A stretch of DNA of 64,000 nucleotides, from contig OX485805.1 in NCBI GenBank assembly GCA_950295325.1, positions 35,823,501 to 35,887,500 of the forward strand, in the 5' to 3' direction. Source of the DNA: Polytrichum commune. Taxonomy: Eukaryota > Streptophyta > Polytrichopsida > Polytrichales > Polytrichaceae. The translations under genes and the position numbers were made by a program. Below, piece after piece: positions 1-64,000 of the stretch. Positions within the stretch are counted from its first letter, which is position 1, and each line of letters starts with the position of its first letter. The notes beneath the pieces were generated by a model that was not told the DNA's origin, did no database searches, and saw only the letters and a list, made by a program, of their open reading frames with translations.

Positions 1-2
1 CA

Positions 3-3000
3 AGCTCGGTACTCCTTACATCTACTTCCCGATGTACGGGTAGGAAAGAGCTCACCATTCAACGTTTCCAATTGAATTGAATTATTAGGAAAGACCTCAT
101 AGACAAGGTAAGGTCCTAACCATACCGCATTGAATTTCGCCGGAAATTCAAGCTTTCGTGCGTCTTGAATCATGACCATCATTCCCGGTGTTAGGGCCCT
201 TCTCTTATGTCGTTTGTCGAAAGTAATCTTTCTCCTTCTTTGGATTGCCTCAATATGTTGAGCCGCCATTCTCCTCCCTTCGTCAAGTGCTTCCAAATCG
301 GTTAGTCGATTTCGTAAGGATTGACTTTCGGTAAGTCTCGTACTCACGGCCACCCTAAGTGACTCGACTTCATATTCGATTGGTAGTGTCGCTTCAAGAC
401 CATAGACTAAGGAAAATGGTGTAGCACGCGTAGTTACCTTATAGGTTGTACGGTATGCCCAAAGTGCCGCCGTTAGTTTCGTATCCCAATCCCGCTTCGA
501 GTCTATAACCGTCTTGCGTAGTATACTCACCAAAATTCCGTTAACCCTTTCCGTTTGTCCATTGGTTTGTGGGTGGTAGGGAGTAGTCTTCCGGTGATCA
601 ATTTTAAATTTCTCTGTCATCTCTCGAATCAAGTCATTCAAAAAGTGAGTACCCCTATCGCTTACTAGGATCTTCGGCACCCCGAACCGCGAAATTATGT
701 TTTCGTACATAAATGTTGCCGCGTGTTCCGCCGTGTCGGTCTTCACCGCTTTGGCTTCCGCCCACTTGGTGAGGTACTCGGTTGCCACCACAATATATTT
801 CATCCCTTTTGAAGATTGGGGATGGACCTCACCCACATAGTCGATGCCCCATTTTTCGAAAGGAATTAAGGGTAATGATACATGTAAAGGCATCTCCATT
901 CTAAGGTCGTCTCGGGCATACCGTTGGCAAGCGTCGCATTTCCTTACATAGTCATGGGCGTCCTTAAATAGTGTAGGCCAAAAGTAGCCCGCTCTAAGTA
1001 TTTTTTGCCCGGTGAGTTGACCCGAGAAGTGACCGCCGCAAGCGCTATCGTGGCAAGCGATTAAAATCGCTTCAACCTCCGTTTTTGACACGCATCGTCG
1101 TAAAATACCATCGGACCCCCTTCTAAACAACCTATGGCCCACTACAACAAATTGCCTACTATTTACCCTCACCTTCCTTCTCTCTTCTTTTGTCCACTCT
1201 TTGGGCAACTTGTGGGTTGTTAGAAATTCCACTATGCCCGCATACCACTCCGGTGTAGAAGTGACCACAAAGAGGCTATCATCTACTAACATATCATTTA
1301 CCGGATTTTTTCCTATCTCCTCCGACAACCTAGACAAGTGGTCCGCTTGTAAATGCATACGACCCGGTTTATATTCCACCGTGTAGTCGAATTCTTCTAA
1401 TAACAAAACCCACCTAGCTAACCTACCACTTAACTCCGCCTTGTTAATTAGATACTTGATAGCCATGTGGTCAACAAAAAATACAACCGGGTTGCACATG
1501 AGGTAATGCCTAAACTTTTTAACGGAAAACACCATGGCTAGGCACTCCCTCTCCGTTGTAGAGTAGTTTCTTTCGGCGGGGGTCAATTGCTTACTCGCAT
1601 AAGCTATAGGTTGATCCTTCTCTTTTTCTCCCGTTGCTTGACAAAGCGCACTCCCTATTGCCACATTACTAGCATCACAATAGACGTGAAAAGGTTTACC
1701 CCAATTGGGTGGTATCAACACCGGATAGGTGCTCAACCTATCCCGCAATTCCTCAAAGGCTTTTTGACAAGCATCCGTCCACTCGAATTTGACATCCTTT
1801 TTGAGCAAATGGGTAATGGGCACCGCTATCTTTGAAAAATTAGGAATAAGTTCCCGGTACCATCCCACATGTCCTAACAACTTAGAGATCCCCTTGGAAT
1901 TGGTTGGAGTTGCCAAGTCGCTTATGGCCGCAATCTTATCCGGATCGGGTTCTCTACCTTTCTCACTAACAACATAACCCAACAACACTCCCTTATTCAC
2001 TCCCAAAAATGTCTTATCCGGGTTCAATGCTAACCTCATCTTCCTACACCTAACCAATGCCTCCCTAACACAATGTAGGTGATCATCCACATTACTTTGT
2101 GTGCTAAAATCGTCCACAAAGACGGTCATGGATTTGAACAACAAGTCGGTGAAGATATACATTACTAATCGTTGGAAAGTAGCCGGGGCATTACATAACC
2201 CAAATGGCATCACTACCCACACAAAAGTACCCCAAGGTGTAGTAAAAGCCGTTTTATGGATATCTTGGAGGGCTATGGAAATTTGATTATAACCCGCATA
2301 CCCATCCATAAAGGTATATCGCGAATGACCTCCAACCTCCTCAAGCAACAAGGTGATAAAAGGTAAGGGGAAGTGATCCTTTTGTGTGCACGAATTCAAT
2401 TTCCTATAGTCGACGCAAACCCTTAATTTCCCATTTTTTTTCTTTACTAAGACCATAGGAGAAACCCAATCCGTGATTTCCACCGGCTTGATAAACCCGG
2501 CCTTCAATAACCTTTCCAATTCCGCTTTCACCAACAATTGCAATTGAGGATTCATCCTCCTCTCCTTTTGTCTAATTGGCCTCGCCCCCGGAATTAAAGG
2601 AATCCGGTGCTCTACCATTTCCCTAGGAATTCCCTTAAGCTCATCGTAGGACCATGCAAAAGTATCACTAAACTCATCCACCAAATTGCTATACTCCCTA
2701 ACCTCTTTCTCCCCCAATTTGGAGCCCATCTTCATTTGTCGGGTTTTTCCATTCTTTAATTTCACATCCACGTACCGCCAATCCGCTTCCGACACATGTG
2801 CTTGTTCCTCTTTGTTCCGATACCAATCGGAAGGCACATTGGGGTAATCTTTCACATCTTGACCTACAACTATCCCCGTAGACGTGGTCTTGAAATGTAA
2901 AGGTTCCTCCAATTTCGATGACTCAATAATCACATCCTCCTCTTGAGTCCCATCTACATGAATTAAACTAACCTCACCCTCTTCCACGTCATCTACCCAA

Positions 3001-6000
3001 GGTGTTAACCCACCGCTAATCCACTCTTCCTCGGTGAGCACCTCACATGGCTCCAACAATGAGCCCTCTCCTAAACTAACACTAGGAAATTCACTCCCTA
3101 AGCCTACTTGGTGAAATGTAACCATTACATCAACCTCGGACTCGGGGTACTCCCTTAGCCATTGGGCATAATCCCCATTATCCCCATAATTGTAAAAATT
3201 AGGACCTAGACTTCCCGAGCCCGAATCTATAACAACCCTTTGACCTTCGGGATGGACGACTCCCACCAATGCCTTGCCAATCTCATTCTCGTTTAAGTCA
3301 TCAATTTCCTTCTCCAATGGCAAATACATCTCCTTCTTCATCCATCCTTCTAATGAACCAATGGACACTATGACCCTATTACCCTCCGGACCATAAGTGA
3401 TGGATGGTTTAGGTCCACCCCAATTGACCATAGCATTCGCCATCCGCAACCAAGGCCTACCTAGCAAAATGGGGAAGGTGTCCTTGTTGGAGTGCATTTT
3501 AATGACATGGAAGGTGACCAAGTACTCCTCACCTCCCGTAGTCATTCTACAATCCTTGATCATCCCCAAAGGCGTAGTCGAACTTTGATTTGCCATATTT
3601 ATGACCAAAGGTGAAGGCCCCGTGAGTCCAAGTCCCAATTTTTTCATAGTATCCTCCGGTAGTATATTTAGACTACTCCCTCCGTCGACTAGCACATTAG
3701 GAACCACCTTATCTACTATAACAACTTCTATTTCTATAGCTTTCACGTGTCTTCCACCTTGTGATTGGATCCTAGCGGCTATTTTAGCTTTCACCTTCCT
3801 CATCCTCTTGTGTACCGGCATTCCCTCCTTTAATGTTTTCCTTGCCGTGGGTGAAATTTCCAATAGTTGGCCGAAAGTAATATCCGCCTTGAGTGTACTA
3901 AGGTCCGCCCACAAGTCGTACCCGGTAGATCTTTCCACCTTAGAATTACCCACTACGTCGAATTCGTCTACGGGAACCCCCGGTCCTTCCCATTCACCCA
4001 CATCGCTATTATCCAAGTCATGTACCGCATTAGTCCTCTCCCTATCTTGTAAAATTATATTTTCCCTCTCCACATCCTTAGTAGCTCTTCTAGCTACCCT
4101 ATCCAACTCGGAGAGATTAATCTCTTCATCCGAAGAGTAATTTCCTTGCTCTCCTATTCCTACCTCCAACGGGGCATCCCCTCTCCTAGCCCTAGTAGTT
4201 ACCGCTAGTGCAGGTGCTTCTTCAACCACACCCTTACCCTTCACTAACTCATATGTAATAGCATTGGTGTGAGGAGGCCATTGACTTTGCTCCTCTCCAA
4301 TTCTCGTTGGGAGAGGAAGCATGTCATCACATGTGGCCTCCAACACTCCATCCATGAACCTAACATCTTGGGAGTTAGATGGTCCCGGATCCGTTGGAGG
4401 CGCTTGTCTCCCGTTACTACCATTAGGTGGAACTCCTTGTCTATTTTGTATTGGAATGTAACCGGTTGTAGTTTGCAAGCCCGCCGGTGGATGAAAAGTT
4501 TGCCTAGCATTACTATGGTCATAGTATAAGTTAGGTGGCCTAAGTTCATTGGCCGGTACTCCTTGTGGCCTAGCACCTCGCATATTATCCCTTGCTTGTT
4601 GTTGTGGATTAGCCACCGGGTAAGGGACATTAATTATTTTGTCCGGTTGGCGACACGTATCCGAGGGATGACTTCCTCCACAATTGCTACAATTAAACTC
4701 TTGACCTTCGGACCAACATTGTCCTTGAGCGTGCCACCTTCCACAAAAGGGATGAAATTCCTTCTTCTCTAAATTTTGGCCACCTTGCCCTCTAGGTTGT
4801 GGTCCTCTATTGCTTCCATTTCCATAGTGAGGTGGCGCTTGACCTCGTTGATTTTGTTGAGGTGGGTTACCGTTTCCTCTTTGGTCACGGTTTTGTCCAC
4901 TTCTACAAAATTGACGCGTGTGGCCCGGTTGGCCACATTGGACACACCATAATCCGGAAGAATGCCTACCCGACTCAACCGGGGGTGGAGGCCCCGGTTG
5001 TTGACTCCGGATCATTAATGACATTTGATCCGTGAGGCTTTGCATTTGTTTTATCATAGCCTCTTGGAATCCTAGTTGGCTAGCACCTAGTCTTCTCTCA
5101 ACCTCCTCCAAGTGTGGATCCGTTCTAGGGGCCGGTAGTGCCAAAAGAGGTGCCGGTTCCCTAACCGCTAAAGGTCGGGGACCGGTGTCCACAATGGCAT
5201 ATGGAATTTGGTTCTCATACTTAGCGGGTTCTACCGCTACCACCCTAGGGCGTATGGGGATGAATTGTGGGATCAATTCATCCTCCCTTCTCCATAGCCT
5301 TTCGTGATCTTTATCCAAGTTTTCAATATCTCTAGCCGCACGCTTGGCATCCGCCAAGGTCAAGGGATTCCTTTCTAGAACACCCCTAATAGTTCCGGAC
5401 TTAAAAAACCCTTGAATGAAAAATTGCTTTAGCGTGTCGTCATTGAGCAAGGTACCCACAAATCTAGTGCACACTAAATCAAACCTCCTAATGTAAGCCG
5501 AAATTTCTTCCTCCCTTCCTTGCTTCAATGACGACAATGCCCTTAATGCGGTACTTTGACCCACTTCCGGCCTAAATTCGTTAAGAAACTCCCTTTGTAA
5601 TTGTTCCCATCCCCTAAAATGTCCCTCGGCATGATCCCGATACCATTCATAGGCTTCCCCCTCTAGAGTGGTAGGAAACCACACTAACCAATAACCCGGG
5701 TCGGTTATGAGGAAGCTAGCCAACCGTTCGATATACCGTTCCATGTGCCGAGAGGGGTCCTCATCCTTGGTCCCATAAAATTTAGGGAGATGAGATGGCA
5801 TATCCATCGCCGCTAAATTTTGTGGAACCACAATTGGTAGGCCTCTTGGCCTAACCAATGGGTCTATTGGAGGTATAGGAGGTATGGGCGGAATTGGGGG
5901 TATGGGTGGTGGATCCATCCCCCGTTCCTCGGCCATGGTGACCGGTGAACTATTCAACAATCCCCTATCAACTTCTACCGGGAATTCTTCTCTAAGTGTG

Positions 6001-6239
6001 TAATTTTCCGAAGAAGTTTCACCACTCAATTTGGAGGGAGTGATCTCCTCTTCAAGTTGAGCTCCAAGTTCTAAGGTGTCTAGAATTGACCTAGTCCTAG
6101 GTTCGACGTTCAAACAACTCTCTATTCTAACATTATCTTGTTCTAATCTATCACTGATTTTAGAGGACCGCCTCTTTCGAGTAGATTTCTCTAGTCCTAC
6201 TATCAAACTTGGTTTTTGTGAGCGAGTCCTACCTTGCAT
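3..6239 (-). CDS. Gag-Pol polyprotein of retrotransposon A (3' end outside window)
   Basis: A single open frame runs from an ATG at 6239 to the window edge, at least 2079 codons; the sampled lines I checked codon by codon have no stop. Order by residue: gag with a proline-rich stretch near 120; CCHC zinc knuckle at 432-445 and a second CCHC-like knuckle at 517-529; aspartic protease motif DGGS at 852; reverse transcriptase with catalytic FVDD (D1376, D1377); RNase H from CDAS (D1522); integrase HHCC zinc finger from H1730; and integrase core D1800, D1861, E1897 (DD35E). All catalytic positions I looked for are present, so this copy may encode working enzymes. Gag and Pol are in one frame with no frameshift or stop, so expression would be as one polyprotein. 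The ATG was chosen because it precedes a basic gag N-terminus. Shorter plus-strand frames here are shadows. Confidence 0.93.
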   Translation of the reverse strand, partial: MQGRTRSQKPSLIVGLEKSTRKRRSSKISDRLEQDNVRIESCLNVEPRTRSILDTLELGAQLEEEITPSKLSGETSSENYTLREEFPVEVDRGLLNSSPVTMAEERGMDPPPIPPIPPIPPIPPIDPLVRPRGLPIVVPQNLAAMDMPSHLPKFYGTKDEDPSRHMERYIERLASFLITDPGYWLVWFPTTLEGEAYEWYRDHAEGHFRGWEQLQREFLNEFRPEVGQSTALRALSSLKQGREEEISAYIRRFDLVCTRFVGTLLNDDTLKQFFIQGFFKSGTIRGVLERNPLTLADAKRAARDIENLDKDHERLWRREDELIPQFIPIRPRVVAVEPAKYENQIPYAIVDTGPRPLAVREPAPLLALPAPRTDPHLEEVERRLGASQLGFQEAMIKQMQSLTDQMSLMIRSQQPGPPPPVESGRHSSGLWCVQCGQPGHTRQFCRSGQNRDQRGNGNPPQQNQRGQAPPHYGNGSNRGPQPRGQGGQNLEKKEFHPFCGRWHAQGQCWSEGQEFNCSNCGGSHPSDTCRQPDKIINVPYPVANPQQQARDNMRGARPQGVPANELRPPNLYYDHSNARQTFHPPAGLQTTTGYIPIQNRQGVPPNGSNGRQAPPTDPGPSNSQDVRFMDGVLEATCDDMLPLPTRIGEEQSQWPPHTNAITYELVKGKGVVEEAPALAVTTRARRGDAPLEVGIGEQGNYSSDEEINLSELDRVARRATKDVERENIILQDRERTNAVHDLDNSDVGEWEGPGVPVDEFDVVGNSKVERSTGYDLWADLSTLKADITFGQLLEISPTARKTLKEGMPVHKRMRKVKAKIAARIQSQGGRHVKAIEIEVVIVDKVVPNVLVDGGSSLNILPEDTMKKLGLGLTGPSPLVINMANQSSTTPLGMIKDCRMTTGGEEYLVTFHVIKMHSNKDTFPILLGRPWLRMANAMVNWGGPKPSITYGPEGNRVIVSIGSLEGWMKKEMYLPLEKEIDDLNENEIGKALVGVVHPEGQRVVIDSGSGSLGPNFYNYGDNGDYAQWLREYPESEVDVMVTFHQVGLGSEFPSVSLGEGSLLEPCEVLTEEEWISGGLTPWVDDVEEGEVSLIHVDGTQEEDVIIESSKLEEPLHFKTTSTGIVVGQDVKDYPNVPSDWYRNKEEQAHVSEADWRYVDVKLKNGKTRQMKMGSKLGEKEVREYSNLVDEFSDTFAWSYDELKGIPREMVEHRIPLIPGARPIRQKERRMNPQLQLLVKAELERLLKAGFIKPVEITDWVSPMVLVKKKNGKLRVCVDYRKLNSCTQKDHFPLPFITLLLEEVGGHSRYTFMDGYAGYNQISIALQDIHKTAFTTPWGTFVWVVMPFGLCNAPATFQRLVMYIFTDLLFKSMTVFVDDFSTQSNVDDHLHCVREALVRCRKMRLALNPDKTFLGVNKGVLLGYVVSEKGREPDPDKIAAISDLATPTNSKGISKLLGHVGWYRELIPNFSKIAVPITHLLKKDVKFEWTDACQKAFEELRDRLSTYPVLIPPNWGKPFHVYCDASNVAIGSALCQATGEKEKDQPIAYASKQLTPAERNYSTTERECLAMVFSVKKFRHYLMCNPVVFFVDHMAIKYLINKAELSGRLARWVLLLEEFDYTVEYKPGRMHLQADHLSRLSEEIGKNPVNDMLVDDSLFVVTSTPEWYAGIVEFLTTHKLPKEWTKEERRKVRVNSRQFVVVGHRLFRRGSDGILRRCVSKTEVEAILIACHDSACGGHFSGQLTGQKILRAGYFWPTLFKDAHDYVRKCDACQRYARDDLRMEMPLHVSLPLIPFEKWGIDYVGEVHPQSSKGMKYIVVATEYLTKWAEAKAVKTDTAEHAATFMYENIISRFGVPKILVSDRGTHFLNDLIREMTEKFKIDHRKTTPYHPQTNGQTERVNGILVSILRKTVIDSKRDWDTKLTAALWAYRTTYKVTTRATPFSLVYGLEATLPIEYEVESLRVAVSTRLTESQSLRNRLTDLEALDEGRRMAAQHIEAIQRRRKITFDKRHKRRALTPGMMVMIQDARKLEFPAKFNAVWLGPYLVYEVFPNNSIQLETLNGELFPTRTSGSRCKEYRA

Positions 6240-7124
6240 TCCATAAGAATCGATCGACCCTCACTTGACCACACATAATCCTAGCAATTCCCCTCTTAAT
6301 ATTTTCACTTGTCTTGGTGTGGTTATAATTTTTTTAGGAGGTGAGGAAAAGAACCTGCAAGCCCACTTAGGTGAAAGAATCCCAATAGGGGATAGGCATG
6401 TTCATGTTAATTTTTTGGTTAAGTCGGAGCATCACCTCCGCACCTTCCCGCAAATTAACACTCACCACAATACCGATTGTGAGGGGGTGACCTTCCGAGT
6501 AGATTATGTTAAAAGTCGAGGCTTCACCCTTCAACTTCTCACACCATCCACAATTCGGGAATTACCCTCTACAACGGATAACAACAATCACGAGTACAAA
6601 AGGCATTCCTTAATTAGTTAATGAGTTCACTTTGAAGAAATAAACATACCTTGAGCAATCGCATCCCCCTGTGAGTTAGCACTCCCCTCAATCGTGACTC
6701 AATGTAACAACACCATAAACTTTGTGAAATATTAATTTAATCTAGAGCATGAAATGACAACTCCCAAAACTTTGAGACTCACCCCGAGGTGAGTGTCAAA
6801 GTTCAATGTCCTAAGGTGAATTTACCCTCTAATGTTTTAATGAGCTACTCGGTTATAGGTTCCTTTTAAGTTCTTAGCAAATCCCCAAAAAGGTTGAGGG
6901 CGTACCTTCGCCGCGCTCCTTCCTCAAAAATGAATTTGCGTAATTGACAATGCAATTCATTCGAAGGAATAGTTGAAATACAATGAATTCAAATGTAACC
7001 CAAAGAGAGAATACTTACCGAGTTTCGGGTGCTCCTTCCCTTCTCTCAAGTTTGTGTCTCCAATTTTTTCTAGTTGCCTCCAAGTCTCCTAGTCGCCTCC
7101 AAGTCTTGTAACTACCTTCCGCTT
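6240..7124 (-). other. 5' leader of retrotransposon A
   Basis: About 0.9 kb lies between the primer-binding-site candidate and the gag start. It is AT-rich, has no long frame on the element's strand, and contains several short runs of CTCAC-type repeats. This is the usual place for packaging and dimerisation signals, but I cannot point to one. The plus-strand 118-codon frame at 6265-6621 has no supporting features. Confidence 0.6.
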
Positions 7125-7126
7125 CG

Positions 7127-7144
7127 CTCCCGGCGGACGCACCA
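7127..7144 (-). promoter_or_regulatory. Primer-binding-site candidate of retrotransposon A
   Basis: On the minus strand the sequence TGGTGCGTCCGCCGGGAG begins four bases after the LTR end. A start in TGG complements the CCA tail of a tRNA, as expected for a minus-strand primer site. I could not assign the tRNA from memory. Confidence 0.5.
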
Positions 7145-7148
7145 ATTA

Positions 7149-7382
7149 TGTGAGGCCAAACCCCCCACCCTTAAGCGTCCGTAGTCCGAGTAGTGGGTTT
7201 GGGCTCACATTCCTCCGCGGTATTGGATTTGGACTTGGATGAGTCCATAGTGCAAGGTTCACCCTTCAAGTGGTCTTGGATTTAACTGGAATTTCACTTT
7301 TAACAACTCAATGTACGATTTCAATACGTATGTGGAGAATGCACAAGTTAACTATGTTATTTTAACCTCCTTATGCTCGGGT
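7149..7382 (-). repeat. LTR-A fragment (internal-side end of the 5' LTR)
   Basis: This piece begins TGTGAGG on the plus strand and matches 18180-18412 with one difference that I saw (position 7256 region, GCAAGG versus GCAATG). Homology to LTR-A stops at 7382 and X sequence continues, so about 1.9 kb of the LTR is missing here. Confidence 0.85.
7378..7382. other. Junction between LTR-A and X with CGGGT microhomology
   Basis: The five bases CGGGT are shared by LTR-A (continuing as TGCTATTT at 18414) and by the intact X exon (54070-54074, preceded by GAACGC). Left of them the window is LTR-A, right of them it is X. There is no target duplication. This fits microhomology-mediated joining or an assembly error. 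Confidence 0.75.
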
Positions 7383-10011
7383 AGACGGCATGCATTGTCT
7401 CCTCCACAAGCTCCTTGGGGTGCGGTGGGGGCAACGAGTAGACTTTCCTGAACACCTCGTGTGGTTTAATAGGCAATCGCCCAGTTGGTGAGGACTTGCG
7501 TATCAAGAAATAAAGTTGCACGGCTCCCACTTGCTTCACCCCTCTTGCCTCTTGAATAACAGTGATCCCTTCTGTCTTCGCCGGGATGTAGGTGCTGTGG
7601 TACAGATCGTATTCGAGGTCCATCGTTGATGTGTATAGATGGACAATGGATGTGGACCTCTCTTGCTCTACAATCCATAACCACACATGAGGCTCAAAGA
7701 GGGCAGGCGAGCGATAGCTCTTGAAGGCTTTTAAGAAGGGGTCGTAGAAGGGTGATCCCGCAACGTCTTGTTTCCAAGCTCCGGGAATTGCACGAAAATA
7801 AAAAATGGCGAAAGGGCAACCCCGGGGGTCATCTCTCACAGAGGCTCTTGAAGCATGGGTGTCCCATGTGCCGAACTTCATGCCCTTTGTGACCGTGCAG
7901 AATCTTGCAAACCCTCCGAATTTCGCTTTCTTTTTCCTATCGAGAAAGTTCACGTACAACCCTGCCTCCCTCTCGTCGATAGATCCCTTCTTTTCGTTCC
8001 TCCTGGATCGTTGGGCTAGGAAGGATGATGCCCCTCTTATCAAAGCTCGCATGGAGACGCCATTGATGTGGTAGTCACTCTTCAGCTTCCTCCAATTCTC
8101 CCACACGATCTCACCATCACTATTAATGAGGTTGTGGGTGGGTAGCAATTTGCTAATCTCCCTTACAGCCATGGTCTTCTTCTTTATGTAATCGCACCAT
8201 TCCTTTATATGGTACGTGGATGGCTTCATATGCTTCGGCCGCTTCAGAAAGATTTTGGGATAGGGCAGAGTTCTTCTAGGAGTTTCTAGAAGAATGTGTT
8301 CTGCTGCCCTATACAGCTCCGAGTCCATCAATCCTTGGAGGGGACGAAAGAACTCTCGCAGGATTGGTGGTACCTTAATCTTTGAATCGCTCTTGTACGT
8401 GTTTTCTGTATCTGGATTCACAAGGTCCCCGTTGTTGTGGGCATCGAAGAGTCGCAACCATATTGCCCACGTCTCCTCTGTTGCAGTGATGAGCTTGAGT
8501 TCACCCTTTAATTCATGCACTGTCTTCATGCCACTTGTCTTCATGTCTATACTCGAGAACTTTGTCAAGATGGCATTGCTGAATGTCTGCAAGAGGCATG
8601 AATTGCAAGAAATCAGTACATCGAAATTAGCAGACATTAAATTCAAAGAATTGAAGCAGTGGGAGGAGAATGGCCAGGTTTACGGACGTGCGTCCGTAAA
8701 TATATATGAGTGACATACCTGCCATTTGGGGTTCTTGACGACTGCATTGTCTCTTTCTTTTGGGGAACATTCGTGCTCCACCCACAAGGTCCTCCCAGCC
8801 ACGATGTTAGCTGCCCATGAAGCCTCGAACTGCCTCACTTTATTCCCTTGGTTCATGAAAGCAGAAATTGCAATTAGTTGGTTCGAGTCCTTGGAATGCA
8901 CGACGAATGCCTTCCAATATCGTATCGTTTCTTTCAATGGGCTTTTCCACTCGTCATCTTCAAGGAGAGCTTTTGCAGCCATCATACTATGTTGGCCGTC
9001 GACTATGTAGAACTCTCCATTCTTGAGAATGGGCCAATTTTTTTCGTTCACTTCAACGATAGGATCCTTAGGTGTGACGCAAATCGTCTGCCTGTCAAAT
9101 TTGGGGTTGTTCATGATGTTGTTCATTTGCCACCATACCCCGCTCTCTTCTTTCGCTCTGGTATTCATACTTTCGGTGCCCTTGTGGCATTTGTAGACGT
9201 CTACGTCGAAAGTGAAATACCTGCCAAGCGGCCAGCAACCCTTTGTCTTCTCATCGAACTCTTGGAATATCTTTGTGGAGAGTTCGGCGTCAGGACGTTG
9301 ACCTTTTTTAAGGAGAGGAGCGACAGTGAGTGTTGAGCTGACATCCGGGCCCTCTGTTAGCCCTGATGACTCCATCTGCGAGTGAGAGCGTTTACTCGTC
9401 TGTCTGCTCCCCCTTGATGCACCACTCTGCGAGGGCCTTGAGGATTCCGGCACAGGTTTAAGGACACGCTTGGGCCGTTCAGGAACGACTTGTTTCTTTT
9501 TCTCCTTCCCCTTTCTGGCCTCTAGCAAGGCCCCATTCACTCTTGTAACATTGTTCAAGAGTCGTCCAAGCCGCTTACCCGTCCAAGGTGCATTGCATGC
9601 ATAGTCTTGGAACTCCGTCTGGAGATTGAAGCAAGCCGCATCGGGACTACCATTTTCACACTCATTTTTGTTAAAGGGATGGTAAGATTCGTGCAAAATG
9701 AATGTGACTCAATCTTCTTTCTTCTCAAGGTCAATTACTACATAATCCCCTTGGGCCATTGCACACTCTACTGTCCACGATTTAAGTTTTAGCCACTTCT
9801 CCGCATCATCTATGTCCGTCTTAATTTGGTAGGCAAATCTAAGCACAAATATCTCTTTTTCGTCTTTCTCTACCAGTACTGTCCAATTATCTACAATGTC
9901 ATCTTGTGGCTTGTAGTGGTCGTTGGGGCTGATGTCTTTGATAGCTTCTGGCAGCGGAGGAATGAGAGCCTCTGCGAACATCTCAATTGCGGGTCTCTTT
10001 TTAGATGCCAT
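7383..10011 (-). pseudogene. ParB/DGQH-motif X gene, copy 1 (truncated)
   Basis: Two exons of the X gene described at 52297-56703. Exon 1 is 10011-8719; the ATG sits directly after an acceptor ending in TTTTTGCAG. Exon 2 starts at 8586 and is cut at 7382 by the LTR-A junction, so about 115 bp of exon 2 and all of exon 3 are missing. Intron 8587-8718 has donor CAG/GTATGT and acceptor TCTTGCAG, both phase 0, and holds one palindrome. A TGA at 9709-9711 interrupts exon 1 in frame after about 100 codons, exactly as in copy 2. The DGQH motif is at residues 338-341 (about 8989-9000). The first 20 codons of the open frame seen at 8646-8587 are intron, not protein. Confidence 0.75.
8680..8702. repeat. 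X palindrome inside an intron
   Basis: Half-site TTTACGGACG plus its reverse complement with one central mismatch (GTGC core). It lies wholly inside intron 8587-8718 of the ParB/DGQH-motif gene. Confidence 0.85.
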
Positions 10012-10835
10012 CTGCAAAAATAAGATAGACAACAAGTTAGTATTGTGGTCAATGGATAAAGATACTAATATACGAACGCGCGTTCGTAAAGATTGCGTAT
10101 TCTGTCATCTAGGTATTATATATTCAAATGAAAACATCCAGTTGTAGTGAATACGCATAGCGCGTACACTACATACTCAAATATATGAAGAGGTTACGGA
10201 CGCGCGTCCGTAACTCTGCACATATAAGATAGAAAAGAATTTGCTTACTTATATATGCATAGGTTACGGACGCGCGTCCGTAAACTTTCTAAAATATTTT
10301 ATATGACATTGTGTATATAATATCTCTAGAAGTTACGGACGCGCGTCCGTAACCTCTACACATATATGATAGAAAGGGATTTGGTCTAATAGAAAGGGAT
10401 GTAGTTTCTTAGAAAGGGATCTGCTTTCTTAGAAAAGCATTTGCTTTCTTATATTTGCTTTCCCTAGTTTACGGACGCGCGTTCGTAAACTTTTTAATAT
10501 ATTAAGAGGTGAATTTTCTTTCTAGAAGTTACGGACGCGCGTCCGTAACCTCTTCACATATATTATATGATGGATTCTCACTTTGGTTTGCCTAGTTTAC
10601 GGACGCGCGTCCGTAAACTTTGCAAATATTTTATGCTGGAGAAGATCATCCTACTTAAATCTCTGGAAGTTACGAACGCGCGTCCGTAACCTCTGCACAC
10701 ATTGTGTGAGTGTCTTGTTTCTCACTCGCACAAATGTCCCTAAAATTTATGGACGCGCGTCTGTAAACTTTAAGGAATTTCTTATTATTCTAAATTTAAA
10801 TATTTGGGGTGATTCCGTATTTTGCGGAGGCTTAC
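10012..10835 (-). other. Probable 5'-UTR intron of the ParB/DGQH-motif gene, copy 1
   Basis: The acceptor TTTTTGCAG lies immediately before the start codon at 10011, and a consensus donor AAG/GTAAGC lies at 10836/10835 on the minus strand. Between them is no coding frame but nine copies of the palindrome. The donor choice is inference; the acceptor is convincing. Confidence 0.5.
10071..10767. repeat. Cluster of nine X palindromes
   Basis: Palindromes start at about 10071, 10193, 10264, 10332, 10467, 10528, 10595, 10669 and 10746, spaced 60-135 bp. The core is nearly always ACGGACGCGCGTCCGT. The first copy is a fully compensated variant (TACGAACGC plus reverse complement). Outer arms alternate between GTTTAC and GTTAC, usually with matching changes on the other side. 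The last copy is degenerate. The sequence between copies is AT-rich and contains a run of GAAAGGGAT-type short repeats at 10370-10440. Confidence 0.92.
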
Positions 10836-11499
10836 CTTGTCTTCCAATATGGTTTTGATCAGCAAATGCGAATGCAATATGGCTCTGCACTGCAATACCA
10901 GACTCTGCAATCAAAAGTGCCAAAGGAATTAAGAAAGTATTGAAATTGGAATCTCACTTGCTCTCAGTGTTGTTGTAGCTCATATGTTTTCAAGCAAACC
11001 TTAAGCCCTAAACCACAACAACGCAATCATACAAAATGCAATTGCAATGTTATAGAAATTCTTACCTTTGTAGAATGTTTGCTCCTAAACCACACCTCTT
11101 CCTCGTGCTGCAGGTAGGACCAACTGCAAATTTACAATATAATTCAGGTTACAAACCTCTAGTAATTCAATGTACACATGCATGATTCAATGAAACTGTT
11201 GTTGCATACTCTTTCAATGCTCTCTAAGGAAATCATCTATGGAAGAACAACATTTAGAAGTACTCCAATACAGTCTACAACAAGTTGCTCATAAATCAGA
11301 TTGAAACATTTTGATATGTATGCAAAAAAAACAATGAACTACAAATTGAAGCTACTCATTTTGAATTGTCAAAAACACATGCTTCAAGATGAAAGGGGGG
11401 GAAAACTACTCCAACCCTAAAACCTTGCAACAACTGAAAGTACTCCTAGAGCATCCTAATGGGCAGCAGCATGCAAGAAACTTACTCACGCTCTGAGGC

Positions 11500-11945
11500 G
11501 CCTCCGCAATTGACCAGCAAGAATGGGTTTTGCAACAAGAATGAGAAGAGCAGCAAGAATGGGAGGAGCAATAATGGGAAGGAAGAGCATCAAGAGAAGG
11601 AAGAGAAGGAAGAGAAGAGCAGCAAGAGCATGAAGAGCAGTAAGAGAAGTAGGAGGTAAGAGAACTAAGTCTGTGAGGTAAGAGAACTAATAGAACTAAG
11701 TGTGTGAGGCAAGAGAACTAAGAGAACTAAGTGTGTGAGGTAAGAGAACTAAGAGAAGAGCAGCAAGAGCACGAAGAGCAATGTGTGGAAGAGAAGCAAG
11801 ATAGTAGCAATGTGTGGAAGAGAAGCAAGATAGTAGCAATGTGTGAAGAGAAGCAAGATAGTAGCAAGAGAAGAGCAACAAGAGCACGAAGAGCAACAAG
11901 AGCACGAAACAAAAACACGAAGAGGAGGGCGAAGAGGAGCTGGCT
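11500..11945 (+). repeat. Purine-rich low-complexity block
   Basis: Imperfect short repeats of the type GAAGAGCAGCAAGAGCA and GTGTGAGGTAAGAGAACTAA. Charged or leucine-rich open frames on both strands are translations of this repeat and not genes. Confidence 0.75.
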
Positions 11946-13266
11946 AGTATGAAACCCTAAAACAAAAGAGGGCCTCCAGGTGTCCTGACCCCAAACGTCA
12001 CATCAACCCCGCGCCCAAACGCCACCTTAAATCCTTACGTGGCATAACCCTACTGGTACAACAAGTGGTATAGACTCTCATCTTTCTCAATAAACTAGTC
12101 TATTTGTGTGATTTATACTTAGTTCGTTGATGTTATTATCATATGTCATAATAACATCTTATGTTTATGCTAAGGCAAGTTAAAAGTCACACTAAATCCA
12201 TCTCTAAATGGGTGCAATCACGGTAAAGTGGACAACTCCTGATCCATGCCTAGTGTTAAGTGAAAGTGATTCAATTTTATGTACTAACTTTGAATTTTGT
12301 GAAGAAATAAACCATAGACATTTTTAAAACATCTTGATCTACAAAGCCAAGCAATTTATGATGACAAAAAGAATTCCAAGAAAAGTCTACCTATTTTAGA
12401 AGACAGTGCAAGTGGCGTGCAAGTAGGTGATATTGAATAAGTGACTGTCTAAAATTTGTTTAAAATATGATAAAATTACATTAAATTGATGGTTTTTTAC
12501 AAAGTTTTGTGGTGATGCCCTCAAGTAGATAATGATTTCAAGGAATATAAAAAAAATTCTAACTCCAAATTGGTTAAGGTCATGAAATCTACATCCAAAA
12601 CCAGACTCAACCATTTGTTTTTGAGCATCACTTTTGATGCTAAGTATTGAAGATCTCAACTTGATATTCTACATTTGTGTATTTAACACAACAATAGAGG
12701 TCATCATAAAAAAAGTCCAATTTAAATAACTCTTTGCTACTACTTTTAGGCCTTTGACCAAAAAAATTATGGTTTTAGTATAGCAAAGCACTATTTTGGT
12801 CCACTTTACCATGCTTGCACCCAAATATAAAAAGAGACATCTCATTTGTAGCTTTGGCAAATAGGACCAACATTATTCGTTTGAGTGGTATGTGGTTTGA
12901 CTCCAAGAACGGATACCAAAAACACTTGCAAACCAAAAAATATTGAATTTCAATGCTCAAAGTATGATAACCATGTAGGTTCAATAGTCAACATAATTGC
13001 AGGGACCTATATGACCATAAGCGTAAGCGGGCTTTAAATTACTAGTACACTAAATATTGTAAGTAGTATCGCTTAATATTTAGTTGTTTGGAATGCTATA
13101 ACTATTCATTGTATATTATGTCATTGTCAACAATTAAAACCCTTCAATAATAATAAAAAGAAAGCATTTTGTAACTCCAAACAATGAGAGAAACTAAATA
13201 CCATTTGTACTGTAGCATGTATGGAGGGGACTATATATTTCTTGTTGATTAACTTCTGTATAAGAT

Positions 13267-13512
13267 TTGTTTCTTCTCAAAGGTGGGATTCAAATGCAAT
13301 TGGGACAATATACCAATTGGCCACAAATTCTCATGAAACTTTGCCATGTCATACTTGTGACTCCCTCAATTATCGCAATAAGTTGTGAAAGGGGATTTTC
13401 AAACCTAAATTATGCTATCAAGAGCCACTTGCAAACTTCATTGAAGTTGGACACTTTGGATGCTTTGATGCGAGTATCATTATCCATGATATTTAAATTT
13501 AAGCATAGTTGA
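13267..13512 (+). pseudogene. hAT transposase C-terminal remnant
   Basis: An 81-codon frame contains the hAT dimerisation-domain pattern, including SCERGFSNLNYAIKSHLQ followed by a LDTLDALMRVSL stretch. This is the C-terminal end of plant hAT transposases and their domesticated relatives. The DDE part and zinc finger are absent nearby, so this is a relic. Its frame opens with poor flanking sequence and no clear start. Confidence 0.75.
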
Positions 13513-13982
13513 AACGCAATTAACAAAACCGAAACATCGAGATATGGGTTGAATTCATATGTTTATAATATCTTAAACAACATTACGGATTAATTCTGTA
13601 TCTCCACACATACTAGGTGCTTGTTTTAAAACAAAACGAATGGGTATGTGTTGAATTTGCATCCCTCTTGCACATTACACAACCTTCGGGATTCATCCAA
13701 TCTTTCCACACCGAGGCCTGAGCTTGTATTATCGCTTATAAGTAGTAGCAAACTTGTTTATACTGGAGTTTTTGTTTCAGTGGTAAGTTGTGTTAAGTAC
13801 TCAATTATAGAATACCAATATATGATCTTAAAAACCTTTAATCAAAAGTAAAGGTTTAAAGCAAATGGTAAAATATGGCTTACAACATAAATCCATCTAT
13901 GTGATGTAATGTTTGGACAATTTAACAACGACATCATATTAATAATGTAGGTGGATTTTTCCATTCATAACATTATTGAAGT

Positions 13983-14116
13983 CCATAACATGATTGTTTT
14001 GTGGGATTGATAGTATTTTATAAAATATTCCTTCATATTCCCACATTCACTCTTAATATGGGAATATAAAGGAATATTTTATAAAATACTATCAATCCCA
14101 CAAAACATTGTTATGG
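13983..14116. repeat. Long hairpin, MITE-like
   Basis: Two nearly complementary arms of about 50 bp run from CCATAACA to TTATGG, around a short loop near 14037-14060. The inner arm GTGGGATTGATAGTATTTTA pairs perfectly with its partner. It could be a small inverted-repeat element or a foldback. I see no clear target duplication. Confidence 0.75.
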
Positions 14117-14413
14117 ATTTGAATAATGCTATCTTAAGCTCACATCAAAGGATAACAAGTATCAGCCAAATCTTGTACTTGCCTCTAAGGGGTAGATTTT
14201 ACCCAGCCAAAGAAAGATTTTAAAAAATGAAAGGTAAGGTTACCCATAAATTTGCTTCACTTTTGAAATGTTTATGATTTTATTTTACAAAATTTAAAGG
14301 TAGTCATATATTAGTTTTGAATTACTTCCACTTAAGCCTTGACATGTATTGGGAGTTATTCAGTTAACCATGCTTGCACTATGTCCTCGTGTTTGTTTAG
14401 GGTTGGGCGATTA

Positions 14414-14439
14414 TAGGGTTTAGGGTTTAGGGTTTAGGG
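14414..14439 (+). repeat. Interstitial telomere-type repeat
   Basis: One TAGGG followed by three TTTAGGG units, the Arabidopsis-type plant telomere motif. It is too short to be a telomere; such short runs are common in plant promoters and spacers. Confidence 0.8.
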
Positions 14440-15645
14440 TACCACGTATGAACTACTGAGAGTATCCCCCTTCTGTCACCTACTTAATATTGCTTGCCTT
14501 AATAATATTTGGATACCCCACCCTCCGCTTCTTTCCATTATGCTTTGTTGGGCTCATAATGGTACTTGGAACAACAATTGCTATTGTTTGAGTCATTATT
14601 GTAGATAATGTACATGGGGTACGAAAATTGGTTTTTTTCTCACGTATAGTACATGAAGAAGGCTAGTATTAGTTTTTTTGAAATAAATGTTGATGTACTG
14701 AAGGGGGCCCTAAGGTTAAGAGAGGTAATTGACAATATTGATTTTAATGCAACCCATAGTATCTATGACAATAGATGTGCTACTTTCATGGCCTCTAGGC
14801 GCTCAAAATTTGTGTACGTATTAATACAATAATATATAGGTGTGTAAAGGTGGGTAAATTAAACGGGTTGGATGGTAGGGTGGTGGCCAATGTAATTACG
14901 ATATTAAATGCAAGATGAGAGGAGATAACATGATATTGGAGTGAATATCATTACATCGTATGCAAAACAATAAAATAGAGGCTAGTTTAATTTTGAATGA
15001 CATGTATTTTTATTCTCCATGTACTATTGTTGTTGTGTGGTTAATGTTTTACACGATACTATAATTTTTTGTCTACTAATTCTACAATGAACTTTCAATA
15101 TTAGGTACTTCAATATTAAAACCCCCCCTCAACAATGTTCAATGTTCATATCTTATTAGCCAATTTTCTTTGTTGTCCACCATAAATATGTAGATGCCTT
15201 TTGCTTTGTCATTATGTGGACTCATGGTCTATGGATGTTGTCTACTATGAATACACATTCCATTGTAAGGCTGGCACACGGAATGTAGTAATGTTAGGTT
15301 TTTATTTATAGGACGTAGTTGGTGGCTAGTATCCTATGTTGGAAAACGGATCCAAGGGAAAACGATGAGTACTTAAGGGGGCATTCCCCCCACCAAGGGA
15401 CTCTTTTTGCATCTCAGATGTGGGTTGCGCTGCTTGGACCCTTGTAGCGTGCTGGATGTTTATTTTGTGCAGGTACAGATCCTATTGCAATGGACCTTTT
15501 ATACCCCAAATACTAAATTCCAAGCTCTAAACCCATTAGTGGAGCCAATTTTTATGTGGATTGCACTTAGTATGATTGATTTTTTTGTTTATGGCAGGTA
15601 TCGTTCCTGGTGCAAGGTTCCTATTATGGCGCCGCAAATCGCGGA

Positions 15646-15961
15646 GGTTTACGGACGCGCGTCCGTAAACCTTAAACATGTTGGTTAATTGGATATCTAT
15701 TGCTTTGAGAATTGTACTTGAGGTATTACTCATGTACACTGAGGTTTACGGACGCACGTCCGTAAACCTTAAACCTGTTGGTTAATTGGATATCTATTGC
15801 TTTGAGAATTGTACTTGAGGTATTACTCATGTACACTGAGGTTTACGGCGCGCATCCGTAAACCTTAAACCTGTTGGTTAATTGGATATCTATTGCTTCG
15901 AGAATTGTACTTTAGGTATTACTCATGTACAATGAGGTTTACGGACGCGCGTCCGTAAGCC
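15646..15961 (+). repeat. 97-bp tandem units, one palindrome each
   Basis: Three tandem units of 97, 97 and 96 bp plus a final palindrome. Each unit starts with a palindrome (15646, 15743, 15840, 15936), followed by a conserved tail (CTTAAACCTGTTGG and on). The second and third palindromes carry single changes or a one-base loss. Confidence 0.9.
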
Positions 15962-16058
15962 TACGTACCTTATGGAACCATAGTTCGGCATTGCACCTGA
16001 ACTGACATCATGACCACTTGCTATGTGAGTCTGCCAACGAGACTGTATTGTCCTGAAA

Positions 16059-16698
16059 ATTTACGGACGCGCGTCCATAAACCTTAAACCTCCGGGCGCA
16101 TTAATCCTTTATTGCCTTGATCGTTTACGGGTTTAGTGGTAATAATGACGTCCAGAGAGATTTACGGACGCGCGTCCGTAAACCTGCAAACCTTTTGTGC
16201 CATAATTTCGACCATGTGCCATGTAGAATATTACATTGAGACTGTACGGTCAATGGAGGTATAAGATCCTTAAATCCTAAACTTACATCACCCTATGTGT
16301 CATAGTATAATATTTTGACATTGATAAAACACAGTAGGAAGCGCGTATGTTAACCTCTTCAAATGCATAGTCGTCAGGCCTGGGTATACGTGTCCGTGGC
16401 ACATGGACATCTTAGTTCCCTAAACCTCTGTGTGTCTTGGACACCACTGACTTTTGACATTGGGATGTTTGCGGACGCGCGTCCGTATACCTATTTTGTA
16501 TAGTTTGCGAAACCATTTGCGCATGTTACTGACCTCTTTGAGCACGAAGAGTTTTACGGGTGCGCGTCCATAAACATGTCATATTTTTGTTGTCTGGACC
16601 TGTCCGCCGACTATGAACAAATAAAGGAATTTGTATACGCGTGTGCTTGCACTAATAATGTTGTTACATGGAGGTATACGAACGCGCGTTCGTATACC
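16059..16698. repeat. Scattered X palindromes upstream of the plus-strand gene
   Basis: Copies at about 16059, 16161, 16468, 16552 and 16673. The last is a 26-bp perfect palindrome with half-site GGTATACGAACGC. It differs from the standard at several positions in both arms at once. Confidence 0.9.
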
Positions 16699-16837
16699 AA
16701 TGTGTCTTTGTTTCCAGGCCATGAAATCCACTATTGTTCACATTGTGTTTCATTGACAATAAGCATTATGACTATCCATGACATTTATTGAATGGGATAT
16801 TTTGACATACTCTTCATTTGGATCACTTGTAGTGGCC

Positions 16838-18179
16838 ATGGATTCCAACGTCGGTGATAGTGCATTTGAGTTCTCTTCGGAATCGTCAAGCTATGGTAGC
16901 GAATTTGAAGGTGTCATGGAACGGGAAACTACAATTGATGTCGCAAATGCAGAGGATGATTTCATACCACCATGTAAGGGTTATTCGCGGGAACAGTGGA
17001 TTGATCTTGATGTTGTCCTAGTCAATGGATGTGGCGTCCCCGTGGCCGATGGTGTTTGTCGGAACTCGAATCCTACGGATTGTATTGATGCAAATCCCCT
17101 TGGGGAGGAAGATGTTGGGGTGTGCATTTTGAACTCCTTGAATCCTTTGGAAGTACCTCCTGGTTGGAGATTCTCTCTTCGTCGATGGCCGTTGCGAAGT
17201 GTTCTTCACGATGGTGTCAACTTGTGGAATCATGCCCGTCGTTTTGAGGAAATACAAAAGGATTTGTTCGCCACAATGCGTCCTAGACAAGGTCGGCGTA
17301 AATATGATTCCGTTCGCGTGCCCCGTGAACCCACGCAACGTCGTCGAGATCTAACATTGGGAGACACATCTATTAGGTCCGTAGCAACAAAGGATTGTTG
17401 TGCAAAGAGGTCTTGCCAACTATTTCCCCGTGACAAAATCAAATCTTTGAGACAAGAGATGTGGCTTGCGGACTTTCGTATGCGATCTGCAAAGAAACTT
17501 GAAGTCCATCGTAACATGCACTTTGATGCCGAAGGTCGTAAGGTTGTGACCTTGGAAAATATAGAGGTATGTTGCACGGCATGGTACATTATACATGCTA
17601 TTTTAAAGGCAGATTTTTATAGGTTCCAGAACTACTCGCTGCAAGGACGGCGTTCTCGGTTCCATGGCAACTCTGGTACAAAGAAGCCTAGGGAGGCAAC
17701 ACTCCAAGCGGCTGCAACACTATCAACCATCATTATGCCATTAGCGGATGCGATGCCACACAAGACACGGACTCTGCCGTCGGGGGAAAAGGTTGTCCAG
17801 ATGGTTTTGCCTACAGGGACAAAATGGAAGAACATACTTATGGATGTTAATGAGGTTGGCGAAAAGGCTGGATGTGGGCCGATTTCGTTGTCAAAATTGA
17901 GTGTGATCAAGAATCAACAATTTGCAGAGTACATTACGAAGAGGCCTGGGGATAAGTTTGCTAGGTGTTCTGCTTGTGAGAAATATAAGGGCCTTCGAGA
18001 TGCACATCCAATAGGGACTGAGTCGCACAATAGACATCAACGAAAATACATTGAGCATGTCAACAACCAGGAGGCACACCGTCAAGACTACTACAAGAAT
18101 CGCGCATTATCGATAATGAGGCCGAATGAGGTGTTGACAATCATTCATGACAAAATGGACCATGCGAAGACTGCGTGCC
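16838..18179 (+). pseudogene. DUF7869-like X gene, copy 1, truncated by LTR-A
   Basis: Starts at ATG 16838, four bases after an acceptor ending in CTTGTAG; the upstream 20 codons of the open frame are leader. It gives 447 codons until LTR-A begins at 18180, so the second exon with the catalytic-fold region is lost. Visible parts: an acidic serine-rich N-terminus; a cysteine cluster (KDCCAKRSC) near residue 188; a basic KIKSLRQEMW helix; and a CSAC motif followed by histidines near residue 385. The same gene on the minus strand at 23864-26953 is about nine-tenths identical by eye. That copy shows what is missing: the exon with DNCAKDNK and GHTHDDID. The frame itself has no lesion before the truncation. 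Confidence 0.7.
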
Positions 18180-18889
18180 TGTGAGGCCAAACCCCCCACC
18201 CTTAAGCGTCCGTAGTCCGAGTAGTGGGTTTGGGCTCACATTCCTCCGCGGTATTGGATTTGGACTTGGATGAGTCCATAGTGCAATGTTCACCCTTCAA
18301 GTGGTCTTGGATTTAACTGGAATTTCACTTTTAACAACTCAATGTACGATTTCAATACGTATGTGGAGAATGCACAAGTTAACTATGTTATTTTAACCTC
18401 CTTATGCTCGGGTGCTATTTTGTCTTTGTTTGCTTCTAACGTCCATCCGGCTGCTTTAGCTACACAAGCCCTTAAGGATATCCCTCTCCTAAATGGAGTC
18501 CGTGCCGTTGACTCTATACTACCACTTGAACTATCACTTGTGTATTCCGTATCGCTACTATAAGAGGTCTCACTTGGTGTCTCCATACCGTACATAAGCC
18601 TTTAAGTATTAAGAAATACTTATGTGACTTATGTCAATCTCTCCCTCGCACCTTTGGTCTTTGCTTCCTTTGTCTTGCCATCGCGAGAGTGCTCCACATT
18701 CTCCATTAAGTCGTGCACGTGGTTTATTTTTAAAGAGAGGATGCAAGTGTTAAAAAAAACACTATTCTCTATAGTCAATCTCAAATACATTTACTTGTGA
18801 AAGCCACACATAACACTAACTAGCATAATGTAACTAACTACTTGTCTATGAGCTAATTAGGTAGGCTATCTACTAAGCTCCTTCATGAA

Positions 18890-19112
18890 CCCATCTCTTT
18901 ACTTTCTAATTACATGAACCTAGCTCCTTCATAAACCCAGCTCCTTCATAAACCCAGCTTCTTAGCTTCTAACTAAACAAACCCAGCTCCTTCATGAACC
19001 CAGCTCCTTAGCTTCTAACTAAACAAACCCAGGTCCTTCATAAACCCAGCTCTTTACTTTCTAACTAAACAAACCCAGCTCCTTCATAAACCCAGCTCCT
19101 TCATGAACCCAC
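18890..19112 (-). repeat. Tandem repeats inside LTR-A
   Basis: Repeats built from AACCCAGCTCCTTCATGAA and TTAGCTTCTAACTAAACAA modules, five or more imperfect copies. In the element's direction they lie in the 3' half of the LTR. Confidence 0.7.
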
Positions 19113-19618
19113 AACTTTGTAGTTGTAATCCCCAACTACCTCACTAATTATTCAAGCCCTTAACTAATCTTCCTACCTAATTTCCCTAATTCTACTAACA
19201 ACCCCTTTCTAATCACACAATTCTTCTCTAATCCTAAAATCCTAAAATCCTAGAGAGGAGAGGGGGAGAGAGAATTTCCTAACTTCACTAAGACTAACTA
19301 ATCCACACAAGTATATTTTTGCACTCATCACAACATCAAGTGCTCAACTCTTAAACATGGAACTTGCAACCACGTGTATTCAAAACATGAACTTTAAGTA
19401 CCACAAATTGGAATCATGAATTAACTTTAAAATCCTTCACGTCAACACTAATTCTACCAAGAGGTCAAGCCCTCTTCAAGGCTAACAAGCCTTGGCTCTC
19501 AAACTAAAAACTAAGCACACACATGTGCTCCAATATGGCTTCCCACACCCACACTTATAACTCGTGGGGTGCCTTGGAGCACAAAGGAAAGAGAGGATGA
19601 GTATGGGAAGAATGAGGG

Positions 19619-19626
19619 ATTATATA
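19619..19626 (-). promoter_or_regulatory. Probable TATA box of LTR-A
   Basis: TATATAAT on the minus strand, about 0.7 kb from the LTR start, followed by a CCCTCATTC pyrimidine-rich stretch. Position and sequence suit the LTR promoter; no start site can be seen. Confidence 0.5.
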
Positions 19627-20327
19627 GTAAGCTTGAGGGGGTGAGCACCCTCAAGGCTCACGATAAGCCCTTGAGATTTCCTCCTACTTAGTAGGCGCCA
19701 ATCCTATCTTCTAAGCCTTCCTCCCTCAAATGATCAACAAGGATCCTAATTCGAACATTTAACTAGCCTTGGCTTTCTACCTACCACACTTTACCAAACT
19801 TGGGATGCTTCAACCCAAACTTAGCCTCCTTCGCTTTCCGCCGCCATAACTTTCTCCCCTTACTTTCCCAAATCGTCGCTCACCACTTAATTCAAACCAC
19901 GATGCTTAACTCGTGATTTGATTGGTGCTTTGAGAATTTGCTTATCCTCCACCTTGCATTCTTCCTTGGGCCTTCCCCATTAAGTGGCCATGATGAGGTG
20001 GTCCACTTGTGCGCTCCATGTGATCCTCCATTCATCCCAATTCGAATGCACTTGCCTCTTGAGTCACTTTGGTTGTCTCCATCCATTTGTACTAGCCTAC
20101 TCACTAACTATTCAATCCAAGTTCTCCTTACCTATCATCATTCACTCAAATCCTTCCGAAGGTAAAAACACAATAACAACTCACATCCTAGCCTCTTACA
20201 ACATGGTACTTCTAAGACTAACATTTCACTCTTTTTATATTTTTGTGAAGTAACATGCTACTTCAAAGTGCATCAACTAACGTTTCAAGGGTCTAAGACT
20301 AAATGTGGGCACCCTTTTGGGCTCACA

Positions 20328-21292
20328 GGTCCCTTAACAATCTTGCCAATTTTCGTTTCTAGCAAAGGTTACGAGCGCTAACCATTCGCATTCCGCCATG
20401 CTAATGGATAGCTCCTCTTACCCCGGACCAATAGTTCATAGGAGGGAACCAACCCTCCTACTTTGCTTTCGGGACTCACCCCTTAATCGCTAACCCATTT
20501 CCCCAATGTGGACTTCCATCCATGGAAGTACAATCCTATGTTGATCATCGCGTTGCCGGAGCAACTACAACAACCCGAAGCATACTAGGCAACTATGGCC
20601 TCACAATAGGCCAAAGCCCATGGAGGCCTTGCCGTTCGGCCTCGGGTGGGTGAGGCCACACCACCTCACCCATATAAGCCTCTAGGACTCTACGCGGGGC
20701 CCCTACCCCACCGTCAACCAACCTCTTGTCTCTCTACCAAGAGTTGGGGCCAAGTGGACATTTTCCCTTAGCCGCTGGGCCTAGAAGCCCCCAGCAGCTT
20801 CAGACCATCATAACTTCCTTGTATGATGTCTGATCATAACAACCAACCACTTCATCTTCATCTACGCTTCACGTAGATGCCGATGGACTCCTCACTTGCC
20901 CCATTCGGGCAAGTGGTGAGGAAGTTATGCCTGTTTGAACCTTGGCAGTCCCGGGAATCACTCCCAGGCACTGCTGTACCAGGGCGCTGTCCCGGGACAG
21001 CGCCCCACTCAAATGGCCATAACTCCTAGCTCACACCTCCTAGCTCACCTCCGATTGAGGTGTTCTTGAGCATTCTAGAATCACCACGCCATGAGCTACG
21101 CATAGCTCATGGCCTTACCCTTGTGCCTCCTAGTCTCCGTGGGTGGGAGGCGTTCCCAACGCCCGGGGCCCTCACCCACACTAGGATCACTTGGGCCCTC
21201 TCACCAACGGCGCCACAAGTCCCGGGTGTCACTCCGGGGTCCCCCTTGTGCCCATGGTGTTTTGGGCACTCCTCATGGAGAGGTGCGCGACA
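20328..21292 (-). repeat. LTR-B, truncated at its left end
   Basis: Matches the 973-bp LTRs of B1 and B2 but lacks the first 16 or so bases (the CGCAACCCTTGCTAG end). It abuts LTR-A at exactly the LTR-A terminus, which suggests that element A inserted into it or recombined there. No B internal sequence is attached. The right end is intact (GCGCGACA). It carries a local duplication of CACACCTCCTAGCT near 21030-21050. Confidence 0.85.
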
Positions 21293-21389
21293 CGCAGGGT
21301 TCGGAGCATAGCGTCGCGGCTCCCCACCGATCCTCCCCGAGGAGTGTGGAGGACAGCGTGCTGGTCCCCCTGATTTTGCCCTCGCCACC

Positions 21390-21600
21390 TTCGCCTCCCA
21401 AGACCCGGTTCCTGGTGCTAGACCTCAACGGGGTCCTTGTCCAGTGCGTGCATTGTCCGAGGGTGCCCACGGTACCTTTCTGCAAGCCCGAGGACGCCAA
21501 CTACGATGGACCCCCCGCGTACATCAAAAGCAAGCTAGTGTACCTCCGCCCGTGGCTTCGGCGCTTCCTACAGGCAGGGTTGTCTATCGCGACGTCATGA
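21390..21600 (+). pseudogene. HAD (FCP1-like) phosphatase gene fragment
   Basis: About 65 codons with a VLDLNGVLVQ motif, then CKPEDANYDG and a KLVYLRPWLRRFL helix. These correspond to residues 5-65 of the intact X phosphatase at 51203-51922, though clearly diverged. It is GC-rich compared with that gene. The frame ends soon after at a hairpin. The open frame reaching back to 21109 is LTR-B sequence and does not belong to it. It shows that phosphatase genes of this family recur next to B and X sequences. Confidence 0.7.
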
Positions 21601-21655
21601 CGGTGTTGTGCCGTCATGTCGTGTCGTGTCGTGACGGACCCCTCCGTCACGACAC
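21598..21655. repeat. Two GC-rich hairpins
   Basis: TGACGG and CCGTCA enclose a 7-base loop at 21598-21616. A 13-base arm GTGTCGTGACGGA pairs perfectly across CCCC at 21626-21655. They sit exactly where the phosphatase fragment stops, so they may mark an element end. Confidence 0.65.
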
Positions 21656-21844
21656 AATAGGGTCCACGTAGGGTCAACATAGGGTGAATGGACTAAGGTG
21701 GGTAAAATACTTACGTTCTTGCCAAGGTGGCGTCCTATGTGGCAGAAAACGCCGACGTGGATGTGCATATTTCCCTTGCCAAGTAAACCATTTTGCCATT
21801 GTGTTTATCATTATGTTAAAATCAAAGTAGAAAAATATGACTAA

Positions 21845-22056
21845 GGAGGGTGTGGGGCGGACGGGGGAGGGGGGTGGTGCGGACGGCGGAGGGGGGTGGA
21901 GCGGACGGACGGGGGGGGTGGAGCGGACGGACGGGGGGGTGGTGCGGACGGACGGGGGGGTGGTGCGGACGGGGGAGGGGGGTGGAGCGGACGGACAGGG
22001 GGGTGGAGCGGACGGAGGGGGAGGGGGGTGGAGCGGACGGGGGAGGGGGGGTGGAG
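21845..22056 (+). repeat. G-rich minisatellite
   Basis: About ten imperfect units of the kind GGGGGGTGGAGCGGACGGAC. The plus strand is strongly purine-rich with many G-runs. Open frames here on either strand (glycine-rich, or proline-rich on the minus strand) are translations of the repeat. Confidence 0.9.
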
Positions 22057-22418
22057 TGTGAGCCCAAAATGGTGCCCACATGTGGTGATTAACTCTTCGG
22101 AACCAATTTTAGTTTGACTTTGAGGTGTTATGATTATTCACAAAACATAAAATGAGTGAAGTGTGGTGTGGATTTAAGTTTAGGCATTAGAATGTGTGGT
22201 GTGGTTATTCCAAGGTTTGAATTCAATAAGAGTATGCCTTGATATTGTGAGTAGGGGGTAAGGTGAAGCAAGGTGAGCTCCGCGGGTTAAATGCCCACTT
22301 TTGGATCCACCTTGTTAGTTTAGGAAGAAGGAAGCTTGGTGGAAGGGGATTAGTCCCTACTTTAGAGGTGAAGGTTAAGGGATTGTGATTGGAGGTGCTA
22401 ATCCTCTCACCCTATCCT

Positions 22419-22461
22419 CACCTCTCTCTCTCCCTCTCTCCCTCTCTCCCTCTCTCCCTCT
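22419..22461 (+). repeat. CT-rich microsatellite
   Basis: Repeats of CTCTCTCTC and CCCTCTCTC inside the LTR-like sequence. Confidence 0.85.
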
Positions 22462-22786
22462 TTACTACTTAAGGTGGTTTCTCTCTCATTTTCTTCTCTC
22501 TTCATCAAGCGCTCTCAAGGGAGCAAGTTCTTAAGAGCTTGAGCCACGTGTGTAGGTTATTAGTTTTAGTGAATTTAATTAGTTAAGCTCTCTCCCTCAT
22601 TGTCTCTCAAGGGTGTGAGCTCTTAGAGCTTGAGACAAGGTGGGTGAAGTAAGTAGCTCTTAGAGTAGTTGTGTGTTAGATTAGTTTAGTTCATTAGTGG
22701 TTTAGTTAGCTCATTTAGCCAAAGTGCAAAGAAGAAAGGGATTAGTGGATGCTTGATTAGCACCTAAGGTGGTGTCATTTAAGTGA

Positions 22787-23227
22787 GCCAGCTAGTTAAG
22801 CCCGATTGCTACATACAAGCTGCTGCCGAGCCACAAGGGTCAGCTAGTTAAGCCGGTTGCTACATACAAGCTGTTGCCGAGCCACAAGGGTCAGCTGGTT
22901 AAACCGGTTGCTACATACAAGTTGCTGTTGAGCCTACTGGTCAGCTGGTTAAGCCGGTTGCTACATACAAGCTACTGCTGAGCCACAAGGGTCAGCTGGT
23001 TAAGCCGGTTGCTACATACAAGCTGCTGTTGAGCCTACTGGTCAGCTGGTTAAGCCGGTTGCTACATACAAGCTGCTGCCGAGCCACAAGGGTCAGCTGG
23101 TTAAACCGGTTGCTACATACAAGCTGCTGCTGAGCCTATTGGTCAGCTGGTTAAGCTGGTTGCTACATACAAGTTACTGCTGAGCATACTGGTCAGCTGG
23201 TTAAGCCGGTTGCTACATACAAGCTAC
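22787..23227 (+). repeat. 50-51 bp tandem array, nearly nine copies
   Basis: The unit begins GTCAGCTGGTTAAGCCGGTT and contains GCTACATACAAGCTGCTG. Two end types alternate: GAGCCACAAGG (51 bp) and GAGCCTACTG (50 bp). The array stops at the X boundary. Confidence 0.92.
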
Positions 23228-23863
23228 TAACACTATATTCGTTATTTGGAGACTTTGGAAAGTCTCAAAATAAATTGGACCCATAGTTTCGGATGCGAAT
23301 ATTGTGAACGTAGGGAACATTGGGAACAATTACATCATAATGTTTTAGAAATCCATATGCGATGGAACTATATATTACTAAATATAGTAAATATGGGGAT
23401 GAGAATCAAATCACACAATTACACGATTATTTGTTTTTTTGGGATTGTGTTGAACAAAAGTAATGAATCCATAAATAGCCATCTAATTTTATATGTATTG
23501 ACTCTTGGAATCGCATCCGAAACATAAAGCTCTTGGCCTATTGTGGTTGAATTGAATGGCACATCCCAATTGCAATAATACTTAAAATAAATTGACAATG
23601 TTAATTAGAATTTACAAATTAACATAATATGCAATATTAAATAGTTTGGATTCCACATCCGTAAATATAAACATATACTAGAAAACATTTGATAGCGCAT
23701 GGGAAGGGTGATTCCACATCCGTAAATCAATACAGTCATGCAATAATATTATACTAGTTGTAATCTATAAAATGTGTCTAATATAATATTCAACCCCAAT
23801 GTCATATATTAATGACAAACAAATACACATTTCAACTAACTTTGGTCCCGATGTACGTCAATA
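23228..23863. other. 3' flank of the left DUF7869-like gene
   Basis: AT-rich, with no supported gene. TTCGGATGCGA near 23288 and TCGCATCCGAA near 23512 form an inverted pair resembling separated palindrome halves. CATCCGTAAAT occurs twice (about 23656 and 23717), again like half-sites. The start near 23228 shares ACACTATATTCG with 35768. Confidence 0.5.
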
Positions 23864-26800
23864 TCATTCCCCCTCTTCATCTTCAACTTCATTTCCATTT
23901 TCAAGATCGTTTTCCGCAGCTGCGATACGTGCCAAGTTGTCTTTGGCAAAATCTATATGTTTTTGTGGGATGGTCATTGTCTCTGATTTCGAACCTTTGC
24001 GTGGTTTCCAAGCACAAAGTATGGTATATGTGTTTATCCAAACCGGTTCGTATGATGAGTCCATTGTCCATTTGAAACCTTTTTTGGTGTCCCACCCTAA
24101 ATATGTCTGGAGCACATTTTGATCTTTGGTGCTTGGACGGCAATATTCCACCTCAATTTGGCGAAAATTTGGACTAGTTGGAACAAAGTTTGGTGATGAC
24201 AATGCTTTCACCAACCAAATTGGCTTGTACCTCATCCCCAGCACGTACGAGCAGCAAATAACCTTCGTGGCAATCAATCCCAACATGAAACGACGGCTCC
24301 GGTCGATTGCGAGCAGGGCCAACATAATGATCGTCCGCAGCGAACTCTTCACGAACGTCCCCATTGTTGAACAACATGGCCTCAGATTTCACGACTGTCA
24401 CTCGACTTTGTGGCCAAAACCCTTGTGTCAAACATGAATGTGTATCAACATCGGGTGCTATCAATGTCGTGCAAATGCGATCCCAATACGCAATCAATGG
24501 TTCGTGGGTATCCCTAACACGTCTTGTGATGTCTTCCTCGCACAATTCTTTCCAATACTCAATGAATCCGGATATACCTTTGATGATTTCTGGCCCATTC
24601 CTCATGGGGCTGGGTGTGCAAGGCTTCGGCTCACCATCAGGTAGCACACATTTGCCATCTTCGTTTTTGCGCCAAATGAGTATCCCTTCCTCCGGACCCC
24701 AATTCGGGGAAGTGCACAAAACTTTGAATTGCATGGCGGGCAGACCATCGTCACGCATATAAAATCGGAATTGTTGAGCCTTGGTGTGGCCCACTAGTCG
24801 GTCAGACCCCTTAAGAATGAATGGTTTTATAAACCGTTTGAAATCGGGCACTTCTTCAATCAAATGTGGAATGACTGGCACATTGTCCAAATCCATATAT
24901 GATTTCATGAGAAAAGGAATTGTCGGAAAATCCTCTTCGTGCAACTTCATACTCCAACGTCCAAATGAAGCGTCGATGTCATCGTGCGTGTGGCCAACCA
25001 TCAAAAAAGACACAAACACTTCTTTGAAAATGCCCTTGGCTACCAGCAATGACCAGAAACAAAACACGTATCGACATTTGTTATCTTTGGCACAATTGTC
25101 AAGTTGCACGTGTAGAGTTCGAGGCAAAGGTTTAGCAAGAACGGGTTGTTCAGGCGGTTCTTGAAGTGAAGATAGACAAAATTCCTTCCCCTCTAGCACA
25201 GCCTCATAAATCGGAGTTGTTCCACATCCAACAAAAAGAGCACGCGAGGATGATGTTGGCGGACTCTCAAGATCTCGTAGAAGTTTTGCAAAAGACCCTA
25301 CGGTATGATTGGCGTCGCCTGGATAGAAATCCAAGCCATAATGTGCATACTTGACGTCCACATGGCCATGTGCAATCATACCTGAATTAAGACATACAAA
25401 TGAGAAGTACATTCCAATATCATATATATGAAGGAAATATGATATTGCCGCAAGTAAGGAACAACCATGCACAGACGAGTTACGGATGCGCATCCGTAAC
25501 TCTTAAAAATGAGTATGTGGGCACGCCAAAAAAATGAAAACCAACGAACCTGTGACAGATATTGGGAGCTTGAAATATCCATCTGTGGCCTTTATTTTCC
25601 GCGCATAACAAGGGCAAGCGGTCTTCGCATGGTCCATTTTGTCATGAATGATTGTCAACACCTCGTTCGGCCTCATTATCGATAAGGTGCGATTATTGTA
25701 GTAGTCTTGACGGTGTGCCTCCTGGTTGTTGACATGCTCAATGTATTTCTGTTGATGTCTGGTGTGCGACTCGGTCCCTATTGGATGTGCGTCTCGAAGG
25801 CCTTTATATTTTTCACAAGTAGAACACCTAGCAAACTTATCCCCGGGCTCTTCGTAATGTATTCAGCGAACTGTTGATTCTTGATCACACTCAATTTTGA
25901 CAACGAAATCGGCCCACATCCAACATTTTCACCAACTTCATTAACATCCACGAGTATGTTCTTCCATTTTGTCCCTGTGGATAAAACCATCTGAACAACC
26001 TTTTCCCCCGACGGCAAAGTGCGTGTCTTGTGTGGCATCGCATCCGCTAATGGCATAATGATGGTTGACAGAGTTGCAGCCGCTTGGAGTGTTGCCTCCC
26101 TGGGCTTCTTTGTACCTGAGTTGCCATGAAACCGAGAGCGCCTTCCTTGCAGCGAGTAGTTCCGGAACCTATAAAAATCTGCCTTTGAAACGGCATAAAT
26201 AATGTACCATGCCCGGCAACAAACTTCTATATTTTCCAAGGTCACAACCTTACAACCTCCGGCATCCAAGTGCATGTTGCGATGTACTTCAAGTTTCTTG
26301 GCAGACCGCATACGAAAGTCGGCAAGCCACATCTCTTGCCTCAAAGATTTGATTTTGTCACGGGGAAATAGTTGGCAGCACTTCTTCGCACAACAATCCT
26401 TTGTGGCTACGGACCTAATAGATGTGTCTCCCAATGTATGATCTCGACGACGCTGCGTGGGTTCACGAGGCACACGAATGGAATCATATTTACGACGACC
26501 TTGTCTGGGATGCATTGTGGCGAACAAAGACTGTTGCAGTTGCTCAAATCGGCGGGATTGATCCCACAAGCTCACACCATCGTGATGAACACTTCGCAAA
26601 GGCCATCGACGGAGAGAGAACCTCCAACCAGGAGGCACTTCCGATGGAAGTAAGGAGTTCAATATGCACACCCCAACATCGTCCTCCCCGAGGGGTTTTG
26701 CATCAATACAATCCGTTGGATTTGAGTTCCTACAAACACCGTTGGCCACGGGAACGGCACATGCATTGAGTAGTACAACATCAAGATCAACCCACTGCTC

Positions 26801-26953
26801 CTGCGAATAACCCTCACATGGTGGTATGATTTCATCATCTGCATCGGCCACACCATTTGTAGCTTCCTGTTCCACGACATCTTCAAACTCGCTAGCATAG
26901 CTTGACGGTTCCGAGGAGAAATCGGACGCACTATCACCGACGTCGGAATCCAT
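23864..26953 (-). pseudogene. DUF7869-like gene of the X locus (left copy, frameshifted)
   Basis: Exon 1 26953-25550, intron 25382-25549 (donor ACAG/GTTCG, acceptor AATTCAG), exon 2 25381 to a stop near 23864; about 970 codons. The exon joint is phase 1 and restores a glycine codon. Exon 1 has a cysteine cluster and a C-x2-C with histidines. Exon 2 has DNCAKDNK (about 25080-25103) and GHTHDDID (about 24972-24995). This layout resembles the eukaryotic family annotated as DUF7869, whose conserved D/N and GH-D residues look like an RNase H-fold transposase core; that functional reading is inference. Two lesions are visible: a one-base loss near 25841-25850 compared with copy 1, and a frame change near 24200-24250. 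This copy is probably dead. Palindromes lie in its intron and upstream. Confidence 0.7.
25478..25503. repeat. Compensated palindrome in the DUF7869-like gene intron
   Basis: A perfect 26-bp palindrome with half-site GAGTTACGGATGC. Relative to the standard, the core changed from GAC-GTC to GAT-ATC on both arms. It lies inside intron 25382-25549. Confidence 0.9.
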
Positions 26954-27005
26954 GGCCACTACAAGAGAGCCAAATGAAGAATGAGATAAAATATAAGCAG
27001 TGTAT

Positions 27006-27744
27006 GTTTACGGACGCCCGTCCGCAAATCATTATCTGATAAGAGATGTCAGGGTTAGGCGCAAACGTCTTGGCAAATTAGACAATGTATGTTTACGGAC
27101 GCCCATCCGTAAATATCCCTATGTCAAATGACAATTGTGTCCAAAACAAATAGGGTTGCAAGGAACCAAGAAGTCCCAGCCCCATTTACATTTACACTAA
27201 ATTTTACCTCCTGGCCTTACCAGTAATGTATTTGAATGTGTACCAACGGTTTGTCTGTTTACGGACGCGCGTCCGTAAACATACCTTTACCTCATTACTA
27301 AACAGATGCAAGAGGTTTGTATGTTTACGGACGCGCGTCCGTAAACCTACCTATACCTCATTACTAGAACATATGCAAGAGGTTTGTATGTTTACGGACG
27401 CGCGTCCGAAAACCTACCTTTACCTCATTACTAGAACAGATGCAAAAGGTTCAAGATTTACGGACGCACGTCCGTAAATATTCATCAGAACAAATATGCA
27501 TACTATCAAAATAGATAATAATTCACAGCCCAAATTGTAGATGACATACCACCATGTGACACCAAAAGGATGCATGTTTACGGACGCGCGTCCGTAAACC
27601 TACTTGTAAATGCTCAATGAGCCAATGAAAATAGATTGAGATACTCAATGATGCAACGAGCCACTGAGAGATTCAATAAGATATGAGATATTCAATAAGC
27701 AAATAAGTCAAGAGATGTAATGTTTACGGACGCGCGTCCGTAAA
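27006..27744. repeat. Eight palindromes upstream of the left DUF7869-like gene
   Basis: Copies at about 27006, 27091, 27257, 27323, 27390, 27456, 27576 and 27723. The four from 27257 to 27479 are in tandem units of 66-67 bp that share CTACCTTTACCTCATTACTA. The first two have a CCCG or CCCA centre and are no longer symmetric. Confidence 0.92.
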
Positions 27745-27770
27745 GTTCCGTAATTTGCGGCGTCATAATA

Positions 27771-28743
27771 TGTCGCAACCCTTGCTAGCCCCCCTTGACA
27801 ATCTTGCCAATTTTCAATTCTAGCAAAGGTTACGAGCGCTAACCATTCGCATTCCGCCATGCTAATGGTTAGCTCCTCCTACCCCGGACCTTATAGTTCA
27901 TAGGAGGGAACCAACCCTCCTACTTTGCTTTCGGGACTCACCCCTTAATCGGTAACTCATTTCTTGGATGTGGACTTCCATCCATGGAAGTCCAATCCTA
28001 TGTTGATCATCGCGTTGCCGGAGCAACACTACAACAACCCGAACCATACTAGGCAACTATGGCCTCACAATGGGCCAATGCCCATGGAGGCCGTGCCGTT
28101 CGGCCTCGGGTGGGTGAGGCCACACCACCTCACCCATATAAGCCTCTAGGACTCTACACGGGGCCCCTACCCCACCGTCAACCAACCTCTTGTCTCTCTA
28201 CCAAGAGTTGGGGCCAAGTGGACATTTTCCCTTAGCTGCTGGGCCTAGAAGCCCCCACAGCTTCAGACCATCATAACTTCCTTGTGTGATGTCTGATCAT
28301 AACAACCAACCACTCCATCCTCATCTACGCTTCACGTAGATGCCGATGCACTCCTCACTTGCCCCATTCGGGCAAGTCGTGAGGAAGTTATGCCTGTTTG
28401 AACCTTTGCAGTCCCGGGAATCACTCCCAGGCACTGCTGTACCAGGGCGCTGTCCCGGGACAGCGCCCCACTCAAATGGCCATAACTCCTAGCTCACACC
28501 TCCGATTAAGGTGTTCTTGAGCATTCTAGAATCACCACGCCATGAGCTACGCATAGCTTATGGCCTTACCCTTGTGCATCCTAGTCTCCGTGGGAGGGAG
28601 GCGTTCCCAACGCCCGGGGCCCTCACCCACACTAGGATCACTTGGGCCCTCTCACCAACGGCGCCACAAGTCCCGGGTGTCACTCCGGGGTCCCCCTTGT
28701 GCCCATGGTGTTTCGGCCACTCCTCATGGAGAGGTGCGCGACA
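27771..28743 (-). repeat. B1 3' LTR
   Basis: 973 bp, plus-strand ends TGTCGCAACC and GCGCGACA. It carries the hairpin set described for LTR-B. The PPT-like GGTGGGGGTGAG (minus strand) lies directly against it at 28744-28755. Confidence 0.95.
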
Positions 28744-29579
28744 CTCACCCCCACCTAACGGAGTCGATGCCCTCATCGACTATACTCGTAGTCGGCACAC
28801 CAATTCTCAAGTTGCCATCCTCTATGGTGCGGCATTGTGTTTAGCTTAGGGCGCGACCCCCACAATGCATCTTCAAATTTGGCATAGTCCCAAAGGTGTC
28901 GTTACTAGGTGGTCCGTTAGCGACCTTGGAACTCATCCAAGGACCTAACCTATACTAGACCCACCTACTTCGGGACTCACATGGGTTGCCCCTCCTTTGG
29001 GGCCTCCCCCGTTAGGCTCCACTAGCCTAACGTGACACATCTAGGCGAGACCTCAACGCTTCCACTAAGTTGTCTCGGTTGCAACTCCGAGATGGCTTTC
29101 CATTGTTAAGCCACGCCTCGATCGCACGGGGGTGATGCCAAGTCCCGCCCGACTCGGTTCCCACTTTGCTCTTTCGAGACATGGGTTCATGACTCCCATG
29201 CGCCAACTCTCGTTAGCTCGCGGGTAGCACTTTTATGAGCACGCGCCATCACCTTGCCCCCGCCCGGACAAGCCCACAACTAAGAAGTTTCTTGGTTTTA
29301 TCCAAGGCCCCTCCAAGCCATGGCCCCCAATTACTCGGCTTACCCAACCTAGTTTGGCATATCTATTCCCCCTCTTCCATTAACCAAGCACAAGTACAAG
29401 ACTAGGACCTCATCTCATACTTTTCTCTTTGCACCACTAAAGTTTGGACTTTATTCCCTCAAGCCAAAGAACAAGTTCATGTTGTGGCATAATTAACCTC
29501 GAAGCTAAGTGTGCTACTAGCGTCTCTCCCCCACTAAAGGAGATTGATGTCCTCATCAATGCCTACGCTTCATTTTATT

Positions 29580-29720
29580 GGAATCCTTAGCCTTAGTTTC
29601 TTCAAAGTGCTTCACCAATTCATTGGTGTTCACCATGTCTCTTGCCGCCACCCAAGCGGTTTCTTTTTCATGGTATCCTCACCATTTCACCAAGTACTCT
29701 TTTGTACATTTTTTCATTTT
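29580..29720 (-). pseudogene. Chromodomain of B1, with a stop
   Basis: Minus-strand translation gives KEYLVKW, a TGA, then GYHEKETAWVAARDM and NTNELVKHFEET. This is the chromodomain pattern found at the C-terminus of chromoviral integrases, thought to guide insertion into heterochromatin. The TGA replaces the residue between W and GY; B2 and B3 have it too. Confidence 0.7.
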
Positions 29721-30014
29721 CACTTGGGCTTCTACACTTGAGGGTGCCCTCCTACCTCATGTTCCAAATGACCTCCACAAGGTCGGGAGGTGGCCTAATC
29801 ACTTGCTTGTGATCGGGCCACAAGGTGTCGTCCTAAAATGACTTTCGTAATGAGACATGAAATGTCGGATGCACTTTGATCTCCGGCGGTAATTCCAACT
29901 TATACATGTCCTTGAACACTTGTTCCACAATGGAAAACGAAGCTCCAATTTTGGACATGAACTTTTGAAGTAAGGCCTTTGGGCAAGGTGAAGTTGTCCA
30001 CATTCAACAACACC

Positions 30015-30971
30015 TTATTGGCCCACCTCATACTCCACTTCGCGTCTTCCGGCATTGATTTGCACTCCGTAGCACCTTCGGGCTTTCTCCACCAATAACT
30101 TGGTCATCTCCAAGACTTCTTTACCATCCTTGGCCAAGTCCTCACCATCTTGGTTGAACTCTAGTGTTGAATGTGCCCCCTCGAGAGCTAGGTTAATAGG
30201 TTGGAGCGCATCCACTCCATAAGCCACCACGAAAGACCACCCCTTGGTAGCCAAGTGCGTGGCTACATTGCAATTACACTCCGCTCGAACCACATAGTCC
30301 GCCCAATCTCCTTGGTCCGCCCCCACCAAGTTCCTCAAGTATTGCTTCAAGACTCCATTCACATGCTCCGCTTTCCCATTCATTTGGGAATGCAAGGCCG
30401 TGGTAAACCTTAGTTTCATTCCGACCTCCTTAGAGAAATGCATTGAAAATGCACTTGTGAACTTTGGATCTTGATCCCACACAATCACTCTTGGCAACCC
30501 GTGGTGCCTCAACCATCCTTTGAGAAAAGGCTATGCGGTCTCCAACGCGGTGGCGGTTCCCACAATCGGCACCATGTGTGCCAACTTGGCAAACCGCTCT
30601 ACCATCAACAAGATGGCATCATACCCATGTGACTCCGGCAAATTTGTGATCAAGTCCATGCACATACTATGCCATGGCGCCGACGGGATAAGCAACGGTT
30701 GCAAGAAACCGCCTTGCTTTTGGTAAGAGGCTCGGTTCACTTGGCACTTTATTCACGCCTTCACAAAGTGGGTTATATCCTCCTTTATGCACCGCCAATG
30801 GTACCTCCATGACACCATTCTATGGCGGTTTTTTCTTTCTCCTCTATGGCCGGCAATAGGACTATCACGTTTTTCCTTCAAAACCGATAGCCTCAACTTG
30901 CCTTGAGGCACATACACCCGACTTTGCTTACACTTGAACAATCCGTCCACCAACTTAACCTCTTTGAGCAC
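30015..30971 (-). pseudogene. Integrase of B1, interrupted
   Basis: Three in-line pieces: the zinc-finger part (30971-30753, GHRGERKNRHRM), core part 1 (30740-30531, MCMDLITNLPES with the first Asp) and core part 2 (30512-30015, VIVWDQDPKFTSAF and NGKAEHVNGVL with the second Asp and the Glu, DD35E). A TGA stands where the first zinc-finger cysteine is expected (FVKA-stop-IKCQ). A second stop splits the core after TALETA. The pieces stay in register, so these are point nonsense changes. Confidence 0.8.
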
Positions 30972-31440
30972 CTTGCTCTTGCGAAGCTCACCTAAAAGCT
31001 TTTGGGCCTCGGGGTAGTTAATTTACCCCTCCCGTATCTTGCATCACAAGTTTCCTTTGCCGGCACACATTAGCCACAAGGTTTGGATGGTTCTCATTGC
31101 TTGGAACTCATCCGGTCTACTTAGCGCATCCGGCACCACATTTCCATGGTCCGGTTTGTGGACCAAATCCACCTTCATAAGCGCCAAACTATCATGCCAC
31201 CGCAATGACTTGGCGCTCACTTGTGCTTGTATACGTTAAAATACTTTTAGGACACATTGTCCATGTAGACCTTTGCTTTGTGTGACCCCAAATAGTGTCA
31301 CCACATCTTCAAGCAATGCACTACGGCAAAGAAGTTCTTTGTCATTAGTTGGGTGTCTTCTTTAACAACCATCAAGCTTCATGCTCCCATATGCAATGGC
31401 CATCCATCTTACATCAACAATCTGCCATTGGCAAAGTTAT

Positions 31441-32060
31441 TCACCCCCGTATGCACCTCAAAAGGTTTGTCAAGCTCCGCGAACTTGAACACGGGTGGCA
31501 AAGACAATTTTGTATTAAGCTCCCCAAAGACTTTGGGGCAAGGCTCATCCCACTCTTGAGATAGCCATTTCTTTCATAGGTCGTACAAGGTTTGACAACC
31601 TTTAAGCTTAATACTCCCATATGCAATGGGCATCCATCTTGGATCAACATCCGCCAATGGTAAAGTCACTCGCCCCCGTATGCACCTCAAAAGGTTTGAC
31701 AAATTTCGCAAACTTGAGTACGGGCGGCGAAGAGAACTTGGTCTTAAGCTCCCCAAAGACTTGAAGACACGGCTCAACCCGCTCTTGGGATAGCCATTTC
31801 TTTCACAAGTCGCATAAGGTTCGGCAACCATGGAGCTTAATGCTCCCATAAGCAATGGTCATCCATCATGGATCAACATCCGCCAATGGTAAAGTCACTC
31901 GCCCCCGTATGCACCTCAAAAGGGTTTGTCAAAGTTCGCGAACTTAAGCACGGGCGGCGAAGAGAACTTGTTTTTGAGCTCCCCAAAGGCTTGGTGACAA
32001 GGCTCATCCCACTCTTGGGATAGCCATTTTCCTCAATAAGTTGAATAAGGTCCTAGCAAC
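31441..32060 (-). repeat. RT/RNase H junction repeated in tandem in B1
   Basis: Three direct repeats of about 229 bp (landmark CCCCCGTATGCACCTCAAAAG at about 31445, 31672 and 31901). Each encodes the end of reverse transcriptase (KKWLSQEWDEPCHQA) and the start of RNase H (FEVHTGA). The array replaces a normal single copy. Confidence 0.8.
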
Positions 32061-32737
32061 CTTAGAAAACTCTCGAATGAAGTGGTGGTAATAGTTGGCT
32101 AGGCCAACAAATGACCTAAGCCATTTTTGAATCAAGGGCCAATTATCCTTTTGGATTGCCTTGACATTCTTCATGTTCGTCCACCAACTTCCTTTGTCAC
32201 CACATACCTTAAGAACTCAATTTCTCGTTGAGCAAAGTTATTTTTCACTCCTTGGCGGTAACTTTTTGGGCAACACATTGGTGAATACATCCTTGTATCT
32301 CACCAACATCCCACCAATGTGGTTTGGAGGAGGCCCATCTTTTCTAACCTCCCCATTCATTCCTTGGAGTTGCTCCAATCGAACCACAACCATTATGTTT
32401 TTTTTTAATTTTTCATTTGGTCCATTAAGACCAAATTCAACTTGGGTCCTCCTACCATAGGAGTCCTTGTCAATTTGAACCTCAATTCTTTGCCATTATG
32501 ACACATCATAATGCACGGCAAGCACACCGGCTTGCACCTCACATCTATCATGTGAGTTTCAAAGAAGGCGGCCTTCACAATGACATGCATTTCATCTATT
32601 TCACATGGTGTGAAATTTTGACAAAATTCCAATGTCCCACATTGAAAGGTTACATGCATCGCGGCCTCCTTTGTCTCATGCGGTTCGCCCTTTCCAAACC
32701 GCACCTTGGTGGGCTTCACCACTCTACCAATCGGCAA
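32060..32737 (-). pseudogene. Protease end and RT remnant of B1
   Basis: The 110-codon frame 32737-32405 (VTFQCGTLEF, CHNGKELRFKLTRTPM) looks like the retropepsin C-terminal and linker region. After it come KDVFTNVLPK-type linker codons and then directly the RT C-terminal thumb (FLRHVVTK-like, VGLANYYHHF-like). The fingers and palm with the YxDD-type motif are missing between them. Confidence 0.65.
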
Positions 32738-33213
32738 ACCCCAACTCCCTTGTGAGCTTTGGGGTCATGAAAGAATGCCTTAACTCTTTGTCAACCCATG
32801 AGACAAGCCTCCCATTCATTTGAGCCTCAAGGTACAAAATACTTGGCCTCGGCTTAAGGCTACTAGCCTTGGCCACAAAGCCATCGTCCAACATTTGGTC
32901 CTCGGCAACTTCGCTTGGCTTGGTCCGCAAAGCCAACTTTAAACATTTCGTCCGTGGGACAAATTGGTTTGGTGCCACAAAACCAATTTCTAATAATTTG
33001 TCCGCAAAACAAACATGTTTTGCCTTGGTAGCACAAAGCCACCTTCCCACACTCCGTCCGCGGCACGAACATGAATTGCCTTGGTAGGACAAACCCACCT
33101 CCCAACATTCCGTCCGCGGCACAAGTATGATTTGCTTTGGAAGCATAAAGCCACCTTTCAACATTCCGTCCGCGGCTCCAACATGTTTTACCTAAGTAAA
33201 ATGGACCAAACAA
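32724..33213 (-). pseudogene. Gag-position repeats of B1
   Basis: A 146-codon frame built from imperfect units of about 60 bp, with the pattern GGFMLPKQIILVPRTEC and variants. The DNA units contain CATTCCGTCCGCGGCAC. I find no CCHC knuckle and no recognisable capsid domain. It may be a repeat-expanded relic of gag or a captured sequence. Confidence 0.5.
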
Positions 33214-33839
33214 TTTGCACTCATTTCTTTGGGACCTACTTTGGCTAAAGCCACTTGTGGTGATGCGCCGCCGAACTTCTCCTTGGGACCATTGGCTTCA
33301 ATGCTCTTGCAAACTTGATGGTCCCCACCGTGTCCTCAAGAAGCCTTGGGGACTTAAACAAGGCATCCACCACCCGCTTTTAAAACCCCACCTAAAAGGA
33401 TGCATTTCTTAGAAAGCTCGTCCATTTTAGGTGTATCCTTCATTTGTGCGTTTGAATAGCGCACATAGGCCTTAAGAGGCCCCGGGTGCCTCATTAGCAC
33501 CAAATTCATTCCAACATCAATACCTTCCAAGCATTTCGAATTGGAATTTCAATCCAACATTAATGCCCTCCAAGGTTTTGGGTGCTTTCGGTATTCTAGG
33601 CCCCAAATGTTTTTTGAGGTTTGCGGGAGCCCTTTTCAAAGCACTCCTCCATTTTCTTTACCAAATCCACCCTCATGCCCACCATTGTCATTTGAACCAA
33701 TGGTATGGTCAAATTCCACTTGCACATGATCCTTGTTCCAATTTGAGCCTCACAACCTTTTGGAAACCCCGGGCTCACCATCATAACCCGCATTTTTGAT
33801 ACCCATGTTTCCCTCAAAGTGCGAGCTCAAAACTTGGAA

Positions 33840-33855
33840 CCCTGCTCTGATACCA
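33840..33855 (-). promoter_or_regulatory. iMet primer binding site of B1
   Basis: TGGTATCAGAGCAGGG on the minus strand, two bases from the 5' LTR. This is the standard initiator-methionine tRNA primer site of plant LTR elements. Confidence 0.93.
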
Positions 33856-33857
33856 AA

Positions 33858-34830
33858 TGTCACAACCCTTGCTAGCCCCCCTTGACAATCTTGCCAATTT
33901 TCAATTCTAGCAAAGGTTACGAGCGCTAACCATTCGCATTCCGCCATGCTAATGGTTAGCTCCTCCTACCCCGGACCTTATAGTTCATAGGAGGGAACCA
34001 ACCCTCCTACTTTGCTTTCGGGACTCACCCCTTAATCGGTAACTCATTTCTTGGATGTGGACTTCCATCCATGGAAGTCCAATCCTATGTTGATCATCGC
34101 GTTGCCGGAGCAACACTACAACAACCCGAACCATACTAGGCAACTATGGCCTCACAATGGGCCAATGCCCATGGAGGCCGTGCCGTTCGGCCTCGGGTGG
34201 GTGAGGCCACACCACCTCACCCATATAAGCCTCTAGGACTCTACACGGGGCCCCTACCCCACCGTCAACCAACCTCTTGTCTCTCTACCAAGAGTTGGGG
34301 CCAAGTGGACATTTTCCCTTAGCTGCTGGGCCTAGAAGCCCCCACAGCTTCAGACCATCATAACTTCCTTGTGTGATGTCTGATCATAACAACCAACCAC
34401 TCCATCCTCATCTACGCTTCACGTAGATGCCGATGCACTCCTCACTTGCCCCATTCGGGCAAGTCGTGAGGAAGTTATGCCTGTTTGAACCTTTGCAGTC
34501 CCGGGAATCACTCCCAGGCACTGCTGTACCAGGGCGCTGTCCCGGGACAGCGCCCCACTCAAATGGCCATAACTCCTAGCTCACACCTCCGATTAAGGTG
34601 TTCTTGAGCATTCTAGAATCACCACGCCATGAGCTACGCATAGCTTATGGCCTTACCCTTGTGCATCCTAGTCTCCGTGGGAGGGAGGCGTTCCCAACGC
34701 CCGGGGCCCTCACCCACACTAGGATCACTTGGGCCCTCTCACCAACGGCGCCACAAGTCCCGGGTGTCACTCCGGGGTCCCCCTTGTGCCCATGGTGTTT
34801 CGGCCACTCCTCATGGAGAGGTGCGCGACA
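33858..34830 (-). repeat. B1 5' LTR
   Basis: 973 bp, same length as the 3' LTR and nearly identical to it; begins TGTCACAACC on the plus strand. Confidence 0.95.
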
Positions 34831-34835
34831 TAATA

Positions 34836-36075
34836 GGACACTTGAAGCGTGAACAATACCTGTCAGAAATAGAATCCATCGCATTCAGATATCCAGATAG
34901 TGCAAATCGAATATGGGTTTAGGGTATAATAGGTTCATTGCAATAGGATCTATACCTGCGCGAAACAAGTATCCACCACACTACAAGGGTCTCAAGAGCG
35001 CAACCCACATCTGAGATGCAAAAAGAGTCCCTTGGTGGGGGGATTTCCCTTAAGTACTCGTCGTCTTCCCTTGGATCCTTTCTTCAGCATAGGATACTAG
35101 CCGCCAACTCTTTCCTAAAAACAAAAACCTAATATTCCAACATGGAGAATGCCAGCCTTGCAATGGAATGTGTATTTATGGCGGCCAACATGCATTTGAC
35201 CATGACTCCACATAATGACAAAGCAAAAGGCATCTATATATTTATGGTGTACAACAAAGCAAGTTGGTTAATATTATATGAGCAATAAACATTGTTGAGG
35301 GGGGTTTATATTATTGGAGTACCCAATATTAAGAGTTCATTGTAGAATTTGTGGACAAAAAATTATAGAATCGTATAAAAAATCAACCACCACAACAACA
35401 TTTGTAGTCCATGGACTATAAAAATATATGTGCTTCGGAAATAATCTAGCAACTATTTAATTGTTTTGCATACAATCTTATGATATTAGAATATCATGTT
35501 CTCTCCTCTCATCTTGCATTTAATATTGTAATACAATCGGCCACCACCCTACCATCCAACCCTTTTAATTTCCCCACCTACACATAATATTATTAATACA
35601 TACAGAAACTTTGATTTCCGTGAGGCCATGAAAGTAGAACATCTATGGACCTAGGTAGGGTTTAGGGTTTGGTTGCAAGCATTCTTAGTTATTGAACAAC
35701 ACCAATTATTTTGCAAGATGGAGTAAGTGGTGAAAAAGTATATGACATTGAACAAATATTCATGAAAACACTATATTCGGTAATTGGAGATTTTTTGTTG
35801 ATTTTGAGACTATTTAAGGACGTGGCTTTCACATTTGTAGGAAGGAAAACACTAAAAATATGGTATGTTCCCAATTTTGGAAACAAATAAGAGACTCAAA
35901 TGCATGGAACTACACATAAAAATAAGAAAATGGGATATATGAAAACATTTGCATATGGAAAATCAATATCATATTTATTGAATAGGGGTTGAAGTACAAA
36001 ATGCAAGTGGAATATCCAATATTAGGCGAAAGTCCTAGAAACATAATTCCACAACTACCTGTATGTTAATATAGC
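34836..36075. other. X spacer between the left DUF7869-like gene and the two-exon gene
   Basis: Up to about 35690 this is homologous in reverse orientation to 14760-15620 (shared landmarks: CATCTGAGATGCAAAAAGAG and AGGATACTAGCC). It forms the inner part of the left inverted arm. The remainder is AT-rich with no supported gene. A TAGGGTTTAGGGTTTGG stretch lies near 35658. Confidence 0.6.
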
Positions 36076-36897
36076 CTATACGTTCGGATCATGATTACGA
36101 CTCACTACTTTTGCTTTTGCAATACTATTATTAGCATTTATGGCCGTTTCACGTTCTTTTGCTTTCATGGCCTCCATGGCTCTAAAGATCTCGGGTCCGC
36201 GGCTAAAACCTTGTGTATTTGTCGACCCCGAATATGTGCCATTTGCCCATATTTGCCGACCCCCTACCGAATAAGTGGAATACGAATGCGATTGGGAAAA
36301 CGAACGTCTTTCACTCTTCCGTAGGGCCAAACAACGATCAGACTCGCAAGAAGCAATCTTCAGTGTTCGCCTATCCAATGACGAAGTCGAGGATGAACGG
36401 CCCACATTCATGTGTATTGGGGTCTGAAACAATGACCATAAATACATATAATGACGTGGGTTAGTATAAGTTACGGATGGAAGTCCGAAAAACCCAAGAA
36501 TATGAAATGCACTAATACACGGAAATCATGAAGGAAAAACTTGAGAATGCCAATAATTGGGCACCTTGGCCTGCGGGGCGGTGGTTTGAGCTTCTGGGAC
36601 ATCGAGGGGGGCCACAAGCACAACAGGGACGCTCGTAAACGCCGGGACATCAATTTGGGGTTCATCCATGCAAAGGCGTCTGGTCGACCGTGGGTTACGG
36701 ACGTGCTTCTCACTGCGGAGGGGAGATGGAGATGGACTTGGAGCGTAATTGAGTTTTGCAACCTTTGCAGGAGGGCTATCCACGACTCCGTCTTCAAACC
36801 CGGAGTCTTTGGAGTAATCAACAGCAGAGGCAGCATCGACGGCCGAATATTGGAATAGTGAAGGCATTGCAACGTCGCTCATACCAAGGGAAGGAGA
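36076..36897 (-). pseudogene. Unknown two-exon X gene, 3' part (split by B2)
   Basis: Exon a ends at 36565 (donor AAG/GTGCCC). Intron 36424-36564 ends TTGTTTCAG. The last exon is 36423-36076. Both joints are phase 0. The protein is low-complexity and charged: a GFEDGVVDSPPAKVAKLNYA stretch, SPSPSP, then a serine-rich SSSTSSLDRR segment and an alanine/lysine-rich tail ending SRNHDPNV. I recognise no domain. B2 entered exon a at 36898-36902; the upstream piece is at 43960-44017. The intron holds a degenerate palindrome (36471-36490), and a palindrome half-site lies within exon a near 36695. Confidence 0.55.
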
Positions 36898-36902
36898 TGT
36901 GG

Positions 36903-37875
36903 TGTCGCAACCCTTGCTAGCCCCCCTTGACAATCTTGCCAATTTTCAATTCTAGCAAAGGTTACGAGCGCTAACCATTCGTATTCCACCATGCTAATGG
37001 TTAGCTCCTCCTACCCCGGACCTTATAGTTCATAGGAGGGAACCAACCCTCCTACTTTGCTTTCGGGACTCACCCCTTAATCGGTAACTCATTTCTTGGA
37101 TGTGGACTTCCATCCATGGAAGTCCAATCCTATGTTGATCATCGCGTTGCCGGAGCAACACTACAACAACCCGAACCATACTAGGCAACTATGGCCTCAC
37201 ATTGGGCCAATGCCCATGGAGGCCGTGCCGTTTGGCCTCGGGTGGGTGAGGCCACACCACCTCACCCATATAAGCCTCTAGGACTCTACGCGGGGCCCCT
37301 ACCCCACCGTCAACCAACCTCTTGTCTCTCTACCAAGAGTTGGGGCCAAGTGGACATTTTCCCTTAGCCGCTGGGCCTAGAAGCCCCCACAGCTTCAGAC
37401 CATCATAACTTCCTTGTATGATGTCTGATGCTAACACTTGACCACTCCATCTTCATCTACGCTTCATGTAGATGCCGATGGACTCCTCACTTGCCCCATT
37501 CGGGCAAGTGGTGAGGAAGTTATGCCTGTTTGAACCTTGGCAGTCCCGGGAATCACTCCCAGGCACTGCTGTACCAGGGCGCTGTCCCGGGACAGCGCTC
37601 CACTCAAATGGCCATAACTCCTAGCTCACACCTCCGATTGAGGTGTTCTTGAGCATTCTAGAATCACCACGCCATGAGCTACGCATAGCTCATGGCCTTA
37701 CCCTCATGCCTCCTAGTCTCCGTGGGTGGGAGGCGTTCCCAACGCCCGGGGCCCTCACCCACACTAGGATCACTTGGGCCCTCTCACCAACGGCGCCACA
37801 AGTCCCGGGTGTCACTCCGGGGTCCCCCTTGTGCCCATGGTGTTTCGGGCACTCCTCATGGAGAGGTGCGCAACA
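36903..37875 (-). repeat. B2 3' LTR
   Basis: 973 bp, ends GCGCAACA; the purine tract of the internal region (CTCACCCCCACC on the plus strand) follows at 37876. Confidence 0.95.
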
Positions 37876-38713
37876 CTCACCCCCACCAAACGGAGTCGAT
37901 GCCCTCATCGACTATACTCGTAGTCAGCACACCAATTCTCAAGTTGCCATCCTCTATGGTGCGGCATTGTGTTTACCTTAGGGCGCGACCCCCACAATGC
38001 ATCTTCAAATTTGGCATAGTCCCAAAGGTGTCGTTCCTAGGTGGTCCGTTAGCGACCTTGGATCTCTCATCCAAGGACCTAACCTATACTAGACCCACCT
38101 ACTTTGGGACTCACTTGGGTTGCCCCTCCTTTGGGGCCTCCCCCGTTAGGCTCCACTAGCCTAACGTGACACATCTAGGCGAGACCTCAACGCTTCCACT
38201 AAGTTGTCTCGGTTGCAACTCCGAGATGGCTTTCCATTGTTAAGCCACGCCTCGATCGCACGGGGGTGATGCCAAGTCCCGCCCGACTCGGTTCCCACTT
38301 TGCTCTTTCGAGACATGGGTTCATGACTCCCATGCGCCAACTCTCGTTAGCTCGCGGGTAGCACTTTTATGAGCACGCGCCATCACCTTGTCCCCGCCCG
38401 GACAAGCCCACGGCTAAGAAGTTTCTTGGTTTTATCCAAGGCCCCTCCAAGCCATGGCCCCCAATTACTCGGCTTACCCAACCTAGTTTGGCATATCTAT
38501 TCCCCCTCTTCCATTAACCAAGCACAAGTACAAGACTAGGACCTCATCTCATACTTTTCTCTTTGCACCACTAAAGTTTGGACTTTATTCCCTCAAGCCA
38601 AAGAACAAGTTCATGTTGTGGAGGAATTAGCCTCGAAGCTAAGTGTGCTACTAGCGTCTCTCCCCCACTAAAGGAGATTGATGTCCTCATCAATGCCTAC
38701 GCTTCATTTTATT

Positions 38714-38860
38714 GGAATCCTTAGCCTTAGTTTCTTCAAAGTGCTTCACCAATTCATTGGTGTTCACCATGTCTCTTGCCGCCACCCAAGCGGTTTGTTT
38801 CTCATGGTATCCTCACCATTTCACCAAGTACTCCTTTGTACATTTTCTTTCATTTTCACT
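38714..38860 (-). pseudogene. Chromodomain of B2, with the shared stop
   Basis: Same pattern as in B1: KEYLVKW, TGA, GYHEK, with the stop at the same codon. Confidence 0.68.
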
Positions 38861-39212
38861 TGGACTTCCTACACTTGAGGATGCCCTCCTACCTCATGTT
38901 CCAAATGACCTCCACAAGGTCGGGACGTGGCCTAATCACTTGCTTGTGATCGGGCCACAAGGTGTCGTCCTAAAATGACTTTCGTAATGAGACATGAAAT
39001 GTCGGATGCACTTTGATCTCGGGCGGTTATTCCAACTTATACATGTTCTTGAACACTTCTTCCACCATGGAAAACGAAGCTCCAATTTTGGACATGAACT
39101 TTTGAGTGAGGCCTTCCGGCTAAGTGAAGTTGTTCACATTTAACAACACCTTTTGGCCCACCTCATTCTCCACTTCGCGTCTTCCGGCATTGACTTGCAC
39201 TCTGTAGCACCT

Positions 39213-40106
39213 TCAGGCTTTCTCCACCAACAACTTGGTCATCTCCAAGACTTGTTCACGCTTCTTAGCCAAGTCCTCACCATCTTGGTTGAACTCTAGT
39301 GTTGAATGTGCCCCCTCGAGAGCTAGGTTAATAGGTTGGAGCGCATCCACTCCATAGGCCACCACAAAAGACCACCCCTTGGTAGCCAAGTGCGTGGCTA
39401 CATTGCAATTACACTCCGCTCGACCCACATAGTCCGCCCAATCTCCTTGGTCCGCCCCCACCAAGTTCCTCAAGTATTGCTTCAAGACTCCATTCACATG
39501 CTCCGCTTTCCCATTCATTTGGGAATGCAAGGCCGTGCTAAGCCTTAGTTTCATTCCGACCTCCTTAGAGAAATACATTGAAAATGCACTTGTGAACTTT
39601 GGATCTTGATCCCACACAATCACTCTTGGCAACCCGTGGTGCCTCAACCATCCTATAAGAAAAGGCTATGCGGTCTCCAACGCGGTGGCGGTTCCCACAA
39701 TCGGCACCATGTGTGCCAACTTGGCAAACCGCTCTACCATCAACAAGATGGCATCACACCCATGTGACTCCGGCAAACTTGTGATCAAATCCATGCACAT
39801 ACTATGCCATGGCGCCGACGGGATAGGCAACGGTTGCAAGAAACCGCCTTGCTTTTGGTAAGAGGCTCGGTTCACTTGGCACTTTATTCACGCCTTCACA
39901 AAGTGGGTTATATCCTCCTTTATGCACCGCCAATGGTACCTCCAAGACACCATTCTATGGCGGTTTTTTCTTTCTCCTCTATGGCCGGCAATAGGACTAT
40001 CACATTCTTCCTTCAAAACCGATAGCCTCAACTTGCCTTGAGGCACATACACCCGACTTTGCTTACACTTGAACAATCCGTCCACCAACTTAACCTCTTT
40101 GAGCAC
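39213..40106 (-). pseudogene. Integrase of B2, interrupted
   Basis: Pieces 40106-39888 (zinc-finger part), 39875-39666 (first catalytic Asp in MCMDLITSLPES) and 39647-39213 (second Asp and Glu). The stops at the zinc-finger cysteine and after TALETA match B1 and B3. Confidence 0.78.
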
Positions 40107-40569
40107 CTTGCTCTTGCGAAGCTCACCTAAAAGCTTTTGTGCCTCGGGGTAGTTAATTTACCCCTCCCGTATCTTGCATCACAAGTTTCCTTCGCCGGCA
40201 CACATTAGCCACAAGGTTTGGATGGTTCTCATTGCTTGGAACTCTTCCCGTCTACTTAGCACATCCGGCACCACATTTCCACGGTCCGGTTTGTGGACCA
40301 AATCCACCTTTGTAAGCGCCAAACTATCATGCCACTGCAATGACTTGGCGCTCACTTGCGCTTGTATATGTTAAAATACTTTTAGGACACATTATCCATG
40401 TAGACCTTTGCTTTGTGCGACCCCAAATAATGTCGCCACATCTTCAAGCAATGCACTACGGCAAAGAAGTTCTTTGTCATGAGTTGGTTGTCTTCTTTGA
40501 CAACCATCGAGCCTCAAGCCCCCATATGCAAAGGCCATCCATCTTACATTAACAATCCATCATTGGCAA

Positions 40570-41160
40570 AGTTATTCACCCCCATAAGCACCTCAAAAGG
40601 TTTGTCAAACTCCACGAACTTGAGCACGGGCGGTGAAGAGAACTTGCTCTTAAGCTCCCCAAAGACTTGGTGACAAGGCTAGTCCCACTCTTGGGATAGC
40701 CATTTCTTTCACAAGTCGGACAACCATCGAGCTTCATGCTCCCATATGCAATGGCCATCTTTTTTTTTTACATCAACATCCGCCAAATAAAGTCTCTCGC
40801 CCCCGTATGCACCTCAAAAGGTATGTCAAACTCCGCGAACTTGAGCACGGGCGGCGAAGAGAACTTCGTCTTAAGCTCCTCAATGGCTTGGTGGCACGGC
40901 TCATCCCACTCTTGGGATAGCCATTTCTTGCACAAGCCGGACAAGGTTTGACAACCATGGAGCTTAATGCTCTCATAAGCAATGGTCATCCATCTTGGAT
41001 CAACATCCGCCAATGATAAAGTCCTTCGTCTCCATGTGCACCTCAAAATGCTTATGAAAACCCGGAAACTTAACCACATCTTGTGAAGGGAACTTGCTCT
41101 TGAGCTTCTCAAGGGCTTGGTGACAAGGCTCATCCCACTCTTGGGATAGCCATTTCCTCA
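40570..41160 (-). repeat. RT/RNase H tandem repeats in B2
   Basis: Three direct repeats like those in B1 (landmarks near 40575, 40800 and 41030). One copy carries a run of T beside a CATCAACATCC landmark at 40759-40780. Confidence 0.75.
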
Positions 41161-41199
41161 ATAAGTCGAGTAAGGCCCTAGCAACCTTAAAACAAATCT

Positions 41200-41861
41200 A
41201 GAATGAAATGGTGGTAGTAGTTGGCTAGGCCAACCAATGACCTAAGCTTTTTTTTTGAGTCAAGGTCCAATTCTCCTCTTGGATTGCCTTGAAATTCTTC
41301 ATGTTTGTCCACCAACTTCCTTTGTCACCACATGCCTCAAGAACTAAATTTCTTATTGAGCAAAGTTGCAATTCACTTCTTGGCGATAACATTTTGAGCA
41401 ACACATTGGTGAATACATCCTTGTATCTCACCAACATCCCACAAATATGGTTTGGGGGAGGCCCATCTTTCCTAGCCTCCCCATGAGTTCCTTGGAGTTG
41501 CTCCAATTGAACCACGACCATTATGTTTACCATATTTCATTTGGTCCATTAAGACCAAATTCAACTTGGGTCCTCCTACCATAGGAGTCCTTGTCAATTT
41601 GAACCTCAATTCTTTGCCATTATGACACATCATAATGCACGGCAAGCACACCGGCTTGCACCTCACATCTATCATGTGAGTTTCAAGGAAGGCGGCCTTC
41701 ACAATGACATGCATTTCATCTATTTCACATGGTGTGAAATTTTGACAAAATTCCAATGTCCCACATTGAAAGGTTACATGCATCGCGGCCTCCTTTGTCT
41801 CATGCGGTTCGCCCTTTCCAAACCGCACCTTGGTGGGCTTCACCACTCTACCAATCGGCAA
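41200..41861 (-). pseudogene. Protease end and RT remnant of B2
   Basis: Frame 41861-41472 is nearly identical to the B1 frame 32737-32405. It is followed by linker codons (MLVRYKDVFTNVLLKM) joined directly to the RT C-terminal region; the catalytic palm is absent. Confidence 0.65.
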
Positions 41862-42337
41862 ACCCCAACTCCCTTGTGAGCTTTGGGGTCATGAAAGAAT
41901 GCCTTAACTCTTTGTCAACCCATAAGACAAGCCTCCCATTCATTTGAGCCTCAAGGTACAAAATACTTGGCCTCGGCTTAAGGCTACTAGCCTTGGCCAC
42001 AAATCCATCGTCCAACATTTGGTCCTCGGCAACTTGGCTTGGCTTGGTCTGCAAAGCCAACTTTAAACATTTTGTCCGCGGGACAAATTGGTTTGGTGCC
42101 ACAAAACCAATTTCTAATAATTTGTCCGCAAAACAAACATGTTTTGCCTTGGTAGCACAAAGCCACCTTCCCACACTCCGTCCGCGGCACAAACATGAAT
42201 TGCCTTGGTAGGACAAACCCACCTCCCAACATTCCGTCCGCGGCACAAGTATGATTTGCTTTGGAAGCATAAAGCCACCTTTCAACATTCCGTCTGCGGC
42301 ACCAACATGTTTTGCCTAAGTAAAATGGACCAAACAA
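41848..42337 (-). pseudogene. Gag-position repeats of B2
   Basis: 146-codon repeat-built frame matching the one in B1 with few changes; no zinc knuckle. Confidence 0.5.
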
Positions 42338-42963
42338 TTTGCACTCATTTCTTTGGGACCTACTTTGGCTAAAGCCACTTGTGGTGATGCGCCGCCGAAC
42401 TTCTCTTTGGGACCATCGGCTTCAATGCTCTTGGAAACTTGATGGTCCCCACCATGTCCTCAAGAAGCCTTGGGGACTTAAACAAGGCATCCACCACCCG
42501 CTTTTAAAACCCCACCTAAAAGGATGCATTTCTTAGAAAGTTCGTCCGTTTTAGGTGCATCCTTCATTTGTGCGTTTGAATAGCGCACATAGGCCTTAAG
42601 AGGCCCCGGGTGCCTCATTAGCACCAAATTCATTCCAACATCAATACCTTCCAAGCATTTCGAATTGGAATTTCAATCCAACATTAATGCCCTCCAAGGT
42701 TTTGGGTGCTTTCGGTATTCTAGGCCCCAAATGTTCTTTGAGGTTTGCGGGAGCCCTTTTCAAAGCACTCCTCCATTTTCCTTACCAAATCCACCCTCAT
42801 GCCCACCATTGTCATTAGAACCAATGGTATGGTCAAATTCCATTTGCACATGATCCTTGTTCCAATTTGAGCCTCCCAACCTTTTGGAAACCCCGGGCTC
42901 ACCATCATAACCCGCATTTTTGATACCCATGTTTCCCTCAAAGTGCGAGCTCAAAACTTGGAA

Positions 42964-42979
42964 CCCTGCTCTGATACCA
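42964..42979 (-). promoter_or_regulatory. iMet primer binding site of B2
   Basis: TGGTATCAGAGCAGGG on the minus strand, two bases from the 5' LTR. Confidence 0.93.
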
Positions 42980-42981
42980 AG

Positions 42982-43954
42982 TGTCGCAACCCTTGCTAGC
43001 CCCCCTTGACAATCTTGCCAATTTTCAATTCTAGCAAAGGTTACGAGCGCTAACCATTCGTATTCCGCCATGCTAATGGTTAGCTCCTCCTACCCCGGAC
43101 CTTATAGTTCATAGGAGGGAACCAACCCTCCTACTTTGCTTTCGGGACTCACCCCTTAATCGGTAACTCATTTCTTGGATGTGGACTTCCATCCATGGAA
43201 GTCCAATCCTATGTTGATCATCGTGTTGCCGGAGCAACACTACAACAACCCGAACCATACTAGGCAACTATGGCCTCACATTGGGCCAATGCCCATGGAG
43301 GCCGTGCCGTTTGGCCTCGGGTGGGTGAGGCCACACCACCTCACCCATATAAGCCTCTAGGACTCTACGCGGGGCCCCTACCCCACCGTCAACCAACCTC
43401 TTGTCTCTCTACCAAGAGTTGGGGCCAAGTGGACATTTTCCCTTAGCCGCTGGGCCTAGAAGCCCCCACAGCTTCAGACCATCATAACTTCCTTGTATGA
43501 TGTCTGATGCTAACACTTGACCACTCCATCTTCATCTACGCTTCATGTAGATGCCGATGGACTCCTCACTTGCCCCATTCGGGCAAGTGGTGAGGAAGTT
43601 ATGCCTGTTTGAACCTTGGCAGTCCCGGGAATCACTCCCAGGCACTGCTGTACCAGGGCGCTGTCCCGGGACAGCGCTCCACTCAAATGGCCATAACTCC
43701 TAGCTCACACCTCCGATTGAGGTGTTCTTGAGCATTCTAGAATCACCACGCCATGAGCTACGCATAGCTCATGGCCTTACCCTCATGCCTCCTAGTCTCC
43801 GTGGGTGGGAGGCGTTCCCAACGCCCGGGGCCCTCACCCACACTAGGATCACTTGGGCCCTCTCACCAACGGCGCCACAAGTCCCGGGTGTCACTCCGGG
43901 GTCCCCCTTGTGCCCATGGTGTTTCGGGCACTCCTCATGGAGAGGTGCGCAACG
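42982..43954 (-). repeat. B2 5' LTR
   Basis: 973 bp; the last base on the plus strand is G instead of the expected A. Confidence 0.95.
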
Positions 43955-43959
43955 TGTGG

Positions 43960-44017
43960 GGCCTGACCGTGATGCAGACATGCCATTGACGACACTTTGG
44001 GGTGCTTGGTGAGGCAA
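43960..44017 (-). pseudogene. Unknown two-exon X gene, 5' piece of exon a
   Basis: The exon opens at 44017 after an acceptor TTGTGTCTTAG and runs in frame (LPHQAPQSVVNGMSASRSGP) to the B2 insertion; it continues at 36897. An upstream exon should exist beyond B3, but I could not place it. It may even be joined to the phosphatase gene, whose end lies only about 150 bp upstream once B3 is removed. Confidence 0.5.
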
Positions 44018-44076
44018 CTAAGACACAAGAATACATTACAAAAATAAGGGGAGAAAGGTTAGATATTTACACGGAG

Positions 44077-45068
44077 TGTCGCGCACCTTTCCATGAGGAG
44101 TGCCCGAAACACCATGGGCACAAGGGGGACCCCGGAGTGACACCCGGGACTTGTGGCGCCGTTGGTGAGAGGGCCCAAGTGATCCTAGTGTGGGTGAGGG
44201 CCCCGGGCGTTGGGAACGCCTCCCACCCACGAAGACTAGGAGGCACAAGGGTAAGGCCATGAGCTATGCGTAGCTCATGGCGTGGTGATTCTAGAATGCT
44301 CAAGAACACCTCAATCGGAGGTGTGAGCTAGGAGTTATGGCCATTTGAGTGGGGCGCTGTCCCGGGACAGCGCCCTGGTACAGCAGTGCCTGGGAGGGAT
44401 TCCCGGGACTGCCAAGGTTCAAACAGGCATAACTTCCCCAAGACTTGCTCGAATGGAGCAAGTGAGGAGTCCATCGGCATCTACGTGAAGCGTAGATGAG
44501 GATGGAGCGGTTGGTTGTTATGATCAGACATCATACAAGGAAGTTATGATGGTCTGAAGCTGCTGGGGGGTTCTAGGCCCAGCAGCTAAAGGAAATTGTC
44601 CACTTGGCCCCAACTCTTGGTAGGGAGACAAGAGGTTGGTTGACGGTGGGGTAGGGGCCCCGCGTAGAGTCCTAGAGGCTTATATGGGTGAGGTGGTGTG
44701 GCCTCACCCACCCGAGGCCGAACGGCACGGCCTCCATTGGCATTGGCCTAATGTGAGGCCATAGTTGCCTAGTATGGTTCGGGTTGTTGTAGTGTTGCTC
44801 CGGCAACGCGATGATCAACATAAGATTGGACTTCCATGGATGGAAGTCCACATCTAAGGATTGGTTACCGATTAAAGGGGTTGGTTAGCGATTAAGGGGT
44901 GAGTCCCGAAAGCAAAGTAGGAGGGTTGGTTCCCTCCTATGAACTATTGGTCCGGGGTAAGAGGAGCTATCCATTAGCATGGTGGAATGCGAATGGTTAG
45001 CGCTCGTAACCTTTGGTAGAAATGAAAATTGGCAAGATTGTCAAGGGGGGCTAGCAAGGGTTGCGACA
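44077..45068 (+). repeat. B3 5' LTR
   Basis: Read in the element's direction: TGTCGCGCACC to GGTTGCGACA. It contains a 24-bp perfect palindrome (44352-44375, half-site GGGCGCTGTCCC) and several hairpins: CCATGAGCTA/TAGCTCATGG (about 44258-44281), ACTTGCTC/GAGCAAGT (about 44442-44462), CATCTACG/CGTAGATG (about 44477-44497) and GGACTTCCAT/ATGGAAGTCC (about 44828-44849). Confidence 0.93.
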
Positions 45069-45070
45069 CT

Positions 45071-45086
45071 TGGTATCAGAGCAGGG
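45071..45086 (+). promoter_or_regulatory. iMet primer binding site of B3
   Basis: TGGTATCAGAGCAGGG two bases after the 5' LTR. Confidence 0.95.
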
Positions 45087-46191
45087 TTCCAAGTTTTGAG
45101 CTCGCACTTTGGGTATCAAAAATGCGGGTTATGATGGTGAGCCCGGGGTTTCCAAAAGGTTGTGAGGCTCAAATTGGAACAAGGATCATGTGCAAGTGGA
45201 TTTTGACCATACCATTGGTTCTAATGACAATGGTGGGCATGAGGGTGGATTTGGTAAGGAAAATGGAGGAGTGCTTTGAAAAGGGCTCCCGCAAACCTCA
45301 AAAAACATTTGGGGCCTAGAATACCGAAAGCACCCAAAACCTTGGAGGGCATTAATGTTGGATTGAAATTCCAATTCAAAATGCTTGGAAGGTATTGATG
45401 TTGGAATGAATTTGGTGCTAATGAGGCACCCGGGGCCTCTTAAGGCCTATGTGCGCTATTCAAACGCACAAATGAAGGATACACCTAAAACGGACGAGCT
45501 TTCTAAGAAATGCATCCTTTTAGGTGGGGTTTTAAAAGCGGGTGGTGGATGCCTTGTTTAAGTCCCCAAGGCTTCTTGAGGACATGGTGGGGATCATCAA
45601 GTTTGCAAGATCATTGAATCCGATGGTCCCGAAGAAAAGTTTGGCGGCGCATCACCACAAGTGGCTTTAGCCAAAGTAGGTCCCAAAGAAATGAGTGCAA
45701 ATTGTTTGGTCCATTTTACTTAGGCAAAACATGTTGGTGCCGCGGACGGAATGTTGAAAGGTGGATTTATGCTTCCAAAGCAAATCATACTTGTGCCGCG
45801 GACGGAATGTTGGGAGGTGGGTTTGTCCTACCAAGGCAATTCATGTTCGTGCCGCGGACGGAGTGTGGGAAGGTGGCTTTGTGCTACCAAGGCAAAACAT
45901 GTTTGTTTTGCGGACAAATTATTAGAAATTGGTTTTGTGGCACCAAATCAATTTGTCCCGCGGACGAAATGTTTAAAGTTGGCTTTGCGGACCAAGCCAA
46001 GCCAAGTTGCCGAGGACCAAATGTTGGACGATGGCTTTGTGGCCAAGGCTAGTAGCCTTAAGCCGAGGCCAAGTATTTTGTACCTTGAGGCTCAAATGAA
46101 TGGGAGGCTTGTCTCATGGGTTGACAAAGAGTTAAGGCATTCTTTCATGACCCCAAAGCTCACAAGGGAGCTGGGGTTTGCCGATTGGTAG
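45087..46191 (+). pseudogene. Gag region of B3, decayed and repeat-built
   Basis: The first 600 bp after the primer site have frequent stops. They carry a PGPLKAYVRYSNAQMKDTPK stretch and no known domain. From about 45702 to 46191 comes the repeat-built 146-codon frame (units with CCGCGGACGGAATGTTG) also seen in B1 and B2. Confidence 0.5.
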
Positions 46192-46860
46192 AGTGGTGAA
46201 GCCCACCAAGGTGCGGTTTGGAAAGGGCGAACCGCATGAGACAAAGGAGGCCGCGATGCATGTAACCTTTCAATGTGGGACATTGGAATTTTATCAAAAT
46301 TTCACACCATGTGAAATAGATGAAATGCATGTCATTGTGAAGGCCGCCTTCTTTGAAACTCACATGATAGATGTGAGGTGCAAGCCGGTGTGCTTGCCGT
46401 GCATTATGATGTGTCATAATGGCAAAGAATTGAGGTTCAAATTAACAAGGACTCCTATGGTAGGAGGACCCAAGTTGAATTTGATCTTAATGGACCAAAT
46501 GAAATATGGTAAACATAATGGTCGTGGTTCAATTGAAGCAACTCCAAAGAACTCATGGGGAGGCTAGGAAAGATGGGCCTCCCCCAAACCATACTTGTAG
46601 GATGTTGGTGAGATACAAGGATGTATTCACCAATGTGTTGCTCAAAATGTTACCGCCAAGAAGTGAATTGCAACTTTGCTCAAGAAGAAATTGAGTTCTT
46701 GAGGCATGTGGTGACAAAGGAAGTTGGTGGACAAACATGAAGAATTTCAAGGCAATCCAAGAGGAGAATTGGTCCTTGACTCAAAAAAAAAAGCTTAGGT
46801 CATTGGTTGGCCTAGCCAACTACTACCACCACTTCATTCTAGATTTGTTTTAAGGTTGCT
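46178..46860 (+). pseudogene. Protease end and RT remnant of B3
   Basis: Frame 46178-46567 is retropepsin-end and linker-like. 46506-46694 carries the linker before RT (RYKDVFTNVLLKMLPPRSEL). Then, without fingers or palm, the sequence continues in the RT C-terminal part (LVGLANYYHHF with frame changes), beginning near 46685. The catalytic Asp pair is therefore absent. Confidence 0.68.
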
Positions 46861-46879
46861 AGGGCCTTACTCATTTTAT

Positions 46880-47510
46880 TGAGGAAATGGCTATTCCAAG
46901 AGTGGGATGAGCCTTGTCACCAAGCCCTTGGAAAGCTCAAGAGCAAGTTCCCTTCACAAGATGTGGTTAAGTTTCCGGGTTTTCATAAGCATTTTGAGGT
47001 GCACATGGAGACGAAGGACTTTATCATTGGCGGATGTTGATCCAAGATGGATGACCATTGCTTATGAGAGCATTAAGCTCCATGGTTGTCGAACCTTGTC
47101 CGGCTTGTGCAAGAAATGGCTATCCCAAGAGTGGGATGAGCCGTGCTACCAAGCCATTGGGAAGCTTAAGAAAAAGTTGTCTTTGCCGCCCGCGCTCAAG
47201 CTTGCGGAGTTTCCCAAACCTTTTGAGGTGCATACGGGGGCGAGTCACTTTACCATTGGCGGATGTTGATGTAAAAAAAAAAAAAAAAATGGCCATTGCA
47301 TATGGGAGCATGAAGCTCGATGGTTGTCCGACTTGTGAAAGAAATGGCTATCCTAAGAGTGGGACTAGCCTTGTCACCAAGTTTTTGGGGAGCTTAAGAG
47401 CAAGTTCTCTTCGCCGCCCGTGCTCAAGTTCGTGGAGCTTGACAAACCTTTTGAGGTGCCTACGGGGGCGAGTAACTTTGCCAATGATGGATTGTTAATG
47501 TAAGATGGAT
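46880..47510 (+). repeat. RT/RNase H tandem repeats in B3
   Basis: Three direct repeats of about 229 bp, each starting AAATGGCTATCC and ending in a GAGGTGCATACGGGGGCGAG-like stretch (near 47000, 47228 and 47455). An A-run at 47272-47289 sits in the second. The same array exists in B1 and B2. Confidence 0.78.
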
Positions 47511-47940
47511 GGCCTTTGCATATGGGGGCTTGAGGCTCGATGGTTGTCAAAGAAGACAACCAACTCATGACAAAGAACTTCTTTGCGGTAGTGCATTGCT
47601 TGAAGATGTGGCGACATTATTTGGGGTCGCACAAAGCAAAGGTCTACATGGACAATGTGTCCTAAAAGTATGTTAACATATACAAGCGCAAGTGAACGCC
47701 AAGTCATTGCGGTGGCATGATAGTTTGGCGCTTATGAAGGTGGATTTGGTCCACAAACCGGACCATGGAAATGTGGTGCCGGATGTGCTAAGTAGACGGG
47801 AAGAGTTCCAAGCAATGAGAACCATCCAAACCTTGTGGCTAATGTGTGCCGGCGAAGGAAACTTGTGATGCAAGATACGGGAGGGGTAAATTAACTACCC
47901 CGAGGCACAAAAACCTTTAGGTGAGCTTCGCAAGAGCAAG

Positions 47941-48890
47941 GTGCTTAAAGAGGTTAAGTTGGTGGACGGATTGTTCAAGTGCAAGCAAAGTTGGGTGTAT
48001 GTGCCACAAGGCAAGTTGAGGCTATCGGTTTTGAAGGAGGAATTTGATAGTCCTATTGCCGGCCATAGAGGAGAAAAAGAAAACCACCATAGAATGGTGT
48101 CAAAGAGGTACCATTGGCGGTGCATAAAGTAGGATATAGCCCACTTTGTGAAGGCGTGAATAAAGTGCCAAGTGAACCGAGCCTCTTACCAAAAGCAAGG
48201 CGGTTTCTTGCAACCGTTGCCTATCCCGTCGGCGCCATGGCATAGTATGTGCATGGATTTGATCACAAGTTTGCCGGAGTCACATGGATATGATGCCATC
48301 TTGTTGATGGTTGAGCGGTTTGCCAAGTTGGCACACATGGTGCCGATTGTGGGAACCGCCACCGCGTTGGAGACCGCATAGCCTTTTCTCAAAGGATGGT
48401 TGAGGCACCACGGGTTGCCAAGAGTGATTGTGTGGGATCAAGATCCAAAGTTCACAAGTGCATTTTCAATGCATTTCTCTAAGGAGGTCGGAATGAAACT
48501 AAGGTTTAGCACGGCCTTGCATTCCCAAATGAATGGGAAAGCGGAGCATGTGAATGGAGTCTTGAAGCAATACTTGAGGAACTTGGTGGGGGCGGACCAA
48601 GGAGATTGGGCGGACTATGTGGGTCGAGCGGAGTGTAATTGCAATGTAGCCACGCACTTGGCTACCAAGGGGTGGTCTTTGGTGGTGGCTTATGGAGTGG
48701 ATGCGCTCCAACCTATTAACCTAGCTCTCGAGGGGGCACATTCAACACTAGAGTTCAACCAAGATGGTGAGGACTTGGCCAAGAATGTAAACAAGTCTTG
48801 GAGATGACCAAGTTGTTGGTGGAGAAAGCCCGAATGTGCTACGAAGTGCAAGTCAATGCCGGAAGACGCGAAGTGGAGTATGAGGTGGGC
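47941..48890 (+). pseudogene. Integrase of B3, interrupted
   Basis: Zinc-finger part from 47941, then KA-TGA-IKCQ at about 48157-48170. Core part 1 is 48172-48381 and ends in TAG. Core part 2 runs from 48400 with VIVWDQDPKFTSAF and NGKAEHVNGVL, and a frame change near 48785 follows. Catalytic D, D and E are present but split by stops. Confidence 0.8.
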
Positions 48891-49194
48891 CAATAAGGTG
48901 TTGTTGAATGTGGACAACTTCACCTTGCCCAAAGGCCTTACTTCAAAAGTCCATGTCCAAAATTGGAGCTTCGTTTTCCATTGTGGAACAAGTGTTCAAG
49001 GACATGTATAAGTTGGAATTACCGCCGGAGATCAAAGTGCATCCGACATTTCATGTCTCAATACGAAAGTCATTTTAGGACGACACCTTGTGGCCCGATC
49101 ACAAGCAAGTGATTAGGCCACCTCCCGACCTTATGGAGGTCATTTGGAACATGAGGTAGGAGGGCACCCTCAAGTGTAGGAAGCCCAAGTGAAA

Positions 49195-49320
49195 ATGAAA
49201 AAAAATGTACAAAAGAGTACTTGGTGAAATGGTGAGGATACCATGAAAAAGAAACCGCTTGGGTGGCGGCAAGAGACATGGTGAACACCAATGAATAGGT
49301 GAAGCACTTTGAAGAAACTA
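49195..49320 (+). pseudogene. Chromodomain of B3, with the shared stop
   Basis: KEYLVKW, TGA, GYHEKETAWVAARDM, with a second stop at NTNE-stop-VKHFEET that B1 does not have. Confidence 0.7.
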
Positions 49321-50160
49321 AGGCTAAGGATTCCAATAAAAAGAAGCGTAGGCATTGATGAGGACATCAATCTCCTTTAGTGGGGGAGAGACGCTAGTAG
49401 CACACTTAGCTTCGAGGTTAATTACTCCACAACATGAACTTGTTCTTTGGCTTGAGGGAATAAAGTCCAAACTTTAGTGGTGCAAAGAGAAAAGTATGAG
49501 ATGAGGTCCTAGTCTTGTACTTGTGCTTGGTTAATGGAAGAGGGGGAATAGACATGCCAAACTAGGTTGGGTAAGCCGAGTAATTGGGGACCATGGCTTG
49601 GAGGGGCCTTGGATAAAACCAAGAAACTTCTTAGTTGTGGGCTTGTCCGGGCGGGGGCAAGGTGATGGCGCGTGCTCATAAAAGTGCTACCCGCGAGCTA
49701 ACGAGAGTTGGCGCATGGGAGTCATGAACCCATGTCTCGAAAGAGCAAAGTGGGAACCGAGTCGGGCGGGACTTGGCATCACCCCCGTGCGATCGAGGCG
49801 TGGCTTAACAATGGAAAGCCATCTCGGAGTTGCAACCGAGACAACTTAGTGGAAGCGTTGAGGTCTCGCCTAGATGTGTCACGTTAGGCTAGTGGAGCCT
49901 AACGGGGGAGGCCCCAAAGGAGGGGCAACCCAAGTGAGTCCCAAAGTAGGTTGGTCTAGTATAGGTTAGGTCCTTGGATGAAAGATCCAAGGTCGCTAAC
50001 GGACCACCTAGGAACGACACCTTTGGGACTATGCCAAATTTGAAGATGCATTGTGGGGGTCGCGCCCTAAGGTAAACACAATGCCGCACCATAGAGGATG
50101 GCAACTTGAGAATTGGTGTGCCGACTACGAGTATAGTCGATGAGGGCATCAACTCCGTTT

Positions 50161-50172
50161 GGTGGGGGTGAG
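50161..50172 (+). promoter_or_regulatory. Polypurine tract of B3
   Basis: GGTGGGGGTGAG directly before the 3' LTR, the usual plus-strand primer position. Confidence 0.8.
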
Positions 50173-51164
50173 TGTCGCGCACCTCTCCATGAGGAGTGCC
50201 CGAAACACCATGGGCACAAGGGGGACCCCGGAGTGACACCCGGGACTTGTGGCGCCGTTGGTGAGAGGGCCCAAGTGATCCTAGTGTGGGTGAGGGCCCC
50301 GGGCGTTGGGAACGCCTCCCACCCACGAAGACTAGGAGGCACAAGGGTAAGGCCATGAGCTATGCGTAGCTCATGGCGTGGTGATTCTAGAATGCTCAAG
50401 AACACCTCAATCGGAGGTGTGAGCTAGGAGTTATGGCCATTTGAGTGGGGCGCTGTCCCGGGACAGCGCCCTGGTACAGCAGTGCCTGGGAGGGATTCCC
50501 GGGACTGCCAAGGTTCAAACAGGCATAACTTCCCCAAGACTTGCTCGAATGGAGCAAGTGAGGAGTCCATCGGCATCTACGTGAAGCGTAGATGAGGATG
50601 GAGCGGTTGGTTGTTATGATCAGACATCATACAAGGAAGTTATGATGGTCTGAAGCTGCTGGGGGGTTCTAGGCCCAGCAGCTAAAGGAAATTGTCCACT
50701 TGGCCCCAACTCTTGGTAGGGAGACAAGAGGTTGGTTGACGGTGGGGTAGGGGCCCCGCGTAGAGTCCTAGAGGCTTATATGGGTGAGGTGGTGTGGCCT
50801 CACCCACCCGAGGCCGAACGGCACGGCCTCCATTGGCATTGGCCTAATGTGAGGCCATAGTTGCCTAGTATGGTTCGGGTTGTTGTAGTGTTGCTCCGGC
50901 AACGCGATGATCAACATAAGATTGGACTTCCATGGATGGAAGTCCACATCTAAGGATTGGTTACCGATTAAAGGGGTTGGTTAGCGATTAAGGGGTGAGT
51001 CCCGAAAGCAAAGTAGGAGGGTTGGTTCCCTCCTATGAACTATTGGTCCGGGGTAAGAGGAGCTATCCATTAGCATGGTGGAATGCGAATGGTTAGCGCT
51101 CGTAACCTTTGGTAGAAATGAAAATTGGCAAGATTGTCAAGGGGGGCTAGCAAGGGTTGCGACA
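50173..51164 (+). repeat. B3 3' LTR
   Basis: 992 bp, same length as the 5' LTR and almost identical to it. Confidence 0.95.
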
Positions 51165-51202
51165 CGGAGAGTCCAAGTACAAACCCAAAATTGTCAAAGT
51201 TT

Positions 51203-51922
51203 TCATATTAATTTATTGAGTCTAGTGTAGCCGTACAATCTCCTAAATTCCTCATCTTGTGGGCCTAGAGGCCTATTGCCAATTGGGTTGGAGAGCACAA
51301 AATCCGGGACACTTCCGGGGTGATAGGCAAGCCTCCTAATGTAGGGTCCTAGTTCACTCTCTAGAAGGTTGTCATTTCTATCGCTTTCCCAAGGATCCGG
51401 GAATATGCAATTGCCCGGGGGATTGAGAATACTCTTTGCCGGGTTGTCGTCAATGAGGAGTGTGTTATCCGGGGTGGGCCAACAACCGTGGGGAACCCCC
51501 TCCAACATAGGGACGCCCACCCAGAGGTTCTTCCTCAGGACCTTTAAGAATTGAGGCCCACGACCTCCTCCGACCTTGGGTACAATATTGCCACTACGGT
51601 CATAGAGGTCATCGCAGTGTTCTTGACCGAGAAGCAAGCATGGCATTGCGAGTTCTCGGAAAAGGAAACCGACGATGGCCTTCGTGTTGTCCATGAGCAT
51701 AGAGCTCCAGATGATGACATGTGCGAAGCGAAGGACCTCACGAAGGAAGCTCCTCAAGCCGGGGCGGGCACGTACAACCTTCTTATTTATGAGAGTATCG
51801 AATTGTCCGCCGTAATCCATGTCTTGTGGACTACGGAAGGGCCCCTTGGACGCACTATTCGAGATATGTTTGGAATGACAAAGCACCCCATTGAGGTCAA
51901 ATATTATGAACGGTTTCCTCAT
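51203..51922 (-). CDS. FCP1-like HAD-superfamily phosphatase of the X locus
   Basis: 239 codons from ATG 51922 to TGA 51203, no lesion. HAD motif I is FIIFDLNGVLC (D9, but N11 where most HAD phosphatases have the second Asp). Motif II is VIIWSS (69-74), and the acidic motif IV is LLIDDN (155-160), followed by GNCIFPDPWE. The FCP1/NLI-interacting fold normally removes phosphate from phosphoserine, for example on RNA polymerase II tails. The D-x-N-G form occurs in some plant relatives as far as I recall, and its activity is uncertain. It lies 374 bp downstream of the ParB/DGQH-motif gene on the same strand, with one palindrome between them. B3 inserted 34-38 bp past its stop. A diverged fragment of the same family is at 21390-21600. 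Upstream exons cannot be excluded. Confidence 0.82.
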   Translation of the reverse strand: MRKPFIIFDLNGVLCHSKHISNSASKGPFRSPQDMDYGGQFDTLINKKVVRARPGLRSFLREVLRFAHVIIWSSMLMDNTKAIVGFLFRELAMPCLLLGQEHCDDLYDRSGNIVPKVGGGRGPQFLKVLRKNLWVGVPMLEGVPHGCWPTPDNTLLIDDNPAKSILNPPGNCIFPDPWESDRNDNLLESELGPYIRRLAYHPGSVPDFVLSNPIGNRPLGPQDEEFRRLYGYTRLNKLI

Positions 51923-52264
51923 GGGCGCGCTTGGTTTTCCCGCGGGGTTGCGACATATCTCCGACGGACCCTGTGATGGAACATTCTATCTAGGTAAATG
52001 GTACTACTCAAGAAAACCAATTGACAAGCATGGATGAACTCAAAAAAAAATTATAAGGCCAAAAATAATCCGAACCATCCAGTTGAAAAATTGGTATTAA
52101 TGTAATTGGTGATACACATTTGGTGAATAATATACATTGTCGCAAAAAATATCTGTTGAAGTTAATGGAATCTATGCTAACAAAATTGTATCCACCCGCC
52201 GGGCGAAGTCGAGGATTGAACTCGATAATATACACACGCCACGAAGGAGGCAGACAAGGAAGAT

Positions 52265-52282
52265 ACGGACGCGCGTCCGTAA
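52265..52282. repeat. X palindrome downstream of the ParB/DGQH-motif gene
   Basis: TACGGACGC followed by its reverse complement, 15 bp past the stop of exon 3, between two X genes. Confidence 0.88.
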
Positions 52283-52296
52283 CGTGGGAGGCATGC

Positions 52297-55200
52297 TCAA
52301 AGGTTGATTACCTCTTCAGGGGCGAGGTCCGCGCCAGCAGTGCCTCCCTCACCTGGCCCCGTCATGGGCACAGGATCCGGATGCGCGTCCGCAAAATTGT
52401 CCAGATCTTCGACCACCAACAAAGTGTCTCCAGCCGCTTGCGATCCTTGAGTATCCACGTAAGGCTGATCCTCATCAGTGGAGTCTTGGCTGCCCCGCAT
52501 ATGTACATCTTCATCGCCGATGGGGGCGTGGCCTTCATTGACATCTCTCTCGGCGGCACCCGCCGTGTCACGTGCCGGTATCTCCTCCACTCCTGTTGGA
52601 AGAGAGGGGGGCTCTGGAGTGGCGACAACAATGGGAGAGGGCGGGACAATCAACGTGGGAGCTGGATAAGCATGCTCGGGAATATAAACAGCATGGCTAC
52701 TAGATGGAGGCCGCATGAGAGTGGTGGGCATCGACATGCCCGCCTCGGGAGCTGCATATACAACTTGGGGCCTTGCCTGCAAGCTCTGCATCAAGCTCAT
52801 GAATTGTTGGCTCTGGGCCAAGAACTGCTGATTTTGAGCCATGAGATCAGCGTGCCTTCGAGCAGACTCCAATCTAGCTTGCTCCATCTCAGCTTGGATG
52901 GCGGCCATCTTTTTGGCGTGCTCCTCGTTAGCTTCTCGAAGCCGTTGGTCAAGCTCTTCCTTCATTCGCTTCTCCATCTTCTCGTCCAATTCGGACACTG
53001 ACATCGGCTCTTTCTTCACCTTGCCAGGTTCGGTAGGCAAGGCAGAGATGGCATTGTGGATCCTAATCTCATCCTCGTCTTCATCGGAGAGCTCCAAGAC
53101 CGCGCCTTCAGGGTATTCGTTGTATGGCGTCTTGTTCCTCTTTTGTCGACTCTCACGATATAGAGAGATATCAGGCCTCAATATCAACTCCAGCACATCC
53201 CTCCCCTCCATAGGGGGTAGATCTAAATGTTGAGACCCCCCTCCAGATGAAGCCGTGCATCCGCCTTCTGCCGCAAGGTCCACATCCTTCTCCGCAATAA
53301 CACCTGCAGCACGAGATGGACCCGCAGTTGAAGGAAACCCAACTCGAGAGGTGGGAGTCCCAAAAGATGAGAGAACAGGGGTATGAGGGACCCTTATCGG
53401 AGTGAAGTTAACGCGTGCCTCCTGCGCATCCGTGTCGTCTGTTCCCAGCAGGAACACACTTGGATTAATTGGGTCCCGAACAAGGCCGTGTAAAGGCTCC
53501 TGTGTGGAGGGCTGCGCTTTTGGGGAACTGGGATCCTGGTCCTCTTCAGGGTCTGTCTCCATTCCGGGCATTGCCTCTTCTCTAGAAGCAAGAGGCACCG
53601 CAGGATGGGGTGTAAGGACGTCCATGATGTCCTGTATATCCATTTTGGAGGCAATAACCCTGTGAGTATGGGCGTCATCGTAGTCGGAATCCTCCACAAA
53701 AGAATTCACCTGCAATCCAAGCATCTGCACCAAACAAGAAAATTAGATAGGAACAATTGTGGTGATGACATATAAATGAGGCCAGATGCCAACACATTCT
53801 ACGGACGCGCGTTCGTAAAACCACCACTCAAAAGTTGGACAATTTTACGGACGCACGGTCGTAAAATTCACATGCACCTGATACTGGGTTTTTACGGACG
53901 CGCGTCCGTAAAATAACTATGCAAAGATAGGTGGGTTGAAAGACAAACAACTACTCACCAATGCTGCATACATAAACTTCGTGCCTCCGAAGACGTTGTA
54001 AACTGTCTCACTCATGGCAGTTAAAGCCTTCAAGACTCCTATATAAAAGTCCATCCGGAGCTCGAACGCCGGGTAGACGGCATGCATTGTCTCCTCCACA
54101 AGCTCCTTGGGGTGCGGTGGGGGCAACGAGTAGACTTTCCTGAACACCTCGTGTGGTTTAATAGGCAATCGCCCAGTTGGTGAGGACTTGCGTATCAAGA
54201 AATAAAGTTGCACGGCTCCCACTTGCTTCACCCCTCTTGCCTCTTGAATAACAGTGATCCCTTCTGTCTTCGCCGGGATGTAGGTGCTGTGGTACAGATC
54301 GTATTCGAGGTCCATCGTTGATGTGTATAGATGGACAATGGATGTGGACCTCTCTTGCTCTACAATCCATAACCACACATGAGGCTCAAAGAGGGCAGGC
54401 GAGCGATAGCTCTTGAAGGCTTTTAAGAAGGGGTCGTAGAAGGGTGATCCCGCAACGTCTTGTTTCCAAGCTCCGGGAATTGCACGAAAATAAAAAATGG
54501 CGAAAGGGCAACCCCGGGGGTCATCTCTCACAGAGGCTCTTGAAGCATGGGTGTCCCATGTGCCGAACTTCATGCCCTTTGTGACCGTGCAGAATCTTGC
54601 AAACCCTCCGAATTTCGCTTTCTTTTTCCTATCGAGAAAGTTCACGTACAACCCTGCCTCCCTCTCGTCGATAGATCCCTTCTTTTCGTTCCTCCTGGAT
54701 CGTTGGGCTAGGAAGGATGATGCCCCTCTTATCAAAGCTCGCATGGAGACGCCATTGATGTGGTAGTCACTCTTCAGCTTCCTCCAATTCTCCCACACGA
54801 TCTCACCATCACTATTAATGAGGTTGTGGGTGGGTAGCAATTTGCTAATCTCCCTTACAGCCATGGTCTTCTTCTTTATGTAATCGCACCATTCCTTTAT
54901 ATGGTACGTGGATGGCTTCATATGCTTCGGCCGCTTCAGAAAGATTTTGGGATAGGGCAGAGTTCTTCTAGGAGTTTCTAGAAGAATGTGTTCTGCTGCC
55001 CTATACAGCTCCGAGTCCATCAATCCTTGGAGGGGACGAAAGAACTCTCGCAGGATTGGTGGTACCTTAATCTTTGAATCGCTCTTGTACGTGTTTTCTG
55101 TATCTGGATTCACAAGGTCCCCGTTGTTGTGGGCATCGAAGAGTCGCAACCATATTGCCCACGTCTCCTCTGTTGCAGTGATGAGCTTGAGTTCACCCTT

Positions 55201-56703
55201 TAATTCATGCACTGTCTTCATGCCACTTGTCTTCATGTCTATACTCGAGAACTTTGTCAAGATGGCATTGCTGAATGTCTGCAAGAGGCATGAATTGCAA
55301 GAAATCAGTACATCGAAATTAGCAGACATTAAATTCAAAGAATTGAAGCAGTGGGAGGAGAATGGCCAGGTTTACGGACGTGCGTCCGTAAATATATATG
55401 AGTGACATACCTGCCATTTGGGGTTCTTGACGACTGCATTGTCTCTTTCTTTTGGGGAACATTCGTGCTCCACCCACAAGGTCCTCCCAGCCACGATGTT
55501 AGCTGCCCATGAAGCCTCGAACTGCCTCACTTTATTCCCTTGGTTCATGAAAGCAGAAATTGCAATTAGTTGGTTCGAGTCCTTGGAATGCACGACGAAT
55601 GCCTTCCAATATCGTATCGTTTCTTTCAATGGGCTTTTCCACTCGTCATCTTCAAGGAGAGCTTTTGCAGCCATCATACTATGTTGGCCGTCGACTATGT
55701 AGAACTCTCCATTCTTGAGAATGGGCCAATTTTTTTCGTTCACTTCAACGATAGGATCCTTAGGTGTGACGCAAATCGTCTGCCTGTCAAATTTGGGGTT
55801 GTTCATGATGTTGTTCATTTGCCACCATACCCCGCTCTCTTCTTTCGCTCTGGTATTCATACTTTCGGTGCCCTTGTGGCATTTGTAGACGTCTACGTCG
55901 AAAGTGAAATACCTGCCAAGCGGCCAGCAACCCTTTGTCTTCTCATCGAACTCTTGGAATATCTTTGTGGAGAGTTCGGCGTCAGGACGTTGACCTTTTT
56001 TAAGGAGAGGAGCGACAGTGAGTGTTGAGCTGACATCCGGGCCCTCTGTTAGCCCTGATGACTCCATCTGCGAGTGAGAGCGTTTACTCGTCTGTCTGCT
56101 CCCCCTTGATGCACCACTCTGCGAGGGCCTTGAGGATTCCGGCACAGGTTTAAGGACACGCTTGGGCCGTTCAGGAACGACTTGTTTCTTTTTCTCCTTC
56201 CCCTTTCTGGCCTCTAGCAAGGCCCCATTCACTCTTGTAACATTGTTCAAGAGTCGTCCAAGCCGCTTACCCGTCCAAGGTGCATTGCATGCATAGTCTT
56301 GGAACTCCGTCTGGAGATTGAAGCAAGCCGCATCGGGACTACCATTTTCACACTCATTTTTGTTAAAGGGATGGTAAGATTCGTGCAAAATGAATGTGAC
56401 TCAATCTTCTTTCTTCTCAAGGTCAATTACTACATAATCCCCTTGGGCCATTGCACACTCTACTGTCCACGATTTAAGTTTTAGCCACTTCTCCGCATCA
56501 TCTATGTCCGTCTTAATTTGGTAGGCAAATCTAAGCACAAATATCTCTTTTTCGTCTTTCTCTACCAGTACTGTCCAATTATCTACAATGTCATCTTGTG
56601 GCTTGTAGTGGTCGTTGGGGCTGATGTCTTTGATAGCTTCTGGCAGCGGAGGAATGAGAGCCTCTGCGAACATCTCAATTGCGGGTCTCTTTTTAGATGC
56701 CAT
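52297..56703 (-). CDS. Large three-exon X gene with ParB/DGQH-type motif (one in-frame TGA)
   Basis: Exon 1 56703-55411, exon 2 55278-53959, exon 3 53724-52297; about 1,345 codons. Introns are 132 bp (CAG/GTATGT, CTCTTGCAG) and 234 bp (TTG/GTGAGT, TTGGTGCAG), both phase 0. The start ATG follows an acceptor TTTTTGCAG. Residues 338-350 read DGQHSMMAAKALL, preceded by FYIV. This resembles the DGQH/ParB-sulfiredoxin fold motif (nucleotide binding), an assignment by pattern only. Exon 2 is basic and globular. Exon 3 has an acidic disordered start, a long charged coiled coil (about 52790-53030) and a proline-rich tail. TGA 56401-56403 interrupts exon 1 in frame; upstream and downstream protein look equally coding, so a single W-to-stop change is likely. 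The gene may be dead or the site read through. Confidence 0.62.
52374..52396. repeat. Palindrome remnant inside a coding exon
   Basis: GGATGCGCGTCCGCAAAA in exon 3 is a decayed palindrome. On the coding strand it is translated as part of the NFADAHPDP stretch. Confidence 0.6.
53800..53913. repeat. Three palindromes inside intron 2
   Basis: Copies at 53800-53817, 53841-53868 and 53890-53913, all inside intron 53725-53958. The outer arms differ (CTACG, AATTTTACG, TTTTACG). The second has extended arms matching on both sides but a mismatched centre. Confidence 0.9.
55372..55394. repeat. X palindrome inside intron 1
   Basis: Same sequence and place as 8680-8702: within intron 55279-55410. Confidence 0.85.
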
Positions 56704-57527
56704 CTGCAAAAATAAGATAGACAACAAGTTAGTATTGTGGTCAATGGATAAAGATACTAATATACGAACGCGCGTTCGTAAAGATTGCGTATTCTGTCAT
56801 CTAGGTATTATATATTCAAATGAAAACATCCAGTTGTAGTGAATACGCATAGCGCGTACACTACATACTCAAATATATGAAGAGGTTACGGACGCGCGTC
56901 CGTAACTCTGCACATATAAGATAGAAAAGAATTTGCTTACTTATATATGCATAGGTTACGGACGCGCGTCCGTAAACTTTCTAAAATATTTTATATGACA
57001 TTGTGTATATAATATCTCTAGAAGTTACGGACGCGCGTCCGTAACCTCTACACATATATGATAGAAAGGGATTTGGTCTAATAGAAAGGGATGTAGTTTC
57101 TTAGAAAGGGATCTGCTTTCTTAGAAAAGCATTTGCTTTCTTATATTTGCTTTCCCTAGTTTACGGACGCGCGTTCGTAAACTTTTTAATATATTAAGAG
57201 GTGAATTTTCTTTCTAGAAGTTACGGACGCGCGTCCGTAACCTCTTCACATATATTATATGATGGATTCTCACTTTGGTTTGCCTAGTTTACGGACGCGC
57301 GTCCGTAAACTTTGCAAATATTTTATGCTGGAGAAGATCATCCTACTTAAATCTCTGGAAGTTACGAACGCGCGTCCGTAACCTCTGCACACATTGTGTG
57401 AGTGTCTTGTTTCTCACTCGCACAAATGTCCCTAAAATTTATGGACGCGCGTCTGTAAACTTTAAGGAATTTCTTATTATTCTAAATTTAAATATTTGGG
57501 GTGATTCCGTATTTTGCGGAGGCTTAC
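56704..57527 (-). other. Probable 5'-UTR intron of the ParB/DGQH-motif gene, copy 2
   Basis: Bounded by donor AAG/GTAAGC (57528/57527) and acceptor TTTTTGCAG at the start codon. It contains nine palindromes and no coding frame. Same reading as for copy 1. Confidence 0.5.
56763..57459. repeat. Cluster of nine X palindromes, copy 2
   Basis: The same nine copies as at 10071-10767. Confidence 0.92.
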
Positions 57528-59958
57528 CTTGTCTTCCAATATGGTTTTGATCAGCAAATGCGAATGCAATATGGCTCTGCACTGCAATACCAGACTCTGC
57601 AATCAAAAGTGCCAAAGGAATTAAGAAAGTATTGAAATTGGAATCTCACTTGCTCTCAGTGTTGTTGTAGCTCATATGTTTTCAAGCAAACCTTAAGCCC
57701 TAAACCACAACAACGCAATCATACAAAATGCAATTGCAATGTTATAGAAATTCTTACCTTTGTAGAATGTTTGCTCCTAAACCACACCTCTTCCTCGTGC
57801 TGCAGGTAGGACCAACTGCAAATTTACAATATAATTCAGGTTACAAACCTCTAGTAATTCAATGTACACATGCATGATTCAATGAAACTGTTGTTGCATA
57901 CTCTTTCAATGCTCTCTAAGGAAATCATCTATGGAAGAACAACATTTAGAAGTACTCCAATACAGTCTACAACAAGTTGCTCATAAATCAGATTGAAACA
58001 TTTTGATATGTATGCAAAAAAAACAATGAACTACAAATTGAAGCTACTCATTTTGAATTGTCAAAAACACATGCTTCAAGATGAAAGGGGGGGAAAACTA
58101 CTCCAACCCTAAAACCTTGCAACAACTGAAAGTACTCCTAGAGCATCCTAATGGGCAGCAGCATGCAAGAAACTTACTCACGCTCTGAGGCGCCTCCGCA
58201 ATTGACCAGCAAGAATGGGTTTTGCAACAAGAATGAGAAGAGCAGCAAGAATGGGAGGAGCAATAATGGGAAGGAAGAGCATCAAGAGAAGGAAGAGAAG
58301 GAAGAGAAGAGCAGCAAGAGCATGAAGAGCAGTAAGAGAAGTAGGAGGTAAGAGAACTAAGTCTGTGAGGTAAGAGAACTAATAGAACTAAGTGTGTGAG
58401 GCAAGAGAACTAAGAGAACTAAGTGTGTGAGGTAAGAGAACTAAGAGAAGAGCAGCAAGAGCACGAAGAGCAATGTGTGGAAGAGAAGCAAGATAGTAGC
58501 AATGTGTGGAAGAGAAGCAAGATAGTAGCAATGTGTGAAGAGAAGCAAGATAGTAGCAAGAGAAGAGCAACAAGAGCACGAAGAGCAACAAGAGCACGAA
58601 ACAAAAACACGAAGAGGAGGGCGAAGAGGAGCTGGCTAGTATGAAACCCTAAAACAAAAGAGGGCCTCCAGGTGTCCTGACCCCAAACGTCACATCAACC
58701 CCGCGCCCAAACGCCACCTTAAATCCTTACGTGGCATAACCCTACTGGTACAACAAGTGGTATAGACTCTCATCTTTCTCAATAAACTAGTCTATTTGTG
58801 TGATTTATACTTAGTTCGTTGATGTTATTATCATATGTCATAATAACATCTTATGTTTATGCTAAGGCAAGTTAAAAGTCACACTAAATCCATCTCTAAA
58901 TGGGTGCAATCACGGTAAAGTGGACAACTCCTGATCCATGCCTAGTGTTAAGTGAAAGTGATTCAATTTTATGTACTAACTTTGAATTTTGTGAAGAAAT
59001 AAACCATAGACATTTTTAAAACATCTTGATCTACAAAGCCAAGCAATTTATGATGACAAAAAGAATTCCAAGAAAAGTCTACCTATTTTAGAAGACAGTG
59101 CAAGTGGCGTGCAAGTAGGTGATATTGAATAAGTGACTGTCTAAAATTTGTTTAAAATATGATAAAATTACATTAAATTGATGGTTTTTTACAAAGTTTT
59201 GTGGTGATGCCCTCAAGTAGATAATGATTTCAAGGAATATAAAAAAAATTCTAACTCCAAATTGGTTAAGGTCATGAAATCTACATCCAAAACCAGACTC
59301 AACCATTTGTTTTTGAGCATCACTTTTGATGCTAAGTATTGAAGATCTCAACTTGATATTCTACATTTGTGTATTTAACACAACAATAGAGGTCATCATA
59401 AAAAAAGTCCAATTTAAATAACTCTTTGCTACTACTTTTAGGCCTTTGACCAAAAAAATTATGGTTTTAGTATAGCAAAGCACTATTTTGGTCCACTTTA
59501 CCATGCTTGCACCCAAATATAAAAAGAGACATCTCATTTGTAGCTTTGGCAAATAGGACCAACATTATTCGTTTGAGTGGTATGTGGTTTGACTCCAAGA
59601 ACGGATACCAAAAACACTTGCAAACCAAAAAATATTGAATTTCAATGCTCAAAGTATGATAACCATGTAGGTTCAATAGTCAACATAATTGCAGGGACCT
59701 ATATGACCATAAGCGTAAGCGGGCTTTAAATTACTAGTACACTAAATATTGTAAGTAGTATCGCTTAATATTTAGTTGTTTGGAATGCTATAACTATTCA
59801 TTGTATATTATGTCATTGTCAACAATTAAAACCCTTCAATAATAATAAAAAGAAAGCATTTTGTAACTCCAAACAATGAGAGAAACTAAATACCATTTGT
59901 ACTGTAGCATGTATGGAGGGGACTATATATTTCTTGTTGATTAACTTCTGTATAAGAT

Positions 59959-60204
59959 TTGTTTCTTCTCAAAGGTGGGATTCAAATGCAATTGGGACAA
60001 TATACCAATTGGCCACAAATTCTCATGAAACTTTGCCATGTCATACTTGTGACTCCCTCAATTATCGCAATAAGTTGTGAAAGGGGATTTTCAAACCTAA
60101 ATTATGCTATCAAGAGCCACTTGCAAACTTCATTGAAGTTGGACACTTTGGATGCTTTGATGCGAGTATCATTATCCATGATATTTAAATTTAAGCATAG
60201 TTGA
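59959..60204 (+). pseudogene. hAT transposase C-terminal remnant, copy 2
   Basis: Identical to 13267-13512; contains SCERGFSNLNYAIKSHLQ. Confidence 0.75.
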
Positions 60205-60674
60205 AACGCAATTAACAAAACCGAAACATCGAGATATGGGTTGAATTCATATGTTTATAATATCTTAAACAACATTACGGATTAATTCTGTATCTCCACA
60301 CATACTAGGTGCTTGTTTTAAAACAAAACGAATGGGTATGTGTTGAATTTGCATCCCTCTTGCACATTACACAACCTTCGGGATTCATCCAATCTTTCCA
60401 CACCGAGGCCTGAGCTTGTATTATCGCTTATAAGTAGTAGCAAACTTGTTTATACTGGAGTTTTTGTTTCAGTGGTAAGTTGTGTTAAGTACTCAATTAT
60501 AGAATACCAATATATGATCTTAAAAACCTTTAATCAAAAGTAAAGGTTTAAAGCAAATGGTAAAATATGGCTTACAACATAAATCCATCTATGTGATGTA
60601 ATGTTTGGACAATTTAACAACGACATCATATTAATAATGTAGGTGGATTTTTCCATTCATAACATTATTGAAGT

Positions 60675-60808
60675 CCATAACATGATTGTTTTGTGGGATT
60701 GATAGTATTTTATAAAATATTCCTTCATATTCCCACATTCACTCTTAATATGGGAATATAAAGGAATATTTTATAAAATACTATCAATCCCACAAAACAT
60801 TGTTATGG
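60675..60808. repeat. Long hairpin, copy 2
   Basis: Identical to 13983-14116. Confidence 0.75.
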
Positions 60809-61105
60809 ATTTGAATAATGCTATCTTAAGCTCACATCAAAGGATAACAAGTATCAGCCAAATCTTGTACTTGCCTCTAAGGGGTAGATTTTACCCAGCC
60901 AAAGAAAGATTTTAAAAAATGAAAGGTAAGGTTACCCATAAATTTGCTTCACTTTTGAAATGTTTATGATTTTATTTTACAAAATTTAAAGGTAGTCATA
61001 TATTAGTTTTGAATTACTTCCACTTAAGCCTTGACATGTATTGGGAGTTATTCAGTTAACCATGCTTGCACTATGTCCTCGTGTTTGTTTAGGGTTGGGC
61101 GATTA

Positions 61106-61131
61106 TAGGGTTTAGGGTTTAGGGTTTAGGG
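61106..61131 (+). repeat. Interstitial telomere-type repeat, copy 2
   Basis: TAGGG plus three TTTAGGG units. Confidence 0.8.
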
Positions 61132-62337
61132 TACCACGTATGAACTACTGAGAGTATCCCCCTTCTGTCACCTACTTAATATTGCTTGCCTTAATAATAT
61201 TTGGATACCCCACCCTCCGCTTCTTTCCATTATGCTTTGTTGGGCTCATAATGGTACTTGGAACAACAATTGCTATTGTTTGAGTCATTATTGTAGATAA
61301 TGTACATGGGGTACGAAAATTGGTTTTTTTCTCACGTATAGTACATGAAGAAGGCTAGTATTAGTTTTTTTGAAATAAATGTTGATGTACTGAAGGGGGC
61401 CCTAAGGTTAAGAGAGGTAATTGACAATATTGATTTTAATGCAACCCATAGTATCTATGACAATAGATGTGCTACTTTCATGGCCTCTAGGCGCTCAAAA
61501 TTTGTGTACGTATTAATACAATAATATATAGGTGTGTAAAGGTGGGTAAATTAAACGGGTTGGATGGTAGGGTGGTGGCCAATGTAATTACGATATTAAA
61601 TGCAAGATGAGAGGAGATAACATGATATTGGAGTGAATATCATTACATCGTATGCAAAACAATAAAATAGAGGCTAGTTTAATTTTGAATGACATGTATT
61701 TTTATTCTCCATGTACTATTGTTGTTGTGTGGTTAATGTTTTACACGATACTATAATTTTTTGTCTACTAATTCTACAATGAACTTTCAATATTAGGTAC
61801 TTCAATATTAAAACCCCCCCTCAACAATGTTCAATGTTCATATCTTATTAGCCAATTTTCTTTGTTGTCCACCATAAATATGTAGATGCCTTTTGCTTTG
61901 TCATTATGTGGACTCATGGTCTATGGATGTTGTCTACTATGAATACACATTCCATTGTAAGGCTGGCACACGGAATGTAGTAATGTTAGGTTTTTATTTA
62001 TAGGACGTAGTTGGTGGCTAGTATCCTATGTTGGAAAACGGATCCAAGGGAAAACGATGAGTACTTAAGGGGGCATTCCCCCCACCAAGGGACTCTTTTT
62101 GCATCTCAGATGTGGGTTGCGCTGCTTGGACCCTTGTAGCGTGCTGGATGTTTATTTTGTGCAGGTACAGATCCTATTGCAATGGACCTTTTATACCCCA
62201 AATACTAAATTCCAAGCTCTAAACCCATTAGTGGAGCCAATTTTTATGTGGATTGCACTTAGTATGATTGATTTTTTTGTTTATGGCAGGTATCGTTCCT
62301 GGTGCAAGGTTCCTATTATGGCGCCGCAAATCGCGGA

Positions 62338-62653
62338 GGTTTACGGACGCGCGTCCGTAAACCTTAAACATGTTGGTTAATTGGATATCTATTGCTTTGA
62401 GAATTGTACTTGAGGTATTACTCATGTACACTGAGGTTTACGGACGCACGTCCGTAAACCTTAAACCTGTTGGTTAATTGGATATCTATTGCTTTGAGAA
62501 TTGTACTTGAGGTATTACTCATGTACACTGAGGTTTACGGCGCGCATCCGTAAACCTTAAACCTGTTGGTTAATTGGATATCTATTGCTTCGAGAATTGT
62601 ACTTTAGGTATTACTCATGTACAATGAGGTTTACGGACGCGCGTCCGTAAGCC
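62338..62653 (+). repeat. 97-bp tandem units with palindromes, copy 2
   Basis: Palindromes at 62338, 62435, 62532 and 62628, as in copy 1. Confidence 0.9.
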
Positions 62654-62750
62654 TACGTACCTTATGGAACCATAGTTCGGCATTGCACCTGAACTGACAT
62701 CATGACCACTTGCTATGTGAGTCTGCCAACGAGACTGTATTGTCCTGAAA

Positions 62751-63390
62751 ATTTACGGACGCGCGTCCATAAACCTTAAACCTCCGGGCGCATTAATCCT
62801 TTATTGCCTTGATCGTTTACGGGTTTAGTGGTAATAATGACGTCCAGAGAGATTTACGGACGCGCGTCCGTAAACCTGCAAACCTTTTGTGCCATAATTT
62901 CGACCATGTGCCATGTAGAATATTACATTGAGACTGTACGGTCAATGGAGGTATAAGATCCTTAAATCCTAAACTTACATCACCCTATGTGTCATAGTAT
63001 AATATTTTGACATTGATAAAACACAGTAGGAAGCGCGTATGTTAACCTCTTCAAATGCATAGTCGTCAGGCCTGGGTATACGTGTCCGTGGCACATGGAC
63101 ATCTTAGTTCCCTAAACCTCTGTGTGTCTTGGACACCACTGACTTTTGACATTGGGATGTTTGCGGACGCGCGTCCGTATACCTATTTTGTATAGTTTGC
63201 GAAACCATTTGCGCATGTTACTGACCTCTTTGAGCACGAAGAGTTTTACGGGTGCGCGTCCATAAACATGTCATATTTTTGTTGTCTGGACCTGTCCGCC
63301 GACTATGAACAAATAAAGGAATTTGTATACGCGTGTGCTTGCACTAATAATGTTGTTACATGGAGGTATACGAACGCGCGTTCGTATACC
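62751..63390. repeat. Scattered X palindromes, copy 2
   Basis: Same five copies as 16059-16698, including the fully compensated GGTATACGAACGC palindrome at 63365-63390. Confidence 0.9.
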
Positions 63391-63529
63391 AATGTGTCTT
63401 TGTTTCCAGGCCATGAAATCCACTATTGTTCACATTGTGTTTCATTGACAATAAGCATTATGACTATCCATGACATTTATTGAATGGGATATTTTGACAT
63501 ACTCTTCATTTGGATCACTTGTAGTGGCC

Positions 63530-64000
63530 ATGGATTCCAACGTCGGTGATAGTGCATTTGAGTTCTCTTCGGAATCGTCAAGCTATGGTAGCGAATTTGA
63601 AGGTGTCATGGAACGGGAAACTACAATTGATGTCGCAAATGCAGAGGATGATTTCATACCACCATGTAAGGGTTATTCGCGGGAACAGTGGATTGATCTT
63701 GATGTTGTCCTAGTCAATGGATGTGGCGTCCCCGTGGCCGATGGTGTTTGTCGGAACTCGAATCCTACGGATTGTATTGATGCAAATCCCCTTGGGGAGG
63801 AAGATGTTGGGGTGTGCATTTTGAACTCCTTGAATCCTTTGGAAGTACCTCCTGGTTGGAGATTCTCTCTTCGTCGATGGCCGTTGCGAAGTGTTCTTCA
63901 CGATGGTGTCAACTTGTGGAATCATGCCCGTCGTTTTGAGGAAATACAAAAGGATTTGTTCGCCACAATGCGTCCTAGACAAGGTCGGCGTAAATATGAT
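63530..64000 (+). CDS. DUF7869-like X gene, right copy (runs off window)
   Basis: N-terminal 157 codons of the gene described at 16838 and 23864, starting at ATG 63530 after acceptor CTTGTAG. The frame is open to the window edge. It points outward, away from the phosphatase and ParB/DGQH-motif genes. Whether this copy is intact cannot be told here. Confidence 0.68.
   Translation, partial: MDSNVGDSAFEFSSESSSYGSEFEGVMERETTIDVANAEDDFIPPCKGYSREQWIDLDVVLVNGCGVPVADGVCRNSNPTDCIDANPLGEEDVGVCILNSLNPLEVPPGWRFSLRRWPLRSVLHDGVNLWNHARRFEEIQKDLFATMRPRQGRRKYD

Follow-up and report, generated by a model that had tools for sequence, protein, structure and literature searches.

Clustered palindromic sites are characteristic of the bacterial ParB/parS and Noc systems, in which GERR is the CTP-binding motif of ParB; a helix-turn-helix DNA-binding domain is a further trait of the ParB superfamily. 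VANDAL elements carry a Mutator-type transposase, and Sola elements a DDD transposase of RNase H fold. As the published accounts of the Arabidopsis VANC/VANDAL system outline it, a short motif is repeated in tandem in non-coding DNA, upstream of genes and in introns, and diversifies together with the anti-silencing VANC protein that the element encodes; the VANC21 motif comprises 9 bases in a single orientation, and a count of the string "palindrom-" over the main text gives 0 (PMC5735166, PMC10398659). Binding of the motif by the protein, with induced loss of DNA methylation, is a further hallmark of VANC/VANDAL. In Ectocarpus, Sola1-1_Ec32 is presented as a Sola-1 transposon of 21.5 kb in which a gene combining ParB-like and DNA methyltransferase parts lies opposite the transposase, and ParB-like accessory proteins of algal transposons are proposed to act on the element that carries them by binding it and modifying its DNA, binding sites not being described in the sections on this element (PMC12477816). 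The Sola superfamily is described as generating a 4-bp target duplication (PMC10741241). Our literature searches gave no match for the exact palindrome described below or for DUF7869, and the present system was absent among the matches listed.

The palindromes reported here are part of one large DNA transposon and not a free repeat. This transposon is 17-19 kb long and has 28-bp terminal inverted repeats (27/28 identical in 3/3 elements compared), 4-bp target duplications in 5/5 elements having both ends, and two divergent genes, A, with a predicted ParB-like fold, and B, encoding a DUF7869 protein, each found in 8/9 sequences examined. In the window, that is, the whole stretch of 64,000 nucleotides analysed (Table 1), copy 1 has the target duplication TGAA on both sides and reaches 42.7 kb because of nested insertions; copy 2 is broken at 27770, its matching sequence resuming at about 78439, beyond the window, and no inverted ends were found in the internal fragment. 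The element is probably a Sola-type DNA transposon, sharing with that superfamily terminal inverted repeats and the target duplication of 4 bp described for it (PMC10741241). As in the description of Sola1-1_Ec32 (PMC12477816), it is giant and carries a ParB-like gene on the strand opposite a (here probable) transposase gene; the Ectocarpus gene includes a DNA methyltransferase domain, which searches did not confirm in gene A.

From its sequence, gene B is probably the transposase; at E 0.001 its frames matched DUF7869 only in Pfam and no Mutator-type transposase, and one of the 120 homologues listed (P0034) is from the moss Physcomitrium patens. For gene A, the predicted fold of residues about 266-390 resembles the ParB N-domain (best Foldseek E 3.6e-3; no match at E <=0.001, with a pTM of 0.40 for the whole model), and DGQH stands at the place of GERR in an alignment made by eye, GQH being invariant across 27 gene A homologues. 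It further differs from bacterial ParB in residing on a eukaryotic transposon and in the lack of a recognised DNA-binding domain: none was identified in gene A, where residues 389-443 are mostly predicted at low confidence, and a PDB sequence search returned no ParB among its matches. No relatives of gene A were found in viral contigs. By eye, a glycine-rich stretch in exons 2-3 resembles a methyltransferase; Pfam gave no match for exon 2 and none for exon 3 at the curated cut-off, and a sequence search of the PDB yielded only two unrelated dehydrogenases, at E 2.

Table 1. Transposon copies, genes and palindromes located in the window
Feature	Position	Strand	Remarks
Transposon copy 1	35767..64000		First 28.2 kb; other inverted end at 78438, in the right flank
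Copy 1 inverted end, gene A side	35767..35794	+	Begins AACACTATATTCG
Transposon copy 2, gene B end	23229..27770		Inverted end at 23229
Internal transposon fragment	7378..18179		Flanked by a 234-bp direct repeat
Gene A exon 1, predicted ParB-like fold	55372..56724	-	In-frame stop splits exon
Gene A exon 1, duplicate	8680-10032		Same in-frame stop
Gene A exon 2 reading frame	53917..55338	-	Extends into intron 2 at its final residues
Gene A exon 3 reading frame	52297..53733	-	
Gene B of copy 2	23864..27007	-	DUF7869, E 1.1e-39; several reading frames
Gene B exon 1 in internal fragment, truncated	16778..18179	+	
9 clustered sites, upstream of gene A	10069..10767		Duplicate 56761-57459
8 clustered sites, upstream of gene B	15648..16696		Duplicate 62340-63388
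Extra site in the preceding cluster, indel-shifted	15841		
Cluster upstream of copy 2 gene B, 8 sites	27007..27744		
Palindrome, gene A intron 1	8679..8700		Duplicate at 55371
Palindrome, gene B intron	25479..25500		Paired variant GGATG/CATCC
Three palindromes, gene A intron 2	53798..53912		
Palindrome directly 3' of gene A stop codon	52262..52283		
Degenerate palindrome within gene A exon 3	52374..52395		5 mismatches

The preliminary description of this locus reported about 50 near-perfect palindromes, and a search for TTTACGGACGCGCGTCCGTAAA at <=5 mismatches indeed recovers 50 sites in the window, against 0 for the 22-mer in 20 replicates of order-2 Markov sequence; because 54070-64000 is 100% identical to 7378-17308, a 9.9-kb duplicate, 18 of these sites are counted twice and 32 are distinct. 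The variants quoted there are also present, namely TACGAACGC at 10071, GGTATACGAACGC at 16673 and GAGTTACGGATGC at 25477, together with the GTTAC and GTTTAC arms at 10.1-10.8 kb. Perfect palindromes of at least 18 bp in the window number 34, of which 27 belong to the TTTACGGACGCGCGTCCGTAAA family and 7 to the LTRs of a retrotransposon unrelated to it. Exact copies of the 22-mer number 878 across the 408-Mb genome, and the 50 places listed all lie in loci with the gene A/gene B element, on which ground a free-living palindromic repeat or MITE was rejected. A viral or prokaryotic origin of the motif was likewise rejected, no exact 20-mer being present in viral or genome contigs; one palindrome cluster had no phage match, and neither Rfam families at the gathering score nor tRNAs were detected.

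Complete copies of the transposon carry 22-27 sites each, located in introns as well as upstream of both genes, and some sites lie near splice-like sites. In copy TE27.9, 1/23 sites falls within coding sequence. Its outermost sites stand about 2.3 kb from one end and 0.7 kb from the other; if the weak site at 0.7 kb (6 mismatches) is left out, the second distance also becomes 2.3 kb. This placement bears on whether the palindromes bind the gene B product itself, for synapsis or regulation of its own promoter, as might be modelled on the subterminal motifs of other plant transposons. The presence of sites both ahead of gene B and inside its intron would suit such a binder, as would the occurrence of gene B in as many sequences as gene A, but the sites of TE27.9 are not subterminal, the clusters are central, and palindrome type tracks gene A, the only gene for which the comparison was made; we consider this reading improbable.

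Variants had been described as often changed in both arms together, and paired changes did exceed those in shuffled arms both in the window and in a larger set, in tests that overstate independence because the element copies are related. For the 32 distinct sites of the window, which make up 30 different rows and were compared with 500 arm shuffles, 9 cells were altered on both sides against 2.3 in shuffled arms, with 0/500 shuffles reaching 9, and the covariation score was 0.149 against 0.087, again with 0/500 as high; only 4 column pairs had both-side changes, against 1.9 (24/500 as high). One slid control gave 8 paired cells, but 40% of its cells were paired compared with 93.9% at the sites. 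The larger set, 205 copies taken from nine sequences, collapses to 105 distinct combinations of context and word; here paired arm changes numbered 37 against 10.3, and the highest value among 2000 shuffles was 21. Where the flanks of two element copies diverged by >3%, sites differed, over all such pairs pooled, by 6.6% and flanks by 15.6%, the rest of the element, coding included, differing by 9.9%; one subfamily pair runs opposite, with 6.4% at sites and 5.1% in other element sequence. The sites are thus less exceptional against all other element sequence than against flanks. The palindrome nevertheless looks selected, as had been suggested, given that sites diverge less than flanks and that homologous genes carry palindromes altered in both arms. 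Covarying arms could also mean that pairing alone matters, in a hairpin or cruciform of RNA or DNA, and intronic sites and a variable centre, suited to a loop, are in keeping with this. Structure alone would, however, leave each site free to drift to its own sequence, unlike the arm sequence common to the sites within one element, where conservation stops at the palindrome edge; many sites moreover lie upstream of genes, outside demonstrated transcripts, and we regard a purely structural role as quite unlikely.

In gene A homologues, read-through of the same intron encodes other palindromes, changed in both arms and known through translation alone. In a tree of the homologues with their translated introns, palindrome type sorts by gene A protein clade; labels were taken from unambiguous, exact tails only (GAACG and GGGTCG being two of the palindrome types), and the arm types were picked after the tails had been inspected, so that type counts are no clean test. 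A back-translation screen open to any protein was too permissive, yielding 805 possible palindromes against 627 in shuffled proteins, and was set aside. Palindrome type and gene A protein differ in step, which suggests that these tags serve the protein in recognising its own element. What was observed is the transposon with the order of its genes, where the sites lie, how their arms covary and are conserved, and how the types sort by clade; from this we infer, at somewhat better than even confidence, that the palindromes are recognition sites of a two-fold symmetric protein encoded by the element, most likely the ParB-like product of gene A. One subunit would contact each arm, and the sites in introns, together with the clusters that precede the two genes, would let the protein mark the non-coding regions of the element, which may keep the element genes expressed, through anti-silencing or autoregulation, or lead to modification of the element's own DNA. 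A shift in protein specificity would be followed by both arms of every site, so that lineages would come to differ by paired changes. The best reading is a system analogous to VANC/VANDAL, but on a Sola-like transposon, and differing from VANC in its 20-22 bp palindrome, its candidate transposase and its ParB-like protein. There is a low but real chance that it goes further and represents a eukaryotic marking akin to parS/ParB, in which a ParB-fold protein would load at the 22-27 sites and spread or modify DNA, keeping a 17-kb element unsilenced while specificities co-evolve. The element would be a second case in plant transposons, beside Arabidopsis VANC and in a different transposon type, of co-evolving sequence-specific self-recognition. 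The element offers candidate sites by the hundreds and protein clades with differing palindromes, a natural experiment that opens the ParB self-binding proposal (PMC12477816) to a binding assay.

After insertion, single copies would be expected to decay one arm at a time. Among young copies, 83 site comparisons gave 39 one-arm differences and 1 paired difference, which runs against the earlier suggestion that one arm is copied from the other by hairpin repair. Quasi-palindrome correction, an error of replication or repair, is the mechanism by which such copying would occur, and the single paired difference (TE31.3 13549) is what it would produce; in that pair, however, each side shows a CpG transition, a class of change that accounts for 81/170 one-arm changes, and we hold arm copying to be extremely unlikely. 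The CpG share, as under methylation, and the placement of the palindromes, ahead of genes and close to splice-like sites, could also be read as recruitment of a host factor for transcription, splicing or silencing, lineages differing as their hosts differ. This we judge very unlikely given the confinement of the listed exact copies to loci of the element; type sorts with the element's protein, but host lineage could sort alike, and this does not discriminate. The possibility that the variants trace to a few master copies holds in part, as inheritance by position accounts for some of the paired variants. For example, three copies, including two close relatives, have the paired GGATG/CATCC variant in the intron of gene B, while in other copies the change is present in a single arm only.

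The preliminary description's estimate of about 50 palindrome copies agrees with the 50 matches to TTTACGGACGCGCGTCCGTAAA (22-mer) found in the window at up to five mismatches, compared with none in order-2 Markov sequences, though only 32 of these sites are distinct because the segment 54070-64000, which holds 18 of the 50, is 100% identical to 7378-17308. Sequence conservation is limited to the palindrome, with an information content of at least 1.1 bits throughout the 11 arm positions, about 0.5 bits at positions 12-14, and at most 0.3 farther out. A second palindrome of 20-24 bp, GGGCGCTGTCCCGGGACAGCGCCC, has no relation to the TTTACGGACGCGCGTCCGTAAA family and belongs to the LTRs of a group of related retrotransposons.

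The exact 22-mer occurs 878 times in the 407.8-Mb genome (64 contigs, with the window at C3:35823501-35887500), whereas the reversed control is absent. The first 50 of these 878 places group into eight loci on one contig, and we compared 10 kb at three loci, 30 kb at five, and 20 kb to the right of the window. All eight loci contain homologues of the window's gene A (encoding a predicted ParB-like-fold protein), gene B (encoding a DUF7869 protein, a probable transposase), or both. Comparison of copies gives an element length of 17.3-19.1 kb in four of them, whereas the window copy spans 42.7 kb because of nested insertions. The inverted ends are AACACTATATTCGKTAATTGGAGACTTT, and all five copies with both ends are flanked by a 4-bp direct duplication (CACT, TTGT, ATGG, TAAA, and TGAA), with genes A and B directed towards opposite ends. 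In the remaining four of the nine sequences, the end pattern does not match one or both ends within the fetched stretch; the right end of one of these, TE37.1, is visible in a separate comparison of copies. Sola elements are described in PMC10741241 as having 4-bp flanking duplications and lengths that can exceed 15 kb and as being present in Physcomitrella. The present element matches that account and is a candidate Sola member, proof of membership calling for a reference transposase.

Each of four complete elements has 22 to 27 sites at up to six mismatches, and the palindrome clusters preceding gene A and gene B are separated by 4.8 to 7.0 kb in the four elements measured. Coding sequence accounts for 40% of the element copy TE27.9 and holds one of its 23 sites (binomial P 1.4e-4). 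Cluster periods vary among elements (95 and 135 in two and, for one side each, 97 in a third and 66-71 in a fourth); therefore, gain and loss of sites go along with tandem repeats, whereas the intron sites stay in place. A degenerate palindrome of the family at 52374-52395 is part of the reading frame of gene A exon 3.

The preliminary description proposed that the palindrome is either selected or copied by a mechanism making both arms from one, and suggested testing covariation against shuffled arms. Paired changes, in which both arms are altered together, are indeed in excess (37 versus 10.3 expected, in 105 distinct flank-cluster/word combinations from 205 copies), and the 32 window sites score 0.149 for covariation versus 0.087 when shuffled (0 of 500 as high) and at most 0.070 in slid versions, relatedness among copies remaining in the counts of both tests. 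The contrast is weaker for window column pairs altered on both sides (4 versus 1.9; 24 of 500 shuffles as high), and one slid version yields 8 doubly changed cells against 9. Copying error would account for paired changes, but these should then appear in young copies, which show 39 one-armed differences versus 1 paired in 83 site comparisons. Across 185 copies, with duplicates among them retained, CpG transitions account for 81 of 170 one-arm changes versus 5 of the 36 changes that are paired and identical. Single copies thus decay arm by arm, in a manner largely resembling methylated CpG; it is apparently only in lineages staying active that paired changes build up.

Divergence between copies favors the selection half of that proposal. 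Sites and flanks are about equally diverged in four young pairs (1.0% versus 0.7%, 2.8% versus 1.6%, 2.4% versus 2.2%, and 3.9% versus 3.1%) and sites are lower in one (2.3% versus 3.3%), whereas at flank divergence of at least 8% sites are less diverged in 19 of 19 pairs, at roughly 0.27 to 0.58 times the flank value (e.g. 7.6% versus 23.2%). When all pairs whose flanks diverge by more than 3% are pooled, the values are 6.6% for sites, 15.6% for flanks, and 9.9% for all remaining sequence including coding, where choosing sites by consensus likeness somewhat lowers their divergence and the element pairs are not independent.

The palindrome type also follows gene A. Predicted proteins in public databases frequently extend into gene A intron 1: among 83 homologues, 62 extend to the end of the exon, of which 51 continue for at least eight residues. 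An exact palindrome peptide (six arm types, any centre) occurs in 37 of the 62 tails (36 of the 51 long ones) and one within a single mismatch in 45, compared with means of 0.01 and 0.39 in shuffled tails, a count that is only descriptive because the arm types were taken from those very tails. Alternative codons are also compatible with the CGGTCG and CGGGCG peptides; the GGGTCG type stands on firmer ground, since the peptides found for it in all three frames jointly fix TTTGGGTCGATCGACCCAAA. Four of the 37 exact tails are compatible with both GGACG and GAACG, and the centre dinucleotide is variable and often not self-complementary (e.g. LRTFVRK and LRTCVRK). The tree comprises 53 exon-1 sequences, of which 30, labelled by an exact, unambiguous peptide, form three groups, namely GGACG (7), GAACG (4), and GGGTCG with CGGTCG and CGGGCG (14, 2, and 3). 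Of the 23 unlabelled sequences, 8 have tails under eight residues and 15 have longer ones lacking such a peptide. Each group is set apart by a single branch that has support of 100/99 or 100/100 and is found in 100% of bootstrap trees, although the tree carries its own warning of long branches between its halves. The three groups require the minimum possible number of changes, and the sub-types of the third a few extra ones.

One arm sequence per element, varied surroundings, kept symmetry, and set-wise replacement across lineages are what is expected of a sequence-specific symmetric binder, and, judged from sequence, the sites are probably its recognition sites. A pure hairpin, on the other hand, would fail to maintain one arm sequence. 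Gene A, for which co-diversification was compared, is the better candidate for the binder than gene B because the site type follows it and its predicted fold resembles that of binders of palindromic sites. A 21.5-kb Ectocarpus Sola-1 element is reported to encode a ParB-like and DNA methyltransferase protein opposite the transposase, and its authors raise the possibility that proteins of this kind bind the transposon encoding them and modify it (PMC12477816). VANC is reported to bind motifs in non-coding regions and induce methylation loss (PMC5735166, PMC10398659); by analogy, the binder might keep the element's genes active, this direction of effect being a presumed one. Among the matches listed, we found no published account of the palindromic sites, of where they lie, of how they are conserved, or of their co-diversification with the ParB-like gene.

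Placement of sites in elements and positions of neighbouring features in the window
Feature	Position	Detail
Site cluster	upstream of gene B	four complete elements
Site cluster	upstream of gene A	four complete elements
One site	gene B intron	four complete elements
One site	gene A intron 1	four complete elements
Two or three sites	gene A intron 2	four complete elements
Sites	at and just past gene A end	four complete elements
Three retrotransposon copies and solo LTR	20331-21296, 27771-34830, 36902-43953, 44074-51165	copies ~7.1 kb each
Internal tandem repeats in retrotransposons	31361-32061, 40496-41175, 46884-47551	~230 bp, copies ~74-84% alike
Reading frame with NLI-interacting-factor-like phosphatase domain	51203-51922	E 6.2e-15

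The window also contains a 9.9-kb stretch in two copies with 100% identity, one within the region 7149-18413 and the other at 54070-64000, and the fragment at 7383-18179 is bordered by a 234-bp direct repeat (99.6%). The arrangement resembles what would be left by copying part of the adjacent transposon to another site and generating a target duplication of great length; an assembly artefact could also account for it. Two of the retrotransposon copies lie side by side in opposite orientation within the transposon, and a frame fragment at 21106-21600 adjoining the solo LTR resembles the phosphatase frame by eye.
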